Assembly: GCA_018433835.1 (NCBI GenBank)
Contig: JAHDQM010000028.1
Span: 1 to 64,000 of the forward strand
Length of the DNA stretch: 64,000 bases
DNA from: Methanoculleus sp.
Lineage (GTDB): Archaea; Halobacteriota; Methanomicrobia; Methanomicrobiales; Methanoculleaceae
Direction: 5' to 3'
Part shown: piece by piece, positions 1-64,000 of the stretch
Position numbering within the stretch: the first letter of the stretch is position 1
How the letters are laid out: each line of letters begins with the position of its first letter
The notes under the pieces: generated by a model
Told to the model about the DNA's origin: nothing
The model's input: the letters and a program-made list of their open reading frames with translations, nothing else
The model's database searches: none
Program-made: the position numbers and the translations under genes

Positions 1-66
1 AGGGGGGTCTCCCCCCTCCCCTGTCCCCACCCCCCGTGGCGATATTCAATGGGAATCCGTGTCCGG
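1..66 (-). repeat. Modular hairpin repeat R1 (partial, cut by window edge)
   Basis: The window opens inside a copy of the dispersed repeat, in inverted orientation relative to R6 and R7. A G6-TCT-C6 palindrome followed by TCCCC at 2-21 is the central pivot. GTGGCGATATTC and then GGAATCCGTGTCCGG form the conserved outer end, matching the reverse complement of the R6 outer end. The rest of the element lies outside the window. No gene is seen between here and the end of the glucanotransferase gene at 205. Confidence 0.75.
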
Positions 67-204
67 TGGTGATTGCGGAGGGGATCATCTGTCAGGCATC
101 ATCCATTCTCCATCTGGTTTTTTATGGATGCGAGTCACTACTCAGCAGAATTCGGCGAAAGATTCCGAAGCACACTTGGCACAGTCGTGGATCACCCCGC
201 CGCT

Positions 205-1704
205 TCATCCCCGTCCCGAAAGTTCCGTCATCCCGCGGAGCCACTCGAACGGCGCACCGGCGAACTCCTCCGGCGTCATCCGCCACTCCCAGTTCCCTGT
301 GGTGGTCGAGGGGTAGTTCATCCTTGATGCGGCGCCGAGGCCGAGAAGGTCCTGCATGGGGACGATGCATGCCCGGGCAACCGATCTCATCGCGAGAAGG
401 ATGAGTTCCCGGTGAATCTCGTCAGCCGCCACCTCCCGCCCGGCGTAGGCAAAGAACCGCTGCCTGTCCTCCTCCGACGCCTCTTCCTCAAACCACCCCC
501 TCGCCGTGTTGTTGTCGTGCGTCCCCGTGTAGCAGATGAGGTTTGGGACGTAGTTGTGGGGGATATGGGCGCTTCTCGCGATTTCCTCGCCGAACGCGAA
601 GAGCAGGATCTTCATCCCCGGGAACCCGAACCGGTCGAGAAGTTCCTGGACGGCCGGGGTGTTCGCCCCCAGGTCCTCGGCGACGATGGCGAAGCAGGGG
701 AACCGCCGGGCGAGCGCCTCGAAAAACTCCGCTCCCGGCCCGTCGATCCAGGTGCCGTGCTCGGCCGTCGTATCGCCCGCGGGGACCTCGTAGTAGTCGG
801 CGAACGCCCGGAAGTGGTCGATCCGGAAGAGGTCGTAGAGTTCGCCGGACCGGGCGATCCTGCTCATCCACCAGTCGTATCCCCGTTCCCGGAGTGTGGG
901 CCAGTCGTAGACCGGGTTCCCCCAGAGCTGCCCGGTTTTGCTGAACATATCGGGAGGCACCCCCGCCACTACGGTGGGGCGGCGGTCTTCGTCCAGTTTG
1001 AAGATCCCGGGGTTCGCCCAGACGTCGACGCTGTCGTATGCGACGTAGATCGGAATATCGCCGATGACCAGAATGCCCCGGTCGGTGCAGTAGCGGCGGA
1101 GGGCCGACCACTGCCGGGCGGCAAGGTACTGGAGGAACTTCTCCTTCCGGACCTTATCGGCGAGGAGCCGGCGCATCTCGTCGAGAGCCTCCGGCTGCCG
1201 GGCCCGGACCTCCTCCGGCCACCGGCTCCACGCCTGCCCGCGGAAATGGTCTTTGAGCGCGACGAAGAGCGCGTGGTCGTCGAGCCACCACCCGCTCGTG
1301 TCGCAGAACGTTTCATACCCGCGCTCCGGTCCAGAGTAGCGGAACCGCTCGTAAGCAAGCGAGAACACCCTTTCCCGGTACCAGGCGGCCGCCTCGTACG
1401 CCACCCGCTCCTCCGGAAAATCGGGCGCCGGCTCCAGGTCGCTCTTCCTCAGGAACCCCTCCCGGACGAGCATCTCCGGGCTGATAAGGAGGGTGTTTGC
1501 GGCAAACGCCGACGGGCTGCTGTAGGGTGAGTGGGCGTACTCGATCCGTGTCGGGTTGAGCGGCAGGATCTGCCAGTAGTGCTGCCGGGCTCGCTCAAGC
1601 GCCTCGACGAACCGGTATGCCGACGGGCCGAAGTCGCCGATGCCGTACGCCGACGGCAGGGACGTGATGTGCAGGAGTATGCCGCTGCCCCGTGTCTGAA
1701 TCAT
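205..1704 (-). CDS. malQ: 4-alpha-glucanotransferase (amylomaltase)
   Basis: Transfers alpha-1,4-glucan segments between maltooligosaccharides or glycogen-type glucans in the cytoplasm (GH77). The 499-residue product has the family length and begins with the typical SGILLHITSLPS segment. The GH77 catalytic blocks are present: RIDHFRAF with the nucleophile Asp near residue 295, VAEDLG with the acid/base Glu near 341, and GTHDNN near 396. The ATG at 1704 is preceded by GGGGAG; the frame stays open about 60 codons further upstream, but that part is low-complexity Arg/Ser and overlaps the proline dehydrogenase gene. It is the last gene of a three-gene minus-strand operon. A role in turnover of storage glycogen is inference. 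Confidence 0.93.
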   Translation of the reverse strand: MIQTRGSGILLHITSLPSAYGIGDFGPSAYRFVEALERARQHYWQILPLNPTRIEYAHSPYSSPSAFAANTLLISPEMLVREGFLRKSDLEPAPDFPEERVAYEAAAWYRERVFSLAYERFRYSGPERGYETFCDTSGWWLDDHALFVALKDHFRGQAWSRWPEEVRARQPEALDEMRRLLADKVRKEKFLQYLAARQWSALRRYCTDRGILVIGDIPIYVAYDSVDVWANPGIFKLDEDRRPTVVAGVPPDMFSKTGQLWGNPVYDWPTLRERGYDWWMSRIARSGELYDLFRIDHFRAFADYYEVPAGDTTAEHGTWIDGPGAEFFEALARRFPCFAIVAEDLGANTPAVQELLDRFGFPGMKILLFAFGEEIARSAHIPHNYVPNLICYTGTHDNNTARGWFEEEASEEDRQRFFAYAGREVAADEIHRELILLAMRSVARACIVPMQDLLGLGAASRMNYPSTTTGNWEWRMTPEEFAGAPFEWLRGMTELSGRG

Positions 1705-1735
1705 GTATAATCTCCCCGGATGCGAGGGTGCGGCG

Positions 1736-2554
1736 CTACGGCACCGGCGTCTTCCCCGCCGCCGCCAGCCCCGCGAGATACGCCTCGCGCCGGGCGACGT
1801 ATATCCTTGCCTGATCGCCGAAGGGCACGTACTCCGCGACGGTCCGTCCCTCCCCCGCGAGCCGGAGTTTCGTCTCGTCCGCAAGCCCCATCAGGAACCC
1901 GAACTCGACCGCCCCGCCCGCGTCCCGCACCAGCCACGCGACGAGATCCGGGTCATGGGTGCCGGCCGAGAACGGCACGCCCCGGTCGAGAAGTCCTGCT
2001 GCAAGTGTGCGAAAGCGCTCCCGGGCCTCGCCGGGGTCGTCCGTATCCGCCCCGTATGCCCCCTTCACCAGGCGGGGCCGGATCCCGTGGCGGACGATGC
2101 GTTCGAGGTCGCCCGCAGTGCGGTCGAGGGAGGTCTGGAGGGCGAGCGTCACCGGCAGCCCCTGCCGGGCGGCGCAGGCGACGGCGGCATCGACCGTCGT
2201 TTTCACGAGTCCCCGCCCCTCCATATCCACCTCAACACCGATGCCGCGTGCATGCGCCCCGCTACAGAGCCGGAGCAGCGAGTCCCGGGCGGCATCCCGG
2301 TCGATGAGCTCACCGAGCGCAGTCATCTTCACGGTGATGGATGCGTCCAGGCCCTGCTCGTCGATCACGGCTACGGCGGCAAAAGAGCGCTCAAGGTTCT
2401 CCCGGACCTGCCGCTCGCTCCGGGCATACTCGCCGAGAGCGGCGAGAATACACCGGATGCCCTGGGCGTTCTGCGCCCGGCACCGCCGGACCGCCGCATC
2501 GAGGTCGGGCAGCGTCCAGCGCTCAACCCTGCCGGAGGTCGAGGGTGCTATCAT
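1736..2554 (-). CDS. Proline dehydrogenase family protein
   Basis: Predicted FAD-dependent enzyme oxidising proline to pyrroline-5-carboxylate. The 272-residue protein fits the monofunctional TIM-barrel ProDH family: VEVDMEG near residue 110, PRLVKGAYGAD near 160, and C-terminal EYVPFGDQARIYVARR near 240 corresponding to the flavin/substrate-binding YVPFG...Y..RR block. No pyrroline-5-carboxylate dehydrogenase domain or neighbour is seen. It starts 3 nt after the TIGR04255 gene ends and stops about 31 nt before malQ, so the three are probably co-transcribed. Proline catabolism is not a usual methanogen trait, so the physiological substrate is uncertain. Confidence 0.8.
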   Translation of the reverse strand: MIAPSTSGRVERWTLPDLDAAVRRCRAQNAQGIRCILAALGEYARSERQVRENLERSFAAVAVIDEQGLDASITVKMTALGELIDRDAARDSLLRLCSGAHARGIGVEVDMEGRGLVKTTVDAAVACAARQGLPVTLALQTSLDRTAGDLERIVRHGIRPRLVKGAYGADTDDPGEARERFRTLAAGLLDRGVPFSAGTHDPDLVAWLVRDAGGAVEFGFLMGLADETKLRLAGEGRTVAEYVPFGDQARIYVARREAYLAGLAAAGKTPVP

Positions 2555-2557
2555 TCC

Positions 2558-3319
2558 TCACCGTGCCTCCTCCTCCTCCCGGATGGCGAAGAGGTCGCGC
2601 AGGGAGTCCCTGATGCAGGCCTCGAAGATGTCCCGCACGTGGGTGTGGGCGATCTCCAGCCAGTCGGCCACCCCATCCACCGGGATGCTCTTCTCTTCTG
2701 CCAGGAAGTAGTCGATGTTTAAGAGGAACGCATTGTGTTCCGTCGACTCGGGCACGGCGTCGGTGAGCTCCACCCGGCAGTTGTCGCGGTTGTCGTGGAA
2801 CGAGAACTCGCACCCGGTGATGAACCCCGCCGGCGCCCGCGGGAGTTCCGGCGGGAGGACGGGGTAGAAGGCGAAGTAGTCCGAGAGTGTCACCTCGCTT
2901 TCCGGGATCTCGATGAGATTGACGTAGCGGAGGTTCATGGTGCCGATGGCGTCGGCGCTGATGACCTCCCGGAACCGTTCGAACGCCCCGTTGATCCGCT
3001 CCGAAAAGGCCTCCCAGTGGACGTACGGCTTCTGGCAGCTCACCGAGAGCAGCCGGGGGCCGACCTGGACCGCACAGCCCTCGTCCTCGGCCAGAAAGAT
3101 CGACCGTTCGGCGACCAGGAGTTCCTCGCGGAGCCCCTCCGGCCCGAGGAGCATGACCACCTCGCGCACGTAGCGCTGGTCTCTCTTCGGGTAGGCGTCC
3201 TTCAGGTGACTGTAGAGTATGCCGGGGTAGGTCATGTCCCAGGCGGTTTCCTCGGGAAACCGGAACTCGCATATCACTTCGGCTGCGGGGGGGTTGACAT
3301 ACTTTCGTATCTCTGCCAT
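2558..3319 (-). CDS. TIGR04255 family protein
   Basis: A 253-residue soluble protein with the N-terminal PPAAEVICEFRF signature and overall length of the sporadically distributed TIGR04255 family, whose function is unknown. The chosen ATG (MAEIRKY) has GGGAG 7 nt upstream; the frame extends five codons to a TTG that lacks such a site. It is the first gene of the operon with proline dehydrogenase and malQ. No catalytic motif is recognisable. The family has a patchy distribution consistent with transfer, but base composition here matches the neighbours. Confidence 0.75.
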   Translation of the reverse strand: MAEIRKYVNPPAAEVICEFRFPEETAWDMTYPGILYSHLKDAYPKRDQRYVREVVMLLGPEGLREELLVAERSIFLAEDEGCAVQVGPRLLSVSCQKPYVHWEAFSERINGAFERFREVISADAIGTMNLRYVNLIEIPESEVTLSDYFAFYPVLPPELPRAPAGFITGCEFSFHDNRDNCRVELTDAVPESTEHNAFLLNIDYFLAEEKSIPVDGVADWLEIAHTHVRDIFEACIRDSLRDLFAIREEEEAR

Positions 3320-3353
3320 CTTCTTCTCCCTCAAGGGGTGTAGGATGGAAGGA

Positions 3354-3368
3354 GACTACATTAAGGTG
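3354..3368 (-). promoter_or_regulatory. Putative promoter box for the TIGR04255 operon
   Basis: On the minus strand the sequence CACCTTAATGTAGTC lies 34 nt before the TIGR04255 ATG. The identical 15-mer occurs at 15219-15233 at similar spacing before another operon, which supports a TATA-type promoter giving a very short leader. Confidence 0.5.
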
Positions 3369-3435
3369 ACTGCTCGGCGGCGAGCGGCCGGCACCCGCAC
3401 GATGCTTTATCTGCCGGGGCTGCTATTTGGGTGCG

Positions 3436-3720
3436 ATGGGCGAGACGTTCCGCCGGACGGTCCACCTGCTCATGGGGGTCCTCGGCGCCGTGATCATTCT
3501 CCGCCTGGACGATAGTGGGGCATTCGTCTTCGTGAGCGCCGCACTCGTCGCCCTGTTCCTCCTCTGCGACGCCTTCACCCGCGGTTACGACGTCCCGGTC
3601 CTCTCCCGGGTGCTGGACGAGTCGGAGCGCACTGAGGAGGTGCCGCTCATGGGAGGCATCGCCTACGCCGCCGGGGCACTCTTCTGCCGAGGGCGCCGTG
3701 CGCGAACCGGGCTGAGATGA
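3436..3720 (+). pseudogene. Truncated diacylglycerol/polyprenol kinase-like membrane protein
   Basis: About 85 residues resemble the N-terminus of archaeal SEC59/CTP-dependent polyprenol kinase-type membrane proteins: RRTVHLLMG, hydrophobic segments, then VLSRVLDESER and GGIAYAAGALF. After GALFC the sequence switches to an Arg-rich tail (RGRRARTGLR) and stops, where the full-length family would continue with further membrane helices and the CTP-binding region. The switch coincides with the beginning of repeat R2, so the gene seems to have lost its 3' part at the repeat junction. The ATG at 3436 is used; a TTG lies three codons upstream. The family assignment is tentative because only the N-terminus remains. 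Confidence 0.55.
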
Positions 3721-3966
3721 GCAGGGTTGTTTGACTACGGTCAGCAGAATAAGCAGGGATGCTGAAAAGTCCCGTACACTGTACCGTGGTCGAGCTCCGT
3801 TCTTTCGCATTTTCGGTGCTCACGCTTCTGCTCGAAGCCTAGCGGCTTCTCAAGCTCCGGACATTGTCCGTCGCACCCTCCGGCCGGTCGCATTTCGCCC
3901 ATCGCACTCCCCATCAGCCCCACCCCACGGGCGATACCAGGGTAAAGCCGTGTTCACGTTCTGACC
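3697..3966 (-). repeat. Modular hairpin repeat R2
   Basis: Inverted-orientation copy. Its end nearest the truncated kinase (GTGCGCGAACCG, then GGTTGTTTGACTACGG) parallels the same part of R3. CCCGTACACTGTACCGTGG around 3770-3788 is the conserved terminal palindrome. A hairpin GAAGCC-TAGC-GGCTTC at 3834-3849 reads with a GCTA loop on the minus strand. CCACGGGCGATACCAGGGTAAAGCCGTG at 3927-3954 is the outer GGTATCGCC/ACGGCTTTAC end (written here as two adjoining blocks of the consensus). No gene is supported in this interval beyond the tail of the truncated kinase. Confidence 0.7.
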
Positions 3967-4073
3967 CGGTTTATGGCCCAGATGGCAGAACTTTTGTACA
4001 TGAGTGTTCCGATCACGGTACATCTAAAGTTTACAGGCCGTTTTGGGGTGTTCTCAGCAGATCTTGATGGCCG

Positions 4074-4784
4074 TCAGCAGAACGGATTGGGGTGGCGGAT
4101 TTTTACCCCCTCCGGCAAAGAAATAATGAACTCGTTGTCGGAAATTCCTGAATTGATCGTGAAATTTTTCACTTCAAAACTTGTTTTCATGTTTCCTGCT
4201 GCGTCAAAGGCCTGGATTCTGGTTACTATCCAGGCTTCCCGGTCAATCCATATCCGGACGTTTCCGTCCCTGCCTTCACCGAAGTAATCGATATGTCCCG
4301 TATTTGTAGCCTTGATAATGTAGGCTTCGCGTCCGTTCACGGTTCCTGTACCCTGATATGATAGATCAAAATCTCCCGAGAACAGCACCGGGGAGGCGAG
4401 TCGATTAGGGTCCGCAATCAAGGGAAAACAGGTTTCCGGGTCCTGGATTGCGAGAATGTCGGCGGTCTGCGATTCCGGGTGATACTCGGTAAAAGTCAGG
4501 TTATGAACCGACTGACTCCAGATCCTGTCGTCAGGATCATACCGGTGCCTGAGCAGATACTGGTAAGGCCGTTTGTAGATAATCTCAATATGGTGCAAGC
4601 CCCCGGGAAGCGTCTGAACAACGGACATTGAGTAATCATCAATCGAGTCGGTTTGAGCTCTGTATTCCTCAACAATCTCGGCGACCGTGTTGGGGGTGCC
4701 CGTACAGCCGGCAGATGCCATGATGCTGACGAGAAGTATGAACAACAGAGTCACGGAAAAAAGTAAGAGTGAATCGTATTTCAT
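4074..4784 (-). CDS. Predicted lipoprotein, LolA/outer-membrane-lipoprotein-sorting-like fold
   Basis: A 236-residue protein with an N-terminal hydrophobic segment ending in a lipobox-like ASAGC near residue 25, so probably exported and lipid-anchored outside the membrane. The mature part has the alternating beta-strand pattern of LolA/RseB-like domains (IVEEYRAQTDSIDDYSM, YKRPYQYLLRHRYDP, GREAYIIKATN, IWIDREAWIVTRIQAFD), seen in many archaeal surface proteins of unknown function. The ATG overlaps the TGA of the upstream gene (ATGA), so the two are translationally coupled. Both genes are visibly less GC-rich than the flanking region and are bracketed by repeats R2 and R3. Confidence 0.65.
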   Translation of the reverse strand: MKYDSLLLFSVTLLFILLVSIMASAGCTGTPNTVAEIVEEYRAQTDSIDDYSMSVVQTLPGGLHHIEIIYKRPYQYLLRHRYDPDDRIWSQSVHNLTFTEYHPESQTADILAIQDPETCFPLIADPNRLASPVLFSGDFDLSYQGTGTVNGREAYIIKATNTGHIDYFGEGRDGNVRIWIDREAWIVTRIQAFDAAGNMKTSFEVKNFTINSGISDNEFIISLPEGVKIRHPNPFC

Positions 4785-6082
4785 TCGGGAATATCCACCA
4801 TCGGGAATGCATTCCATGCCCCGTTGTCCCAGTTATAACCAATCCAGACATAAGGAGGCCAATTAATGCCATCGGGCGATCTGAAATCAAACGACCCGGT
4901 GGTATCAAACACTTCGTCCGGGCGTTTCCAGTCCTCATTGATCCTGCACCAGTCGTTCCGCACCTGAGTGCGTGCGTACAACGTGATCGCCCCCAGCGGG
5001 ATTGTACCAAGCTCTGAGGAGCCCTCGCTGGTTACCAGTTCCGTGGCGGGATTGACAGTATCATTGTAGTCATAATAATACCACAGGTCGTCCCTGACAT
5101 CCTTCAGCCAGATCTGGTACAGCCCGAGATTCTGACCGGTATTCACAAGGACATACCACTCATAACTCTCCGGGAGCACAGTCACAGTAGCGGGTATGTA
5201 CGTTCCAGTCCCTCCAAGATGTTCATCGCTGCCGAGACTCTCCCACGGGTAGACAGGATTTGCATCCTCACCGTTATATACTACAGGGAAAATCTTGATT
5301 GGGGACCCCGCGAAATCACTGCTGTCGTATTCAGCAATGATTTCAATGGTCACGCCATCATTGTAATAGTTTTCCAGTTCTTGGAATGCCTGGTACCTCT
5401 GCCCGGAATAGGTGTATGTCAGCGGAGTAATCGAACCTGTCATATAGGTAATGTCGGGCTCCGTTGCGGCAAATGAAACCCTCCATGCGCATGTTTGTGG
5501 TGTGCACCGAATTACCGGATCTGCCAACAACTGCAAGTACAGGGGTATATCGTCTTCGACATCATCCAAAAGCTGTTGTACCTGGGTTTCTGCTCCTGAT
5601 GTTATGTCCGCTGATGGGAATTCAAACTGCCGGGTGGGAAAAGACAACTTCACCACATCAGGGTCGGGGTTCAGGGCTGCATACATCGATTTCGGAATCC
5701 TGAGAGTAACTGTTTTTTCATCCGCTTTCTGCTGCCTGCTCTTATAGTGCCCGTCTCCATTCATCACGAATTCTGAGTTAAATTCCTCTTTTGAGATGGA
5801 AATATCAATAAGTTCTGGATCGGTACTGGAATTTTTTTCATTAAGCCATGATTCGGGAATGTCAATGATATACATTTCCGATTCGGGCAGCGGTTTTGCA
5901 GGCGGGAGATCTTCCGGGATCTCCAGCGGGAAATCAGCATGGCGCGCATGTGAATTTTTGACAATGTTTGATTCGTCAGGGGTGATTGTCTGAGTGCCCG
6001 CACTGACGGGGACAAACACAACGCTCACAAGCAGTAGTGCCATGAGCAGAGAAAAACCCCTGATCCTGAATTTTAGTTTCAT
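4781..6082 (-). CDS. Secreted protein of unknown function
   Basis: I do not recognise this 433-residue protein. It has a clear signal peptide (positively charged MKLKFRIRG, hydrophobic core, VPVSAG cleavage region) and a soluble, aromatic- and Asn-rich extracellular part with no further membrane helix. The chosen ATG at 6082 has GGAGG 8 nt upstream; the frame extends 15 codons further without such a site. It shares an ATGA overlap with the lipoprotein gene, suggesting that the two products work together at the cell surface. Its base composition is lower in GC than the genes outside R2-R3, consistent with recent acquisition. Two cysteines (RCTPQTC) could form a disulfide. Confidence 0.7.
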   Translation of the reverse strand: MKLKFRIRGFSLLMALLLVSVVFVPVSAGTQTITPDESNIVKNSHARHADFPLEIPEDLPPAKPLPESEMYIIDIPESWLNEKNSSTDPELIDISISKEEFNSEFVMNGDGHYKSRQQKADEKTVTLRIPKSMYAALNPDPDVVKLSFPTRQFEFPSADITSGAETQVQQLLDDVEDDIPLYLQLLADPVIRCTPQTCAWRVSFAATEPDITYMTGSITPLTYTYSGQRYQAFQELENYYNDGVTIEIIAEYDSSDFAGSPIKIFPVVYNGEDANPVYPWESLGSDEHLGGTGTYIPATVTVLPESYEWYVLVNTGQNLGLYQIWLKDVRDDLWYYYDYNDTVNPATELVTSEGSSELGTIPLGAITLYARTQVRNDWCRINEDWKRPDEVFDTTGSFDFRSPDGINWPPYVWIGYNWDNGAWNAFPMVDIPE

Positions 6083-6250
6083 CTCTGTTTCCTCCGTTTC
6101 TTTCCATTTCACGGAGGCATGATCCAAACCTTCATCATTTCAGAGGTGGATAGTATTATGCCTACGGGTAGGTGCGGGTTCAACGAAGTTTCGTCGCTTG
6201 GTGAACCCGTCCTTCTACTTCTCTTGGGACAACCCAGAGTCCCCCACGTG

Positions 6251-6556
6251 GGTGAATTTAATCTGCATCTATTTATGCTTGTCGACGCCTGTACTCTCAT
6301 CCGGTGCAGTTTCCATGCCTTCGAATACTTCGGCGGGGCTACATCGAGGAGATCCTGTATGAAAACGCAAAACGGTGATCCTCAAGCGGGTACTCCGTGC
6401 TGGCGACCATCAATGAAACCCGAAGGTCGAGAACTCCATTGGGTATCTGAAACGGAATTATCTCCTCCCCTGGTGGTCGTTGCAGGCGTCGCCGGCGTTA
6501 TCGAGGCCATCTCCCCGGTCGACGACAACGTGGCGGTTCAGGTGGGGGGGTTCTGA
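6251..6556 (+). pseudogene. IS21-family transposase (istA) relic
   Basis: Fragments of an IstA-type transposase can be read on the plus strand in changing frames. GEFNLHLFMLVDAC...IRCSFHAFEYFGG spans 6251-6337. A shift is followed by GYIEEILYENAK, another shift by KTVILKRVLRAG, then NPKVENSIGYLKRNYLLP, which matches the family's VENSVGYLKRNFLLP-type block. At least three frameshifts and an in-frame stop separate the pieces, so it is dead. No istB and no convincing terminal repeats remain. It lies directly upstream of repeat R3, whose edge starts about 20 nt later, and next to the low-GC secreted pair. Confidence 0.72.
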
Positions 6557-6573
6557 GGAGTGAGTCTTTAATG

Positions 6574-6830
6574 CACGGGGTTGTGCGGGAACCGAGCCCG
6601 AGAAGAGCGAGGTTGTTCGACTGCGGCTGACAGAATTAGCTGGGGCGATGAGAAAGCCTGGTACAGTGGACCGTGGGGACTGCGCACCTTCGGTGCTCGA
6701 ACTCCGCCTGCACCTCCGGTGCACGCGTCGTTTATCGCCATAGGGGGGGTGGGGACAAAGGGGAGTGCGAGCGTAGCGAGCATGAGCACCGATAGGTGCG
6801 ACCAAAAGAAAGGAGCATGAGCCTTTCAGA
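6574..6830 (-). repeat. Modular hairpin repeat R3
   Basis: Inverted-orientation copy. GTGCGGGAACCGAGCC followed by GGTTGTTCGACTGCGG parallels R2. GGTACAGTGGACCGTGGGG around 6660-6678 is the conserved terminus. Two hairpins with GCACC/GGTGC stems at 6684-6696 and 6710-6722 have GAA and GGA loops on the minus strand; a third at 6786-6799 has a GATA loop on the plus strand. TATCGCCATAGGGGGGGTGG then ACAAAGGGGAGTGCGAGCG is shared almost exactly with R8. The G-tract palindrome seen in R5-R7 is not preserved. No gene is seen in this interval. Confidence 0.72.
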
Positions 6831-6884
6831 ATTATCTTACCTGACCGTGCTTGATCCCTCCGGGAAACCCGGCCCTCTCCCCCT

Positions 6885-7253
6885 TCAGTGCCTGACGCCC
6901 CGCTTCTTGAGTTCTTCCGACTTCTTCCTCGAGCACGCCTCGCAGCGGAACTCGGGCGCCGGGTCGTTGGTCCTGTCGTAGTTCTTCGCCCGGACCAGGC
7001 GGTAGCCCCGGGCGACCGTGCCGCAGTCCACGCACCGGACCTCCTCCTTGACCTCCCACTGGGCGGCAAGCGTCTCGGAGGTGAAGATGAACCGGTCGAC
7101 CCAGAAGAAGATGAGGCCGCCGACGAGGTTTGCGATGATGGTTGCGGCGAGCGCCCCAAGGCCCCCGAGCAGCGCAAGCACCCCGGCGAGGATCGGCGTC
7201 GAGAGCTGCCACCGGACGAGATAGAGGCCGTAGCGTTTAAAATTTACATCCAC
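6885..7253 (-). CDS. Small membrane protein with C-terminal zinc-ribbon motif
   Basis: A 122-residue protein with two hydrophobic helices (about residues 16-55) followed by a cytosolic domain carrying CVDC near residue 74 and CEAC near residue 104, a likely four-cysteine zinc site. The C-terminus is basic. The start is a GTG at 7253; a TATA-like GATTTATGA lies about 27 nt upstream, compatible with a leaderless message. It is preceded on the same strand by the tRNA methyltransferase gene 45 nt away. I do not recognise a named family; a small integral membrane protein of Methanomicrobiales is the safest description. Confidence 0.6.
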   Translation of the reverse strand: MDVNFKRYGLYLVRWQLSTPILAGVLALLGGLGALAATIIANLVGGLIFFWVDRFIFTSETLAAQWEVKEEVRCVDCGTVARGYRLVRAKNYDRTNDPAPEFRCEACSRKKSEELKKRGVRH

Positions 7254-7298
7254 GTATAAAATTCGACGGGCCCCCTCATAAATCCGGGGTCGGCATTG

Positions 7299-8252
7299 TC
7301 ACGCAAGTACCAGGATCCGGCGGGTCAGGCTCTTGTGCACCCGCTGCTCGTGCTCCTGCAGGACGGTGAAGTGGCGGGCGGCGATATCCGTGATGTTGCG
7401 GTGCGTGACGACGACCGCGCGCCTCCCCGGCCGGAGGATGCGCCGGACCTCAGCGAGCGATCCGTCGTAGAGCCGGTCCATGTTCTCCGCCCTGATCCGG
7501 ACCGACTGGCCGTAGGGGAGGTCGGTCACGACCGCGTCGAGGATATGATCGCAGATCGGGACCGCCGTGGCGTCGGCGATCATCACGTCCGACTCGGGGA
7601 GGTTCTGCCGGTAGCCGGCGACCATCGCGGGGTCGAAGTCGCTCCCGAGGATCCGGGCTCCGATCTCCCGGGCCTCGAGGAGGATCCCGCCGGTGCCGCA
7701 GAAGGGGTCGAAGACTGTCTCGCCGGGCCGGACCAGGGAGATGTTGACGAGCGCCCGGGCCGTCCGGGGCATCATCACCCCGGGGTGGAAGAACGGCCGG
7801 CGCATGGGGTTCCGGGCATCGAACGCGCCCCGGTCGATCTTTAGGATAACCCGGCCGAAGTAGCAGCGGTCCTCCGAAACGACGGCGCGGTACTCTTCGA
7901 CGGGCTCGCGGAGCGAGACCGGACCGGCGATCAGGCTCCCGATCAGCCGTTCGAGTTCGAGGTGTGCGGCATCCATCCGGCTCCCCCGCATCAGCTTCAC
8001 CCGGCCCGCAAACGGCTTTTCGGTCCGGATGGCAAGGTCGCGGAGGAGAGTCGCAAACGCCTCCCTGGTTGCCTCGCACTCCCCGAGGTACTCCATCACC
8101 GTGTGCGTCAGGGCGAGCCGTCCGGCGGCGCCCGGGTCCGGGCACTCGGCGACCGCAACCTGGGTCCGGGTATCGAGCACGGTGCCCACGCACTCCAGTT
8201 CCGCGACCGGGAGGTCGGGGTGCTCGCCGGAGAGTTCGAAGAGCAGCTTCAT
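7299..8252 (-). CDS. tRNA (guanine10-N2)-dimethyltransferase, Trm11/Trm-G10 family
   Basis: S-adenosylmethionine-dependent methylation of G10 in tRNA. The N-terminal half (about residues 1-150) looks like a THUMP-type RNA-binding module (HTVMEYLGEC, AGRVKLMRGSR, DRCYFGRVILKIDRG). The C-terminal half is a Rossmann methyltransferase with DPFCGTGGILLEA near residue 182 as the cofactor loop and the catalytic DLPYG near 243, the motif typical of exocyclic N2-guanine methylation. The 317-residue length fits archaeal Trm-G10. The single ATG at 8252 is clear. The gene is flanked by repeat R4 upstream and a small membrane protein downstream; neither suggests another role. Confidence 0.87.
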   Translation of the reverse strand: MKLLFELSGEHPDLPVAELECVGTVLDTRTQVAVAECPDPGAAGRLALTHTVMEYLGECEATREAFATLLRDLAIRTEKPFAGRVKLMRGSRMDAAHLELERLIGSLIAGPVSLREPVEEYRAVVSEDRCYFGRVILKIDRGAFDARNPMRRPFFHPGVMMPRTARALVNISLVRPGETVFDPFCGTGGILLEAREIGARILGSDFDPAMVAGYRQNLPESDVMIADATAVPICDHILDAVVTDLPYGQSVRIRAENMDRLYDGSLAEVRRILRPGRRAVVVTHRNITDIAARHFTVLQEHEQRVHKSLTRRILVLA

Positions 8253-8375
8253 TCTCAGAATATTGGGGTGCGAGGGGGATAAAGCGGGGGGATGGGGAGT
8301 CTAAAAATTGGTATGGATGGATTGGTTAGGGCAGCGACCGCTTGTTGCCGTTTTGGTTGGGCACAATGTAAAGGG

Positions 8376-8545
8376 GGTTCCACAGTGCATGAGTTCTGGT
8401 GTGTTTACACCCCCTGACACGGCTTCCTACCGGGTATCGCCATGTGGGGGAGGGACCGGGGAGGTGCGACCGGAGGGAGCTTGAGAAACTCGAAGAGTTT
8501 CGAGCGGGTGTCCCCTTCCCGGCAGAGGCTTTTTGGGATGACCTC
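8376..8545 (+). repeat. Modular hairpin repeat R4
   Basis: Plus-orientation copy. ACACGGCTTCCTACCGGGTATCGCCATGTG around 8414-8443 (outer ACGG-TTCC block then GGTATCGCC) matches the R6/R7 outer end. It is followed by GGAGGTGCGACCGG and a 7-bp hairpin GAAACTC-GAA-GAGTTTC at 8485-8501 in the recurring GGAGCTTGA...GAG frame. The terminus with ACTGTACCGGGC is not well preserved. From 8546 to 8818 I see no gene. Confidence 0.6.
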
Positions 8546-8818
8546 ACCCGCACCTTAAGCAGGCATACCCCGCCGGATCACCCTCCGATAGCGAGTAAAC
8601 CACCGGTCAATCGTCGTTGCCGGTAGGGAGTTTCCCTCTCCACGTCCCCCGGGCAGCCCCGTCCCGCACCGATCTCTTAAGAAATGACAACGATGGGCAC
8701 GATACGGTCGCGAAGACTCCGGGTGCTGTCGCCTCCCTGGGAAAAAGGCAAGAATGACGAGAATAAAACTGGTGTTTGACCCATAAAACTCATAGACGCA
8801 GGTCACAATAACCCATGC

Positions 8819-9179
8819 ATGGCGTCAGCAATGAGCAAATGCGTGATCCTTGCCCTGCTGCTCGTCGTTGCCTTCCTTGCCGTCCCCCCGGCGGCGGCAA
8901 TGGAGGGGGGGCGTATACACAGTTCGCCCTTCGGTATCGGACGACCCGGTGACGACCCAGGGGATCTCCGACAGCATTGAGCAGGACGAAACCAACAGGC
9001 ACCAGTTTTATGTCTAAAGCGGGATCGCGTATCTTGATGAGGTGTACCCGAACCGGGGCTCGACCTCCGACTCCTTGACGCTGACCGTCTACGCTCCGTT
9101 GGGGAGCAAGATGGGTACATTCCGCGACCACGGTCCGACCCTCGCAGAACATCGGGAAAGAACCGGGAACACCCGTTAG
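8819..9179 (+). pseudogene. Broken gene for a secreted protein with a PPC-like domain
   Basis: An ATG at 8819 opens a good signal peptide (SKCVILALLLVVAFLAVPPAAA). A frameshift follows in a run of G around 8908. In the next frame SDDPVTTQGISDSIEQDE, HQFYV-stop-SGIAYLDEVYPNRGS and TSDSLTLTVYAPLGSKMGTF can be read, with TAA in place of a serine codon and a final stop at 9177-9179. The pattern resembles the beta-rich, prepeptidase-type C-terminal domain found on methanogen surface proteins, but the C-terminal half of that domain is missing. It is a decayed remnant close to repeat R4. Confidence 0.65.
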
Positions 9180-9506
9180 CGGGCGAGAGGGTCCAGGAAT
9201 GCGAACCGGTATCGCTCTGGCTCTTTCTGCTGTGCCTTATTCCCGCATATTGGGTAGTGTGCTAAATGCGTCAGTCATCCTACTGTTATGAAAGGGTTAC
9301 GGGATTAACCGGTGAAAATCTGCTCTAACTCCCTACCAACACCCTTTCCCGGTACTGCCTCTTCCCCGGATTTACCTGAATTCGTCGCAACAGTTCCGGA
9401 AGAGAGCTGCGGTGAAAAACCTTAGGGGATGTGGGACAGAAAGGAGAGGGCGCTCCCCGGTATGAATGCCTTCACGTTTCCCAAAAAGCCCGAAAAAAAC
9501 CGCCGC
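9180..9506. other. Intergenic region, nothing recognised
   Basis: About 330 nt between the secreted-protein remnant and the convergent cobA gene. I see no coding frame with family character, no strong hairpin and no copy of the repeat family. If the tetrapyrrole operon once continued into hemD, nothing of it can be recognised here. Confidence 0.6.
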
Positions 9507-10244
9507 CTACTCCGCAAACTCTTCGTAGATCTCCACCACCCCGCCGATGACGATCACCGCCGGGGGCCGGACGCCTGCGGCGCGGGCTTTTCCCGTGATG
9601 TCCGCGAGGGTTCCGACCGTCACGCGCTGATCGGGCCGCAGACCCCGCTCGATGATCGCCACCGGGGTTTCGGGGTCCTTGCCGTGCGCGGTGAGGGCTT
9701 CTGCGATGGCCGGGAGATTCTTTACCCCCATCAGGATGACGAGGGTTCCTTTCAGACGTGAGAGGACTTCCCAGTCGAGGGCGGACTCGGGTTTAGTGGG
9801 GTCCTCGTGACCGGTGATGAAGGTCACCTGCGACGCATACTTCCGGTGGGTGACCGGGATCCCGACCATCTCCGGGACGGCGATGGCGCTTGTGATACCC
9901 GGCACCACCTCGACCCTGATGCCGTGCTCCCGGAGCACCTCGATCTCCTCCCCACCGCGGCCGAAGAGGAAGGGGTCGCCTCCTTTCAGGCGCACGACCG
10001 TCTTGCCCGCCTTCACCTTCTCGACCATCAGCGCCTCGATCTCGTGCTGCTCCAGGGTGTGGCTGCCGCCGTACTTCCCGCAGTCGATCAGTTCGGCGCT
10101 CCCAGGGAGCGTCGCGAGGATCTCCTCGCCGGGGAGCTGATCGTAGAGGATCACGTCCGCTCTGTCGATCACCTCGCGAGCCCTCATCGTCAGGAGGCCG
10201 AGCCCGCCCGGGCCGGACCCCACAAGATACGCTTTGCCTGTCAT
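9507..10244 (-). CDS. cobA: Uroporphyrinogen-III C-methyltransferase
   Basis: Adds two SAM-derived methyl groups to uroporphyrinogen III to make precorrin-2, the branch point for siroheme, cobalamin and coenzyme F430 in methanogens. The 245-residue single-domain protein has the family blocks GSGPGGLGLLTMRA at residues 8-21, VRLKGGDPFLFGRGGEE near 83, VPGITSAIAVPEMVGIPVTHR near 113, and no fused hemD or dehydrogenase domain. The ATG at 10244 overlaps the TGA of hemC (ATGA); a longer open frame upstream lies inside hemC and is ignored. It is the last gene of the six-gene tetrapyrrole operon. Confidence 0.95.
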   Translation of the reverse strand: MTGKAYLVGSGPGGLGLLTMRAREVIDRADVILYDQLPGEEILATLPGSAELIDCGKYGGSHTLEQHEIEALMVEKVKAGKTVVRLKGGDPFLFGRGGEEIEVLREHGIRVEVVPGITSAIAVPEMVGIPVTHRKYASQVTFITGHEDPTKPESALDWEVLSRLKGTLVILMGVKNLPAIAEALTAHGKDPETPVAIIERGLRPDQRVTVGTLADITGKARAAGVRPPAVIVIGGVVEIYEEFAE

Positions 10245-11125
10245 GGTTTCACCCCGAGGGCCGTATAGGCCTCCCGGATCAGGTCGGCCGCCTGCCTGCG
10301 AAGCGCCCTCCCGCACTCCCGCGCCTCGTCGATCGTCGCGACGTGCCGCTCGATACGCTCCCACCGGGAACCGTCGAGCGCGAGCACCTCGGCGATCAGG
10401 TTGCCGCTCCGGCAGTAGATCCCCTGCGGGGTGAAGCACCCGCCGCCGACCTCCTCCATGACGGCACGCTCGATCTCCACGTCGAGGCGGGTGGGCGCGT
10501 GATCGAGCGCTGCGAAGGGGGCGGCAACGACCGGGTCGTCCCGGCAGACGACCGCAACGGTGCCCTGGTTCGGTGACGGGACGAACCGGTCGGTGGGGAG
10601 GGGCTCCCCGGCCAGCCGGAGCCCGAGCCGCTGGAGGCCCGCCTCCGCGAGCACGACGGCATCGTACTGCTCCTCGCGGAGTTTCCGTATCCGGGTATCG
10701 ACGTTCCCGCGGAGCTGCTTCACCTCAAGCGTCGGCTCGTCGCGGAGGAGCTGGGCGCGGCGCCGGGTGCTCGACGACCCGACGACGCGGACCGCGTCGA
10801 GGGGGGCCTCGTGCGCAAGGAAGTCGGCGGGTGAGTCCCGTTCGAGAACCGCGCAGCAGGCGAGCCCCGCCGGCCGGGCCGCCGGGATGTCCTTCATGCT
10901 GTGCACCGCCGCATCGATCTCGCCGCGGAGGATCGCATCGTCGAGCGCCCGGACGAAGACCCCCTGCCCCCCGATGGCGTGGAGCGGAACCCCCGTCGCG
11001 GTGTCGCCCTCGGTCGCGATCGTGACGACCTCAGCCTCGATACCCCGGTCGACGAGCATGCCGACCACCTTGTTCGTTTGCGCAAGCGCGAGAGCGCTTC
11101 CCCGTGTGCCTATGCGAAGAGACAT
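10241..11125 (-). CDS. hemC: Porphobilinogen deaminase (hydroxymethylbilane synthase)
   Basis: Polymerises four porphobilinogens into hydroxymethylbilane. The 294-residue protein begins with [14 protein letters not shown] and carries VHSMKDIP near residue 75, [10 protein letters not shown] near 125, and the dipyrromethane-cofactor cysteine in GGGCFTPQG near residue 229. It overlaps the 3' end of hemL by 16 nt and the start of cobA by 4 nt, indicating tight translational coupling. Uroporphyrinogen-III synthase, which acts on its product, is not encoded next to it. Confidence 0.96.
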
Positions 11126-12357
11126 AATTCGTATGCGTCCGCTATCTGTTCTATATCCTGCTCTGTGTGTGCGGCGGAGAGGAAGTTCGTTTCGAACTGT
11201 GACGGCGGGAGGAAGATCCCTGCCTCAAACATCGCCTTCCAGAACCGCGAAAACGCCTCGGTGTCGCACTCCTTGACCTCGCGGTAGTTTTGCGGCGGCT
11301 CGTCCCTGAAGAAGTGCTTGAAGAGCGAGCCCATCCTGACGAACGAGCCTTTGCGCACATCCGCGGCGGCCTCCCCGATCGCCCGCGTGGCGTCGTCGAG
11401 CCGCCGGTAGACCTCCGGGTGGTCGTGGAGGTAACGGAGCGTCGCATACCCCGCCGCGAGGCTCGCCGGGTTGCCGCTGAATGTTCCCGCCTGGTAGACC
11501 GGTCCCGCGGGGGCGACCAGTTCCATGATATCGCGCCGCCCCCCGAACGCCCCGATGGGAAGGCCGCCGCCGATGATCTTGCCGAACGTGGCGAGGTCGG
11601 GCTTGACCCCGTAGAGCACCTCCGCGCCGCCGATACCGACCCGGTAGCCGGTGATCACCTCGTCGAGGATGAGGAGGACGTCGTAGGCGGCGGTGATCTC
11701 GCGGACATCGGCGAGGTAGCTGTCGTCCGGGATTACGGGGCCGATGTTTCCCATGACCGGTTCGAGGATGAACGCGGCGACATCATCGTTCCCTGAGAGA
11801 AGCGTCTCAAGCGCCTCGGGGTCGTTGTAGGGTACCTGCCGGGTGTGCGCCGTGAGGTCCGCGAGAACGCCCGCGGAGTCGGGCACTCCGAGCGTAGTCG
11901 CCCCCGATCCGGCCTTCACCAGGACCGCGTCGTGGGCGCCGTGAAACCCGCCTTCGACCTTGATGATATCCTGCTTGCCTGTGTAGCCGCGGGCGAGCCG
12001 GATCGCGGCCATCGTCGCCTCCGAGCCCGACGAGACGAACCGGACCATATCGACCGCAGGGTGGTCGGCGATGATCATCCCCGCAAGATCGAGTTCGAGC
12101 GGTGTGGGCGTACCGTAGAGCCATCCCTTCTCTAACTGGCGCTCGATTGCCTCCCGGACAGCCGGGTGGGCGTGGCCGAGGATGAGGGGGCCGTAGCCGA
12201 GGCAGCAGTCGACAAGATCGGTCCCATCGACGGTCGAGAGATGCGATCCCGCAGCGCGCTCCACGTAGAACGGGTAGGGCCTGATGGCCCGAACGGGGCT
12301 GCTGACCCCGCCCGGCATCAGTGTTTTTGCGCGGGCGAAGAGGTCACTGCTCTTCAT
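11110..12357 (-). CDS. hemL: Glutamate-1-semialdehyde 2,1-aminomutase
   Basis: PLP-dependent conversion of glutamate-1-semialdehyde to 5-aminolevulinate, second step of the C5 pathway. The 415-residue protein has [12 protein letters not shown] at the N-terminus, [16 protein letters not shown] near 120 for PLP phosphate binding, LDEVITGYR near 235, and the Schiff-base lysine in [12 protein letters not shown] near 259. ATG at 12357 is chosen because GAGGTG precedes it at good spacing; the frame extends nine codons upstream into hemB. It overlaps hemB by 14 nt. Confidence 0.96.
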
Positions 12358-13327
12358 CGAGCCACCTCGCTGCGTCTTCTGCAAAGTAGGTGACGATCAG
12401 GTCGGCCCCGGCGCGCTTGATGGCGGTGAGGGTCTCGAGGGCGACGGCCCGCTCGTCCAGCCACCCGCGTTCTGCGGCGGCCTTGATCATGGCGTACTCC
12501 CCGCTGACCTGGTAGGCCGCCACCGGCAGCCCGAACCCTGTTACGGATGCAAGGATGTCGAGGTAGATCCCGGCCGGCTTGACCATCAGGATATCCGCTC
12601 CTTCGGCCACATCCAGTTCCGACTCCATTACCGCCTCCCGGGCGTTGCCCGGGCTGATCTGGTAGGTCGTCCGGTCGCCGAACGAAAACCCCGAATCCGC
12701 CGCGTCGCGGAACGGGCCGTAGAGGGCGCTCGCGAACTTCGAGGAGTAGGACATGATCAGGACGTCCGTAAAGCCGGAGGCATCCAGTGCCTGCCGGATC
12801 GCCCGCACCATCCCGTCGAGCATGCACGACGGCGCGACGATATCGGCACCGTTCTGTGCATGAGAGACGGCGATCCGCGCCATCAGCGCAAGCGAGGGGT
12901 CGTTTAAGAGGTCCGGGCCGTCGGCCGTCTCCCCGACGATGCCGCAGTGGCCGTGGTCGGTGTACTCGCAGGCGCAGACGTCGGTCATGACCACCATCTG
13001 CGGCACCCGCTCCTTGATCTTCTGGACGGCCCGCTGGACGACGCCGTCGCTCGCGTAGGCTTCAGTCGCTTCGTTGTCTTTTGCTGCCGGGACCCCGAAG
13101 AGGATCGCCGCCCGGATACCGGCGTTCCAGAGGTGTTCGCAGTAGTCGGCGACGCCTTCCACCGGGTGGCGGAACTGCCCCGGCATCGAGGCAATCGGTA
13201 GCGGTGCGCTGATCGATTCGTCCACGAAGACCGGCGCAATGAGGTCGGTCTTTCGAAGTTCGGTTTCGCGGAGAAGCGGCTGGACTATCCGCCGCCGCAT
13301 CCGCCTCATTCGTCGTTCTGGAAACAT
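12344..13327 (-). CDS. hemB: Porphobilinogen synthase (5-aminolevulinate dehydratase)
   Basis: Condenses two 5-aminolevulinates to porphobilinogen. The 327-residue protein has the zinc-type cysteine cluster [14 protein letters not shown] near residue 118, and both active-site lysines, in [10 protein letters not shown] near 195 and LMVKPAG near 248. The ATG at 13327 has GGGGAG four nt upstream and overlaps the end of hemA by 22 nt. The cysteine cluster indicates the zinc-dependent rather than the magnesium-only form. Confidence 0.96.
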
Positions 13328-14577
13328 GGTTCTCCCCGGGTAATCGCCCTCATCAGGGCCTCTGCCGTTGCTACATCACCGCACTCCGCGCTGGCGCGGA
13401 TGGCTGTCGTCACGTCCGAGAGGAGCTTTTTGGTGAGTGCATGGGTCAGGTCGTCGACGACCTCCGCCGTGCGGTCATCCTTCTGCCCCAGGCGGGCAAG
13501 CGCCCGGTCGCGTTCACGGGACCTTATCGACTCCGCCCAGGTGTAGAGGAGGGCGAGCGTCTCGTCGGCCGCCGTCCGGCGGAGGAGACGGATGAAGTGG
13601 TCGACCTCCTCATCGATGATCTCCCGGGCCCGGGCCGCCTCGCTCCTCCGGGATTCCATGGCGGCGGCGTTGACGTTTTTGAGGTCGTCGATGGTGAAGA
13701 GGTACACGCCTTCGATCGACCGCACCCCCTCCTCGACGTCACGGGGCTGGGCGATGTCGACGAGGACCAGGTGGCGCGGGTGCCGGTCGAGCGGCCAGAG
13801 GCGCTCCTCCATCACCTCCCGGACCTCCTCGGTCCGGATGACCGGGTGCGGCGCGGCTGTGCAGGAGATGACGACGTCGGAGAGCGCAACGTAGCGGTAG
13901 AGGTCCTTGAAATTGACCGCCCGCCCCCCGATCTTCTCCGCAAGCATAACAGCGCGCTCGTAGGTCCTGTTGGCGACGTAAATGGCCGTGAGCCCCTTCG
14001 CGGAGAGCGCCTGCGTCACGAGCACCCCCATCTCTCCGCTCCCGACGACCAGGATGTGCCGGTCGCGCAGGGTGCCGAGGAGGTTTTCTGCAAGCGTCAC
14101 GGCCGCAGAACCGACGGAGACCGCACCCCTGTTGATCTGCGTCTGGCGCCGGATCCTGACCCCCACGTGCACCGCCTTGTTGATGCAGAGCCCGATGACG
14201 CTGCTCGCGGCCCCCGCCTCCTCCGCGGCCGCGAGCGCCCGTTTGAGCTGCCCGAGGATCTGGTCCTCGCCGACGACCAGGGAGTCGATGCCTGCGGCCA
14301 GTTCCAGGAGGTGGCGGGGCACGGCCTCGCCCTCGACGACCATGAAGTCGCGTCTGCCCTTCTCCTTCAGGAACCCTTCAAGACTCCGTGCGTCGCCCTG
14401 CACCAGCACTTCGACGCGGTTGCAGGTCTGGAGCAGGAGAACGCCCCGGAACCGTTCCCGCGCCTCGCGGAGGAACGCCGCTTCGTCGGGAAACCGGAAC
14501 GCCTCGAGCGTGGCGATGTCTGCGGTGTGGTGGTTCACGCCCGCGAGCGCGAGCGGTGTCTTGACCGGTTCAGGCAT
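13306..14577 (-). CDS. hemA: Glutamyl-tRNA reductase
   Basis: NADPH-dependent reduction of glutamyl-tRNA(Glu) to glutamate-1-semialdehyde, first step of tetrapyrrole synthesis. The 423-residue protein has the nucleophilic cysteine in LLQTCNRVEV near residue 49, the Rossmann segment LVVGSGEMGVLVTQAL near 177, and the C-terminal dimerisation region. The start overlaps the end of the precorrin-2 dehydrogenase gene by 8 nt. Being at the pathway entry, it is the expected control point; no riboswitch-like leader is seen upstream of the operon. Confidence 0.96.
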   Translation of the reverse strand: MPEPVKTPLALAGVNHHTADIATLEAFRFPDEAAFLREARERFRGVLLLQTCNRVEVLVQGDARSLEGFLKEKGRRDFMVVEGEAVPRHLLELAAGIDSLVVGEDQILGQLKRALAAAEEAGAASSVIGLCINKAVHVGVRIRRQTQINRGAVSVGSAAVTLAENLLGTLRDRHILVVGSGEMGVLVTQALSAKGLTAIYVANRTYERAVMLAEKIGGRAVNFKDLYRYVALSDVVISCTAAPHPVIRTEEVREVMEERLWPLDRHPRHLVLVDIAQPRDVEEGVRSIEGVYLFTIDDLKNVNAAAMESRRSEAARAREIIDEEVDHFIRLLRRTAADETLALLYTWAESIRSRERDRALARLGQKDDRTAEVVDDLTHALTKKLLSDVTTAIRASAECGDVATAEALMRAITRGEPCFQNDE

Positions 14578-15196
14578 GCAGGTACCTCTCGATTGCCAGT
14601 GCGCGTGCCCGGCCGTAGTCGGTGGCGAGCGCCTCCCAGACTTCGTCGTCCGAGAGGATGCTCCAGAGGATGCGGGACCGCTCCGCCTGCACCGGTTCGA
14701 TCTCCCGGAGCATCGAACGCATCTCGTCCTGCAGGTCGATCATCCGGTCGAGGTCCGCGTACTCAGCCTCGAGCCTCATGCGGAGGTAGCGGGATACGGC
14801 AGGGCTCTTTCCGCGGGTGCTGATCGCGACCAGGTAGCGGCTGCCCCGGACGACCGAAGGAACGATGACATCTCCGGGCACTCCGGCGGCGTTGTTGAAG
14901 AGGATCCCCGCCCCGGCACAGAGCCTTCCGATACGGTCGTTGAGTGCCGGGTCCGGCGTCGCCCCTACCGCGAGGAACGCGTCCTGCAGAAGGTCACGGA
15001 GCGCCTCGTCCGGGAGAGCCGAGAGGTCGGCTTCCTGACGCCGGATCGCGAGCCCCTCAAGGTCCGGTGAGAAAGAACGGCTGATCACCGTCACCTCCGC
15101 CTCATGCTCAAAATACGCAGCCTTCCGGGCACCGACATCGCCTCCGCCGAAGATGAGCACCCTCCTGCCCGCCAGGTCAAGCATGAGAGGGATCAT
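14570..15196 (-). CDS. Precorrin-2 dehydrogenase / sirohydrochlorin ferrochelatase-type protein
   Basis: NAD-dependent oxidation of precorrin-2 to sirohydrochlorin, the precursor of siroheme and of F430. The 208-residue protein matches the N-terminal CysG/Met8 family: MLDLAGRRVLIFGGGDVGARKAA Rossmann start (residues 5-27), ISRSFSP, NNAAGVPGDVIVPSVVRG and STRGKSPAVSRYLR with the family's conserved Ser. It is shorter than bacterial CysG because no methyltransferase is fused. It is the first gene of the operon, with a promoter-like box just upstream. Confidence 0.9.
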   Translation of the reverse strand: MIPLMLDLAGRRVLIFGGGDVGARKAAYFEHEAEVTVISRSFSPDLEGLAIRRQEADLSALPDEALRDLLQDAFLAVGATPDPALNDRIGRLCAGAGILFNNAAGVPGDVIVPSVVRGSRYLVAISTRGKSPAVSRYLRMRLEAEYADLDRMIDLQDEMRSMLREIEPVQAERSRILWSILSDDEVWEALATDYGRARALAIERYLHA

Positions 15197-15218
15197 TCGT
15201 TCTATAGTGTGGTGAACG

Positions 15219-15233
15219 GACTACATTAAGGTG
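15219..15233 (-). promoter_or_regulatory. Putative promoter of the tetrapyrrole operon
   Basis: Minus-strand CACCTTAATGTAGTC ends 22 nt before the first ATG of the operon. It is identical to the box at 3354-3368. At archaeal TATA-to-start spacing transcription would begin within a few nt of the ATG, so the message is probably leaderless. Confidence 0.5.
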
Positions 15234-15340
15234 TTGAAAAACCTGATTCCCCGGGAAGCCGCGGGCATATGCCCGGGAGCCGGGATACTGGAACCGGTTC
15301 GCCTGAAGAAGGTTTTAATGACAGAAAGATCCTTTTCTTC

Positions 15341-16294
15341 ATGACTGATATGGCTGAAGAGATGTATGCATTCAGCAGGCTGGACGGCGCCTTCGAGCGC
15401 ACCAAAAGCCTGCTCTGGCCGATCCGATGGGGCGTCTGGCTCCGCCTGGCCTTGATCGCGCTTCTCGTGGGAGGGGGCGCAAGCTTCCCGAACGCCTCCC
15501 AGTACAGTTTTGGAGAAGGCGACCTCCCACCCGGCGTTGCGGAGTCCCTCCCCGGGATCGCGCCGCTCATCATTGCATTCATTGTCATCGTGCTCGTGAT
15601 CGCCCTCCTCTGGATGCTCATCGGCGCGGCGATGCAGTTCGTCTTCGTCGATATGCTCTCGACCGGGGATATCCACATCAGGCCCTTCTTTGGGGAACGG
15701 CTCGGAAAGGGCGTGCGGCTCTTCCTCTTCCAACTAGGCCTCACGCTGATCCTGATCGTCGCCATGGTGGCGCTGATCATCATGCTCTTCGGGCTTTCGG
15801 GGGTGGGACCCCGCGTAGGCGTGTCGCTTCTGGTTCTTGTGCTCATTCCGGTCATCCTGATCCTGGCCCTCCTCTTCGGGGTCGTCTTCCTCCTGACCAC
15901 CGACTTCGTCGTCCCGATCATGATCCGCGAAGACTGCGGCGTCATCGAGGGCTGGCGGCGGCTTATCGGGGTGATATCCGCCCGCTTCTGGCAGACCGTC
16001 GTCTACGTCGTCACCAGGCTCGTGCTGGGCCTCATTGCCGCAATCGTGCAGGCGATCGTGGTCATCCTCGCACTGGTGATCATCGCGATACCCTTCATCC
16101 TCATCGGGATCGTGCTCCTCGCCGCACTCCAGGCCGGAAATTACGTGCTACTCCTCGCTCTCCTCATCCCCTACCTCATCATCGCCATCCCGGCCGCGCT
16201 GCTGATCGCGGTGCCGTTCGTCACGTTCTTCCGGTACTATGGGCTGCTGGTGCTCGCGGGGCTCGCCCCGGAGTACCGCCTCCTCCCCGAATAA
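15341..16294 (+). CDS. Polytopic membrane protein, DUF7544-like
   Basis: A 317-residue integral membrane protein with about seven to eight long hydrophobic stretches, several extremely Ile/Leu/Val-rich. The N-terminus (EEMYAFSRLDGAFERTKSLLWPIRWGVWLRLALIALLVGG) and the FRYYGLLVLAGLAP ending resemble archaeal DUF7544/glycerophosphodiesterase-membrane-domain-type proteins. No catalytic residues are evident and the function is unknown. The start is uncertain: ATG at 15341 lies about 29 nt after a TTTTAATG TATA-like box, compatible with a leaderless transcript; ATG at 15350 is also possible. Confidence 0.65.
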   Translation: MTDMAEEMYAFSRLDGAFERTKSLLWPIRWGVWLRLALIALLVGGGASFPNASQYSFGEGDLPPGVAESLPGIAPLIIAFIVIVLVIALLWMLIGAAMQFVFVDMLSTGDIHIRPFFGERLGKGVRLFLFQLGLTLILIVAMVALIIMLFGLSGVGPRVGVSLLVLVLIPVILILALLFGVVFLLTTDFVVPIMIREDCGVIEGWRRLIGVISARFWQTVVYVVTRLVLGLIAAIVQAIVVILALVIIAIPFILIGIVLLAALQAGNYVLLLALLIPYLIIAIPAALLIAVPFVTFFRYYGLLVLAGLAPEYRLLPE

Positions 16295-16397
16295 CCTTTT
16301 TTGGCCTGGGAACGAGGGAAAACAGTATTTTCGCCCGTATAAGAGATTACCTCACAGGACAGTCCATTGAAGAGAAAAACTCTTCCTCTATGAAACC

Positions 16398-17108
16398 ATG
16401 AACCCAGATCAAGCAATGGTTGACGGCGAGCCGCTGGTAATCCTCGTCCTGGCGCTGGCACCGGGGATATTCTGGGCGTGGTACTTCTACCACAGGGATA
16501 AATTCGAGCCCGAGCCGGCGGCCCTGATCGTGAAGATCTTCCTCCTCGGCGTCCTCGTCACGTTTCCCGTGGCCTTCGTCGAGGGGTTCTTCGGCCTTTT
16601 CATCGTATCCCCGCTGATCATGGGCGTCGTCATCGCGCCCATCGTCGAGGAGTCCGGAAAGTTCGCGGTCGTGCGCCGGTTCGCCTACCGGGACACCGAG
16701 TTCGACGAACCGATGGACGGTATCGTCTACGCCGCCGCCGCCGCTCTCGGGCTCGCATCGATCGAAAACGTCCTCTACGTCTTTTTAGCATACGCAACGT
16801 CGCCGTCTCTTGCCCTCGGCACGATCGTCGTCCGCGCGATCTTCTCGGTCCCCGGGCACGCGCTCTTCTCCGGTGTCTGGGGCTACGCCCTCGGCCGGGC
16901 CAAGTTCGCGGCCCCCGAACAGCGTTCGGGGATTGTCCTCCGGGGGCTCGCCCTCGCCATGGTGCTGCACGGCATCTTCAACTTCTTGCTCTTCTCCGCC
17001 GAGATCGTCGCCTATGCCATGGCTGTTTTCATCCTGATCCTGATACCGGGGCTCTGGATACTTGCAAACCGGAACATCAGGGACGCGCTCGACTACGAGA
17101 GACGGTAG
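16398..17108 (+). CDS. PrsW-family intramembrane metalloprotease
   Basis: Predicted membrane-embedded glutamic-type or metal-dependent protease of the PrsW/CPBP-like clan. The 236-residue protein has about eight membrane helices, the EESGK pair near residue 85, GHALFSGVWGYALG near 157, and LHGIFNFLLF near 190, the three motifs thought to form the active site. In Bacillus PrsW cleaves an anti-sigma factor; the archaeal substrate is unknown. The ATG has no good Shine-Dalgarno site. It follows the DUF7544-like gene by about 100 nt on the same strand. Confidence 0.82.
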   Translation: MNPDQAMVDGEPLVILVLALAPGIFWAWYFYHRDKFEPEPAALIVKIFLLGVLVTFPVAFVEGFFGLFIVSPLIMGVVIAPIVEESGKFAVVRRFAYRDTEFDEPMDGIVYAAAAALGLASIENVLYVFLAYATSPSLALGTIVVRAIFSVPGHALFSGVWGYALGRAKFAAPEQRSGIVLRGLALAMVLHGIFNFLLFSAEIVAYAMAVFILILIPGLWILANRNIRDALDYERR

Positions 17109-17268
17109 GTGCGATCGCCATCCGGGGGGACAATCCTTCCCGCGGGAATTTCACCCGGACACGGGAGAGCCTGCAGGAACGGCGCCACCCGAGCCGGGCC
17201 GCGATTCGATAGCCTTATTAGCCAGCAAATCCCATGTTGTAAGGCACACAGTGCAAAAGCACGGGCGT

Positions 17269-17340
17269 GCGCCGATAGTGTAGTGGTTATCACTAGGCGT
17301 TGCCAACGCCTAAACCCGGGTTCGAGTCCCGGTCGGCGCA
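17269..17340 (+). tRNA. tRNA-Gly (anticodon GCC)
   Basis: A full cloverleaf of 72 nt. The acceptor stem pairs GCGCCGA (17269-17275) with TCGGCGC (17333-17339) and A is the discriminator. The anticodon arm AGGCG-TTGCCAA-CGCCT puts GCC at 17302-17304. The T arm CCGGG-TTCGAGT-CCCGG is perfect. The 3' CCA is not encoded and no intron is present. Confidence 0.97.
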
Positions 17341-17342
17341 TA

Positions 17343-17370
17343 GGAGCACCCATCCGGTGTGCTATTTTTC
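17343..17370 (+). terminator. Putative terminator after tRNA-Gly
   Basis: An imperfect hairpin AGCACCCATCCGGTGTGCT is followed by ATTTTT directly after the tRNA, consistent with an archaeal oligo-T termination site. Confidence 0.5.
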
Positions 17371-17462
17371 GGTATCTCTCTTACGACGGTTACGTGTCTC
17401 CTCTCTTACGGACTGTAATCATCGTAGCCCCGGGACTGACCGTACGTTGCCGTGCGGGCGTA

Positions 17463-17966
17463 TCACGCGAAGGGATGCTTTGCAGTATCTTTCCGGGCGA
17501 GCACCTCGTTCATCGCCGGCTCGCCCGTGATCGCCCGGCGGAGGGCAGTCTTTGTCGCCTCGTAGTTCCAGTCATAGATCTTCTTTTTGTCCACTGCATC
17601 CCACTCGATGAAAACCGATGCGATGACCAGCAGGTTATCGGCCTCCGACTCGGGGATGGTGCCTTCCGCAACGCTGTCCACCACCGCCTTCGCGACGGCG
17701 GCCTGGGCCGGGCCGAAGATCAGGAGAGCCTGGCTCGCGTTCTTGATAGTGACCTTGTTGACCATCAGCGTCGGGGGCTTTGCCGGAATGTTCGGGGTGA
17801 GCACGGCAAGGAGCGGCGTGTGGCCACGTTCCGGGGACGCCAGCGCCGTGACGAAGGCCTGTTCCACGCTGCTCCCCTTCTTTCCGATGACCAGATCGAT
17901 GTGGGCAACCTCCGGCCCTTCGCCGACGAGCGCCTCCCCGATGAGGGCATGTTCGAAGTCAACCAT
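17463..17966 (-). CDS. fae: Formaldehyde-activating enzyme (Fae)
   Basis: Condenses formaldehyde with tetrahydromethanopterin to methylene-H4MPT in the cytoplasm, feeding or protecting the C1 pathway of a methanogen. The 167-residue protein shows the family signatures FEHALIGEALVGEGPEVAHIDL, with the conserved His in EVAHID, VNKVTIKNASQALLIFGPAQAAVA near 95 and a stand-alone Fae length, not a fusion with hexulose-phosphate synthase. The ATG at 17966 has a strong GGAGGT 8 nt upstream; the frame extends 65 codons further but that part is not Fae-like. A TATA-like CCTATATCG is about 31 nt upstream of the ATG. Confidence 0.93.
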   Translation of the reverse strand: MVDFEHALIGEALVGEGPEVAHIDLVIGKKGSSVEQAFVTALASPERGHTPLLAVLTPNIPAKPPTLMVNKVTIKNASQALLIFGPAQAAVAKAVVDSVAEGTIPESEADNLLVIASVFIEWDAVDKKKIYDWNYEATKTALRRAITGEPAMNEVLARKDTAKHPFA

Positions 17967-18346
17967 AATCAAATACCTCCTGAACCAGATTACGTCGATA
18001 TAGGTGTGGGGAGGAAAAATGTTGCGGAGAGTGCGGCCGGCCGATGCCCCACGTAATATGGTCCAGGGTTTTCCGATCGTTCCGGGCGGACTGCTGTACG
18101 GGACAAAACGACCATATGCGGCCGGCCGGACCGCAACAGCGACCCCGCAGGGGGAATCCAAAACTCCGTTCGGTGCTGCCGGGCGTGCATCCCCGGCGCT
18201 TCTCGAACCATACCCTTATATTTCCCGCTCCATAATATTAATTAAAAACGCAGCTCGGAGAGAGTTGCGTCGTCTTGACCTGTGCCCGGCGCTCCCGTCA
18301 GGAGCGGGATGCGTCAGGTGCGTACCGGATCTATCGGGGAGCTGTT
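17967..18346. other. Divergent promoter region between fae and inositol-phosphate synthase
   Basis: About 380 nt without a supported gene. It holds the fae promoter near 17995-18003 on the minus strand. On the plus strand CCCTTATATTTCCC (18212-18225) and the AT-rich stretch around 18231-18248 are candidate TATA sites for the synthase gene, leaving a leader of roughly 80-110 nt. Confidence 0.45.
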
Positions 18347-19450
18347 GTGGACACGATCAGGATTGCAATTGTGGGCGTCGGGAACTGTGCCTGTTCGCTG
18401 CTGCAGGGGGTCGAATACTACCGGAGAAAGAACGAGAGGGATGCAACCGGGCTGATGCACTGGGACCTCTGCGGCTACCGCCCGTCCGACATCGAAGTGG
18501 CCGCAGCGTTCGATATCGATGCGCGGAAGGTTGGAAAAGACGTCTCCGAAGCGATATTCTCCCCTCCGAACTGCACCACGGTCTTCTGCCCGGAGATGCC
18601 GAGGACCGGTGTGACCGTTCGGATGGGGCGGGTGCTGGACGGCTTTCCCGCGCACATGCAGGGCTACAAGGAGGAGTGCAGGTTCGTGCTCGCCGACGAG
18701 GAGGAAGCGTCGCGCGAGGACGTTGTCCGGGCTCTCGAGGATTCGGGCGCCGAGATGCTGCTCAATTACCTCCCCGTGGGCTCGGAGGAGGCCGCACGGT
18801 TCTACGCCGGCTGTGCGCTGGAGGCGGGGGTCGGCCTTATCAACAACATGCCGGTCTTCATCGCGAGCGACCCCACCTGGGCGACGAAGTTTCGCGAACG
18901 CGGTCTTCCGGTCATCGGAGACGACGTCAAGGCCCAGTTCGGTGCGACGATCACCCACCGGGTTCTCGCCGACCTCTTCCGGCAGCGAGGAGTGAAACTG
19001 GACCGGACCTACCAGCTGAACACCGGCGGGAACACGGATTTTCTGAATATGCTCAACCGCGACCGCCTCGCCTCAAAGAGGACGTCAAAGACCGAAGCGG
19101 TGCAGTCGGTCCTCGAAGAACCTCTCGACGACGACGATATCCACATCGGCCCGAGCGATTACGTCTGCTGGCAGAAGGACAACAAGGTCTGTTTCCTCAG
19201 GATGGAAGGGCGGCTTTTCGGGGACGTTCCCATGCACCTCGACCTCCGCCTCTCCGTCGAGGACTCACCCAACTCAGCGGGAATCGTCATCGACGCCATT
19301 CGGTGCTGCAGGCTCGCCCTTGACAGGGGCATCGGCGGTGCGCTCATATCCCCATCCGCCTACTTCATGAAACACCCACCTGTGCAGGTCAGGGACGACG
19401 ACGCCCACCACATGACCGAGGAGTTCATCCGGGGCTTACGGCGCGACTGA
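18347..19450 (+). CDS. Inositol-3-phosphate synthase (myo-inositol-1-phosphate synthase)
   Basis: NAD-dependent cyclisation of glucose-6-phosphate to inositol-phosphate, used in archaea for archaetidylinositol lipids and di-myo-inositol phosphate-type solutes. The 367-residue product has the NAD-binding GVGNCACSLLQGVEYY near residue 10, VAAAFDID, PVFIASDPTWATKFRERG, GDDVKAQFGATITHR near 205, LNTGGNTDFLNM and SAGIVIDAIRCCRLA, all typical of the actinobacterial/archaeal branch. A GTG start at 18347 is chosen because it has GGGGAG upstream and begins just before the Rossmann strand; the frame extends 24 codons upstream to a poor ATG. The inositol-phosphatase-family gene at 24.9 kb could act downstream. 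Confidence 0.92.
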   Translation: MDTIRIAIVGVGNCACSLLQGVEYYRRKNERDATGLMHWDLCGYRPSDIEVAAAFDIDARKVGKDVSEAIFSPPNCTTVFCPEMPRTGVTVRMGRVLDGFPAHMQGYKEECRFVLADEEEASREDVVRALEDSGAEMLLNYLPVGSEEAARFYAGCALEAGVGLINNMPVFIASDPTWATKFRERGLPVIGDDVKAQFGATITHRVLADLFRQRGVKLDRTYQLNTGGNTDFLNMLNRDRLASKRTSKTEAVQSVLEEPLDDDDIHIGPSDYVCWQKDNKVCFLRMEGRLFGDVPMHLDLRLSVEDSPNSAGIVIDAIRCCRLALDRGIGGALISPSAYFMKHPPVQVRDDDAHHMTEEFIRGLRRD

Positions 19451-19461
19451 AGGCCGGGGCG

Positions 19462-20109
19462 TCACTCGATGAGGACGAGCCCTATCGAGGTGATGTTGCC
19501 GTGCTCAATCTTGCCGTACTCGAGGTCCCTGCAGGGGATGACGTGCAGATCCCACCCGGCTTTCCGGGCGGTGGCGAAGACGTCGATCCCGGCGCCCTCC
19601 ATCGTCGGGCGGACGAGATCCATATGCCGACAAAGTCTACGGATACTCTCGTCGACGACTCCCTCGTGCTCTTCGGCGACGCAGTGCAGGTGCTCGCAGT
19701 AGATGCAGGGGTATCCCCCGAACCCGAACGCCTTCGGGAAATCGTCGTAAAAAGCCGTCTTTTCGAGGAGGTGCACCGTCGAGTTCACCCAGAGGATGAG
19801 GTCGCGGAAGAACGGGTGGAAATCGAGGGGTATCTCTTCGGGTTTGAGGTCCGGGCGCCCCGGGACGCCCTCGAATCGGAGGAGGAGGCCGGTACTGTAC
19901 TCGGCGAGCAGCCGTTGCGTTTCGGCGGGAGTGGGGGCGTACGGCGGGCAGGACATGTGTTTCCCGTAGCCCTTGCACCCGAACCGGCACTTGAACCGCA
20001 CCCACTCCGCAACGACGACGTCGTGGGCCGCTATCCGCCGCGCTTCCGCGCCGCGCTCCCGCGCGAGGGAGGAGAGCCTCCCGATCTCTTCCTCAAGTTC
20101 GCTTCTCAC
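19462..20109 (-). CDS. DUF2284 protein, predicted metal-binding
   Basis: A 215-residue cytosolic protein of the DUF2284 family, common in anaerobes and of unknown function. Its cysteine-rich segments are CRFGCKGYGKHMSCPPYAP near residue 40 and CIYCEHLHC near 130, likely metal or iron-sulfur ligands. The start is uncertain: a GTG at 20109 has GAGG upstream, while a TTG at 20124 also keeps the frame. A TATA-like CTATAAATA sits at 20148-20156 on the minus strand. It converges with the inositol-phosphate synthase gene. Confidence 0.78.
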   Translation of the reverse strand: MRSELEEEIGRLSSLARERGAEARRIAAHDVVVAEWVRFKCRFGCKGYGKHMSCPPYAPTPAETQRLLAEYSTGLLLRFEGVPGRPDLKPEEIPLDFHPFFRDLILWVNSTVHLLEKTAFYDDFPKAFGFGGYPCIYCEHLHCVAEEHEGVVDESIRRLCRHMDLVRPTMEGAGIDVFATARKAGWDLHVIPCRDLEYGKIEHGNITSIGLVLIE

Positions 20110-20278
20110 CGCGCTTCGCCTCAATGAGGGGTATCTGCCGTATCCGGGTATTTATAGGTAGCGTGAGGGAGAGGGGGTTCCGGCGGGGTGTGTATGGTGG
20201 ATGGGTAGGAAGTGACCGGAAGCATGGGCCCGGCGGGTCTGTGGGCACGAGCGTGAGGAGGCTCCTTTCAATAGCACA

Positions 20279-20510
20279 AACCCGTAAACGGTTTTCCACC
20301 GGATATCGCGATTGGGGGAACGACGCTCCGCAGGAGCGGAGTTCGAGCACCGAAGGTGCGAGGTGGGGTTCAGGGGAGGGGGGAGCATCCCCCCTCCCCT
20401 GTCCCCTCCTCCCTGATGGCGATATTCCCACGGTCCAGTGCACGGGCATTTTTGGAAACTCAACCGTTTCCGTAGTCCCCCACGGTTCAGTGTACCGGGC
20501 TTTGCCATCG
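20279..20510 (+). repeat. Modular hairpin repeat R5
   Basis: Plus-orientation copy lying between two minus-strand genes. ACGGTTTTCCACCGGATATCGC near 20288-20309 is the outer end (two consensus blocks). Hairpins CGCTCC-GCA-GGAGCG (20324-20338) and GCACC-GAA-GGTGC (20347-20359) follow. The central palindrome has an 11-bp stem GGGGAGGGGGG/CCCCCCTCCCC around an AGCAT loop (20373-20399). GATGGCGATATTCCC and then ACGGTCCAGTGCACGGGC form the far end. That terminus is duplicated: after a GGAAAC/GTTTCC hairpin, CCCACGGTTCAGTGTACCGG recurs near 20484-20503. Confidence 0.8.
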
Positions 20511-20587
20511 CTTCGGCCAAAAAGCTCCGAAAAAGAAACACCTCTATAACCTGAACCCAAAGACAAACGCCACGAGCGAAAAACCCC

Positions 20588-21748
20588 TCACTCAAAACTC
20601 TCAGGGCGTCTCAAACCCACAGGCTCCCACCCGGCGCAGACGTCCCGTCCGGGGTCGAGCAGCACGTCGTGCGGGAGCCCGATGAGCGAGACCGCCGCGA
20701 GCGCCCCGATGACGCCCCGTCCGCCGTGGAGACGGGCACCGAACCGTTCGGCGGTCGCTTCGGCTGTTTCCCGGTCGATCACCGACTCTCTCGCGCTCCT
20801 GCCGTAGGCCCGGAGATCACGGGGTATTCCGAACCCCTGCCGGACGGCGATACCCCACTCCCGGGACGCCGCCTCGTCTGCAACGAACCGCACGGCGGAC
20901 TCCTCGATCTGCGGCACCAGGTCGGGCTCCACCGCGAGCTCGATGTAACTGCAGGAGTTCCCGGCGGTCCGGGCCTCGAGCCGGGGGTTGAGCATCGCCA
21001 CGCGGTGGCCGATCGGCATGACGCCGTCGAGCTTCGCGAGGTGCTGGAGGAGCGCGAGGGCGAGGGCGAACGTCGCGCCCTCGGTCCCGGTATCGGTGTC
21101 GTCGATCCCGATGGCGACGTAGGCGAGCGCCCGGGTGACCACCTCGCCCTCGACCACCGGTCCTTCGCGGTGGACGGTGACACCGCAGACACCCTCCGCA
21201 AAGGACATCATATCGGTGAGCGAGTAGGCCGGGCCCCCAATGCACCTGATCTGCTGGCGGATGTAGCCGTCGTCGTGAAAGACGCCGACGATCCCGACCG
21301 CCGGCGCGGGGTCGAGCCCCACGGCGACATCCCGCCGCCCGAGGCTCGCCCGCTCCCGGAGCAGGGTCCCGTCCCGGCGGACCGACTGCAGGGCACCGCC
21401 GGCACGGGCGTGATGAAACTCGCAGAAGGCGGCGCACCCCCCGCTCATGCACTCGTGGTAGATCTCAACCTGATCGCCGTCGATGGTGGTGAAGACCCGC
21501 CGGCAGGCGCTCTCCGGCATCACGCTGCTCGCCGCGTAGCGGGCCGCATGCCGTCCCCGCTGCTCCTCCATGAGTTGGACGCACCCCTCCTTGATGAGAC
21601 GGTTCACCCAGTCCTGGACGGTGCTCCTGGGGGTATCGGTAGCCGCCGCAATATCTGCCACCGTAAAGGAGCCTCTCTCAAGCGTCGCCCGGCGCATCAG
21701 CCGGAGGTAATGTTTTCTCCGTTCAAGAACCCTGGACGTACCGGTCAT
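20588..21748 (-). CDS. Winged-helix protein fused to a TiaS / methanogenesis-marker-11-like domain
   Basis: The 386-residue protein begins with a helix-turn-helix segment (FTVADIAAATDTPRSTVQDW near residues 28-47, then LIKEGCVQL) and continues with a Cys/His-rich stretch (CMSGGCAAFCEFHH near 105). The second half carries IGIDDTDTGTEGATFALALALL near 210, NSCSYIEL, WGIAVRQGFGIP and RGVIGALAAVSLIGLP, the pattern of the TiaS-like DUF1743 domain also present in methanogenesis marker protein 11. Function is unknown; DNA binding with nucleotide-dependent activity is inference. The ATG at 21748 overlaps homoserine dehydrogenase by 26 nt, so it is the last gene of the ACT-hom operon. Confidence 0.6.
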   Translation of the reverse strand: MTGTSRVLERRKHYLRLMRRATLERGSFTVADIAAATDTPRSTVQDWVNRLIKEGCVQLMEEQRGRHAARYAASSVMPESACRRVFTTIDGDQVEIYHECMSGGCAAFCEFHHARAGGALQSVRRDGTLLRERASLGRRDVAVGLDPAPAVGIVGVFHDDGYIRQQIRCIGGPAYSLTDMMSFAEGVCGVTVHREGPVVEGEVVTRALAYVAIGIDDTDTGTEGATFALALALLQHLAKLDGVMPIGHRVAMLNPRLEARTAGNSCSYIELAVEPDLVPQIEESAVRFVADEAASREWGIAVRQGFGIPRDLRAYGRSARESVIDRETAEATAERFGARLHGGRGVIGALAAVSLIGLPHDVLLDPGRDVCAGWEPVGLRRPESFE

Positions 21749-22712
21749 GGATGTAGAGGAGGTCGCCGATAACGGCACTGGCAGTCTCCGTGGAACCCGC
21801 ACCCTTCCCGATGAACGTGAGGTCCCCGGCGAGGTCCGTCTCCACGGTGACGGCGTTGAGTGTTCCTTCGACAACGAGCGGGTGCGCTTTTGCGACGATC
21901 CTTGGTGAGACGCGGAGCACCCCGGCCTCCGGGATGATCTCGCCGATCAGCCGGATGGTGCAGTCCTGGTCTTCTGCAAGCCGCAGGGCGTCGGGTGTCA
22001 GGAGGGTGATCCCCGTCCTCTCCACGTCGTCGAGCGTGGTCTGCATATCGAGGACGGTGTTCGCGAGGATGACCAGCTTGATCGCCGCGTCGATCCCTTC
22101 GACATCGTAGGTGGGGTCTGCCTCGGCATACCCGAGTTCCCGGGCCTCGGCAAGGGCCTGTTCGTAGGTGAGGCTATCTTCGGCCATCCGGGTGAGGATG
22201 TAGTTGCAGGTGCCGTTGAAGACCCCATAGAGCCGGGAGATTGTGTTCCCGGCGAGCCCCTCCCGTATTGCATGGATGAGCGGGATCGCGCCGCAGACCG
22301 TCGCTTCGTAATTCAGGAGAACGCCGTTTGCCTCAGCAAGGGCCCTGAGTTCGGGGTAGGCGAGGGCTATAGGGCCTTTGTTCGAGGTGACAACGTGTTT
22401 ACGCCGCCGGAGAGCCCCACGGATGTGGCCCAGTGCCGGTTCGGCGGTCTCTACGTTCGTCGGAGTCACCTCGACGAGGACGTCGTAGTCCGCCTTCGCC
22501 ACCACGTCCGCGGGGCTGACGCCCGGACTGCCGCAGGGGCCGCCGTTTCCTTTCCGGTCAAGCGCCGCTAGAAGGTCGATCCCGCCAGCATCGATGATAC
22601 CGCCCCTTGAATCGGCAAGCCCGGTGACGGTGATATTGAGGTCTTTTGCAAGGATCGCCCGGGCAATGCCCCGGCCGACCGAGCCGAACCCGAGAAGTGC
22701 AATCCGTATCAT
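21723..22712 (-). CDS. hom: Homoserine dehydrogenase
   Basis: NAD(P)H-dependent reduction of aspartate semialdehyde to homoserine on the way to threonine and methionine. The 329-residue protein has the N-terminal GFGSVGRGIARAI nucleotide-binding loop, VTSNKGPIALAY near 108 with the conserved Lys, GAIPLIHAIREGLAGN near 148, GTCNYILTRMAE near 173 and EADPTYDVEGIDAAIK near 203. It lacks the C-terminal ACT domain of many bacterial enzymes; an ACT protein is encoded by the upstream gene, whose TAA overlaps this ATG by one base. That arrangement suggests a separate regulatory subunit. Confidence 0.95.
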   Translation of the reverse strand: MIRIALLGFGSVGRGIARAILAKDLNITVTGLADSRGGIIDAGGIDLLAALDRKGNGGPCGSPGVSPADVVAKADYDVLVEVTPTNVETAEPALGHIRGALRRRKHVVTSNKGPIALAYPELRALAEANGVLLNYEATVCGAIPLIHAIREGLAGNTISRLYGVFNGTCNYILTRMAEDSLTYEQALAEARELGYAEADPTYDVEGIDAAIKLVILANTVLDMQTTLDDVERTGITLLTPDALRLAEDQDCTIRLIGEIIPEAGVLRVSPRIVAKAHPLVVEGTLNAVTVETDLAGDLTFIGKGAGSTETASAVIGDLLYIHDRYVQGS

Positions 22713-23200
22713 TATCCGTCCTCCAGGGGCTCGATGATGAGGAGGTCCTTCTGTTCTGCGACTTCGCGCAGGAGTCTGATCGCCTTCTTCATCTCCGCCC
22801 GGGTGGTCGAACGGATGATGATGCGGGCCGAAGAAGGGGAGCTGATCGCCGGCATAGCAAGGGAGAGTTCCGTCACCTCCGCAGAGCCGGTCCGATCAAT
22901 CCTGTCGACGGTGTCGGAGAGGTCCGTGTGCATCAAATGGCCGATCACGATCAGCGTGCATTCATAGAGGAGCCGCTCCTCGCCGATACGCACGACGCTG
23001 ACACCCTGCTCCCGGAGCAGTTCGAGGAGTTTCTCAAGGCGCCCCTCGGGGAGTTCCAGCACGATCTGGACGTCCAGCACCTCAGCTGCCGTCGAAGTCT
23101 CCCTCTGGTGGATAACCGCGATGATGTTCCCCCCGACGGCCGAGATCGGTTGAAGGGCCGCGACCAGCTGTCCGGGCTGGTCCCTCATCTCGAGTTTCAT
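22712..23200 (-). CDS. ACT-domain protein, probable regulator of homoserine dehydrogenase
   Basis: A 162-residue cytosolic protein. The N-terminal half (MKLEMRDQPGQLVAALQPISAVGGNIIAVIHQRE) is an ACT-type amino-acid-binding module with the usual DxPGxL loop; a second, weaker alpha/beta repeat follows. It is the first gene of the operon and overlaps hom by one base. Since hom here lacks its own ACT domain, feedback control of hom by threonine through this protein is a reasonable inference. ATG at 23200 is preferred over a codon four residues upstream because AGGT precedes it. Confidence 0.82.
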   Translation of the reverse strand: MKLEMRDQPGQLVAALQPISAVGGNIIAVIHQRETSTAAEVLDVQIVLELPEGRLEKLLELLREQGVSVVRIGEERLLYECTLIVIGHLMHTDLSDTVDRIDRTGSAEVTELSLAMPAISSPSSARIIIRSTTRAEMKKAIRLLREVAEQKDLLIIEPLEDG

Positions 23201-23320
23201 GGATACCTGCAAAAAACCACCTGCTGAATGGTTGACCTGCCGGAGAGATAAGCCTTTTACCCGGGAACCAGTCCTTCGACGGGAGGTGTGCCGTAAAAAT
23301 AGAGAGGGATGGCAGCCTTG

Positions 23321-24037
23321 TTACTTCACCGACCCGGGCGCACCGGTGACGATCGTAAGGGACCGGGCAAACTCCGGGAGGATCTCGGCAGGGATGCCCA
23401 TGACGAGTTCGTCGTTCTCGATCCCGGAGAACCGGCGCGAGCCGTCGCACCCGAGGGAGTAGTTGATCCTGCCGGTGAGGTAGGGCAGCGCGGTCGCGTC
23501 CGCACAGACCGACTGGATCCCCGACATCGTGGATTCTATCCGTCCGCCGAGTTGGTAGAGCGCGGCCTGTGCGAGTTTCAGCATCGCCCGCGGGTTTGCA
23601 ACGATGACGACGACGTGCGGGTCGAACGGCGTCTTCTCGAGCGGCGCGTAGACTGTCGCATAGGTCTCGAGTTCCGGGACGTGCGGCACCTGCCGGATGG
23701 TCCGCATGCAGGCGGCCCAGCTCTCGAACTTGCCGAGCTTGTAGTAGAACTCTCCCGAGCGGAGGCTCTGCGTGAGTTCCTTCAGCCCGAGGGCCCAGCC
23801 GCCACCCATGCAGACGTGTTTGTCGGCGGTCGCGTAAAAGATCGCGCCGTCCAGCCGGGCCCTGCTGATCATCTGGCAGTGGCGAACCGTCTCCTCGATC
23901 GGCCCGACTCCTTCGGGGATGCCCTCGGGGCTCTTTGCAAGTTTGACCGCGACCGGTGAACCCCGCAGGTCGAGGGCTTTCTTGAGCGTCTCTGCGATCT
24001 CCGCGTAGGGGATCTCCGTACGCATCTGGTCTTCCAT
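23321..24037 (-). CDS. DUF169 family protein
   Basis: A 238-residue cytosolic protein of the DUF169 family, frequent in methanogens and other anaerobes and without an assigned function. Family hallmarks are GSPVAVKLAKSPEGIP near residue 26, RHCQMISRARLDGAIFYATADKHVCMGG near 53, a cysteine-containing WAACMRTIRQVP, and NPRAMLKLAQAALYQLGG. The conserved Cys residues may bind a metal or iron-sulfur cluster. ATG at 24037 is chosen; GGAG lies about 12 nt upstream. A separate transcription unit from nadK is likely because of the 73-nt gap. Confidence 0.8.
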   Translation of the reverse strand: MEDQMRTEIPYAEIAETLKKALDLRGSPVAVKLAKSPEGIPEGVGPIEETVRHCQMISRARLDGAIFYATADKHVCMGGGWALGLKELTQSLRSGEFYYKLGKFESWAACMRTIRQVPHVPELETYATVYAPLEKTPFDPHVVVIVANPRAMLKLAQAALYQLGGRIESTMSGIQSVCADATALPYLTGRINYSLGCDGSRRFSGIENDELVMGIPAEILPEFARSLTIVTGAPGSVK

Positions 24038-24110
24038 AATCGTGCTCACTCCTCTGTGGAGATAGTCCCCGTGGTCACTCATAAAATCTCTGTTCGGGGT
24101 ATCGGCAGGG

Positions 24111-24923
24111 TCAGAGATTGCGCAGTTTGTGGTTCACTTTCTCAAAGAAGGGTTTGCCCGAATGGACAAAGAGGGCAGGCTGATCCGACTTCTTAACCGT
24201 GATAGTAGCCTCTTGCTCCAGTTCGAACGAACTCTGCCCGTCGATGACGAGATGCGCCGGCTTTTCGGTCTCAAGGGTGATCTCGAGGTTCCTCCCGGTG
24301 CTGATGAGGTGAGGCCGGGACGAGAGCATGTAGGGTGCAAGCGGTACGAGGAGGAAACCTTCGATCTGCGGGTCGACGATCGGCCCTCCTGCGCTCATGG
24401 CGTAGGCGGTCGAACCGGTCGGGGTCGATATGAGCAGGCCGTCGGCCCGGAACCGCTCCGCGGCCGTCCCGTCGACGTAGACGCCGAACCGGAGCATCTT
24501 CGCCGGCCGGTCGGTGACGACGAGCCCCTCGTTGAGGGCATCGCCGAGCCGCTTCCCGTTGACGGAGAGGCTGACCCGCATCCGGTGCTCGACACGGAAC
24601 CCATCCGGGTGGGCGGCGAAGAACGCGCGCGCTTCGTCGGGCTCCAGGTCTGCGAGGAACCCCACCTCGCCCCAGTTTATCCCGAGAACCGGCACCTGCT
24701 TCTTCATCTGGTGGACGGTGAGGAGGACCGATCCGTCACCGCCGACGACCACGACCAGGTCGCCGCCGATCTTCTCAAACGGGATACCCTCTTTGCCGAG
24801 GTGCCTTGCCGTACCCTCTTCGAGAGCGACATCGTGCCCCAGGCCTTCGAGTTCCCGGATGAGCGACGCGGTGTAGCTGAGTGCATCAGCATCGTCGATA
24901 CGCGATACCAGGACAATCTTCAT
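24111..24923 (-). CDS. nadK: NAD kinase
   Basis: Phosphorylates NAD to NADP, with ATP or polyphosphate. The 270-residue protein contains VVVVGGDGSVLLTVH near residue 58 (the GGDG phosphate donor loop), GINWGEVGFL near 81, ADGLLISTPTGSTAYAMSAGGPIV near 155 and PLAPYMLSSRP near 193. It starts 7 nt after the upstream inositol-phosphatase-family gene ends. In Methanocaldococcus jannaschii related domains are fused as an NADP phosphatase/NAD kinase, so this adjacency fits a functional pair. Confidence 0.94.
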   Translation of the reverse strand: MKIVLVSRIDDADALSYTASLIRELEGLGHDVALEEGTARHLGKEGIPFEKIGGDLVVVVGGDGSVLLTVHQMKKQVPVLGINWGEVGFLADLEPDEARAFFAAHPDGFRVEHRMRVSLSVNGKRLGDALNEGLVVTDRPAKMLRFGVYVDGTAAERFRADGLLISTPTGSTAYAMSAGGPIVDPQIEGFLLVPLAPYMLSSRPHLISTGRNLEITLETEKPAHLVIDGQSSFELEQEATITVKKSDQPALFVHSGKPFFEKVNHKLRNL

Positions 24924-24930
24924 ACTCGGT

Positions 24931-25707
24931 TCACCTCAGGTACTCGATGACCTTGTTGTGCACGACGCCGTTCGTGGCAACGAGGCTTCGTCCGACGGAG
25001 ACCTCGTCGGGGAAGAGCAGGGCGCTCCCTTCGAGATCGGAGACAGTTCCTCCGGCCTCCTCGCAGACCAGCATCCCCGCCGCCGCGTCGGTGACGCGGA
25101 GCGTCCCCCGCACGTCGACAAACCCGTCGATACGGCCGCACCCGACGTAGCAGAGCTCGAGCGCCGATGCGCCGAGGAGGCGCCACCGCCGGATCTTCCT
25201 GCCTATCATCTGGACCCTGGTCGGGTCGAACTTCCGGCCGTAGACGCTCATGGCGCTCTCTTCGAGGAGCGATACCCTCGAGACACGGATGGGATGCCCG
25301 TCGAGGAAGGCACCCCGCCCCCGGACGGCGTGGAACGTCTCGCCCGTGGCGAGGTTCTGGACGTATCCCGCCTGCACGACTCCTTCTTCTGCATAAGCGA
25401 TGGAGAGGGCGTAGAAGGGGATCCCGACAACGGCGTTGTAGGTACCGTCAACCGGGTCGAGGAAGATGGTTCCTTCCTCCCCGCCCATCTCGGCGCACCC
25501 GAGTTCCTCGCTGATCAGGCACCGGCAGAACGGGTGGCGCGCGAAGTAGTCCACGACGATGTCTTCTGCGACCTGGTCTATCTTTTTGGTGGGCGTGCCG
25601 TCCGCGCCCATCTTAACGTACGCCCCTGCTTCCGGCGTTCCGACCATGCCGGCCACGGCATCTCGAACAGCCCCCGCCACATCGTCACACGCCCGGATAA
25701 ACTCCAT
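24931..25707 (-). CDS. Inositol monophosphatase-family phosphatase (archaeal FBPase IV / IMPase / NADP phosphatase type)
   Basis: Mg-dependent, lithium-sensitive-type sugar phosphatase of 258 residues. It has ISEELG near residue 66 (metal-binding Glu), LDPVDGTYNAVVGIPFYALSIA near 83 (the DPxDGT metal site) and the C-terminal RVTDAAAGMLVCEEAGG near 205, equivalent to the WD..A block with Trp absent. Archaeal members hydrolyse fructose-1,6-bisphosphate and inositol-1-phosphate, and some hydrolyse NADP. Coupling to nadK makes NADP phosphatase an option; inositol-phosphate synthase at 18.3 kb makes inositol phosphatase another. The ATG at 25707 follows GAGGAG. Confidence 0.88.
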   Translation of the reverse strand: MEFIRACDDVAGAVRDAVAGMVGTPEAGAYVKMGADGTPTKKIDQVAEDIVVDYFARHPFCRCLISEELGCAEMGGEEGTIFLDPVDGTYNAVVGIPFYALSIAYAEEGVVQAGYVQNLATGETFHAVRGRGAFLDGHPIRVSRVSLLEESAMSVYGRKFDPTRVQMIGRKIRRWRLLGASALELCYVGCGRIDGFVDVRGTLRVTDAAAGMLVCEEAGGTVSDLEGSALLFPDEVSVGRSLVATNGVVHNKVIEYLR

Positions 25708-25738
25708 CAACTCTCCTCGTTCCTTCTCTCGTTTTACG

Positions 25739-25749
25739 GTGTATTTATG
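25739..25749 (+). promoter_or_regulatory. Putative TATA region of the aIF5A gene
   Basis: ACGGTGTATTTATGTACTG contains a TATA-like TATTTATGT about 50 nt before the aIF5A ATG, in the short divergent gap to the phosphatase gene. Confidence 0.4.
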
Positions 25750-25796
25750 TACTGTAATCCAGATACATTAATCACGCGTTTACCGAGTGAGACAAT

Positions 25797-26174
25797 ATGA
25801 AGGAACAGACAGAAGTTGGGAAACTAAAAGAGGGACGTTACGTCGTCGTAGATGATGAGCCTTGCAGGATTGTCTCCATCGCTACCTCCAAACCCGGGAA
25901 GCACGGGGCGGCGAAGTCCCGTATAGACTGTGTCGGCATCTTCGACGGCGTCAAGCGGTCGATCGTCCAGCCCGTCTCGGCAAAGACCTATGTCCCCGTT
26001 GTGGAGCGGAAGATGGCTCAGGTCATCTCGATCGCCGGCACAACCGTCCAGCTCATGGACGTCAAGGACTTCGAGATGTTCGAACTCAACCTGACCGAAG
26101 AGCAGGCCGGCAGCCTCGAACCCGGAAAGGAGATCCCGTACATATCATCCCTGGGCAAGAAGAAGCTTGAGTGA
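25797..26174 (+). CDS. Translation initiation factor aIF5A
   Basis: Ribosome-associated factor that helps peptide-bond formation at poorly reactive residues such as polyproline. The 125-residue protein has the two small beta domains of the family and the modification loop TSKPGKHGAAK, with hypusine or deoxyhypusine expected on Lys35. The following agmatinase gene begins at or just after its stop codon. No deoxyhypusine synthase is in the window. Confidence 0.96.
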   Translation: MKEQTEVGKLKEGRYVVVDDEPCRIVSIATSKPGKHGAAKSRIDCVGIFDGVKRSIVQPVSAKTYVPVVERKMAQVISIAGTTVQLMDVKDFEMFELNLTEEQAGSLEPGKEIPYISSLGKKKLE

Positions 26175-26199
26175 TCTTTTCTGGCTCTCGAAGACGGGC

Positions 26200-27048
26200 A
26201 TGCACGAGCTTGCCCACCCCCATTTTGCGGATGCGTCCGCCCCGTATGAGGATGCCCGCTACGCCGTCTTCGGCGTGCCCTACGACGGCACGACTTCATT
26301 CAAACCGGGGACGCGGTTCGGTCCCCGGGCCATCAGGGAGGTCTCGTTCAACTTCGAGTCCTACGAGCCTTCGACCGGGATTGATTTCTCCGAAATCCCG
26401 GTCACGGACCTCGGCGACCTTGCGGTCTCCAGGCTGCCGGAGGAGGTCGCCCGCCAGGTGGCCGATGTCGCGGGCGATATTATCCGCGACGGAAAGATGC
26501 CGGTGATGCTCGGCGGCGAGCACACAGCCACGATCGGCGCGGTCAGGGCCGTCGGGCCGGAGGTCTACGTCGTCTGCGACGCTCACCTGGACCTGCGGGA
26601 CGAACTCGACGGGACGGCCTACAGCCACGGGTGCGTCACCCGGCGCGTCCTCGATATGGTCGAAGACGTCGTCATCATCGGGGCACGGAGCGGCGACCGC
26701 GAACAGTTCGAGGTTGCGGCGGAGAAGACGCGGCTTTACTCCGCCGATACGGTGCGTGAGCTGGGCATCGGCGCCGTCCTCCGGGAAGTCCGGGAGCACG
26801 TCGGAGAGAGGAGGATCTACCTTTCGATCGATGCCGACGCGATCGACTGCTGCCTCACCCCGGGCCTCGGGACGCCCGAGCCGTTCGGGATGGCGCCGCT
26901 CGAGATCAGGGAGGTCGTGCGGACCCTCGCGCCGCATGCTGCCGGTTTCGATTACGTGGAGGTCGCTCCGTTTGATTCAGGACAGACGGCGGCGGTGGCG
27001 GCACAGGTCGTGCGGGAGTTCGTCGCCCGGCACTGGCTCGCCGGGTAA
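26200..27048 (+). CDS. speB: Agmatinase family ureohydrolase
   Basis: Hydrolyses agmatine to putrescine and urea with a binuclear manganese centre. From ATG 26200 the product has 282 residues with FGVPYDGTTSFKPGTRFGPRAIRE near residue 20, the metal ligands in GGEHT near 105, CDAHLDLRD near 125 and SIDADAIDCC near 210, and VAPFDSGQTAA near the end. A TTG at 26167 would add 11 residues and overlap aIF5A by 8 nt; neither start has an ideal ribosome site. Coupling to aIF5A is noteworthy because agmatinase-like enzymes take part in hypusination of aIF5A in haloarchaea. Confidence 0.92.
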   Translation: MHELAHPHFADASAPYEDARYAVFGVPYDGTTSFKPGTRFGPRAIREVSFNFESYEPSTGIDFSEIPVTDLGDLAVSRLPEEVARQVADVAGDIIRDGKMPVMLGGEHTATIGAVRAVGPEVYVVCDAHLDLRDELDGTAYSHGCVTRRVLDMVEDVVIIGARSGDREQFEVAAEKTRLYSADTVRELGIGAVLREVREHVGERRIYLSIDADAIDCCLTPGLGTPEPFGMAPLEIREVVRTLAPHAAGFDYVEVAPFDSGQTAAVAAQVVREFVARHWLAG

Positions 27049-27118
27049 TCACCAGGGCGTATATTCTTCCACGCATCCGCACCGGCCCCCGGCAACCCCT
27101 CCAACCGCATCCGTCCGG

Positions 27119-27787
27119 TCAGTTTACATACCCCTCGGGCACCTGGATCTTCAAGTGGTAGGAGCCGATGCGCCGGGTGTTGATGACGAAGTAGTAATCG
27201 TGGTAACCCTCGTAGAAGGTGCTCACCCACTGGTCCTTCCTGAGTTCGGGCCTGTCCTTCATCGCCAGGAAGTCGCGGAAGTTGAGGGTGACGATCCGGA
27301 CGAACCGGTTCGGATCTTCTGCGTCCATGATCTGGCAGTTGAAGAACGGGATCTCGTCGTTCGTGGTCGTGATATCCGAGTAGTCGAGCCGCCACATCGG
27401 GAACGGGACCCGGACGATCCCGGTGGTCCCCGACCATTGCCCGTCGATCGTCGCATAGGTCACCCACCGGGTGGTGCCGGGCGCGGTCCCGGCCGAAAGA
27501 ACGGTCATGTTCACGTGGTTCTCTTCGGTTGAAATCTGGTAGGTTGCCGGGTCGACGAACCCGATGTCACGCGGCTTCCCGTCCCAGGTAGGGACCGGGG
27601 TGGGCGTCGGCACCGTGGTTGCGGGGGGAACCGTGGGCGTCCACGCCGGGGTGACCGCCGGCTCCGGCCCCCCGGGCCCCCATAACCCCGGCAGCTCGCC
27701 GGTCGCTGCCGGCTTGATGACCAGGGCCAACACGAGGACGACCGCGATTGCCAGAACGACGTAGGTGAAATCCTGTTTCTTCGTCAT
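27119..27787 (-). CDS. Membrane-anchored extracellular protein of unknown function
   Basis: A 222-residue protein with a short basic N-terminus (MTKKQDF), one membrane helix (about residues 9-29), a Pro/Thr/Val-rich linker (PAWTPTVPPATTVPTPTPVPTW) and a beta-rich external domain of about 150 residues ending near the C-terminus. I do not recognise the domain. The architecture is that of a signal-anchored surface protein. ATG at 27787 with AGGAA upstream is preferred; the open frame extends about 78 codons further into non-conserved sequence. It is divergent from the archaellin genes. Confidence 0.6.
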   Translation of the reverse strand: MTKKQDFTYVVLAIAVVLVLALVIKPAATGELPGLWGPGGPEPAVTPAWTPTVPPATTVPTPTPVPTWDGKPRDIGFVDPATYQISTEENHVNMTVLSAGTAPGTTRWVTYATIDGQWSGTTGIVRVPFPMWRLDYSDITTTNDEIPFFNCQIMDAEDPNRFVRIVTLNFRDFLAMKDRPELRKDQWVSTFYEGYHDYYFVINTRRIGSYHLKIQVPEGYVN

Positions 27788-28048
27788 ACCCTGTTCCTTT
27801 CCGTTGAAACCTGCCTGTGCGGCACCCCCGGCACCTCGCCCCCCGGCAACGGAAAAATGCAGAATTTTTCCCGCGTTGAAACGTTGTTTCCATAAATCAG
27901 GGTCTGACCGCACAGTATTTCGGTTATAGATATCGTTGCACCTCCGGCTACAAATACTTGCCTGAACGCGATCGCGGCCGATAAACGGATGATTAGGCGA
28001 ACCTGTTACCAGAACAGGCATGTCTCAGATGCCCCTTCAATTGAATAA

Positions 28049-28059
28049 CCTTTTATACA
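28049..28059 (+). promoter_or_regulatory. Archaellin operon promoter
   Basis: CCTTTTATACAGG is a good archaeal TATA/BRE match about 85-90 nt upstream of the first archaellin ATG. Transcription would then start near 28082, giving a leader of about 58 nt that ends in the strong AGGAGG at 28126-28131. Confidence 0.6.
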
Positions 28060-28140
28060 GGTTTGCGCATATACTCCAAAGAACCGAAAAAGTCTGGGTG
28101 AGGCGCTCATTCGGACTCCGGTAACAGGAGGAAACGTTTT

Positions 28141-28737
28141 ATGAGTAAATTGGTGAAAAACGAAGATGCATTCACCGGGCTTGAGGCGGCGATCGTCCTG
28201 ATCGCGTTCATCGTCGTGGCCGCGGTGTTCTCGTACGTGGTGCTCGGCGCCGGCTTCTTCACGACACAGAAGAGCCAGGAGGTCGTTCACACCGGTGTGG
28301 CGCAGACGAGTTCGACGCTTGAACTATCCGGGCCGGTCATCGCCCAGGCATCGAGTACAACCGCCCTTGGCGAGGTGAGCTTCTACCTGCAGCTTGCGGC
28401 AGGCGGATCTGCGGTCGACATGAAGAAGGTGACCTACACGGTAGCGACAGAAAAGTATGTTTCGACGTTCGTCGATCAGGACTCTGACGATAGCGGAACC
28501 TTCCCCACAGTCACCCGGGCGTTCGTTGGACCGCAGGACAACAGTGACAACCTCCTTGACAAGCACGAGATGGTCATGATCACAGTCCCGCTGACCGGCG
28601 AATTCGCTGATGCGGTCCGGATCCAGCCCAACGACCGGTTCAACATCGACATCAAGCCTGATATCGGCGCTGCGCTCGGGATGACGAAGACCGCACCTGC
28701 AGCGATGACGACGGACCACAACTACGAGTTGTACTAG
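28141..28737 (+). CDS. Archaellin (archaeal flagellin) 1
   Basis: Structural filament protein of the archaellum. The 198-residue preprotein starts with a short class III leader (MSKLVKNEDAFTG) cut before LEAAIVLIAFIVVAAVFSYVVLGAGFF, the hydrophobic assembly helix; the remainder is the outer beta-domain. It has AGGAGG upstream and a TATA box, and is followed by a second archaellin after 12 nt. It contains no N-x-S/T sequon, so AglB-type N-glycosylation is not predicted. The archaellum motor genes are 14.9 kb away, beyond a glycan locus. Confidence 0.95.
   Translation: MSKLVKNEDAFTGLEAAIVLIAFIVVAAVFSYVVLGAGFFTTQKSQEVVHTGVAQTSSTLELSGPVIAQASSTTALGEVSFYLQLAAGGSAVDMKKVTYTVATEKYVSTFVDQDSDDSGTFPTVTRAFVGPQDNSDNLLDKHEMVMITVPLTGEFADAVRIQPNDRFNIDIKPDIGAALGMTKTAPAAMTTDHNYELY
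28165..28299 (+). repeat. 135-bp perfect repeat shared by the two archaellin genes
   Basis: Positions 28165-28299 and 28774-28908 are identical base for base (offset 609). They encode DAFTGLEAAIVLIAF through EVVHTGV. Identity stops abruptly on both sides, including at synonymous sites, which points to gene conversion or recent duplication rather than protein-level selection alone. Confidence 0.97.
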
Positions 28738-28749
28738 AGGTGATGAAAG

Positions 28750-29367
28750 ATGAGATCTTTATTCCAGCATGATGATGCATTCACCGGGCTTGAGGCGGCG
28801 ATCGTCCTGATCGCGTTCATCGTCGTGGCCGCGGTGTTCTCGTACGTGGTGCTCGGCGCCGGCTTCTTCACGACACAGAAGAGCCAGGAGGTCGTTCACA
28901 CCGGTGTGCAGCAGGCAAGTTCCAGCATGGAGATCATCGGCAACGTCTACGGACTGGCGACGACTGCATCCTCCGGTCTTGAGTACGTCAAGTTCACCGT
29001 CGGCAACACCGCCGGCGGCACCGGGCTTGACGTCAGCAAGATGGTTGTTACTTACACCGACGAGCAGACACGCGCTCCTGATGTCGCGTACTCCACGGAA
29101 ACCGAGGATGATCTGATTTCCGTGTTGCAGGCTGCAGCAGCTGTAGATCCCTATGTAGGGGCATGGGGTATCATTGAGACAATAAACGCAAACGACGACA
29201 CCCTCCTCGAACCCGGGGAGCAGTTCGTCATCGGCGTCTCGGTCCCAACTGCGACCACGACCGTAAATACGCCGTTCACGGTCAACCTGCAGCCCTCCGT
29301 GGGTGCGGTCTTCGCGTTGAAGAAAACGGTTCCGCCGGCGATCAACCCTGTAAACATTCTCTACTAA
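28750..29367 (+). CDS. Archaellin (archaeal flagellin) 2
   Basis: Second filament subunit, 205 residues. Leader MRSLFQHDDAFTG precedes the same assembly helix as archaellin 1. The first 52 or so mature residues are shared, whereas the exposed domain is different in sequence, with its own Asp/Thr-rich loops. GAGGTGAT directly after the stop of archaellin 1 serves as ribosome site, so the two are co-transcribed. No N-x-S/T sequon is present. It may be a major or minor filament component; sequence alone does not tell. Confidence 0.95.
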   Translation: MRSLFQHDDAFTGLEAAIVLIAFIVVAAVFSYVVLGAGFFTTQKSQEVVHTGVQQASSSMEIIGNVYGLATTASSGLEYVKFTVGNTAGGTGLDVSKMVVTYTDEQTRAPDVAYSTETEDDLISVLQAAAAVDPYVGAWGIIETINANDDTLLEPGEQFVIGVSVPTATTTVNTPFTVNLQPSVGAVFALKKTVPPAINPVNILY

Positions 29368-29380
29368 CCTTTTTTCTTTT
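29368..29380 (+). terminator. Oligo-T terminator after the archaellins
   Basis: CCTTTTTTCTTTTCCC immediately after the stop codon is a typical archaeal T-rich termination signal. Confidence 0.6.
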
Positions 29381-29824
29381 CCCTGCGCTTCGTTCAATCC
29401 CCCGCACCGGGTGATGGTGCTACCCTGCCCAAGACGAACCGCCGGCCGGCCGAGGGGTGACGATCTTCCCACCCGTGTTGTCGCGCATTGATACCCGGGC
29501 ATGCTCGTCCCGTCCGGAAGGTAGTTTTAAAGGGAGGCATGCTCTCGTCACGGCCGCAGGCTCAACGGTCGAAGGAGCCCGGAGGGGCATCAACTACGGT
29601 GGAGTACCTTGGGTCCCGGGATACCTCGAGAGGTCCTGCACGACGGATAAACGGGCGAGAGAAGGTCGAGGTCTTCGGACAGGGACGGAGTATGAGCACC
29701 GCGAGATGCTTCTCCTCGCGTATCAAGATTCAAGAGACAATCCCTAATGGGTGCGACGGGGATTCTCCCCTTCCACCCATTGCAGGAACTCCAGGGCGAC
29801 CGCCACAAAGAAAAAAGGTCGGGT
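29381..29824. other. Intergenic region without a supported gene
   Basis: About 440 nt between the archaellins and the convergent membrane-protein gene. Open frames are present on both strands but their products look random (Arg/Ser/Pro-rich, no domain). Short self-complementary stretches such as GGCTC...GAGCC near 29553-29573 and CGCGAG...CTCGCG near 29703-29722 are visible. I cannot assign a structured RNA or mobile element to it. Confidence 0.4.
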
Positions 29825-31747
29825 TCAGAGGGTGTCCAGCCCGGAAACCCCGATACAATGTTGGAAAAGCGTTTCAACGAGCGGGATCCAGAGCGGATAG
29901 CCGTTGAACTTCGCCACGGAGTAGAGGAAGACCATCATCAGCTGCCACGCGAACGGGACGGCGACGAGGAGGAGCAGGGCCGCCGCGATCCAGGTGTTCG
30001 GGATGTTAAACCGTTTCCTTGCCGCGATGAGGACGAGGGTTACGGCAAGCAGCCCGAACGTGATCTGCGTGAAGAACATTGTATAACCGGCATATTGGCC
30101 ACCATAGGGCTGGATGAGCATCATCGCGATAAGCAGTGTCGGGGCGGAGACCCCGATGACGGCAATCTGCCACAGCATCCTCCGCTTCGGGTCAACGGCG
30201 CCGTTCAGGCGCGATATGGCGTAGACCCCGAGCAGCCCTGCGGGCAGGTAGAAGGGAGCAAGGTACCGGATGTCCGGGATAATGCCGTGGCTGGCGTTCA
30301 GTCCCGGAAGGCTCCGGGCGTATGCGACCCAGACGGCGCAGGCTACGACGAAAAGGAAAATTACCACCGCAAGGTTGGGCGATCGTTCGCCCCTCCGGTA
30401 GTCCAGGTAGAGCACCGGGAGCAGGACGATTGCGAGGGCAATCAGCGGCGAGACTGCGATGAGGCTCATGTTCCCGGACGCGGGAGCAAAGAGGATGCCG
30501 AAGATATCGCCGGGCAGGGTCGACCACGACGGTGTGAAGTGGTTGGCGAGGACCGAGAGGAACCCGGCAACCCCCCCCGACGGCGCCGGGACCGACTGGA
30601 CGACGCCGTTTACGGCCTCGACCGTCCCGACGATCTCCCCTCCCGAGGCACCGGCGAGGAGTCTCCTCTCGTAAACGTAGAACGCAGGCACCAGCGGGTT
30701 TCCGGTCACCAGGGCGTTGTTCACGAAGAGCGGCACGGCCCCCACGAGTGTCGCAAGGGGCATGCAGAGCGCCCGGGCCGCCTCCAGCGGGGGCTTTTTG
30801 AGGATGCCGCGGTAGACCTGGAGCGCGACATAATAGAGCGCGGCGAAGACAAATACCGTAAACCCGACCTCCGGTCTCGCCCACGCGAGCAGCCCGATGA
30901 ACGCGAACCCGAGCACGGCATCCCTGAGGGCTCCGTACCGGATGTAGCGCACTAGAAATAGGATAACCGCCGCGACCATCGCTACCACCAGCATGTGGTC
31001 CTTCGCATTCGACGCCCAGAAGATGTAGGATGAACAGGAGATACAGGCGATCGTCCCGAAGATCGAGAACCAGGCGTCCTCGAAGATGGTCCTGCATGTG
31101 AGATAGATCATCACCGCGAGCACGGCAAAGAGGAGGTGGTTGGTGAAGACCACGGCTGCGGCCTCCACGGGCGCGTCCGGCGCGGTAAACGGCCAGGGGT
31201 AGTAGAGGGCCAGGTTCGTGAGCAGCGCGAGGAATGCAGCACCAACGAAAAACCACGTCCACCGGAACCCGCGCCACCGGGCGTATTGCGGCCGATAGGC
31301 ATCGACCAGCACCGCCATCGCGACCGGGAGGAGCGACCAGAGGAGCACGATGGCCAGCCGGAACTGGTCCCCGAAGAGGCCGAAAAACCAGAGCGCAGGG
31401 AGCGAGAGGACGGGGAGCATCATCGTGTAGCCGAGGAGGTTATGCCGCTCCTGGAAGTAGGGGCCCGGCGTACCGTTCAGGAATGTGCCGTATTTTCCCT
31501 CGTTCAGGGTTATCTGGTGGCCTTCACCGAGCTGGTGGAGCTGGTTGACGGTGATCCACTCATCGTTCAGGAAGAGCGCCGGGTTCGAGAACGTCATGAT
31601 GAAGAAGAGCGCGAAGAGGAAGATGAGCACCGGAATGAGGTTTCTGTTCAAGAAAGAGGAGACTGCCCCCTGCTCCGGCCGGTCCCGGGCTTCCTCTGCC
31701 CGATCCGGCTGAGGCTTTTTTGTTGACCTTCGTCGTCGTGAACTCAT
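29825..31747 (-). CDS. Polytopic membrane protein, probable GT-C-type glycosyltransferase
   Basis: A 640-residue protein with a basic cytosolic N-terminus and about twelve to thirteen membrane helices. The first external loop carries FLNDEWITVNQLHQLGEG (residues 59-76), resembling the acidic Asp-Glu motif of GT-C lipid-linked-sugar transferases. A large external loop (about residues 355-410, with Gly/Pro/Ser-rich sequence) follows later. No family can be named with certainty. It is the first gene past the archaellins and marks the edge of the glycan locus; donor and acceptor are unknown. It is transcribed divergently from the GT2 gene at 32249. Confidence 0.6.
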   Translation of the reverse strand: MSSRRRRSTKKPQPDRAEEARDRPEQGAVSSFLNRNLIPVLIFLFALFFIMTFSNPALFLNDEWITVNQLHQLGEGHQITLNEGKYGTFLNGTPGPYFQERHNLLGYTMMLPVLSLPALWFFGLFGDQFRLAIVLLWSLLPVAMAVLVDAYRPQYARWRGFRWTWFFVGAAFLALLTNLALYYPWPFTAPDAPVEAAAVVFTNHLLFAVLAVMIYLTCRTIFEDAWFSIFGTIACISCSSYIFWASNAKDHMLVVAMVAAVILFLVRYIRYGALRDAVLGFAFIGLLAWARPEVGFTVFVFAALYYVALQVYRGILKKPPLEAARALCMPLATLVGAVPLFVNNALVTGNPLVPAFYVYERRLLAGASGGEIVGTVEAVNGVVQSVPAPSGGVAGFLSVLANHFTPSWSTLPGDIFGILFAPASGNMSLIAVSPLIALAIVLLPVLYLDYRRGERSPNLAVVIFLFVVACAVWVAYARSLPGLNASHGIIPDIRYLAPFYLPAGLLGVYAISRLNGAVDPKRRMLWQIAVIGVSAPTLLIAMMLIQPYGGQYAGYTMFFTQITFGLLAVTLVLIAARKRFNIPNTWIAAALLLLVAVPFAWQLMMVFLYSVAKFNGYPLWIPLVETLFQHCIGVSGLDTL

Positions 31748-32248
31748 GATAACCGCCCTGATGATGGGTAAAGAGGAGTTGATCTACGAATTAGTAATTT
31801 TTAGACTCGTCAATTTTAATATCTTCGTAAAAATTTTTCTCCCCAGAATAGGAAAGCATATATCTGAATTGAGAATAAAAAAGGAGAGTCCCGGCACAAC
31901 AGCCCAATGCCCCCGAACGGCCCCGGGGGACAACACGCACATCACTCCAGAGCGCTGGAAAACCGGGAGAGCTTATCCCTATATCCGGACACCCATATCG
32001 CGCGGCACTCTCCCGAGAGATAATGTCCGGCCACGCCATCTCCCCGATATCGGCATCCCAACTACCGTAACCAGTTTGAATGCGCTATTTTTCATAAACA
32101 GAGTACATAAGCACTGCTTTAGAAAGCGATATGGTTATCCGTGACTACAGAAGAATATAAGTAGCGAGTGATGCACCCCGCGGCAGGGCAGCCGCGGCCG
32201 GAAAAACACCAACACCAGCCCGGCGGGTGCAGACGGAGCGCTGTCGCC
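31748..32248. other. Divergent promoter region of the glycan locus
   Basis: About 500 nt, AT-rich at both ends. GAATATAAGTA (32153-32163) is a TATA candidate for the plus-strand GT2 gene, whose ATG lies about 90 nt downstream. The stretch 31795-31880 (ATTTTTAGAC, TTTTAATATC and ATTTTTCTCC) likely contains the promoter of the minus-strand membrane protein. A CCGGACA...TGTCCGG inverted repeat flanks 31984-32030. No gene is supported. Confidence 0.45.
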
Positions 32249-33199
32249 ATGTACCGAGAACGCCGGATTGCAGTGGTCGTCCCTGCATACAACGAGGAAC
32301 TCCTGATCGGGCCGACACTCGAGACCATGCCGGAGTTCGTGGACCGGGTCTATGTCGTGGATGACTGCTCCTCCGACGAGACGTCCGCGAGGATCGGGGA
32401 GCGGGCAGCGCAGGACCCACGGATTGTCTCTATCCGGCACGAGACGAACTCCGGCGTCGGGGCCGCGATTGTCACCGGTTATGCGGCGGCACTTGCCGAA
32501 GATCCGGATATCGTCGCCGTCATGGCCGGCGATAACCAGATGGACCCGGCGTTTCTCCCGAAGTTATTGGACCCGATCGTCGACGAGAAAGCCGACTATG
32601 CGGTTGGGAACCGGCTGATCAATCCCGAATTCCGGAAAGATATGAGCCGGTGGCGTTTTGTCGGCAACGCGGCACTGACCCTGCTCACGAAGATCGCATC
32701 GGGCTACTGGCAGCTGGTCGATCCCCAGAACGGCTATACGGCGATCTCACGGCGCGCGCTTGAGACGATCCCGCTCGACGCCGTCTACCCGCGGTACGGC
32801 TACTGCAACGACATCCTCGTGCGGCTCAACGTCTACGGGTTCCGCGTGCAGAACGTTCCGCATCCTGCGCGCTACGGGCTTGAGAGATCGAAGATCAAGT
32901 ACAGCAGTTACATCCTGCGGCTCTCCGGGCTTCTCCTGAAAGATTTTCTCTGGAGGATGAAGACGAAGTACGTCGTCATGGGATTCCACCCACTGGTGTT
33001 CTATTACTTCTTCGGTGCGATCTTTACGGTTCTCGGGCTGCTGGTTGGGGTCTACGCTCTGCACTTCAAATTTGTCCAGGGGTACCCCATCTTCGTGCCG
33101 GCGGTCATTGCGATTCTGATCTTCGGCCTGGGAGCGCAGTTCCTGCTCTTTGCAATGCTGTTTGATATGCAGGCGGAGAAGAACGGCGGGTGGTACTGA
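32249..33199 (+). CDS. Glycosyltransferase family 2, polyprenol-phosphate sugar transferase type
   Basis: A 316-residue GT2 enzyme with IAVVVPAYNEELLIGPTLETMP at the N-terminus, DRVYVVDDCSSDET near 40, the acidic MAGDNQMD near 93 in the DxD position, and two C-terminal membrane helices (about 245-305). This layout is that of DPM1/AglJ-like enzymes that charge dolichol phosphate with a sugar at the cytoplasmic face. ATG at 32249 has GGAGCG upstream; the open frame begins 27 codons earlier in unconserved Pro/Gln-rich sequence. It opens the plus-strand half of the glycan locus. Confidence 0.85.
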   Translation: MYRERRIAVVVPAYNEELLIGPTLETMPEFVDRVYVVDDCSSDETSARIGERAAQDPRIVSIRHETNSGVGAAIVTGYAAALAEDPDIVAVMAGDNQMDPAFLPKLLDPIVDEKADYAVGNRLINPEFRKDMSRWRFVGNAALTLLTKIASGYWQLVDPQNGYTAISRRALETIPLDAVYPRYGYCNDILVRLNVYGFRVQNVPHPARYGLERSKIKYSSYILRLSGLLLKDFLWRMKTKYVVMGFHPLVFYYFFGAIFTVLGLLVGVYALHFKFVQGYPIFVPAVIAILIFGLGAQFLLFAMLFDMQAEKNGGWY

Positions 33200-33230
33200 C
33201 CGTGACATATGCAGAGTACGGGAGAACTCG

Positions 33231-34337
33231 ATGAGAATACTTATCGATATGAGCCATCCGGGTCATGTGCATCTGTTCAAGAACTTTGTCCGGGAGATGA
33301 GAGAGCGAGGGCATGAAGTCAAGATCACTGCAAGGGACAAAGAGATCACTTTGAAACTCCTGCACAAATACGGCCTCGATTTTGTACAAGCAGGCAGTGG
33401 AAATGGTGGGAACACAAGCCTGGTACTGGAATGGATTTCCCGCGATATAGAGGTGTTCAAAATATCCCACAAATTTTGTCCGGATATTTTGCTTGGCGTC
33501 GGGAACCCTTCGATAGCTCACGCCGCAATGACGCTGAGAAAGCCATCTGTGATTTTTACCGACACAGAACATGCAAAATTTGGAAACAGGGTCACATTTC
33601 CCTTCGCAAGTGTCATCTGTACTCCCTCATGCTACCGTGATAACATCGGCCCGAAACAGGTCCGCTACAACGGCTATCACGAGCTTGCCTATCTCCACCC
33701 AAAATTCTTCACCCCCAACCCCGCCGTCCTCACCGAACTCGGCCTCACCGAGGGCGACCCCCTCATCGTCGTCCGCTTCGTCTCCTGGCAGGCGAGCCAT
33801 GATACAGGGTATAAAGGTCTTACGCTAGACACCAAGCGAAAAGCGATCTATGAATTTGAAAAATACGGGCGCGTGTTCATCACCTCGGAGAAGCCTTTGC
33901 CGGAGGAATTTGAGAAATACCGGATCTTGGTTTCCCCAGAAAAAATGCATGATCTCCTCTACTACGCAACCCTCCTCTACGGTGAGAGCGCAACCATGGC
34001 ATCAGAGTGCGCTGTTTTAGGAACACACGCGATATTCTGTGACTTCGCCGGTCGTGGCTATACCGATGAAGAAGAGAGAGACTATGAACTCATCTATAAT
34101 TTCAAGCTGGACGAATCGAGTCAGGAGAGGTCAATTGAAAAGGCAGTGGAATTGCTGCAGGACCCAGAACTCAAAGTGAAAGGACGAGAGAAACGAGATC
34201 GTTTATTGGGTGACAAAATCGACGTTACCGCGTTCATGGTCTGGTTCATCGAGAACTACCCTCAGAGTTTTACCGTGATGAAGGAGCACCCCGGGATGCA
34301 ATATTCCTGTGCTTCGATCTCTGGTGTACCACCATGA
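33231..34337 (+). CDS. DUF354 family protein (GT-B-like, UDP-GlcNAc epimerase/lipid A disaccharide synthase fold)
   Basis: A 368-residue protein starting RILIDMSHPGHVHLFKNF, the DUF354 signature, with HEVKITARDKE, FKISHKFCPDILLGVGN, VIFTDTEHAKFGN and late YYATLLYGESATMASECAVLGTHAIF. DUF354 members occur in polysaccharide loci and are probably nucleotide-sugar enzymes or transferases; the reaction is not established. GGGAG precedes the ATG. Base composition is uneven: a block at about 33655-33795 is strikingly C-rich with host-like codons, while the parts before and after are much more AT-rich, suggesting recombination within the gene. Confidence 0.78.
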   Translation: MRILIDMSHPGHVHLFKNFVREMRERGHEVKITARDKEITLKLLHKYGLDFVQAGSGNGGNTSLVLEWISRDIEVFKISHKFCPDILLGVGNPSIAHAAMTLRKPSVIFTDTEHAKFGNRVTFPFASVICTPSCYRDNIGPKQVRYNGYHELAYLHPKFFTPNPAVLTELGLTEGDPLIVVRFVSWQASHDTGYKGLTLDTKRKAIYEFEKYGRVFITSEKPLPEEFEKYRILVSPEKMHDLLYYATLLYGESATMASECAVLGTHAIFCDFAGRGYTDEEERDYELIYNFKLDESSQERSIEKAVELLQDPELKVKGREKRDRLLGDKIDVTAFMVWFIENYPQSFTVMKEHPGMQYSCASISGVPP

Positions 34338-34828
34338 ACACTATTGCATATACAGGCTCTCTAACCAGTCATCCCTCTGGCCATGCTGCCACGAGACCGC
34401 ACTGCTTCATCGAGACCTCCGGCGAGATCAACGAGTTCACGAAGATGCACGTCACCAACCTCGCTGAAAAGGGCCTCCAGCAGGTCGGTAAGCGCCTCTA
34501 CAGGGCAAAGATCGCCGTCATGGGCCTCGTCTACAAGAATATCATCAACGACCCCCTGGAGTCGCCCGCGATCAAGATCATCGAGGAACTTGTCAATCTC
34601 GGGGCCGAGATGCGGGTGTACGACCCGTACGTTCCTTCGCTTGCGACAAAAGTCAGGGTGTTTACCTCGGTTAAGAGCGTCGAAGAGGCACTCCGCGGGG
34701 CGGAGTGTGCGGTGTTTCTCGTGGACCATGATGCATTTAAAGAAATTGATTTGGAATGTATCGTCAACCAGATGAGTTGCCCTGTTATTATCGATTGCAA
34801 GAATCTCTTCCAGAAGAAAAAGGAATAG
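34334..34828 (+). pseudogene. C-terminal fragment of a UDP-sugar (UDP-ManNAc-type) dehydrogenase
   Basis: The 164-residue frame matches only the C-terminal third of nucleotide-sugar dehydrogenases: INEFTKMHVTNLAEKGL, then AKIAVMGLVYKNIINDPLESPAIKIIEEL and VRVYDPYVPS-like sequence. The NAD-binding N-terminal domain is missing and the region where GGHC with the catalytic Cys should be reads SGHAATRPHCF. Its apparent ATG overlaps the DUF354 stop codon (ATGA), which may be a fortuitous junction. It is probably a leftover of a deleted gene, although a stand-alone domain cannot be excluded. GC content is host-like, unlike the next gene. Confidence 0.75.
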
Positions 34829-34858
34829 TTTGTCTCTCTATTGGCAAAGGTGATTGAT

Positions 34859-36562
34859 ATGAGAATTCTCGGCGTTCATGATGGACATAATGCTTCAGTA
34901 TGCTTAATTGAAGACGGGGCTATCACATACTGTATACAAGAGGAAAGATTAACATACCAAAAAAATTGCGCGGGTTTTCCTGAGCATAGTGTAAATTGCA
35001 TTTTAAAACTTCGAAATCTAAATGTTCATGATATTGATTATTTCGCTTTAGCATCTGATCATACTTCCTTGGATGTAGGCGATGTCCTTTCTTCATATAA
35101 AAAGTCTCTCTCTTTCAAATCATCCGTCATAGATGTTGGAACAAAAACACCGTTATATGGCATTTATAAAAATAAAGTTAAAGATAAGAGGATTAAGAGA
35201 TTAACTGATATCGGCGTCTCTAGAGGGCAAATTCGGTTTGTAGAACATCATCTCTGTCATGCATCTGCTGCTTATTTCGGATCGCCGTGGTGGCGTGATG
35301 AAAGTGTATTGGTGCTCACAAATGACGGTTCAGGAGATGGCCTGTGTGCAACTGTTTCCGTAGGGGATGCTGGAAAGTTAAAAAAGATCGCTGAAACTCC
35401 TAAGGGTAATTCAATAGGTAACATATATTCACGGGTTACATTTTTGCTTGGACTTGTACCTTGGGAGCACGAGTGGAAAATTATGGGTATGGCCCCATAT
35501 GCCCCTCCAAAAGGGATAGAAAAAAGTTACAATTGCTTCCGCCGATACCTGAACATAGAAGATGGAGATTTAACATTCACTCGGGGCATTTCGGAGCCTA
35601 CGTATCGTATATATCCACGTCTCCGGCGTGATCTCGAATTCCATCGATTTGACTGGATTTCAGGGGGCATTCAGAAACTAACAGAAGATCTGCTTTGTAA
35701 GTGGGTAGATAACGCTGTGTCGAAGACACAAATCCGGAAAATTGCTCTTTCTGGAGGTGTCTTCATGAATGTAAAAGCGAATAAACGGATAATAGAATTA
35801 GATTGTGTCGATGATCTGTTTATTTTCCCCTCCTGTGGCGATGAGTCAAATGCTATTGGGGCTGCTTTTGCGGTATATGCAGACATCTGTCGTGAGACCG
35901 GTAAAGAAATCGACATAAAACCGTTAAAAAACATTTATTATGGGCCTTCATTCTCGGACTCAGACGTAGAATCTGCCCTAGAACAAAGAAATGATTTAAA
36001 CGTTAATCGAATTTCAGATATTGAAAAGGAGGTTGCATCAATTATTACAGAGGGAGGGGTTGTTGCTAGGTGCAAGGATCGTATGGAGTTCGGTGCGCGA
36101 GCGCTTGGAAACCGCTCAATTCTGGCGGATCCTTCTAATTATGACTGTGTTCGGACAATTAACATGATGGTTAAGAAAAGGGACTTCTGGATGCCATTTG
36201 CACCTGTAATGATGAAGGGGCGAACATCCGAATATATCATCAATCCAAAAAATATTGCGTCTCCTTATATGATGCTTTCATTTGATACGACCGATAAAAG
36301 AGGAGAATTTATTGCTGGCGTTCATCAAGCTGATCTTACTGCCCGGGCACAGATTCTTGAAGAGGAATGGAACGTTGGATATTATCACATCTTAAAGGAG
36401 TATGAGATACTCACCGGCCGTGGAGTTCTCCTAAACACATCATTTAATTTACATGGTTATCCGATTGTCTACGGGCCCAAGGAGGCTCTTTGGGTATTTG
36501 AAAACTCGGAGTTGGAATATGCTGCCCTTGGTAATTATTTGATATCAAAGGAGCAATTTTAG
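34859..36562 (+). CDS. Carbamoyltransferase, NodU/CmcH family
   Basis: Transfers a carbamoyl group from carbamoyl phosphate, via carbamoyl-adenylate, to a hydroxyl of a sugar or glycan. The 567-residue protein has both family halves: the Kae1-like part with ILGVHDGHNASVCLIEDG at the start, VEHHLCHASAAYF near 128, NDGSGDG near 155 and SGGVFMNVKANKR near 300, and the YrdC-like C-terminal part with EFGARALGNRSILADP near 412 and FWMPFAPVM. AGGTGA precedes the ATG. The gene is markedly AT-rich and uses AT-ending codons unlike its neighbours, a sign of transfer. It predicts a carbamoylated surface glycan. Confidence 0.9.
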   Translation: MRILGVHDGHNASVCLIEDGAITYCIQEERLTYQKNCAGFPEHSVNCILKLRNLNVHDIDYFALASDHTSLDVGDVLSSYKKSLSFKSSVIDVGTKTPLYGIYKNKVKDKRIKRLTDIGVSRGQIRFVEHHLCHASAAYFGSPWWRDESVLVLTNDGSGDGLCATVSVGDAGKLKKIAETPKGNSIGNIYSRVTFLLGLVPWEHEWKIMGMAPYAPPKGIEKSYNCFRRYLNIEDGDLTFTRGISEPTYRIYPRLRRDLEFHRFDWISGGIQKLTEDLLCKWVDNAVSKTQIRKIALSGGVFMNVKANKRIIELDCVDDLFIFPSCGDESNAIGAAFAVYADICRETGKEIDIKPLKNIYYGPSFSDSDVESALEQRNDLNVNRISDIEKEVASIITEGGVVARCKDRMEFGARALGNRSILADPSNYDCVRTINMMVKKRDFWMPFAPVMMKGRTSEYIINPKNIASPYMMLSFDTTDKRGEFIAGVHQADLTARAQILEEEWNVGYYHILKEYEILTGRGVLLNTSFNLHGYPIVYGPKEALWVFENSELEYAALGNYLISKEQF

Positions 36563-36704
36563 CTTGACAAAAAACCTGATTCGCAGTTGAATAGAGATCG
36601 ATTAAAAATTGTACCGCAATAGATAGAAACAAATGAACATCATGAGATCTGCAGTAGCTTCATCCTTAACTCATCCTTAAGGCGAATAATGGTGGAAACG
36701 CGCT

Positions 36705-37898
36705 ATGGCACTAATAAGAGAGTTTGATAGCCTAAATCTACTTGGAATATGCCATTCCTATCGTGAATTCCAGAAAGATCAAATTGAGTTACTTGCTCCA
36801 TATTTCTCATCAATAAATGTCCTTGTGAGAACAAATCCTCTTTTTGAAGTCAACAAGTATCTCCATTTACCGCAACTGGATCGTTTTATATCAACATATA
36901 AAATTGATAGAGAGAAGGTACCCGTAAATGTAAAAGTACATACAACTCCGATATGCTATTTAACTACTGATAGGGCATACAAAAATTTGGGAGAAAGGCA
37001 TTACACCTGGGCCAAATCGCTTTTGCAGAGAAGCAGCATAAAATTTGATCTTATCCACTCCCACTTCACTTGGTCCGCAGGTTATGCCGGTGCCCGCCTC
37101 AAGGGAAAACACGATGTTCCCTTTGTGATTACTGCACACGGCTACGACATTTACTCTCTCCCCTTCAAAGATGATGAATGGCGGGAGAGGATCGAGTACG
37201 TGCTCAACACCGCAGACCACGTCATCACCGTCAGTCAGAGCAATCTTGCGTGCATCAAAAGACTGGATGTCGCGACACCGGTCACGGTCATCCCCAACGG
37301 CTTCAGGAGCGACCTCTTCTACCCTCGTGGCTCTTTAGAGTGCAGAAAGGCGCTCAGTCTTCCTCATGAGAAGAAGATCATTCTCACGGTGGGGAATCTG
37401 GAGCCTGTTAAGGGCCAGACGTATCTGGTCGAAGCCGTCCAAGAGATCGTTCGGGAAAGAAAGGACATCCTGTGCGTGATCGTCGGCGCCGGGAAGCTCA
37501 GTACTGCCCTCAAACGCCAGATCCGCTCACTCGGGCTGGAGGATTACATTCTGCTCGCTGGCGGGAAACCGCACGGCGAGATCCCCCTCTGGGTGAACGC
37601 CTGTGATCTCTTTGTCCTGCCGAGTCTCTCGGAGAGCTTCGGAGTCGTTCAGATCGAGGCCATGGCATGTGGAAAGCCCGTTGTTGCGACACGGAATGGT
37701 GGGAGCGAGGAGATCGTCACTTCAAGCGAATATGGTATGCTGGTCGAACCCGCCAACCCGGAGGATCTGGCAGAGAAGATCCTGATGGCGCTGGACCGGG
37801 AGTGGGATCGTGAGGCGATCCTCACGTATGCGGAACGGTTTACGTGGGAGAATATTGCGAAGGAGATTACAGGGGTGTACGGGCGGATTTTGGGCTGA
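36705..37898 (+). CDS. Glycosyltransferase family 4
   Basis: A 397-residue GT-B enzyme. The C-terminal donor domain has TVGNLEPVKGQTYLVEA near 227, VIVGAGKL, and ESFGVVQIEAMACGKPVVATRNGG near 305, the E-x7-E motif for nucleotide-sugar binding. The N-terminal acceptor domain includes HSHFTWSAGYAG and ITAHGYDIYSLPF. The first 350 nt or so are AT-rich like the carbamoyltransferase, and the rest is GC-rich like the host, so the composition breaks within the gene around 37060. It converges on the next gene with only 4 nt between stop codons. Confidence 0.9.
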   Translation: MALIREFDSLNLLGICHSYREFQKDQIELLAPYFSSINVLVRTNPLFEVNKYLHLPQLDRFISTYKIDREKVPVNVKVHTTPICYLTTDRAYKNLGERHYTWAKSLLQRSSIKFDLIHSHFTWSAGYAGARLKGKHDVPFVITAHGYDIYSLPFKDDEWRERIEYVLNTADHVITVSQSNLACIKRLDVATPVTVIPNGFRSDLFYPRGSLECRKALSLPHEKKIILTVGNLEPVKGQTYLVEAVQEIVRERKDILCVIVGAGKLSTALKRQIRSLGLEDYILLAGGKPHGEIPLWVNACDLFVLPSLSESFGVVQIEAMACGKPVVATRNGGSEEIVTSSEYGMLVEPANPEDLAEKILMALDREWDREAILTYAERFTWENIAKEITGVYGRILG

Positions 37899-37902
37899 CA
37901 TT

Positions 37903-38859
37903 TTATAGCGAATATATTTTTACTTTTATTGTCCTAACTATCTGATAAATAAATGCCGGTAAATATGATATCAGGTACATTACGTATCTCTCTCTGCGCT
38001 GATGTTTTGTTTTACATTCACTGATCACTTCTCGGGCAAAGTCTGGCTTCCCTGATTTCAAAGCTCTTCCTGCAACTTTTAACTTAAGTATTTCTATGTA
38101 TTCTTGCAAATCATTTAAATCAGAAGGGGGCATATTTTTCCCATTATTTTTTATACAGTCATATCCCGTTTTCATGAATGGATGATCAATTTCCACTTTT
38201 ACCCTTTCGTTTGCCCTATTTGTAACTTCATAATGGTACACTGCACCTGATTCTCTGCTAAATGCGATATAATAGTGTAGAGCAATACGTCCCCACATCT
38301 CAGTATCCTCTCCCCACCATTTGCCTACCACGAAAGAACCGAGTTTACTAAATGTAGTTTTAGGGATACAAATGGATGATGAGGTAAGCGGCTCACTTTT
38401 TGCAGCCACCTGGAAATATCGTTGGATTATTCCTTCCCATGGTCTCGAAGGTAAGTATTGGATATTAACCTCACGAATGTGACTGTAGTATTGGATATAA
38501 TACGACGCCGCATACGCCCCTGCCTCCGGGAATTTCTTCCTCAAGCGCATGATAGTCTCCAAAAACCCCGGCAACCATTCATCATCCGCATCCAGAAACG
38601 CAACCAACTCCGCCCGGGCAGCCTCGATCCCCTGATTCCTCGCCGCCGACACCCCCCGGTTCTCCTGCTGGATCAGTCGAATCCTTGGGTCATCAAATCC
38701 CCTGACAACCGCTGCCCCGTCGTCGGTGGAGCCGTCGTCCACCACGGTCACCTCAAAGTCCTGGAAGGTCTGGGCGAGGACCGAGTTTAAAGCACGGGTG
38801 ATGTAGGGGCCTTTGTTGTAGAGGGGGATGACGACCGAGACTGCTGGTATTTCGGACAT
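37903..38859 (-). CDS. Glycosyltransferase family 2
   Basis: A 318-residue GT2 enzyme: VSVVIPLYNKGPYITRALNSVLAQTF at the N-terminus, VVDDGSTDDGAAVV near 39, and FLDADDEWLPGFLE near 89 containing the DxD-type metal site. The C-terminal two thirds are divergent and presumably set the acceptor. The conserved N-terminal third (about 38540-38859) is GC-rich while the remainder is AT-rich, again a composition break inside the frame. The gene starts one base after the pyruvyltransferase stop codon. Confidence 0.9.
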   Translation of the reverse strand: MSEIPAVSVVIPLYNKGPYITRALNSVLAQTFQDFEVTVVDDGSTDDGAAVVRGFDDPRIRLIQQENRGVSAARNQGIEAARAELVAFLDADDEWLPGFLETIMRLRKKFPEAGAYAASYYIQYYSHIREVNIQYLPSRPWEGIIQRYFQVAAKSEPLTSSSICIPKTTFSKLGSFVVGKWWGEDTEMWGRIALHYYIAFSRESGAVYHYEVTNRANERVKVEIDHPFMKTGYDCIKNNGKNMPPSDLNDLQEYIEILKLKVAGRALKSGKPDFAREVISECKTKHQRRERYVMYLISYLPAFIYQIVRTIKVKIYSL

Positions 38860-38860
38860 T

Positions 38861-40114
38861 TTAGTTCACCCTGATGAGGCGTTTCAGTCCCACTCCGGCA
38901 GAGAGCGCCGTCCTCTGGACGCCGGGGATCCTTCCCGCCAGATCGTTCCTGATCGCAGCACTCTCGTCCAGCATGGAGGTCATCCGGCTGGCAACCCCTT
39001 CAGCATTCAGAGTGCCGGGATCCATACAGTAGTCGGTATGGCCGAAGATGTCCCGGTTGATTCCATGGGCCTTGATGCTGTAGGCGAAACTCAGAGTCGG
39101 GACGTCGGAGGAGAGGGCGGCGATCGTCGAGTGCGTCCGTGCCCCGGCAAAGAGCGCCATCCGGCTGATGATCCACTTTGTCTCTGCGGCGTTATACTCA
39201 GGAGAGATCAGGGTAATGTTGCCGTTTCGGTCCCTGATCAAGGAGAGTGCCCGCTGCATGAACTCGTAGTCGTTCGAATTCGGGTTGGTCACGTGGGGGA
39301 TCAGATAGACCGGCAGCCCGGTCTTTTTCGCTATACTTTCGATGATCGACGCCGCTTTGCCGGTCCACGCTTCGAGATCGCCACCGGTGACATACTTTGC
39401 CATCAGGGGACTGAGGTTCAGGCCGATCGCCTCCTCATCGAGGTGAAGCACGTCCTCGATCCCCTCCGGTTTGACCGGGTCCATGAGGAACGCCGGATCC
39501 GCGACCGGACAGACATTCTCGGTTACACCGATGCCTTTGAGGTAGTCTATCGTGGCGGACTCTCGGGCAAATATTCCGGGAACTTCCCTGAGGTGGTGAC
39601 GCATATACCGTTCATAATCCGGCATCGTATCAAACGGACCGACAGACGCCCCCCAGATGGCTAGTGGTTTTGCCTTCTCAAGAACGATGTCGTCAAGAGC
39701 GGTGAAGAGCCTAGGGACTCCGTAGTCGAGAGAGTAGTTATCCCCACCGACGGAGAGGACCGCAGCCGCGTCATTAAGGTAGGGGAGCATGTCGCGGTAT
39801 ATCTGATATTTGAGTACATCAAAATTGAAGAGGGATCGGTACGCGTATAACCAAGCCTCCGGTTTCCAAAAATTCCGGAAAAACTGCTTCTTATTCATCC
39901 GGTTCGAATGAAGGTGACTGATGGCAGGATCGTACTCCTCCAGGCACTGCCTCCTGAACTGCTCCTCGCTCTGAATGTGGCTGAGGCAGATAAAGCGAGG
40001 ACCCCTGAAGTGCTCCCGCAGGATCTTCGTCGTCCCCCGCACAATCGCCTCGCACCCCCGGTTTGTGTAGGGCCCGTTCCCGGCCAGAATAAACAGCGGT
40101 CTCTCATCATCCAT
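38861..40114 (-). CDS. Polysaccharide pyruvyl transferase family protein
   Basis: Predicted to add a pyruvate ketal from phosphoenolpyruvate to a surface glycan. The 417-residue GT-B-like protein has FILAGNGPYTNRGCEAIVRGT at the N-terminus, SVGGDNYSLDYG near 125, IWGASVGPFD near 153, NLSPLMAKY, IPHVTNP and MALFAGARTHSTIAALSSDVPTLSFAYSIKAHG near 320, all typical of CsaB/PssM-type enzymes. Its ATG overlaps the stop of the FrhB-like gene by 8 nt. PssM-type pairing with an FrhB-like iron-sulfur protein is a common arrangement in polysaccharide loci. Confidence 0.87.
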   Translation of the reverse strand: MDDERPLFILAGNGPYTNRGCEAIVRGTTKILREHFRGPRFICLSHIQSEEQFRRQCLEEYDPAISHLHSNRMNKKQFFRNFWKPEAWLYAYRSLFNFDVLKYQIYRDMLPYLNDAAAVLSVGGDNYSLDYGVPRLFTALDDIVLEKAKPLAIWGASVGPFDTMPDYERYMRHHLREVPGIFARESATIDYLKGIGVTENVCPVADPAFLMDPVKPEGIEDVLHLDEEAIGLNLSPLMAKYVTGGDLEAWTGKAASIIESIAKKTGLPVYLIPHVTNPNSNDYEFMQRALSLIRDRNGNITLISPEYNAAETKWIISRMALFAGARTHSTIAALSSDVPTLSFAYSIKAHGINRDIFGHTDYCMDPGTLNAEGVASRMTSMLDESAAIRNDLAGRIPGVQRTALSAGVGLKRLIRVN

Positions 40115-41471
40115 GATTCCTGCCCCTGACCTCCCTCCGAATATACCGAAGAGTTTTTATCGGGAACATAATAATCTTTGATAATTGTCTCGCGACCGCC
40201 AGTCGCTTCAGATCTTGCCCCATTGCCTCCCGGAGGCGATTGCCGTCCCGTTCCCCGGTGCCCCAGAGATCCCGGCTCAACTCCCGCATCCGGTCTTTTG
40301 CGGCAACCTCCTGCCGGAGGAAGAGGTTCAACGGACGAGCTGGCGCCACCCGCTTCTCCGGCACCCCCCGGTGGTCGAGACACAGCCGGTACGCCAGGTG
40401 CTGCCGCTTGACCGTCACAACCCCGGCCTGGCTCTGAACCACCTGTTCAACCAGGATGGGTTCGAGGCAGATTCCCCGTCCCCGCTCGACCAACTCCTGC
40501 ACCGCCGGCGAACGCACTAAGAGGAGGCTTGTCCCCCGGCTGTCCCGTAAAAACCCCGGCAGCCAGGCGTCCATACACGTCACGTCCGCACACTCGGCAA
40601 AGATATCGTCGCAGTAGTTGCAGGCCCTGGGGGTGAACCACCGGTTCGTCCAGGCTTCACTGATCCCCTCGTTCCGGAAGATCCTGCGCTCATCACCGTC
40701 AGCAGTCGTGAAAGAGAAGTAGAAGTTATTTGCCGGGCGGTCCGGGCTCTTCCCACGGTAGCGCACCCCCGTGACCTCCCCCAGCACCCCGGCGAGGGTG
40801 GCGACGTAGTCGGTGAAGTGTTTGCTCTTCAACTGCCCACAGGTAAGACCGACGGTGACGACGATCCGCTCCCGGAGTTTTTTGTTCCTCTGCTGGGCAA
40901 GCCGGATCGCCTTGAGGAAGCAAGGGAGGCCGGTGACGGCATACCGCCCCGGCACCGCGAGGACCTGCCTGATGACTGCCGACATCTCCACCGGGTAGTA
41001 GGCCGAGCCGGCGCCGGTGCGCACATCTTCAGGGGTATCAAACACGCGGAAAGCAAAGAGTTTGTCGGGATTGCCGGTAGGGGTGACGCAGATGGCATGG
41101 TCGACAATGCCTTCATCGAGCAGCGTCTCCAGGAGCCAGGTCGCCATCCCGCCCGAGGCGCTGGTCGGCCGGTGCCTCTCCGAGTAGCCGACGTAGGAGG
41201 CAAGGTAGTAGCCGGTCTCGGGGCGGTGCCCGACCCCCGGGACCGCCCCGTAGAGCCGCCCCCCGATCGTATCCTCGTTCTCTCCCGAATCGGCAAAGGG
41301 GCAGACCTTCAGGCAGAGGCCACACTCCGTGGTGCAGGGTGACGTTTCCACCGGGTTGTACTCACCGTAGCGGTTCCACTGCATCACAAGGGCGCCCTGT
41401 GGACAGAGGGCGGCGCAGAGGCCGCAGCCGATGCAGAGGTCGTGCTCGACGATGTTCGCTATGATGGTCAT
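40107..41471 (-). CDS. Coenzyme F420 hydrogenase/dehydrogenase beta subunit-like iron-sulfur protein
   Basis: A 454-residue protein with two 4Fe-4S clusters at the N-terminus (CIGCGLCAALCPQG near residue 13, CTTECGLCLKVCPF near 46) and the FrhB-type flavin and F420 region (TSASGGMATWLLETLLDEG near 103, GSAYYPVEMS, TGLPCFLKAIRLAQ, ACNYCDDIFAECADVTCMDAW). It is not part of a hydrogenase operon; relatives sit next to pyruvyltransferases in polysaccharide loci, where they may carry out a redox step on a sugar. Its ATG overlaps the flippase stop (ATGA). Confidence 0.85.
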   Translation of the reverse strand: MTIIANIVEHDLCIGCGLCAALCPQGALVMQWNRYGEYNPVETSPCTTECGLCLKVCPFADSGENEDTIGGRLYGAVPGVGHRPETGYYLASYVGYSERHRPTSASGGMATWLLETLLDEGIVDHAICVTPTGNPDKLFAFRVFDTPEDVRTGAGSAYYPVEMSAVIRQVLAVPGRYAVTGLPCFLKAIRLAQQRNKKLRERIVVTVGLTCGQLKSKHFTDYVATLAGVLGEVTGVRYRGKSPDRPANNFYFSFTTADGDERRIFRNEGISEAWTNRWFTPRACNYCDDIFAECADVTCMDAWLPGFLRDSRGTSLLLVRSPAVQELVERGRGICLEPILVEQVVQSQAGVVTVKRQHLAYRLCLDHRGVPEKRVAPARPLNLFLRQEVAAKDRMRELSRDLWGTGERDGNRLREAMGQDLKRLAVARQLSKIIMFPIKTLRYIRREVRGRNHG

Positions 41472-43021
41472 GTGATGAGTCTCCTGAGCGCTGGCGGCAG
41501 GTAGGACTCAAAGAGCCCGCGTTCAAACCCGTTCAGGCCGAACGCCCAGACCCCCGCGAGGTAGACCAGGGCGATGGTCGCACCGACAATGGCGAGCGTA
41601 GCCAGGGCGGGAAGTTGCAGAACCGCACCCAGGGTTGCCGTCGCGACCCCGATAAGACCGGTCGCCATGATCCCGGGGAGCATCGACCGGGTAAAGGTGT
41701 GGACCCCGACCCCGAGCACCCGCGTCGCGTACCAGGGAGTGAAGAAGGCGTTCTTCAGGGTGAGGACAATCGCACCCGCGGCCGCGACGCCGTAATAGCC
41801 CCAGCCGGTCAGGAGCGGGAGGGCGATCGCGAGGCCGAAGTTCCCAACCCCCATGACGAAGGTCACGATCCCCGGCACCCGCACCCGGTTGTAGGCGACG
41901 TTGATCGAGAAGAGGGGCAGCACCGCGAGGTTGACCGCGAGATGCGCCGTCAGGAGAACCATCAGAGGGGCGAGGAAAATAAACTCCTCCCCCACCCAGA
42001 CGGTGAGGAGGTGTGGAGCAAGCCCGCAGACGAGACCGATCGGGAGAGCCATGGCAAGCCCCATCAGTTTGACGGCGCTCTTCGTGACCCGGATCAGGGT
42101 CTTGGTCTGGCTCCTGGCATAGCAGGAGAGGATCGTCGGGGTCAGGACACCAGACAGTATCCCGGCAACTGACCGCAGAAGCACCACCCATTGAAGGGCA
42201 ATCGCATACTCACCAGCCGAAGTCGCCCTGAAGAGCAGGTTCACGACGATGAGGTCGATCTGGAGGAAAAGGAGAGAGCCGATCTGGTTGATGGCCACCC
42301 ACCATCCCATCCCGCAAAGGTCCCGCACCCTTCCACGATCGAAGGAGCGGATCGAAATCCGGAGGTGCGGGCAGACCTGGCGGGCAAGGACGATCGAGAC
42401 CACTGATGCCACGGCCGCCCCGGCCAGGTGCGCCCCCCCGATGAGGCCGAGATCCGGGCCGAAAAGGGTGAAAGAAAGGACGATCACTACCGTCTGGACG
42501 ATGAGGTTTGTGAGGTTGACGAAGTTCTGGAGGTCGAGGCGGTTGTAGGCAAAGAGCTGGACCGTGAAGTTCCCGCTCCAGGACCGAATCAGGAAGGCAG
42601 CAGAAACCCCGAGGAGGAGAAGGACCGCGCCGGTCTCCTGCCCGGCCGGGACGTTGAAGATGGAAGGGGCGAACCAGGCAACCGCAACGACGACTGGAAC
42701 CATCAAGATGATGACCGCAGAAAGTCCTAAAAGAGCGGTGTTGAATGTCTTGTTTGCTGCTGGATAATCCCCACGCTGAAGGTCGACGGTGAGGAACCGG
42801 GAAACCGCGAGGTTGAGAGACTGGACGACGAGCGCCACGTACCCGGTGATCGAGGTCGCAAGCGGGATAAGCCCGTAGGCCGCGACCCCGAGCGTATTGA
42901 TAAAATAGGGCACAAGGAGGACGCCGATGACGACGTTCACCAGGAAGTAAGCAATGTTCGCCGCGAGGTTGTGGGGAAGCTGGGCGGCAAAACGTTGATT
43001 TATTCCGGTTTCGGTCTGCAT
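41468..43021 (-). CDS. Lipopolysaccharide/oligosaccharide flippase (Wzx/MATE-like)
   Basis: A 517-residue membrane protein with about fourteen helices in the polysaccharide-export fold (PHNLAANIAYFLVNVVIGVLLVPYFINTLGVAAYGLIPLA at the start). Such proteins move lipid-linked glycan repeats across the membrane. ATG at 43021 has GGGGA upstream; an in-frame extension of 31 codons is not membrane-like. It is the first gene of the minus-strand operon with the FrhB-like, pyruvyltransferase and GT2 genes, all overlapping or abutting, so they likely build one glycan. Confidence 0.87.
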   Translation of the reverse strand: MQTETGINQRFAAQLPHNLAANIAYFLVNVVIGVLLVPYFINTLGVAAYGLIPLATSITGYVALVVQSLNLAVSRFLTVDLQRGDYPAANKTFNTALLGLSAVIILMVPVVVAVAWFAPSIFNVPAGQETGAVLLLLGVSAAFLIRSWSGNFTVQLFAYNRLDLQNFVNLTNLIVQTVVIVLSFTLFGPDLGLIGGAHLAGAAVASVVSIVLARQVCPHLRISIRSFDRGRVRDLCGMGWWVAINQIGSLLFLQIDLIVVNLLFRATSAGEYAIALQWVVLLRSVAGILSGVLTPTILSCYARSQTKTLIRVTKSAVKLMGLAMALPIGLVCGLAPHLLTVWVGEEFIFLAPLMVLLTAHLAVNLAVLPLFSINVAYNRVRVPGIVTFVMGVGNFGLAIALPLLTGWGYYGVAAAGAIVLTLKNAFFTPWYATRVLGVGVHTFTRSMLPGIMATGLIGVATATLGAVLQLPALATLAIVGATIALVYLAGVWAFGLNGFERGLFESYLPPALRRLIT

Positions 43022-43629
43022 GGTCGGTCCCCAGGTGAATAGGGCAATTAGAACTCTGCTTTGCTTGTGAAAATATGATGTCATTCTTTTAATGCGTACC
43101 TGTTTTCGCCGCATCTATTCCGGAAGACATCACCTCAGAATCCCACGAGAACCTGGGCCCCGTCGGAGCACCCGATAAGGGGCAGACCTGGTAAGGAGCC
43201 AGGGAACCATCCGGACACTTTCCGGACTCCGTGACGGAGTCGACCTCCTGGAGGTAGAGCATGATGTGCGCCGGTATGAAGCCGTTGATCCGCGGGGGGA
43301 AAATGCAAAGAGACTCTTCACCCCCGGACAGGCCTGCCGTCCCGATTGCATGTTCCCTGCGCGACTCAGACTGCCTTGAAGCCCAGAGGTACAAACCTCC
43401 GGGGAATCACCCCTGTAGGCGGTCAACCCGGGAGTGTTGCCACCCAGGGATACCCTACCCCACCACCTCACCGCCCCGGTTACCACACCATCCGGCCGCT
43501 ACCGCAGATATCAACAGCCGTTATCTCGAACAAATCTGGCATAACGTTTAGAAGACGGTATGGCGGCCGGAAAACTGGTATCAACACGAGCAACTTTTAT
43601 TAACCTTGAGATTGATATGATTTAATATT
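43022..43629. other. Long intergenic region, candidate structured RNA
   Basis: About 600 nt between divergent glycan and archaellum operons. No convincing gene: the longer frames are not protein-like. The section 43130-43520 is GC-rich in an otherwise AT-rich promoter zone and has compact self-complementary stretches, for example GACTCCG-TGA-CGGAGTC at 43226-43242 and CCAGAGGTACAAACCTCCGG at 43384-43403. It does not contain RNase P or SRP RNA consensus boxes that I could find. Strand is unknown. Confidence 0.35.
43594..43603 (+). promoter_or_regulatory. Promoter of the archaellum accessory operon
   Basis: CTTTTATTAA lies 27-36 nt upstream of the first ATG at 43630 and there is no Shine-Dalgarno sequence in between, so the transcript is probably leaderless. 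Confidence 0.55.
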
Positions 43630-44451
43630 ATGGTGGGGGTAGACCAGGCTCAAATCGATAAAATACTCTCCGGCGCGTCCTCAGAGGACCCGGAGGTCCG
43701 TCTCGAGACACTCGAGAAGGAGCTGGACTTCGTCAAGACTTCGATCAAGCGGCTGCTCATCGATCTCCGGGAGCGGATGAACGAACTGGACAACCCGTTC
43801 ACCACCGCCGCCGCATCCTACGCAGGAAACAGGTCCGAGCCGCCGGAACTTGTCGAGGAGAGTAAGGATGAGGAGGACGATGAAGAGCTCAAACTGGACA
43901 GTGCATCAACCGTTGTGAGCGATCCGCAGAAGAACACAGCCCAGAAGAGCCTCGACCGGGACACCGGACTCTTCCCGGCCGACCTTCGAGCGGCACAGTT
44001 CTCCCCGGGCGTTCAGCTCCCACCGGGCGACGCACTCCCTCCCGTGCAGGCAAAACCCGCAGGAAAACTCAAACTGCAGAAGGTCCACCGGCTCTTTGAG
44101 TGGGTGCACCAGGGGTGCAGGAAGTATGGACACGAGCACATGGCGATCATGGCCGACGCCTACCGGTCCATGGGTTATATCGATGAGGATGTCTCCGACC
44201 AGATTCGCGATGTCATGCGGATGGCACCCGAGACGCCGGGGGACTTCCGGGACATCGGCCCGAACGAGTTCGTCTCCGAACTCTACGTCTTAAACCGGAT
44301 CCTCGACCCCGACGACGCGACGCTCGATCGGGACATGATCGAAGTATTGATGCTCGCCCCTCGTCGCCCCGGGGACCGCAGCGCAGAGAAGACATCATCA
44401 CAGGAGCAGGACGCCGGTGATACCTGGATCGAGTTGCTGGACAGGATATGA
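43630..44451 (+). CDS. Archaellum accessory protein, FlaC-FlaD/E fusion type
   Basis: Cytoplasmic scaffold of the archaellum motor, in euryarchaea thought to link motor and chemotaxis. The 273-residue protein has an N-terminal coiled coil (DPEVRLETLEKELDFVKTSIKRLLIDLRERMNEL, FlaC-like), an acidic and Pro-rich linker, and a C-terminal FlaD/E domain (LQKVHRLFEWVHQGCRKYG near 150, NEFVSELYVLNRIL near 215). First gene of the operon, probably leaderless. No separate flaC, flaD or flaE genes follow, so this one protein likely replaces them here. Confidence 0.85.
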   Translation: MVGVDQAQIDKILSGASSEDPEVRLETLEKELDFVKTSIKRLLIDLRERMNELDNPFTTAAASYAGNRSEPPELVEESKDEEDDEELKLDSASTVVSDPQKNTAQKSLDRDTGLFPADLRAAQFSPGVQLPPGDALPPVQAKPAGKLKLQKVHRLFEWVHQGCRKYGHEHMAIMADAYRSMGYIDEDVSDQIRDVMRMAPETPGDFRDIGPNEFVSELYVLNRILDPDDATLDRDMIEVLMLAPRRPGDRSAEKTSSQEQDAGDTWIELLDRI

Positions 44452-44454
44452 TGA

Positions 44455-44949
44455 ATGTCGAGCGAAACCTTCACCACAGCGATGTTCCTTATCGCCGCCA
44501 TAATATCGGCCGGCGTCCTCATTAACGCAGTATTTCCAGTGATCTACACCCTCTCGGGTACAATTTCGTCATCCTCTCATCAGGTGGATGAACGGTTGAG
44601 CACGGACGTGAAGATCGTCACGACCTACGCCAGCGCCGGGAGCGGCACCGCCCGGATCTGGTTAAAAAACATCGGCGCCGGCAGGATCGCCGATGCCAAC
44701 ATACGGCAGGCCGATGTCTTCCTCGGGGGCCAGGGCGATTTCATCCGGTTAACGCAGGCGGCTGTGCTCGCCGACGGAACCTGGACTTACGAGATCCTCG
44801 AGGACGCCAACAACTACTGGGACCCCGGCGAGACCCTCTACATCGAGGCACAGACCACAAAGGTCCCCGCCAGGGAAGGAATCGTCTACTTCCAGTTCGT
44901 CCTCCCTACAGGGCTCTCACGGTCGACCATCTTCACCGCGAGTGATTAG
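44455..44949 (+). CDS. Archaellum stator-type protein ArlG (FlaG)
   Basis: A 164-residue protein with one N-terminal membrane helix (TAMFLIAAIISAGVLINAVFPVI) and an external beta-sandwich of the archaellin-like fold. ArlG forms a filament capped by ArlF that connects motor to S-layer. Features such as the S...D-containing segment after the helix (HQVDERLSTDVKIV) and IWLKNIGAGRI match ArlG rather than ArlF. It starts 4 nt after the previous gene. Confidence 0.8.
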   Translation: MSSETFTTAMFLIAAIISAGVLINAVFPVIYTLSGTISSSSHQVDERLSTDVKIVTTYASAGSGTARIWLKNIGAGRIADANIRQADVFLGGQGDFIRLTQAAVLADGTWTYEILEDANNYWDPGETLYIEAQTTKVPAREGIVYFQFVLPTGLSRSTIFTASD

Positions 44950-44951
44950 TC

Positions 44952-45431
44952 ATGAGTGCGGGACCCCTCGTCGCATCCGGAGTCGGCATCCTCCTCCTGG
45001 TCGTCACCGCCTATGTCCTGATCGGCGGCACCCTCGCCACCACGGAGGTGGTGGTCGAAGCGCAGAGCAACCTCGCTACCTACCAGGAGGCCAAGATGCG
45101 GACGGCGATAGAAATCCAGAACACGACAATCGCCGATGGAGCCCTCTACATCGAGGTGATGAACACCGGGAGCGAACCGGTCGTCGAGATCTCGTCCATC
45201 GATGTCTACGTCCAGAGCGGGGGCGTTCCGGTCTACATCCCCTACCAGGCCGGCGCGAACCACTGGGACAGGGTAAGCATAACCCCGGATGAGGTCCACC
45301 CCGGCGAGCTCGACCCCGGCGAGACCCTCAACCTCTCCGTCACGTACGAGGAAGACATCGACCCCACGTGGGTTCAGGTCGTCACCGGAAACGGGGTCTC
45401 CAGTTCAGCGTACATAAACCCGGGTGTATAA
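44952..45431 (+). CDS. Archaellum S-layer anchor protein ArlF (FlaF)
   Basis: A 159-residue protein with an N-terminal helix (ASGVGILLLVVTAYVLIGGTL) and an external beta-domain (EIQNTTIADGALYIEVMNTGSEPVVEIS...) that in ArlF binds the S-layer. The order G-F-H-I-J is used in several euryarchaea. It begins 2 nt after arlG stops and ends 1 nt before arlH. The two adjacent small proteins could be mislabelled relative to each other, but the LYIEVMNTGS block favours ArlF here. Confidence 0.8.
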   Translation: MSAGPLVASGVGILLLVVTAYVLIGGTLATTEVVVEAQSNLATYQEAKMRTAIEIQNTTIADGALYIEVMNTGSEPVVEISSIDVYVQSGGVPVYIPYQAGANHWDRVSITPDEVHPGELDPGETLNLSVTYEEDIDPTWVQVVTGNGVSSSAYINPGV

Positions 45432-45432
45432 C

Positions 45433-46176
45433 ATGGCCACGAGCAAAGACGCAGACAGCGATATCCTCGGAATGCCCGACAGGACAATTCTCTCGACCGG
45501 GAACTCCGAGCTCGACAAGAAGATCGCCGACGGCCTCCCCCTCCAGTCGCTCACCCTCATCGAGGGTGAGAACGACACCGGAAAGAGCGTGCTCACCCAG
45601 CAGATCGTCTGGGGTGCCCTGAAGCAGGGGTTCAACGTCGACCTCTTCTCGACCGAGAACACGAGCAAGAGTTTCCTCACCCAGATGGAGTCGATGAGCC
45701 TCGATATCTCCGACTACTTCGCCTGGGGGTACCTCCGGGTCTTCCCCATGCACGTCGTCGGGTTCGAGTGGACGAAAGAGAAGATGCAGGGAACGCTCGA
45801 GCGGATGATCCACTTTATCGAGCAGAGCAGAGCAGACGTGATCGTCATCGACTCGCTCACCCTCTTCACCGAGTACGCAAAGCAGGACACGGTCCTCACG
45901 TTCTTCACGAACTGCAAGAACCTCGTCGACCACGGCAAGACCATCCTGATCACCCTGCACACCTACGCTTTCGTCGAGGACTCCCTTGTCCGTATCCGCT
46001 CGATCTGCGACGCCCACCTCTTCATGAAGAAGGCGCTCGTCGGCGGCAAGTACGTCATGATGCTCGAGGTAGTCAAGGTCCGCGGCGCACGAAAGACCAC
46101 CGGGAATATCATCAGTTTCGAGGTTCACCCCGGGTACGGCATCAAGATCATCCCGGTCTCGGTCGCGAAGGTGTGA
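45433..46176 (+). CDS. Archaellum regulatory ATPase ArlH (FlaH)
   Basis: KaiC/RecA-like ATP-binding protein that sits on the ArlI motor and controls assembly. The 247-residue protein has an unusual Walker A, EGENDTGKSVLTQQ near residue 52, typical of ArlH, and a Walker B strand DVIVIDSLTLF near 137. ATG at 45433 follows the arlF stop after one base. It is in direct operon context with arlI and arlJ. Confidence 0.93.
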   Translation: MATSKDADSDILGMPDRTILSTGNSELDKKIADGLPLQSLTLIEGENDTGKSVLTQQIVWGALKQGFNVDLFSTENTSKSFLTQMESMSLDISDYFAWGYLRVFPMHVVGFEWTKEKMQGTLERMIHFIEQSRADVIVIDSLTLFTEYAKQDTVLTFFTNCKNLVDHGKTILITLHTYAFVEDSLVRIRSICDAHLFMKKALVGGKYVMMLEVVKVRGARKTTGNIISFEVHPGYGIKIIPVSVAKV

Positions 46177-46181
46177 GAGCA

Positions 46182-48035
46182 ATGGGATCGGCGCTGGAAG
46201 CAACGGTAACCCTCCCCTTCGAACCCGAGTTCAACGACGAGGGGAACGACTGCTACAACAACGTAGAGTCCTGCGCTCTCTACCGGATGCTCCCGGCAAA
46301 CGCCCGGGATTACGTCAAAGCGAGCCCTCACCTCCTCGAGTACCTCCACATCCTGCCGGTCAACACCGTCGGTATCCCGCTCTTCCTCTCGGAGCTGAAG
46401 CGGGACCTGAAATCGATGGAGAACCCGAACATCATCTACCCGGTGAATGAGACGACGTTCGTCCACATCTTCCCGGACCCAAACGACGTCCGGAACTGGT
46501 ACATCCCGATCGAGCCAGCGTTCCTCCACTCCGTCAAAGAGATCCTCCCGGTGATCGAGGAGAAACTGATCGATATGATCGATGCTCTCGAAGAGGAGCC
46601 GGTGACCGAAAAGGCGCGTATCGAGGTGCTCAGAAATTTCATCCGGCAGCTGGTGTATGTCCAGCAGCCGGGCGAAGTGATCGACGAGTCCCGGCTCGCC
46701 GGCGGGACGTCAAAAGACCTCAAACTCCGGATCAAGACGTTCCTCACCTCGGAGATCGGGGCGTCGGCAAAGCCGCAGGCGTCAGGGCATCCCGCGCTCG
46801 CCGACGGGCGGATTATCCTCTCGCAGCAGGAGTACAGGGCGCTCGAGTACATGATAATCCGCGACAAGATCGAGATGGGGACCCTCAAACCGTTCCTCTC
46901 CGACCAGTATATCGAGGATATCACCTGCGACGGCGTCGGGCCGATCTTCATCGAGCACAAGATATTCAAGGGACTCAAATCGGTCGTCGGGTTCAAGGAC
47001 TCAAAAGAGCTCGACGCCTTCGTCATCAAACTCGCCGAGCGGATCAAACGGCCGCTGACCTACAGAAGCCCCATCGTGGACGCAACCCTCCCCGACGGCT
47101 CGCGTATCAACATCGTCTACGGGACCGAGATCAGCAAGCACGGGAGCAACTTCACCATCCGTAAGGTGAACGAGGTCCCCCTGAGCATCCTGCAGGTTAT
47201 CGAGAGCGGGGCATGCAACTACATGATGGCCGCCTACCTCTGGATCTGCCTCGAGTACGGGATGTCGATGTTCGTCTCCGGCGAGACCGCGAGCGGAAAG
47301 ACGACGACCTTAAACGCCCTGACGACCTTCCTCCCGCCCGAGAACAAGATCGTCACCATCGAGGATACCCCGGAACTGACGGTCCCTCACAGGAACTGGA
47401 CCCGCGAGGTCGCGAAAGCCAAGGGGAAGGGGGAGGGCGAGGGATCGGAGATCACGATGTTCGACCTCCTGAAAGCTGCGCTGCGTCAGCGCCCGAACCA
47501 GATCCTGGTCGGTGAGATCCGTGGTGTGGAAGGGTCCGTCGCCTTCTCCGCGATGCAGACCGGCCACCCGGTGATGAGCACATTCCACGCCGCATCCGTC
47601 GAAAAACTGATCCAGCGTCTCTGCGGCGACCCGATCAGTATCCCGAAGACCTACGTCGACAACTTAAACCTGGTCATCATCCAGAGCGCCGTGAAACTAC
47701 CCCAGGGGGGGACCGTGCGGCGGATGCTCAGCATCAACGAGCTCGTCGGCTACGACCCCGAGACCGAGGGGTTCTCCTTCATGGCGGCGTTCGTCTGGGA
47801 CCCTGCGACCGACACATTCACCTTCACCGGGAAAGGAAGCAGTTACCTCCTCGAGAACAAGATCGCAACGATGCTCGGTATCCCCGAGAACCGGCGGGCA
47901 GACATCTACGACGAAATCGATAAACGCGCCAAAATTCTTGAACGGCTCCATAAGGCAGGGTACACCCAGTTCTGGGATCTCTTCCATATGACCACGAAGA
48001 TCAAGAAGCAGGGACTGCTCACCATCGAGGTGTGA
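46182..48035 (+). CDS. Archaellum motor ATPase ArlI (FlaI)
   Basis: Hexameric type II/IV secretion ATPase that powers assembly and rotation. The 617-residue protein has Walker A FVSGETASGKTTTLNAL near 368, an Asp box ITIEDTPEL-like VTIEDTPELTVPHRNW, Walker B RPNQILVGEIRGVEG near 440 and HxH-type GHPVMSTFHAAS. ATG at 46182 is used; an in-frame GTG three codons upstream overlaps the arlH stop. ArlH, ArlI and ArlJ together form the motor core. Confidence 0.95.
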   Translation: MGSALEATVTLPFEPEFNDEGNDCYNNVESCALYRMLPANARDYVKASPHLLEYLHILPVNTVGIPLFLSELKRDLKSMENPNIIYPVNETTFVHIFPDPNDVRNWYIPIEPAFLHSVKEILPVIEEKLIDMIDALEEEPVTEKARIEVLRNFIRQLVYVQQPGEVIDESRLAGGTSKDLKLRIKTFLTSEIGASAKPQASGHPALADGRIILSQQEYRALEYMIIRDKIEMGTLKPFLSDQYIEDITCDGVGPIFIEHKIFKGLKSVVGFKDSKELDAFVIKLAERIKRPLTYRSPIVDATLPDGSRINIVYGTEISKHGSNFTIRKVNEVPLSILQVIESGACNYMMAAYLWICLEYGMSMFVSGETASGKTTTLNALTTFLPPENKIVTIEDTPELTVPHRNWTREVAKAKGKGEGEGSEITMFDLLKAALRQRPNQILVGEIRGVEGSVAFSAMQTGHPVMSTFHAASVEKLIQRLCGDPISIPKTYVDNLNLVIIQSAVKLPQGGTVRRMLSINELVGYDPETEGFSFMAAFVWDPATDTFTFTGKGSSYLLENKIATMLGIPENRRADIYDEIDKRAKILERLHKAGYTQFWDLFHMTTKIKKQGLLTIEV

Positions 48036-48036
48036 C

Positions 48037-49635
48037 GTGTTTGAGGATGTGACCGACAGGTTGCGGGAGGCGAATCAGGGGAAAATACCGTTTGAGGAGC
48101 AGGCTGCACGCCTCAACGACCTCCGGACCTCCATCCTCGATAACAGGAAGATGGAGCAGGATCTGCTCCTCATGTACACCTACATGGCCGCGATCACCAC
48201 GGCGGCCGTGACCCGGCCCGAGATCTTCCAGTACACCTCCGAGCGGTTCGAGTACATCCCGTCGCGCTACATCGCAAAGGTGCAGCGCCTGGTCGCCGGG
48301 TGGGGTCAGAGTTATGCCGGGGGGCTCCGGGCGGTCGCCGAGCGTTGCAGGAACGAAACCCTCCGGAACATGCTCAACCGCTACGCAAACTCCATCGACT
48401 CCGGCGTCCCGGACGACGACTTCATCGCCACGGAGCTCTCGAGCATCCGGAGCATCTACCGGAACACGTTCGAACAGGGGATCGAGCTCCTGAAGAAGTG
48501 GGGCGACGCCTACATCGCGATGCTCCTCTCCGCGGCGCTCGTCGCCATCATCATGATGATATCGGTGGCCATCTATGCCCCCGACGGGATCGAGGCGACG
48601 CTAAACACCTCCTACGCTATCATCCTCGCCATATCGGTCTTCGGCCTCGTGATCATGTACCGGGCCGTCCCCGACGACCCCCGGACACACGGGCTTGCCG
48701 GGGTCTGCTCCAAGGAGCAGGGCATCGTCAGGAGACTGGAATTCCCCGTCGTGCTGGTCACCGCCATGATCGCACTGTTGCTCGTCCTCGTCGGCGTCAA
48801 CGCCGGAATCATCTTCCTGCTCGTCGGCCTGCTCCTGATGCCGCTCGGGGTCATCGGCTACATCGACGACGCCAACGTCGTCAACCGGGACACCGACTTC
48901 TCCACGTTCATCCGGAGCCTCGGGTCGATAATGGGCGGGAAAGGGATCACCACCGGCGATGCGCTCCAGGAGGTGGACCGGAAGTCGCTGGTCCACCTGG
49001 AGCCGTTCATCAACTCGGTCTCGTCGAAGCTGAACCTCGGACTCGATGAAGCCGGGAGCTGGCGGAAGTTCATCGGGGAGACCGGCAGTTACCTGATCTA
49101 CAAATACATGAACATCTTCCGGGACGCGGTGGCCCTCGGCGGGTCTCCCGACGCGATCGGAAAGATCGTCGGCTCGTCGATGCTCGAACAGGTGCTGCTT
49201 CGGAGAAAGCGCGACATGATGGTGAAGGGGTTTGTCGTCCTGCTCGTGCCGATGCATGGAGCGATGATCGCCATCTTCGTCTTCCTCTTCGAGATCCTCC
49301 TTGCCATGTCCCGTGCCGTAACGGAGGTGATGAGCCACTTTGCAGAGACCTCGGCAGCACTTACGGGGGGAACGTCCTCGCTCGGCGGCACGATGGGGGC
49401 ATCCTTAAACATCTTCGTAAACTTCCCGGAAGACACGATGCGAACCTACGTGGTGACGATCCTCTTAATGCTGACCGTTGCAAATATATTTGCAGGAAAG
49501 ATTGTCATGGGCGGCGACCGATACCTGTACTACTTCTTCGCAAGCCTGCTCTGTGTGACGACCGGCGTCATCTACATCGTTGCACCGATCCTCGTGAGCG
49601 CATTCTTTACGATTCCAACATTTACGGAGGTGTGA
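48037..49635 (+). CDS. Archaellum platform protein ArlJ (FlaJ)
   Basis: Polytopic membrane anchor for the ArlI motor. The 532-residue protein has an N-terminal cytosolic helical region (MFEDVTDRLREANQGKIPFEEQ...) followed by seven to nine membrane helices in two T2SF-type halves (first near residues 165-270, last near 390-530). A GTG start one base after the arlI stop is used. Length is at the upper end for the family. Confidence 0.92.
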   Translation: MFEDVTDRLREANQGKIPFEEQAARLNDLRTSILDNRKMEQDLLLMYTYMAAITTAAVTRPEIFQYTSERFEYIPSRYIAKVQRLVAGWGQSYAGGLRAVAERCRNETLRNMLNRYANSIDSGVPDDDFIATELSSIRSIYRNTFEQGIELLKKWGDAYIAMLLSAALVAIIMMISVAIYAPDGIEATLNTSYAIILAISVFGLVIMYRAVPDDPRTHGLAGVCSKEQGIVRRLEFPVVLVTAMIALLLVLVGVNAGIIFLLVGLLLMPLGVIGYIDDANVVNRDTDFSTFIRSLGSIMGGKGITTGDALQEVDRKSLVHLEPFINSVSSKLNLGLDEAGSWRKFIGETGSYLIYKYMNIFRDAVALGGSPDAIGKIVGSSMLEQVLLRRKRDMMVKGFVVLLVPMHGAMIAIFVFLFEILLAMSRAVTEVMSHFAETSAALTGGTSSLGGTMGASLNIFVNFPEDTMRTYVVTILLMLTVANIFAGKIVMGGDRYLYYFFASLLCVTTGVIYIVAPILVSAFFTIPTFTEV

Positions 49636-49636
49636 T

Positions 49637-50776
49637 GTGAGAGAAAACTTACGTCGTCCGCTTCTGTTCCTGATCACCGTCGGTACAGGCTCCCTGATCA
49701 TCGTTTTCGACGCCCCCACAGAGGTAGTCGTCGCAGGCACCGTGCTCGCGGGATTTCTCGCGCTCGTCGTCACCGGGGCGCTCGACCTCGCAGAACTGAA
49801 ACCCTCAAGGCTGCGCTCTGCGCTGCAGGAGCGAAAGGAGAAGAAAAAGCAGCAGACATCTCAGAAAGCGAAAAACCCGGAGAAAACGACAGAAAAACCG
49901 TCCCTCATCCGGAGACGCCCGTTTGCCGGGATCGACCTCTCCAGCCTCTCGGGCATGCTCGGAACCCTCGCGGCATCGGTTCGGGAGACGATCACCCACG
50001 CCCGCGCCCCTGAAGGCGAAAAAAAGAGCCAGTTCGTGGAACTCGATGCTATGCTCGATCAGGCGGTCGGCGGCACGGTCCCCGATCCGTCCATAACCCC
50101 GGCCCCGCCAAAGGCCGGCGGGGGCGCGGTCGACCCCCTTGCCTCGCTTGCGGACCTCGACCTCGACGCGCTCGAGGACATCGACCTCGATGGCGAAGCG
50201 TCCGGTCCCGGGACGATGTTTGAGTCCGACCAGTTCTCCCTCCTCTCCGGGGAAGATGCAGACGCCATATCGGAGATCCTCAAGAGCCACCAGAGCGACC
50301 TCGAAGGCCTCGAACTCGATGCCGATCTCGCCGGAGATGCCGATGATTCCGGAACCACCCTTCCGCCGATAGATGCGGACATCCCGGAACTGCCGGCAGG
50401 CGACGAGATGTCGGATATGAGCGCACTGAGCGAAGAACTCTCCGCGCTCGACGAGCTGGACCTCGATGAGGACGAGATCGAGATCGAAGGCGAGGAGGAG
50501 GAAGAGGAGGAGGTTGACACAGAAGAGCCCGTTCCGGACGAGGAACTCCTTGAGGAGATAGAAGGGGAGACAAAAGAAGATTTCGACATGGTCTCCTTCG
50601 CGTCCGGCGGCGCGGTCGACGACGACCTGATCAGCGAACTCAAGTCCGACGCTAAGAAGAAGAAGTTCGTGGAGGATATCAGTCTGGTCCGCGATTTGAA
50701 AGGTGAGAAGTACTATGCGAAAGACCTTGTAGCAGAGCTTGAGGACGTCCTCGCGGCGATGAAACCAGAACGATGA
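49637..50776 (+). CDS. Acidic membrane protein of the archaellum operon, unknown function
   Basis: A 379-residue protein starting with two membrane helices (LLFLITVGTGSLIIVFD, VVVAGTVLAGFLALVVTGAL), a basic Lys-rich linker (ERKEKKKQQTSQKAKNPEKTTEK), then a long, highly acidic cytosolic region with Asp/Glu/Leu repeats (LADLDLDALEDIDLDGEA, DELDLDEDEIEIEGEEEEEEEVDTEE) and a basic-acidic C-terminal helix (KKKKFVEDISLVRDLKGEKYYAKDLVAELEDVLAAM). The end resembles coiled-coil tails of FlaD/E-like proteins only vaguely. GTG start with GGAGGTG upstream, one base after arlJ. Its place between motor and cheF suggests a motor-chemotaxis adaptor; this is inference. Confidence 0.65.
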   Translation: MRENLRRPLLFLITVGTGSLIIVFDAPTEVVVAGTVLAGFLALVVTGALDLAELKPSRLRSALQERKEKKKQQTSQKAKNPEKTTEKPSLIRRRPFAGIDLSSLSGMLGTLAASVRETITHARAPEGEKKSQFVELDAMLDQAVGGTVPDPSITPAPPKAGGGAVDPLASLADLDLDALEDIDLDGEASGPGTMFESDQFSLLSGEDADAISEILKSHQSDLEGLELDADLAGDADDSGTTLPPIDADIPELPAGDEMSDMSALSEELSALDELDLDEDEIEIEGEEEEEEEVDTEEPVPDEELLEEIEGETKEDFDMVSFASGGAVDDDLISELKSDAKKKKFVEDISLVRDLKGEKYYAKDLVAELEDVLAAMKPER

Positions 50777-50810
50777 TGGTCTTTAATGGAAAACAGTAGA
50801 GAGGGAGAAG

Positions 50811-51617
50811 ATGAAATCGGTTCCGGTAAAGGTCGAGCACGAAGGTAAGTGGATCCCGACGACGATGGGCATCGGTGAGGACCGTTTCCGCATCAATGCT
50901 CCCCTCGAGAGGGAGATACTCTACAAATCCGTGGTCGATCTCGAGGGGAAGAAGAACCAGGTGGTGATCACCGCCGGTGCAGAGGGAGAGTTCATCTACC
51001 GTATCGCGTCGGTTGAGAAGGTTCTCTCGGTCTTGAAGAAGTTCATCATCACGCAGGCCAGCGCCTACCGTTTGAACGCTTTCTTCATGTCACCCGCAAT
51101 CCGCGGGGGGGTGCTCATCCAGAACGCCCAGTGGGAGAAAGGAGCGATCGCCGTCATGAAGACCGGTATCTGGTTCGTCAGCCAGGAGAACCAGGTCTGC
51201 ATCCCCCTCGAGGAGGTGACCGGCATCGAACTCACATCCCGGGAGATCCAGGAGAAGGATCTCGATGTCGTGAAGATCGATCACTTGAGCGAGAACGAAG
51301 TCGTGACGAGTTTCGTCCTCTGCCCGCTGACGACGCTTCAGGTCCTCTACAACTTCCTCAAGGAGGCAACACGCGACACCGAGGTCAGCGAGGAGATCGA
51401 TCCCCTGGTCGGGCAGGTGGCCATGCTGGTCTACAGCGGGATGGATTCGAGCGCCATCGAGAACATGCTCAAACTCTCGCATAAAGACCTGGATGCCATC
51501 TACGAAAAGCTCCTTGCCGTGGGGCTTGCCGAAGTTCTCTACATTAGAAAGGAAGTACAATTAACCCCAAAAGGTGTCAGATATATCTCAGAGACAGTAA
51601 AATCCCCAATGGGTTAA
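50811..51617 (+). CDS. cheF: Chemotaxis adaptor CheF
   Basis: Archaeal protein that links CheY, CheD and CheC2-type proteins to the archaellum. The 268-residue protein shows CheF features: VKVEHEGKWIPTTMGIG at the start, EGEFIYRIASVEKVLSVLKKFI, MKTGIWFVSQENQVCIPLEEVTGIELT, and a C-terminal winged-helix-like region (DPLVGQVAMLVYSGMDSSAIENMLKLSHKDLDAIYEKLLAVGLAEV). GGGAG precedes the ATG. It is the last gene of the archaellum operon and is followed by a promoter for cheY. Confidence 0.9.
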   Translation: MKSVPVKVEHEGKWIPTTMGIGEDRFRINAPLEREILYKSVVDLEGKKNQVVITAGAEGEFIYRIASVEKVLSVLKKFIITQASAYRLNAFFMSPAIRGGVLIQNAQWEKGAIAVMKTGIWFVSQENQVCIPLEEVTGIELTSREIQEKDLDVVKIDHLSENEVVTSFVLCPLTTLQVLYNFLKEATRDTEVSEEIDPLVGQVAMLVYSGMDSSAIENMLKLSHKDLDAIYEKLLAVGLAEVLYIRKEVQLTPKGVRYISETVKSPMG

Positions 51618-51644
51618 TAACATTATTTCTTCAAAATAAGAAGA

Positions 51645-51653
51645 CATATATAG
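51645..51653 (+). promoter_or_regulatory. Promoter of the cheY operon
   Basis: ACATATATAGCG in the 69-nt gap after cheF is a strong TATA box about 35-40 nt before the cheY ATG, so the chemotaxis genes can be expressed independently of the archaellum operon. A short T-run (51656-51661) directly follows. Confidence 0.6.
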
Positions 51654-51686
51654 CGTTTTTTCTAAATAAACAGTGAGTGGTGTTCG

Positions 51687-52049
51687 ATGGGGAGAATCCT
51701 GATTGTCGACGATACGATGTTTATGAGAACGCTGCTGAAGAATATCCTCTTTTCCGGCGGGCATGACATCGTCGGTGAGGCGGCGGACGGAGCGGAGGCT
51801 CTTGCCAAATACAGGGAACTCAAGCCGGACCTCGTCACGATGGACGTTGTCATGCCGAATGTGAACGGGATCGAGGCCCTCAAGGCCATCAAGGCTGCCA
51901 ACCCGGCGGCAAAGGTCATCATGTGCACGGCAGTCGGTCAGGAGCAGATGGTCAAACTCGCTGTCAAGAGCGGTGCGAGAGGCTACATCGTCAAACCGTT
52001 CCAGGCTCCAAAGGTTCTCGAAGAAGTCAAGAACGTCCTCAGTGCGTGA
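51687..52049 (+). CDS. cheY: Chemotaxis response regulator CheY
   Basis: Single receiver domain of 120 residues: IVDDTMFMR near the start with the acidic pair, TMDVVMPNVNG with the phospho-Asp near residue 53, CTAVGQ with conserved Thr, and YIVKPFQ with the conserved Lys near 104. In archaea CheY-P acts through CheF on the archaellum motor. First gene of the chemotaxis operon, 3 nt before cheB. Confidence 0.95.
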   Translation: MGRILIVDDTMFMRTLLKNILFSGGHDIVGEAADGAEALAKYRELKPDLVTMDVVMPNVNGIEALKAIKAANPAAKVIMCTAVGQEQMVKLAVKSGARGYIVKPFQAPKVLEEVKNVLSA

Positions 52050-52051
52050 CC

Positions 52052-53086
52052 ATGATACGGGTTCTGATCGTCGACGATTCGCTCTTTATCCGGACGATCC
52101 TCCGGGATCTGCTTAAAGACAGCCCGGATATCGAGGTCGTCGGGACGGCGGTCAACGGGATCGATGCTCTCGGGAAGATATCGGAGCTGAAGCCCGATGT
52201 CGTCACCCTCGACATCGAGATGCCCCGTATGGGCGGTCTTGAGGTGCTCGAAGCGCTTCAAAAGGAGAGCACGAGACCGAAGGTGATCGTCCTGAGCACG
52301 CTGACATCAAGGCAGGCCGATATGACCCACCGGGCGCTTCGGCTTGGGGCGGACGACTTCATGCTCAAACCGAGGGATGTCCCGAACGTCAGGGGCATCG
52401 AGAGAGAACTCGTCCAGAAGATCAGAAACCAGGTTCTGCTCCCGACGATCGTAAGACCCCCTGCGGTCCGCCTGAGCGAGGCGGATGCGGTGGTGTTGAT
52501 AGGCTCTTCGGCCGGAGGACCGCCGATGCTTGATACGCTCCTCTCTGCGCTTCCGCCGAATCTGCCGGCAGCGGTGATTGTCACCCAGCATATGCCCGAG
52601 GGGTTCACCGCATCGCTCGCCGAACGCCTGAGCCGGATCTCGCCCCTGCCGGTGAAAGAGACCGGGAACGGAGAGACCCTGCAGGCCGGGACGGTCCTGG
52701 TCTCAAAGGCAGGATTCCACTCCGTTGTCTCGCGGGTCGTTTCAAATACCGGGAGAAACCATGGGCGGGTCGTTCACTCGACCGCCCCCCGCCTGCATGC
52801 GGTCCGGCCTGCCGTCGACACGACCTTCACCTCCGCAGCGCACGTCTTCGGTCCGCGTACGGTCTCCGTGCTCCTCTCGGGGATGGGGAACGACGGCGGC
52901 GAGGGAACTCTCGCGGTGAAGAACGCGGGCGGTACAACGATGGTATGCGCTGAAGAGGATTGTCTCGTGTACGGGATGGCGCGATCAGCCCTTGCCAGGA
53001 ACTGCGTCGACCAGGTGGTGCCGCTCGGGAGTCTTGCGCACGCGATCGCGAGTGCAGTCAGTCGGCTCGAGGTGAATTATGTTTGA
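52052..53086 (+). CDS. cheB: Protein-glutamate methylesterase CheB
   Basis: Demethylates and deamidates receptors for adaptation. The 344-residue protein has an N-terminal receiver domain (LIVDDSLFIR, TLDIEMPRMGG with phospho-Asp near 54) and the C-terminal esterase with GSSAGGPPML (catalytic Ser near 153), VTQHMPEGFT (His near 181) and GMGNDGGEGTLAVK (Asp near 275). ATG at 52052; the 3' end overlaps cheA by 8 nt. Confidence 0.95.
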   Translation: MIRVLIVDDSLFIRTILRDLLKDSPDIEVVGTAVNGIDALGKISELKPDVVTLDIEMPRMGGLEVLEALQKESTRPKVIVLSTLTSRQADMTHRALRLGADDFMLKPRDVPNVRGIERELVQKIRNQVLLPTIVRPPAVRLSEADAVVLIGSSAGGPPMLDTLLSALPPNLPAAVIVTQHMPEGFTASLAERLSRISPLPVKETGNGETLQAGTVLVSKAGFHSVVSRVVSNTGRNHGRVVHSTAPRLHAVRPAVDTTFTSAAHVFGPRTVSVLLSGMGNDGGEGTLAVKNAGGTTMVCAEEDCLVYGMARSALARNCVDQVVPLGSLAHAIASAVSRLEVNYV

Positions 53087-55037
53087 TGAAGAGGGATACC
53101 GGAAGCTGTTCGTTGAGGAATCGCGGGAGAACCACGAGAACATCGTGAACCATCTCCTTGCTCTTGAGAACGGGGAAGACCAGCAGACAGCCATCGATGA
53201 GATCTTCCGATCCGCACACACGCTCAAGGGGATGTCTGCATCGATGGGCTTTGACGCGATGGAGCACCTCTGTCACTCGATGGAAGACATCTTTTCACTT
53301 ATTCGCAACGGCCAGCGGGAAGTGACCGCATCTCTTACCGACCTTCTGCTCACCTGCACCGACGCGATCGAGGGGATGCTGGATACAATCGAGGCCGGAG
53401 GAACTCCGTCCGACGAACAGTCCGGGAGCCTGGTGCAGGAACTCCGGGCATTCACCGAAGAAGAGGCCCCGGATGAGCCGAAAGCACCTCATGATGCGGC
53501 CCCCCCCGAACCGGCAGGAGAGGCCGACGGCCATCCGATCTACACGTTAACGGTAGCCGTCGACCCGTCCAGCACCATGAAGGATATCCGGGCCATGCTG
53601 CTCCTGCAGAATCTCCAGGAAATCGGGACGATCCTCTCGACAAACCCTTCGCAGGAACTCCTCGAGGACGGGAAATTCGACGGGCCATTCGAGATTCTCA
53701 TCGAGAGCGAGGCAGGCGAGGATGCGCTCAGGACCGTCGCTTCCGGCACCGAGATCTCTCTTCTCGATCTCTCCTCCTCGCAAGCGCCGCAGGCAGTCTC
53801 CCCGGTGGTGAACGAGGATGCCCAAACGCCCGAACCGGACCTCGAACTGCAGATCGCGGTGCCGTCGCCACAGGCGCAGAGGGTAACGAAGAGCGAGAAG
53901 AGTCGGGAGATCAAGAATATCCGCGTCGATATCCAGCGGCTCGACCGGATGATGAACCTGGTGGAAGACCTGGTGATCAACCGCGGACGGCTGGAATTGA
54001 TCGCGAAGAAGCACGGCATCAAGGAGTTCGACGAGGCGCTCTCCATGGTCGGCCGTTCGGTCTCCGACCTCCAGAACCTCATGATGGGAATCCGGATGAT
54101 GCCGCTCGAGCGCATCTTCAACCGCCTTCCCCGGGTCGTGCGGGACGTCGCGAACCACGACGGAAAGGAGGTCGAGCTCACCATCGAAGGCGGCGAGACC
54201 GAGCTTGACAGGAGTATGATGGACGGGCTCTCCGATCCGCTCCTGCATATCATCAGGAACGCAGTGAACCACGGCATCGAGACGCCGGAGATCCGCGCAG
54301 CCAGTGGAAAACCGCCGAAAGGGCTGCTCAGGCTGACGGCAAGGAGGGATAAGGACAACGTCATCATCGAGATCGAAGACGACGGTGCCGGCATCGATCC
54401 CGAGAAACTCCGGAAGAAGGCTGTCAGTAAAGGTCTCATGACGCCCGAGGCTGCGGCAAGCGCAACGAAAGACGACCTTGTCAGCCTGCTCTTCGAGCCC
54501 GGGTTCAGCACGGCCGAGACGATCACCGACATCAGCGGCAGGGGTGTCGGGCTCGATGTGGTCAAAAAGACGATTGCATCGCTCAAAGGCACGATCAAGG
54601 TCGAGACCGAGGTCGGCAGGGGAACGAAGTTCGAGCTGGTGCTGCCCCCGACGATGGCCATCATCGACGTCATGATGGTCCACATCAACGGGATGCGGTG
54701 TGCCATCCCGGTCAGCAACGTCGTCGAGGTGGCGCAGACAAAGGCGGACGCGATCCACCGGATCGGCAACAGCGAGGCGATCCTGCTCAGGGACCAGACC
54801 CTTCCCCTGCACCGCCTGGAGGATATGTTCGGCCGGGCAGAGAAGAGCGACACGCTGGTCGTGCTGCAGAACAACGGCAGAAGATGCTGTATTACCGTCG
54901 ATACCGTGGACGGCCAGCAGGAGGTGGTGGTGAAACCGCTCTCCAGGATTGCAGGCAACTGCCGTGGGATCAGCGGGATCACCATCCCCGGGGATGGCGA
55001 TGTTGTACCGGTACTCGATGTAAATACAATGGTTTAG
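53079..55037 (+). CDS. cheA: Chemotaxis histidine kinase CheA
   Basis: Sensor kinase of the receptor array, 652 residues. P1 phosphotransfer domain with FRSAHTLKGMSASMGF (His47). P2 CheY/CheB-binding region around 150-230. P3 dimerisation near 280-350 (MNLVEDLVINRGRLELI). P4 kinase with RNAVNHGIETPE (N-box) near 388, DDGAGIDPEKL (G1) near 430, and GRGVGLDVVKK (G2) near 488. P5 CheW-like domain at the end. It overlaps cheB. No cheW or receptor gene is nearby, so arrays depend on genes elsewhere. Confidence 0.96.
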   Translation: MFDEEGYRKLFVEESRENHENIVNHLLALENGEDQQTAIDEIFRSAHTLKGMSASMGFDAMEHLCHSMEDIFSLIRNGQREVTASLTDLLLTCTDAIEGMLDTIEAGGTPSDEQSGSLVQELRAFTEEEAPDEPKAPHDAAPPEPAGEADGHPIYTLTVAVDPSSTMKDIRAMLLLQNLQEIGTILSTNPSQELLEDGKFDGPFEILIESEAGEDALRTVASGTEISLLDLSSSQAPQAVSPVVNEDAQTPEPDLELQIAVPSPQAQRVTKSEKSREIKNIRVDIQRLDRMMNLVEDLVINRGRLELIAKKHGIKEFDEALSMVGRSVSDLQNLMMGIRMMPLERIFNRLPRVVRDVANHDGKEVELTIEGGETELDRSMMDGLSDPLLHIIRNAVNHGIETPEIRAASGKPPKGLLRLTARRDKDNVIIEIEDDGAGIDPEKLRKKAVSKGLMTPEAAASATKDDLVSLLFEPGFSTAETITDISGRGVGLDVVKKTIASLKGTIKVETEVGRGTKFELVLPPTMAIIDVMMVHINGMRCAIPVSNVVEVAQTKADAIHRIGNSEAILLRDQTLPLHRLEDMFGRAEKSDTLVVLQNNGRRCCITVDTVDGQQEVVVKPLSRIAGNCRGISGITIPGDGDVVPVLDVNTMV

Positions 55038-55048
55038 GAGAGATTTTC

Positions 55049-55663
55049 ATGGAACTGGATCCGATTCAGAAGGATGCACTGGCAGAGTTTGGAAATATCG
55101 GTGCAGCACATGCGGCAACGACTCTATCGCAGATTTTGATGAGCCCGATTGAGATGACGGTGCCGGAGGTGCAGGCGGTCGATATCGCCGAGCTGCATAA
55201 CTACATCAGCAACGAGATATCGGCCATGGTCGTCTTCCAGATTCAGGGGGAGGTCGCGGACGGGGGGTATATCGTCGTCAGCATGCCCCGGGAGACCGTC
55301 ATCCAGCTGACGAACCAGATGCTCGGCACCACGGATATCGACCGTGAGATCAACGAGATGGACCAGAGCGCCGCAATCGAGATCGGGAACATCATGATAT
55401 CGGCATTCCTCGATGCGACCGCCGAACTGCTGGGTATCGTCATGCTGCCGTCTCCTCCGGCGCTGGCCATCGATATGGCGCACGCCGCTTTCGAATCCAT
55501 CATCGCGCAGATGGCCGGCGACGTTAACGACGTCCTGATCTTCAACACCGAGCTCACGAGCCTGGCGCCGCCCGTCTACGGGGGTATCTACCTGCTTCCG
55601 AACGCCGAACTCATGCGACAGTTATTCCACATGCTGGAACGCCTGATGGAGCCACTCCCATAG
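55049..55663 (+). CDS. cheC: CheY-P phosphatase CheC
   Basis: A 204-residue CheC-type phosphatase with two copies of the D/S..E...N motif: DALAEFGNIGAAHAATTLSQ near residue 9 and QSAAIEIGNIMISAFLDATAELLG near 107, each with the Glu-Asn pair that acts on CheY-P. GGAGAG precedes the ATG at 55049, 11 nt after the cheA stop. With two active sites it may both dephosphorylate CheY-P and hold CheD. Confidence 0.93.
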   Translation: MELDPIQKDALAEFGNIGAAHAATTLSQILMSPIEMTVPEVQAVDIAELHNYISNEISAMVVFQIQGEVADGGYIVVSMPRETVIQLTNQMLGTTDIDREINEMDQSAAIEIGNIMISAFLDATAELLGIVMLPSPPALAIDMAHAAFESIIAQMAGDVNDVLIFNTELTSLAPPVYGGIYLLPNAELMRQLFHMLERLMEPLP

Positions 55664-55680
55664 CCAGCCTCCGGGATATC

Positions 55681-56172
55681 ATGGAGAACAATTTTTTTGG
55701 TGAAGAAACAGCCGTAATCCTTGGCATGAGCGAACTCATGGTCGGGAAATGCCCGATGGGGACAATCGGGCTTGGTTCCTGCATCGCGCTCATCCTGCAC
55801 GACCAGCGGAAATCTCTTGCAGGGCTCGCACATATCATGCTCCCTGAAAGCCGCGGGAACACCGATCGTCCCGGCAAGTTTGCCGATACTGCCCTGAGCG
55901 CCCTCCTCGATGAGATGGGGAAGTTCGGGAGCACGAAGTTCTCGATCACCGCAATCGTCGTCGGCGGTGCAAGCATGTTTGAGTATTCGGCGAGTTCCCT
56001 GAATATCGGCGAACGAAACGCTGCCGCAGTAAAGGGCCTGCTCAACGATCAGGGCATCCGGATCGAGCATGAGGAAACCGGCGGAAAGGTCGGGCGGTCC
56101 GTGTATTACTGGCCAGAGAAGAAGGGTCGCCTGATCATCAAGAGGGCGGACGGGACATGCAGCGTGCTCTGA
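55681..56172 (+). CDS. cheD: Chemoreceptor glutamine deamidase CheD
   Basis: Deamidates receptors and interacts with CheC. The 163-residue protein has GTIGLGSCIALILHD with the catalytic Cys near residue 38, GLAHIMLPES with His near 56, VVGGASMFEY and LNIGERNAAAVKGLL near 124. It is encoded 17 nt after cheC, the usual partner. Its 3' end overlaps the next gene by 16 nt, linking an extracellular protein to the operon. Confidence 0.94.
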   Translation: MENNFFGEETAVILGMSELMVGKCPMGTIGLGSCIALILHDQRKSLAGLAHIMLPESRGNTDRPGKFADTALSALLDEMGKFGSTKFSITAIVVGGASMFEYSASSLNIGERNAAAVKGLLNDQGIRIEHEETGGKVGRSVYYWPEKKGRLIIKRADGTCSVL

Positions 56173-57320
56173 TCCTCTTTGTGACCGCTGCATCTCTTTT
56201 CATCCCCCTTTCGTCGGCTCTTTACGTCGAAGTACCCGATTATGATTCAGGCATCGCATCCGCCGGAGTGATGGAGGCGATCAACGGCCGGTACGGAGAT
56301 GTCATCTTTGCGACCGACAGCGGCATCTCCGTGTACACGGCAAACGGCACCTGGTACTCGGTCAATCCGAGGCACCCGGAAGAGACGGCCTACGGCATGC
56401 TCGCGCCCCTCGATGCCATGGCGACCGCGGTCGCCCTCGACGCGGAAGGCCATCTCTGGATAGGGTATCCGGGCGGGCTGCAGATCGGAGACGGAACGGG
56501 CTACCGGACCATCCAGGACCAGCAGTTCCTCAAGAACCGCAACATCAACTGCATGGTGCGGTGGGGGGACGAAATGTGGATTGCCACCGGGCGGGCAGGC
56601 CTCCACCGCTACCATGACGGTGACTGGACGTGGTACAAGCCGCTCGGGCCCGAAGGCCTCGGGAGTTATACCGTTGTGAGCATGGCGGTCGATGCCGCGA
56701 GCGATGCGCTCGTCATCGGGTCGGAGAGCGACGGAGTTCGGGTGCTCAAAGATCGGACCGGGGAGGTCCGCTTCGAGCAGGTCACCTACCGCGATGATTC
56801 ACTCCGCGGGATCTCCGGGGTGCGAGTCGATCCGTTCGGGGGCGTGTACCTCTTCAACCGCACGACGGTCCTCCGGTATACCCCTGACGGGGGGGTTACC
56901 CCGGTCCTCGGCGCCGGGAACCTGAGCACGTTCCCGGTCGCGATCAACGATCTCGTGGCAACGCCCGGGGGGATGCTGCTTATCGCATCAGATAACGGGA
57001 TATACGGGTGGAACACATCGGGTGTCGCCCTGCATATCGCGTCGGGAGACGGCCTTCGCTCGAACTTTGTCAAGAAACTCTTCGTCGATGCCGCCGGCCG
57101 GTGCTGGTTCGTCGTTCCCGGGAACGTGGGCTATATCCCGCCGATGACGGGGTCCGCCACCCTCGATCTCTCCGCCGTCCCGGTGCCGACACCGGTGGTG
57201 ACCGAGACGCCCCTGCCTCTGACCCCGGTGTCGGTGGAGACACCCAAAGAGAGTGCCGGGCTGTTTGACGGGGTTTGGGCTTTCTTTGAGGGGTTGTTCG
57301 GCGCGGTGAGCCGTGGGTGA
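56157..57320 (+). CDS. Secreted beta-propeller protein
   Basis: A 387-residue exported protein with a signal peptide (RALILFVTAASLFIPLSSALY), then six or so imperfect repeats of about 45-50 residues of the two-component-regulator propeller kind (HLWIGYPGGLQIGDGTGY, EMWIATGRAGLHRYHDGDWTWYKP, ALVIGSESDGVRVLKDRTG, GVYLFNRTTVLRYTPDG, MLLIASDNGIYGWNTSG, RCWFVVPGNVGYIPP), and a Pro/Thr-rich tail with a hydrophobic C-terminal stretch (GLFDGVWAFFEGLFGAVSRG). No kinase or transmitter domain follows. It overlaps cheD, so co-expression with chemotaxis genes is likely; function is unknown. Confidence 0.8.
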   Translation: MQRALILFVTAASLFIPLSSALYVEVPDYDSGIASAGVMEAINGRYGDVIFATDSGISVYTANGTWYSVNPRHPEETAYGMLAPLDAMATAVALDAEGHLWIGYPGGLQIGDGTGYRTIQDQQFLKNRNINCMVRWGDEMWIATGRAGLHRYHDGDWTWYKPLGPEGLGSYTVVSMAVDAASDALVIGSESDGVRVLKDRTGEVRFEQVTYRDDSLRGISGVRVDPFGGVYLFNRTTVLRYTPDGGVTPVLGAGNLSTFPVAINDLVATPGGMLLIASDNGIYGWNTSGVALHIASGDGLRSNFVKKLFVDAAGRCWFVVPGNVGYIPPMTGSATLDLSAVPVPTPVVTETPLPLTPVSVETPKESAGLFDGVWAFFEGLFGAVSRG

Positions 57321-57373
57321 ACGGAGAGGCGGGGGTTTGAGACAGGCGGCGGAGACCGATCAGTCACACATTC

Positions 57374-57575
57374 CGGGCACGGATTTCCAGTGGATATCGC
57401 CACGCACTGCCCCCGCCCCCCCAAGGGGGCGCGGGGGAGGAGCGCGAAGCGCGGGTGGGGTGGGGGTTACAGGCGCCTACAATGAGGTAGAGACAGGGGA
57501 GGGGGGGTGCCCCCCCTCCCCGTCAGCCCCTCCCCCAATGGCGATACCCCCACGGTCCACTGTACCGGGCTTTTA
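57374..57575 (+). repeat. Modular hairpin repeat R6
   Basis: Well-preserved plus-orientation copy in the gap after the propeller gene. GGGCACGGATTTCC and then GGATATCGCCACGC (57392-57405) form the outer end. A C/G hairpin, then GCGC-GAA-GCGC at 57442-57452 follow. GGTAGAGACA leads to the central palindrome with arms GGGGAGGGGGG and CCCCCCTCCCC (57496-57521). TGGCGATACCCCC and ACGGTCCACTGTACCGGGC close the element near 57572. Compared with R7, scaffold blocks are nearly identical but the hairpins differ. The surrounding 57321-57683 contains no gene. Confidence 0.85.
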
Positions 57576-57683
57576 CCCCGCTCTAAAGTTTCGTCGATCT
57601 TGTCAAAAGAGGATAAGTAGCGACCACAAAAACCTCGTGCCGGCCCCGAAGTCCCTAAAAACGGAATTACTTGGCCCCTCACT

Positions 57684-59456
57684 TTACGACTTCGAGATAT
57701 CCGCGTAGTAGTATTCCCCGGCCGCGACCTGTTCCCGGTCCAGGAACGAGCCCGGTTTGTTGATCCGCGGCCTCCCGCTCTTGTCCCGCCGGAAGGTGAT
57801 CCTGAGCGCCTCGAGGAATCGGTTCATGCCCGGCGCCATATCGAACGGACCGGCGGCCTTGCCGTGCAAACCCGGCTCGCCCTCGAAGACCAGGATCCGG
57901 TCGCTGATCATGTCGATCACGTAGATGTCGTGGTCGATCACGAGCGTGCTCGCGTCCCGCCCTTCGGCGTGCTTGCGGATCATCCGGGAGATCTTCACAC
58001 GCTGCTCCACGTCGAGGTGCGCGCTCGGTTCGTCCAGGATGTAGAGGTCGGCATCGCGCGAGAGGCAGATCGCGATCGCCACGCGCTGGAGTTCGCCGCC
58101 GGAGAGCGTGTTCACCGGCGCCTGGAGGAACTGCGAGAGCGAGAGGGGCTCCAGGATTTCGTGCTGGTAGTATGAAGTATCGAACTTCGTCGTCGTCTGC
58201 CGGAGAATCTCCTCGACGGTCGCCTCCGAGTCGCCTTTGAGGTACTGCGGCTTGTAGGAGATCCGCACCCGGGTATCCATCGCCCCGGTGTCGGGTTCGA
58301 GCACCCCGGCGAGGAGTTGGGCGAACGTACTCTTCCCGATACCGTTCGCCCCGAGGACCCCGAGAACCTCACCGCTCCGGATCTCCCCGCCGTCGACGGT
58401 GAGCGAAAATTGCGTAAAGCGTTTCGTCATCGCCGGGAACTCGAGCAGCACCTCCCGGTTCACGTCGGCAGCGTGGGCCCTGGTATCGAACGTCACCGCA
58501 TACGTCCTGAACCTGACGTTCTCCTCCGGGAGGAAGCCCTCCAGGTACTGGTTGATTCCCACCCGGACGCCCTTCGGGTGGGTGATGACACCGAAGACCG
58601 CCGGTTCTCCGTAGGCGATATGTACGGTATCGGCAAGCATATCGAGGATAGCGAGGTCGTGCTCGACGATCACGACCGGCCGCTCCAGGGCGAGTTCCCG
58701 GATAAGGTTCGCGGCGGCCATCCGCTGGTAGACGTCGAGGTAGGGCGTGATCTCGTCGAGGAAGTAGAAGTCGGCGTCACGCGAAAGACAGGCGGTGATC
58801 GCCACCCGCTGCAGCTCGCCGCCGGAGAGGGTCGCGATCGGCCGGTCGACGACCGCCTCAAGCGATAGCCGATCGATGTAGTAGTCGAGTTTGCCGCGCT
58901 CGTCGGTGGTCGCAAGGAGGTCGTGCACCGACCCAACAAAGACCTTCGGGATCTGGTCGATGTACTGCGGCTTCACGGCGACCTTCACGTTCTTCTGCGA
59001 GAGCAACTGGAGGTAGTCGAAGAGCTCGGTCCCCTGGTAGAGGTCGAGAACCTCCTTCCAGGAGACCCCGGCGTCGGTCCTCCCCAGGTTCGGGACGAGC
59101 GTGCCCGAGAGGATCTTCACCGACGTGCTCTTGCCGATACCGTTTGGCCCGAGGATACCCGTGACCTTCCCCTCGACGGGGATCGGGAGGCCGTAGAGGA
59201 CGAAGCCGTTCTGGCCGTAGCGGTGGGTCGGCTGGTCGAGCTGTTCGGGGAGGTTGACGATATCGAGGGCCTCGAACGGGCACTTCTTCACGCAGATGCC
59301 GCAGCCCACGCAGAGCTCCTCGGATATGACGACCTTCTGGTCCTCGCCGATGACGACGGTTTCATCGCCGGTCCGGACGCGCGGGCAGTAGAGGATGCAC
59401 TCGGTGCCGCACTTGACGGGGTGACACCGATCACGGTGTACGACAGCAATACGCAT
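57684..59456 (-). CDS. Ribosome recycling ATPase RLI / ABCE1
   Basis: Splits ribosomes into subunits after termination or rescue, together with aRF1 or Pelota. The 590-residue protein has the N-terminal iron-sulfur domain (CHPVKCGTECILYCPR and CVGCGICVKKCPFEALDIVNLP) and two ABC modules: GPNGIGKST near 105 with LSGGELQRVAITACLSRDADFYFLDEITPYLD near 212, and GANGIGKST near 375 with LSGGELQRVAIAICLSRDADLYILDEPSAHLD near 457. It starts 6 nt after the EMC6-like gene ends, forming a two-gene operon bracketed by repeats R6 and R7. Confidence 0.97.
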   Translation of the reverse strand: MRIAVVHRDRCHPVKCGTECILYCPRVRTGDETVVIGEDQKVVISEELCVGCGICVKKCPFEALDIVNLPEQLDQPTHRYGQNGFVLYGLPIPVEGKVTGILGPNGIGKSTSVKILSGTLVPNLGRTDAGVSWKEVLDLYQGTELFDYLQLLSQKNVKVAVKPQYIDQIPKVFVGSVHDLLATTDERGKLDYYIDRLSLEAVVDRPIATLSGGELQRVAITACLSRDADFYFLDEITPYLDVYQRMAAANLIRELALERPVVIVEHDLAILDMLADTVHIAYGEPAVFGVITHPKGVRVGINQYLEGFLPEENVRFRTYAVTFDTRAHAADVNREVLLEFPAMTKRFTQFSLTVDGGEIRSGEVLGVLGANGIGKSTFAQLLAGVLEPDTGAMDTRVRISYKPQYLKGDSEATVEEILRQTTTKFDTSYYQHEILEPLSLSQFLQAPVNTLSGGELQRVAIAICLSRDADLYILDEPSAHLDVEQRVKISRMIRKHAEGRDASTLVIDHDIYVIDMISDRILVFEGEPGLHGKAAGPFDMAPGMNRFLEALRITFRRDKSGRPRINKPGSFLDREQVAAGEYYYADISKS

Positions 59457-59462
59457 GGGAGA

Positions 59463-59825
59463 TCACAGGACGGTAGTGGTCAGGAGGATCGTCCAGGTCA
59501 TGAACCAGAGTGCGAACGTCATGAAACTCTGGTAGAACCAGTCCTTGCTGGTCAGTTCCATGTAGTCGACCCCAAGGAGCATGAAGATGTGTTTCTGGAA
59601 GACGACGCCAGCCATCAGGAGGAGGATGCCGATGATGGCGTTTTGCTGGAGCCCGCTCACCGGGTCGGGGGTGCCGGAGAGATAGAACGAGAGTCCTCCG
59701 GTGAGGATGCCCATGAAACAGGCTACAAGCGTCCGCTTCATCCGATTTCTGTGCTCGACCTGTTTCTCGGCACGTGTCCGCGGCCGTGTCTTTTCAACCT
59801 CTGCTGCTACAGCATTATCGCTCAT
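59463..59825 (-). CDS. EMC6-like small membrane protein
   Basis: A 120-residue protein with a charged N-terminal region (EVEKTRPRTRAEKQVEHRNRMKR) and three hydrophobic helices. It resembles archaeal EMC6/Rab5-interacting-type proteins, whose eukaryotic relative is a core subunit of the ER membrane complex for membrane-protein insertion. Adjacency to the RLI gene suggests a link to translation or nascent membrane proteins, but this is inference. ATG at 59825; no strong ribosome site. Confidence 0.68.
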   Translation of the reverse strand: MSDNAVAAEVEKTRPRTRAEKQVEHRNRMKRTLVACFMGILTGGLSFYLSGTPDPVSGLQQNAIIGILLLMAGVVFQKHIFMLLGVDYMELTSKDWFYQSFMTFALWFMTWTILLTTTVL

Positions 59826-60171
59826 CGTGACACCAGTGTTACGCCATTCCTGAAAGGGTAGTTTCTTCGGGACGGCGGCCCGGCGGAGAAAACAGGCTCC
59901 CGGCCACTCCCAGGATTGACGGAATTACTACATTATAGGGTGTTCTCCGGTTATAAAGGTAGGTACCCTCAACCCGGCGGAACCGGAGGTCCGGCAGAGC
60001 GGGGTGATCCGTGATTGTTCTTCACGTGGGGGATGTATCAGGAGAGGTGAGGGCGTGCAGAGGAGGATTTTTCGGCTGCTAGGAGTCCCGGTCTGGGTCA
60101 CGCTCAAATCTCGCGCCTTATCTGCCCCATTTCAAAGATCGAGGAATTTTTATGCTCCTGCTGTCGCGCAT
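59826..60171. other. Promoter region of the EMC6-like/RLI operon and spacer
   Basis: About 345 nt with no supported gene. On the minus strand CACCCTATAATGTAGT (59927-59942) resembles the boxes at 3354 and 15219 but is about 100 nt from the start codon; CCTTTATAACC (59950-59960) is a second TATA candidate. Confidence 0.4.
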
Positions 60172-60370
60172 CCCCGGATACGGATTCCGAGGGGATATCG
60201 CCACGCACTACCCCCGCCCCTAGGGGCGGGGGAGGAGGCCGGAGGCCGGGCGGGGTGGGGGTTGCAGGTATAGCCTTACAGGGTAGAGACAGGGGAGGGG
60301 GGATGCTCCCCCTCCCCGTCAGCCCCTCCCCCGCGTGGCGATATCCCCACGGTCCACTGTACGGGGCTTT
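60172..60370 (+). repeat. Modular hairpin repeat R7
   Basis: Best-preserved copy. GGGGATATCGCCACGC (60191-60206) and its exact reverse complement GCGTGGCGATATCCCC (60333-60348) form 16-bp inverted ends. Inside are a 22-bp perfect palindrome CCCCCGCCCC-TA-... at 60211-60232, a GGCC-GGA-GGCC mini-hairpin at 60237-60247 and the central palindrome GGGGAGGGGG...CCCCCTCCCC at 60292-60317. TACGGATTCC precedes the element and ACGGTCCACTGTACGGGGC follows it. It lies upstream of the EMC6-like/RLI operon in the same orientation as R6. No gene is seen until Pelota ends at 60448. Confidence 0.88.
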
Positions 60371-60447
60371 GTCCTTGATTGAGACCGTTCTGTCACGTAA
60401 ATCGCACTAACGGGGCTCAAACTCCCGGAACGAAAATTCCCCAGGCG

Positions 60448-61473
60448 TCACTCGATCCTGTACCGCAAAAGCGCCGCAGCGCCGCCGATGGCCGCGAGGC
60501 GTTCTCCCGGCTCGAACTCGGTGCTCATCACCACGACCGTTGCGTTGACCTGTTCGGCCTGTTCGATGACGCCCGTAGCCTCTTCTTCCCGGAGCAGGGT
60601 GTCGGAGACCAGCACCGTCTCCGCCGCGCCGTAGGCGATTGCTTTGCGGACTTCGTCGATGCCGTAGGCGACGGCACCTTCGGTAGCGATCCGGTGCAGG
60701 ACTTCGTCCATCAGCCTGACCTCCCGCGCAAGGTGGAGGTCGCCGAGCAGCCGCTCGAGGATTCCCTGCCCGATGACCTCCTGCACGGCGCCCCGTCCGA
60801 TACGCTGTGTCTCGACGGCGACCATCCGTTCCGCGAGGTCAGATGCACGGGCTTTCACGTACTCCGCGAACTCGTCTTTCACGAACCCCGGGCCTGCGAC
60901 GACCAGGGGTCCGGTGACCGCGGCGAGTGTTTCAAGCGTCCTCTCGAAGAGCACCGACCGGGTGCCGGCGTCGGCACCCTTGCTGCTCCCGACCGCAACA
61001 GTGGTCACCCACTCCGGGCCGAACTGGCGCAGGCGGTAGACCTGCGCCTCCCCTTCCTCGACGCTCACTATATGAACCACGCCGTATGCGGAGGCGTCGA
61101 CGGCCCGCCGTATCCGTTCGCAGTCGACGGACCGCCAGCGTTTGACGACCGAGATCTCGAACCCCGCTTCGACGTTCAGGGTGTGATGCGCGGTGACGTC
61201 CACCCCGCTCTCGATGACGCCGGCGATGCGGAGGCGGTTCGTGTGCTGGTGGAACTCTACCTTCTCGACCCGGATCCCGAGCCGGACCGGTCGCTTCTCT
61301 GTCTTTTCCGGCCGGAGTTTATCGGTTGCCGCCTCCACGCTCCGGAAGGTCGTCGCAAAGACGAGATCTCCCGCCACGACCAGGTGGGAGAGGTGCCAGA
61401 GATCGTCGAGCGTCTCCGGGAAGAGACGTATCTCGCCGAACTGTTTCTTCATCTCCCGGACTTCAGCCTTCAT
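60448..61473 (-). CDS. Ribosome rescue factor Pelota (aPelota)
   Basis: tRNA-shaped eRF1 relative that enters stalled ribosomes and, with RLI, splits them. The 341-residue protein has the N-terminal SH3-like domain (KKQFGEIRLFPETLDDLWHLSHLVVAGDLVFATTFR), then a central domain (VHIVSVEEGEAQVYRL) and the C-terminal L30e-like domain (VAYGIDEVRKAIAYGAAETVLVSDTLL near 270). It lacks the GGQ motif of release factors, as expected. The ATG overlaps the TGA of the RqcH gene (ATGA). The open frame upstream of this ATG lies inside that gene and is ignored. Confidence 0.94.
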   Translation of the reverse strand: MKAEVREMKKQFGEIRLFPETLDDLWHLSHLVVAGDLVFATTFRSVEAATDKLRPEKTEKRPVRLGIRVEKVEFHQHTNRLRIAGVIESGVDVTAHHTLNVEAGFEISVVKRWRSVDCERIRRAVDASAYGVVHIVSVEEGEAQVYRLRQFGPEWVTTVAVGSSKGADAGTRSVLFERTLETLAAVTGPLVVAGPGFVKDEFAEYVKARASDLAERMVAVETQRIGRGAVQEVIGQGILERLLGDLHLAREVRLMDEVLHRIATEGAVAYGIDEVRKAIAYGAAETVLVSDTLLREEEATGVIEQAEQVNATVVVMSTEFEPGERLAAIGGAAALLRYRIE

Positions 61474-63368
61474 GATCCCACGATATCGGAGCCCCCCGGC
61501 GGGACGAATGCGGCGACCGCCTCGGTGTTCAGGGCGTTCTTGAGCCCTTTCCACTCGTCCTCCGAGAGTTTCTCCCTGAGTGCCCGGACAACCTTCTTCG
61601 CGGTGTCGTTCTGCTCGAACTGCCCGGGACGGAGTTCCACCCATACCTTCGTACGCCCGGTGACGGCCCCGGGGGGACCGCCGATGACGGCGACCTCGGG
61701 CGCCGTCGCAAGACCGATCGCCACCCCGAGCGGGACGTTCCTGAAATACTGCCGCTCGCCCCGGACGATGAAGGCGCCTCTCGCCACGTATTCGCCGGAC
61801 TCGGCCGTCTTGCTCACCTGGTCGGGACGGGCGGCGTAGACGTCCGCCGTGAAGTGCCCGGCCTTCCAGGCGTTGGAGTAGGATGCGGCGAACTGCACGG
61901 CCTCGTCCAGGTGTTCGGTCGTGCCCTTCACGATGACGACGCTCCCGCCGTGGACGTCGGCGTGGACGAAGAGGTCCCCGCCCTCCATGTACTTCTTGAC
62001 GAGCTCCTCGTTCTGCGACGCGTCCCGGCCGCCGATGACGAGGGTCCCGTCGGTGGTGGCGAACCAGCGGAACCGGTGATACCACCGTTTCTTTAGGAAG
62101 GCAAGGCTCTGTTTCCGCCGGGGCTTCTCGGGGATCATCCGCTCCATGGCCGCGAGTGCGCCTGTCTTCTTCTTCTTGAACTTCTTGATCTGGTCGTAGT
62201 AGCGACCGATGTTCTGCTCGATCGTCTCGTGGACGTAGACCTTCACCCGCTCGCCCGCGAGATCGAGCTCCACCGCCGCCTCGGCAGGGTGGACCGCACG
62301 GACCATCTTTGCCGCCGGATTCTCGCTGTTCGATTTGAGGATCTGCTCGATCTCCTGCCAGGATCGGGTCTTGCTCGCTTCATCGAGCGTCGTTATGATC
62401 CCGGCAACAGGCGTGTAGTTCTCGTAGAGCACCTCCACGATCCGCTCGTATCGCTCGATCTTCTTCTCAAATCCCTTGATAGCCTCCGTCTGGCGCCGGC
62501 GGATCACCTCCGCCTGGGAGAGGCGGGGTTTCCCGGCCGCAGCCTCTTCCTTCCCGCCCGCCACCTTCGGGTAGAACGCATCCAGGCCCTCACTGAAAGT
62601 CGCAAACCGCGCGCGAACCTCCTCGCCGGCAAACACCACCGGCCAGCACCCGGACGGCGTTATGACCGGCTCCCGGCGCCCCTCGACACCGGCCATCAAC
62701 CGTTCGAACGCTTCCCGGATCGCTTCTGCGTCCACCTCCGCGGCGGCGGCGCTCTTCTCGACGCCCGCCGTCCGGCAGACTTCCTCGGCATACGCGCCGC
62801 CGAGCATGCACCCGACGGCGAGCGTCCGGACGATGTCGCGGTCGGACTGTGCAAGCGTTGTCCGGAACTCAACAGGAGGAAGCGCCGAGCAGTCGGACCC
62901 CTCGAAGGCGTAGACCGCGCCCGGGACCACCTCCCGTGTCTTGAACCGGTGGTGCCAGAGGGGCTTGATGATCGTATACCCTTCGTCGCAGAGGACCGCG
63001 TTCCCTTCGTCGAAGAGTTCGAAGATGAGGTGATAGGTCGTGTCCCGCTTCCCGATATCGATGCTCACGGTGCGCTCGAGCCCGAGCTGGCGGATGCCGA
63101 GCACCTTCCCGCCCTCGAGGTGCTTTCGAAGCAGCATCGCAAAACTCGGCGGGTTCTTCGGGGGGGTGGGGAACTCCGCGGTGAAGTGGGCGCGCCGTCC
63201 CGTCTCGACGAGGAACAGGTATTTTGCCCGGTCTTCACCGTTCAGCCTGATACCGAGGGTCTTCGCGTCGAACTGGTAGATCTTGCCGACCCAGAGCGGG
63301 AGGCGATCGGCAGCCTCCGCTACCAGCGCCCGAAGATCAACCCCGCTCATTCCCTGTAGTGTCGCCAT
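61470..63368 (-). CDS. Ribosome quality control protein RqcH / NEMF (Rqc2 homologue)
   Basis: Binds large subunits blocked with peptidyl-tRNA and recruits tRNA-Ala for tailing in bacteria and archaea. The 632-residue protein has an N-terminal NFACT-N domain (SGVDLRALVAEAADRLPLWVGKIYQ), central helix-hairpin and coiled-coil regions (about 310-430) and the NFACT-R domain (WYHRFRWFATTDGTLVIGGRDASQNEELVKKYM near 450). It contains GGDLFVHADVHGGSVVIVKG, the DUF814 core. ATG at 63368 is chosen; one at 63350 (MSGVDLRAL) also fits. It overlaps pelota by ATGA. Confidence 0.93.
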   Translation of the reverse strand: MATLQGMSGVDLRALVAEAADRLPLWVGKIYQFDAKTLGIRLNGEDRAKYLFLVETGRRAHFTAEFPTPPKNPPSFAMLLRKHLEGGKVLGIRQLGLERTVSIDIGKRDTTYHLIFELFDEGNAVLCDEGYTIIKPLWHHRFKTREVVPGAVYAFEGSDCSALPPVEFRTTLAQSDRDIVRTLAVGCMLGGAYAEEVCRTAGVEKSAAAAEVDAEAIREAFERLMAGVEGRREPVITPSGCWPVVFAGEEVRARFATFSEGLDAFYPKVAGGKEEAAAGKPRLSQAEVIRRRQTEAIKGFEKKIERYERIVEVLYENYTPVAGIITTLDEASKTRSWQEIEQILKSNSENPAAKMVRAVHPAEAAVELDLAGERVKVYVHETIEQNIGRYYDQIKKFKKKKTGALAAMERMIPEKPRRKQSLAFLKKRWYHRFRWFATTDGTLVIGGRDASQNEELVKKYMEGGDLFVHADVHGGSVVIVKGTTEHLDEAVQFAASYSNAWKAGHFTADVYAARPDQVSKTAESGEYVARGAFIVRGERQYFRNVPLGVAIGLATAPEVAVIGGPPGAVTGRTKVWVELRPGQFEQNDTAKKVVRALREKLSEDEWKGLKNALNTEAVAAFVPPGGSDIVGS

Positions 63369-63473
63369 TGGTTCCAGAATACATTCGGCCCGGTACCTAA
63401 AGAAGGGCACTGCCAGCGGTGGACCACCGGTTTTGGTGCGCGACGGTTCGTTAGAAACGACTGTCCGCAGGAT

Positions 63474-63580
63474 GCGATGGCCCGCAGGCCGGAGCTTGAG
63501 ATACCCACAGGGTTTCAGACGGGAGTTCGAGCACCGTCAGGTGCGAGAACCGGAGCGTGAGCACCGGAGGTGCGAAAGAT
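63474..63580 (+). repeat. Modular hairpin repeat R8a (fragment)
   Basis: Two mini-hairpins in the repeat family's frame: GGAGTTCGA followed by GCACC-GTCA-GGTGC at 63531-63544, and GGAGCGTGA followed by GCACC-GGA-GGTGC at 63561-63573. GGAGCTTGAG near 63491 is the same lead-in as in R4. The inverted ends and the central palindrome are missing, so this is a partial copy or hairpin array. From 63581 to 63825 I see no gene. Confidence 0.65.
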
Positions 63581-63825
63581 TGGGCGGGGGGGCTGTGCCG
63601 GAGATGGGGGTCCGGGGTTGTCGCACTCGATAGCCTGCAGACAGCCCTCCGGAATTCTCAAGACGCTTCAACTGCATCCTTCATAACCAGTTGCTCATGT
63701 TCACACTGCTTGCACTCCGAAGACCAACGGGGCGTTTGGTTGTGACCGGTGGGAGTGAACGTAGTGCTAGGTGTTCAAACACCGAAAGCGCGAATTGCAC
63801 AAGACGGTGCATTGAAGGCGTGGGA

Positions 63826-64000
63826 AAAACCCGGTACAGTGGACCGTGGGAGTATCGCCCTTAGGGGGGTGGGGACAAAGGGGAGTGCGAGCGTAAGCGG
63901 AGCATGAGAAACTCGAAGAGTTTCGAGGGGGGATGCTCCCCCCTCCCCACCTAGCGGTGGTCGAGCTCCGGTTCTACGAACCGTCGCACTCCCCGTCAGC
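63826..64000 (-). repeat. Modular hairpin repeat R8b (cut by window edge)
   Basis: Inverted-orientation copy. CCGGTACAGTGGACCGTGGG (63831-63850) is the conserved terminus, then TATCGCCCTTAGGGGGGTGG and ACAAAGGGGAGTGCGAGCG as in R3. GAAACTC-GAA-GAGTTTC at 63908-63924, the central GGGGGG-ATGCT-CCCCCC palindrome near 63927-63944, and CGGTTC-TAC-GAACCG at 63969-63983 (GTA loop on the minus strand) follow. The element continues past the window. Confidence 0.8.

Follow-up and report, generated by a model that had tools for sequence, protein, structure and literature searches.

Double-hairpin elements of fungal mitochondria are reportedly treated in a study of Allomyces. The DNA mini-hairpin d(GCGAAGC) is exceptionally stable; to our knowledge the C-GNA-G mini-hairpin is mainly a chemical and test-tube motif and is not known as part of a genomic element. 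In the accessible parts of the respective reports, the GC42 clusters of yeast mitochondrial DNA are described as intergenic hairpins of about 42 bp with strain-variable copy number, a target duplication of 2 nt (AG), units that merge and are shuffled, and no known dedicated enzyme (PMC4478555), and sponge mitochondria as carrying single and double hairpins, dispersed and in tandem, with suspected mobility (PMC2800124). The available text on REP, BIME and REPIN sequences with their RAYT describes short tagged intergenic hairpins, arrays and mosaics (PMC3733652, PMC6006769), and bacterial CGTC repeats are likewise without a known transposase in the part seen of PMC3733652. For Methanoculleus marisnigri a 45-nt satellite, Fam_48_45_4, is listed as a tandem-repeat family only in the accessible part of PMC6749651, and mini-hairpin DNA stabilizes aptamers according to the available text of PMC4686876. 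A literature search, with most subscription journals outside its coverage, returned no description of the double-hairpin unit reported here in any archaeon.

The unit is an intergenic sequence of about 45 nt that consists of hairpin A, a linker and hairpin B and occurs in many copies in some methanogens. Its formula is NNC-GA-(A)-GA-GNN followed by YGA-(B)-GAR, with the 5' flanks NNCGA for hairpin A and YGA for hairpin B. The features found in the window, i.e. the whole 64-kb stretch of Methanoculleus DNA that was analyzed, are listed below.

20319 to 20362, plus strand: complete double unit AACGA-(CGCTCC GCA GGAGCG)-GAGTTCGA-(GCACC GAA GGTGC)-GAG, by pattern match and folding.
6766 to 6802, plus strand: double unit with a 2-bp inner A stem, TGCGA-(GC GTA GC)-GAGCATGA-(GCACC GATA GGTGC)-GAC, DNA fold z -1.6.
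8465 to 8504, plus strand: double unit with a 2-bp inner A stem, TGCGA-(CC GGA GG)-GAGCTTGA-(GAAACTC GAA GAGTTTC)-GAG, DNA fold z -1.9.
63887 to 63927, plus strand: unit with degenerate A (GC GTAA GC) and B = GAAACTC GAA GAGTTTC.
63944 to 63988, minus strand: double unit TGCGA-(CGGTTC GTA GAACCG)-GAGCTCGA-(CCACC GCTA GGTGG)-GGA.
3831 to 3875, minus strand: double unit TGCGA-(CGGAC AAT GTCCG)-GAGCTTGA-(GAAGCC GCTA GGCTTC)-GAG, with an exceptional A loop.
63491 to 63576, plus strand: chain of B-type hairpins, namely an imperfect GATACCC ACA GGGTTTC, GCACC GTCA GGTGC and GCACC GGA GGTGC.
6681 to 6723, minus strand: TGCACC GGA GGTGCA, then GAGTTCGA-(GCACC GAA GGTGC).
57442 to 57452, plus strand: host-repeat hairpin GCGC GAA GCGC, not a double unit.
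60237 to 60247, plus strand: host-repeat hairpin GGCC GGA GGCC, not a double unit.
57379 to 57573, no strand: MITE-like host repeat (scaffold), ends set by eye.
60180 to 60370, no strand: MITE-like host repeat (scaffold), ends set by eye.
20288 to 20451, no strand: MITE-like host repeat (scaffold) bearing the unit at 20319-20362.

The original prediction had described 13 short perfect hairpins in intergenic copies that share several blocks. The coordinates, stems and loops of all 13 were confirmed, each loop is closed by a C-G pair, and a repeat comparison of the window identified the common blocks as true repeats. The statement that all loops are GNA or GNNA holds for these 13 and fails for the window as a whole, where the loops AAT (in the minus-strand unit at 3831-3875) and ACA (near 63500) occur. 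Most of the listed hairpins are halves of the double unit, and two (57442, stem GCGC, and 60237, stem GGCC) belong to a separate host repeat. The double unit itself, the outer pairing and the signs of movement had been overlooked.

The host scaffolds have inverted ends, and similar scaffolds without any unit exist elsewhere. Their small-hairpin stem is GCGC or GGCC in 54 of 82 host-repeat rows; other stems fill the remaining 28/82, many by chance. In the unit itself, no terminal inverted repeat is visible.

A total of 190 distinct double-hairpin copies was collected in 1.49 Mb; at least 103 loci were retrieved by a pattern with one B hairpin fixed. Copy number ranges from 0 to 49 per genome among 35 members of the genus Methanoculleus. 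The same layout is found in a second genus with a mostly different set of stems. Two stems, GAAACC and GAAACCC, are each seen a single time in the second genus and are present in the first as well, which rules out the statement that no stem is common to the two. Most units sit within scaffolds or arrays, and the tandem arrays have periods of 45 and also 37, 41, 46 and 47 (table of 37 rows, some overlapping and a few unrelated, e.g. two of L045). Periods of 37, 41, 46 and 47 speak against a peptide repeat, a reading suggested by 45 being a multiple of three. Spread by viruses was also discarded: the sole viral contig, L218, matches within a GC-rich, coding-like repeat run and was taken as a chance match.

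Enrichment of the hairpins was determined in 461.4 kb of the organism's own genome (2.94 Mb), made up of the window and 20 further stretches (397.4 kb). The lead-in GGAGNNYGA was followed immediately by a perfect stem of at least 5 bp in 34 cases (437 lead-ins) vs. 2 (209 lead-ins) in the reversed sequence, which exceeds chance by far, and 28 of these 34 hairpins have GNA or GNNA loops. Without the lead-in, GNA/TNC accounts for 35/74 intergenic vs. 28/195 coding perfect triloop hairpins of the same genome, and GNNA for 8/68 intergenic and 15/181 coding tetraloops; GNNA tetraloops are hardly enriched in this setting. Family-wide, the loop rule describes the majority of units, with A loops of the GNA/GNNA class in 146/190 units and other A loops in 44/190. 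B loops were counted in the 120 of 190 units in which the search pattern left the loop free; 98 are GNA or GNNA and 22 are not, including four five-nt loops. The GNNA tetraloops are GNYA in 57/65 cases, not the RNA-type GNRA, and 298 of 390 GNA hairpins of the family carry C on the 5' side of the loop.

The pairing of the stems is maintained while their letters change. Where the search left them free, B arms of equal length are perfect in 84/93 cases in the two genera together (61/66 in this genus, 23/27 in the second); the full list for the second genus gives 51/60. An A hairpin at the linker was found in 107 of 226 contexts (at most one mismatch) vs. a shuffled mean of 6.8 and maximum of 14. 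A one-base shift of the hairpin raises the count (126 contexts), because the inner part of a 6-bp stem is also counted. In a strict 6+3+6 register only 20/140 contexts contain a perfect A, and 55.5% of the cells are Watson-Crick pairs vs. 42.5% (maximum 46.1%) after shuffling. Lead NN and linker NN are reverse complements of each other in 122/186 units, with at most 68 in shuffles; the second genus gives 20/27 vs. 17 shuffled. The unit preserves its shape, i.e. pairing, GA flanks and loop class, and stem letters are exchanged pairwise, one arm matching the other. The proposal that stems are swapped while loop class and pairing are kept was borne out as matched-pair replacement in both genera; a general drift to other loops or uncompensated stem decay, either of which would have spoken against it, was not what was found, though exceptions are not rare.

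Folding of the unit at 6766-6802 as DNA predicts outer TGC/GCA pairs, and in the unit at 8465-8504 it puts hairpin B in a shifted register. The 2-bp A stems are no longer decisive as proof of DNA folding, since the outer helix lengthens them. The outer pairing, found by folding and confirmed by the complementarity of lead and linker NN, slightly weakens the reading of the unit as a single-stranded DNA shape. By energy models, the DNA and RNA versions of the units fold with similar quality; for the complete unit at 20319-20362 the z values are -3.52 and -3.55, respectively, and both folds place hairpin A in another register (loop AGGA). An explanation at the RNA level, by which the units would serve transcripts as hairpins for processing, stability or termination, is favored by the good RNA folds, by the tandem GA pairs, which are an RNA motif too, and by the 50 units between convergent vs. 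4 between divergent genes; the 10 of 11 units within predicted ORFs that lie in ORF orientation point the same way. With gene calls from a simple codon-usage script that missed genes, e.g. near 4.0-6.1 kb, units next to co-directional genes are on the same strand in 34 cases and on the opposite strand in 34, a balance that speaks against an RNA signal, as does the prevalence of GNYA over GNRA loops. A known RNA family was rejected as well: an Rfam scan of the window gave only tRNA-Gly and no match for the units at the gathering score. We consider an RNA signal highly improbable. The single-stranded DNA reading of the hairpins is compatible with these data, not proven by them.

Signs of mobility were obtained from empty sites. 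An empty site exists elsewhere for 67/184 units vs. 5-18 of 176-186 after the boundaries had been shifted by 20-60 nt, the latter owing to arrays and repeats. A loose criterion gives empty sites for 123/190 units. Clean empty sites are available for 99/190 units, and the net insert is +8 or +9 nt in 89/99 cases. In raw counts, uncorrected for base composition, at least 2 nt are repeated across the junction in 57/99 clean cases and none in 26/99; the 57 include 12 copies that belong to arrays (at least 10 nt). Units nest within the GNA loops of other units. The comparison of orthologous loci between genomes that the original prediction had put forward revealed loci with units in some genomes and without them in others.

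These observations suggest that units move, even into each other's loops, and we regard it as probable that each is a copy of a tiny mobile DNA element in the form of a double hairpin, its core measuring about 41 nt. Most empty sites fall in repeats, be it in other units or at the equivalent scaffold position elsewhere. Units could therefore be relocated by gene conversion from repeat to repeat, without transposition, and recombination among host repeats could be behind part of the polymorphism. Taken further, the units would be passive parts of scaffolds and satellites, altered by gene conversion, unequal crossing-over and slippage, with nothing unit-sized moving alone. The location of most units and empty sites agrees with such a passive origin, as do the 5-18 apparent empty sites per about 180 at slid boundaries. 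Against it, several different scaffold positions, and likewise the loops of units, are occupied with exact joins, and upstream of a methyltransferase gene a G-run outside scaffolds carries units in two genomes (G006, G010) and none in three others (G000, G012, G017), the flanks at this locus being alignable in part only. A purely passive origin is, in our view, unlikely.

The original prediction looked to a Y1 transposase of the REP type as partner, a suggestion that found no support. In the own genome PF01797 is without a match at E values up to 10, and it has none in any of the 11 genus members with at least 24 copies (the own genome and ten others). Matches occur in 7/35 genus members, whose GCACC-form copies number 0, 7, 0, 0, 1, 17 and 0; the member with 17 has a match below the cut-off only. 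The Y1 enzyme was rejected as partner since its gene is missing from the own genome and the high-copy members. For the same reason a REP-like element moved by an IS200/IS605-type (Y1, RAYT) transposase is very unlikely, despite the short intergenic hairpins, the 5' tag and the orientation-specific joining after a short motif; the tag, moreover, is not GTAG. Reverse transcriptase (PF00078) was found in 3/35 genus members (G000, G023 and G026, the own genome included) and was not found in the high-copy members G007, G008 and G012, where its absence led to its rejection as partner. Spread via reverse transcription of a small structured RNA, proposed for mitochondrial hairpin elements in the accessible parts of PMC4478555 and PMC2800124, could draw on the enzyme in the own genome and G026; given its distribution we find this scarcely credible. 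A search for Y2 transposases gave no signal, with control genomes equally silent. An autonomous parent element was not found among the enzyme families searched (Y1, Y2, reverse transcriptase).

The mobile double hairpin favored here has the following form. Hairpin A consists of an outer 3-bp helix, a GA/GA internal loop, an inner stem of 2-7 bp and a GNA/GNNA loop, and hairpin B comes next with the pattern YGA-(stem)-loop-(stem)-GAR. Copies lie in one orientation at purine-rich targets, namely G-runs in intergenic repeats and C-GNA-G loops within other copies of the element. Each one adds A, linker and B plus 8-9 nt, which makes 44-45 bp with the commonest core, and in many cases at least 2 nt are repeated across the junction. 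The folded strand would be read as DNA, a non-Y1 enzyme or a repair process would join it to the target, and mismatched arms would be corrected from each other. Tentatively, the identity of the element may lie in its single-stranded DNA shape, with a non-Y1 enzyme of these methanogens that recognizes the two mini-hairpins with their GA/GA flanks and outer helix, makes its cut at GNA loops and purine runs or next to them, and places the folded strand of about 41-50 nt there; copies would then nest in loops, and stems would be rewritable in matched pairs. If true, the unit would be of unusually small size for mobile DNA, and the C-GNA-G mini-hairpin class would have a natural use throughout a genome, with compensated, sequence-free stems reflecting selection or copying that acts on shape. 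The spread of hairpin repeats that have no known transposase, such as mitochondrial GC clusters and bacterial CGTC repeats, could then be tested in archaea that grow in culture, and a new nuclease or transposase with specificity for hairpin loops could come to light.

Among known systems, C-GNA-G mini-hairpins of the GCGAAGC type have the same loop and closing pair, and exact GC-GNA-GC cores occur in the units. Fam_48_45_4 shares genus and period with the unit arrays and is probably the same arrays, judged by these two features; the available description differs in that it contains no hairpins, dispersed units or insertion (PMC6749651). REP sequences are likewise short intergenic palindromes in many copies, whereas the units lack the GTAG/GTGG tetranucleotide 5' of the hairpin, have no Y1 enzyme in high-copy genomes, form a double unit in direct orientation and nest in their own loops. 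The CGTC repeats, as far as described in the accessible text, are a closer parallel than REP/RAYT. In the sponge mitochondrial hairpins, judged from the available part of the report, it is the stem that is conserved and the loop that varies, opposite to the methanogen units. GC42 clusters resemble the units as short elements (about 40-80 bp) with one or two hairpins, present or absent at otherwise identical sites. They differ in that they belong to the organelle DNA of yeast, whereas the units lie on archaeal chromosomes, and in that they change mainly in their loops, whereas the methanogen units keep the loops and change the stems; GNA-loop nesting and GA/GA flanks do not appear in the accessible descriptions in PMC4478555. 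By analogy, the units are similar in kind to the mitochondrial mobile GC clusters, not members of them, and these clusters are the closest known kind.

All 13 hairpins of the original prediction are present in the window, with the positions, stems and loops that had been assigned to them, and a C-G pair closes every loop. A repeat comparison of the window identified the shared blocks as true repeats. That all loops are GNA or GNNA holds for the 13 hairpins but not for the window as a whole, in which the following two exceptions, missing from the original set, were found.

Within 3831-3875, minus strand: CGGAC-AAT-GTCCG hairpin, loop AAT
Near 63500: hairpin with loop ACA and one mismatch

The genome of origin (2.94 Mb, 63 contigs) was sampled as the window plus 20 stretches (461.4 kb). 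In this sample the lead-in GGAGNNYGA, followed directly by a perfect stem of at least 5 bp, occurred 34 times versus twice in reversed sequence, with GNA or GNNA loops in 28/34. A looser pattern produced 714 matches in the whole genome versus 144 when read backwards.

Read side by side, the copies share one order: hairpin A comes first, followed by the linker GAGNNYGA and then by hairpin B. When 1.49 Mb was searched for the linker plus both stems, with at most one mismatch per stem, 207 units (190 distinct) were obtained, 18 from the genome sample, 36 from orthologous loci and 153 from fetched loci. Counting perfect stems only, the set has 20 different 6-bp sequences for A and 16 different sequences for B. 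Loops of hairpin A are GNA in 120/156 triloops and GNNA in 26/34 tetraloops (190 units); the B loops of 120 units, left free by the search, are GNA in 59/67 and GNNA in 39/49, plus 4 loops of five. The third base of GNNA loops is a pyrimidine in 57/65. A G-G mismatch recurs at one A-stem position (CTGGCC/GGGCAG in 21 and CGGGCC/GGGCCG in 18 of 190 units), as if it were kept.

The loop preference was also counted independently of the lead-in, using perfect hairpins with stems of at least 6 bp and scoring GNA as TNC on the other strand. GNA/TNC made up 35/74 intergenic versus 28/195 coding triloops in the genome of origin, 85/123 versus 5/46 at orthologous loci, and 169/278 versus 44/319 at fetched loci, a set biased by having been fetched with one such hairpin. 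The excess of GNNA tetraloops is weak: 8/68 intergenic versus 15/181 coding in the genome of origin, 13/96 versus 4/56 at orthologous loci, and 42/193 versus 41/376 at fetched loci. The flanks of 390 distinct GNA hairpins read GGAG-YNYGA 5' and GAR 3' of the stem, with GA on both flanks in 231.

Stem letters are replaced in matched fashion. With linker and hairpin B fixed and hairpin A free (at most one mismatch), hairpin A ended exactly at the linker in 107/226 contexts (shuffled mean 6.8, maximum 14), one base before it in 126/226, and two to seven bases before it in 4-16; loops were GNA/GNNA in 81 of the 107. The strict 6+3+6 register is weaker, with 55.5% Watson-Crick cells versus 42.5% shuffled (maximum 46.1%) and a perfect hairpin A in 20/140. 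Among B hairpins starting with GAA and having free arms of equal length, 61/66 are perfect, with 8 different arms; with the loop left free, 82/104 of this type carry GNA/GNNA.

When 13 units were folded as DNA, the lead NNC paired with the linker GNN across a GA/GA internal loop. At these positions, free of search selection, the lead and linker NN are reverse complements in 122/186 units, versus a mean of 48 (maximum 68) for shuffled linkers, and 0 and 22 for linkers slid by one base. The pairs are AA/TT (59), TG/CA (33), AG/CT (16), CG/CG (13) and one other; TG/CT (28) and TG/TT (10) are the commonest non-complementary combinations. Hairpin A is therefore NNC-GA-[stem-loop-stem]-GA-GNN, with an inner stem shrinkable to 2 bp; units with the 2-bp stem have GNA/GNNA loops in 56/71, and the reversed control contains no such unit. 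Unit 20319-20362 gave z-scores of -3.52 and -3.55 in the DNA and RNA models, which favour another register of its hairpin A. The two window units with a 2-bp inner stem scored -1.6 and -1.9 as DNA, little better than shuffles. Energy modelling settles on neither DNA nor RNA.

Units are present or absent at otherwise matching sites. With 20 nt per flank and at most 2 mismatches each, an empty site was found somewhere in the data for 67 units, out of 184 whose flanks were usable; moving the boundaries by -60, -40, -20, 20, 40 and 60 nt gave 5, 10, 14, 18, 15 and 12 of 176-186. At 3+3 mismatches, 99/190 units had a clean empty site, and the net insert was A+linker+B plus 9 nt in 63 cases and plus 8 in 26. 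The preceding letters are GGG (34), GAG (18), AAG (18), GAA (7), AGG (5), ATA (5) and others. Raw counts of junction repeats are at least 2 nt in 57 (12 of them array copies), one in 16 and none in 26. Several inserts follow C-GNA-G within another unit's loop, the empty counterpart being the intact hairpin. Upstream of the NFACT gene, genome G007 matches G008 at 94-98% identity, and a single 48-49 bp unit at a G-run is present in one and absent from the other; in G013 an array is in place there, adjoining 236 identical bases. Tandem arrays are frequent, most commonly with a period of 45-46 bp.

A MITE-like scaffold occupies 57379-57573, 60180-60370 and 20288-20451 of the window; its ends are inverted (ATCGCC/GGCGAT), and it contains a G/C-tract palindrome. 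Other species differ in whether they carry the scaffold at orthologous loci, the NFACT locus among them (with scaffold in L052, without in L056). Upstream of a methyltransferase gene the scaffold is empty in G007 and G029, G012 has two units, and G026 has a nested unit. A further intergenic repeat, CTCACGCGAAG/CCGCGAAGG runs composed of CGCGAAG-like words (L092, L099 and other loci), is also a unit target.

Gene conversion between repeats, the main alternative, could move or change units and may account for part of the polymorphism. We infer that the unit moves as folded single-stranded DNA; the target would be cut beside purine runs or GNA loops, one hairpin arm would be corrected from the other, and a putative enzyme would act on the units. 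A Y1 (REP-type) transposase as partner is not supported: PF01797 has no match in the genome of origin or in any of the 11 genus members with at least 24 copies of the GCACC form, and matches occur in 7/35 members, which have 0-17 copies. Genome G033, a member without GCACC units, has 19 PF01797 matches, many of them fragments. The reverse transcriptase domain PF00078 is found in 3/35 members, the genome of origin among them. A search with PF04986 (Y2 transposase) gave no signal in the genomes, and control genomes were equally silent.

Gene context was assignable for all but 57 of the 190 units. Between co-directional genes, 34 units lie in gene orientation and 34 opposite; convergent gaps hold 50 and divergent gaps 4, against comparable backgrounds of 53.5 and 54.9 kb. 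Predicted ORFs contain 11 units, 10 in ORF orientation.

The GCACC form of hairpin B with a GNA loop occurs in 27/35 genus genomes (0-49 copies) and, slightly relaxed, in 28/232 genomes across the order, with a single one from outside the genus. The GAA form occurs in 38/232 genomes (26/35 of the genus, 8/12 of a genus of another family, 4 others), its backward control being zero in all 232. In the complete genome G007, GAA-type strand counts are 23 forward and 50 reverse, for which arrays may be responsible, and GCACC-type counts are 28 and 26. Among the first 80 of 103 records fetched, records with a genus name are Methanoculleus and the rest are Methanomicrobiales or Euryarchaeota bins. Across three second-genus genomes, 51/60 matches have perfectly paired arms; these arms fall into 9 kinds, two of them (found in one match each) shared with the first genus. 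At 30 loci fetched from the second genus, hairpin A pairs at the linker in 27/29, always with a 2-bp inner stem, for which a match alone has a chance level of roughly one in eight; A loops are GNA/GNNA in 23/27 and NN are complementary in 20/27 (shuffled mean 12, maximum 17).

Literature searches found no account of this element in an archaeon. PMC6749651 lists a satellite family of 45 nt from Methanoculleus marisnigri, which probably corresponds to the arrays seen here. From REP elements, as outlined in sections of PMC3733652 and PMC6006769, the units differ with respect to transposase and tag. Going by excerpts of the respective reports, mitochondrial GC clusters (PMC4478555) and mitochondrial hairpin elements (PMC2800124) are the closest in kind to the units.
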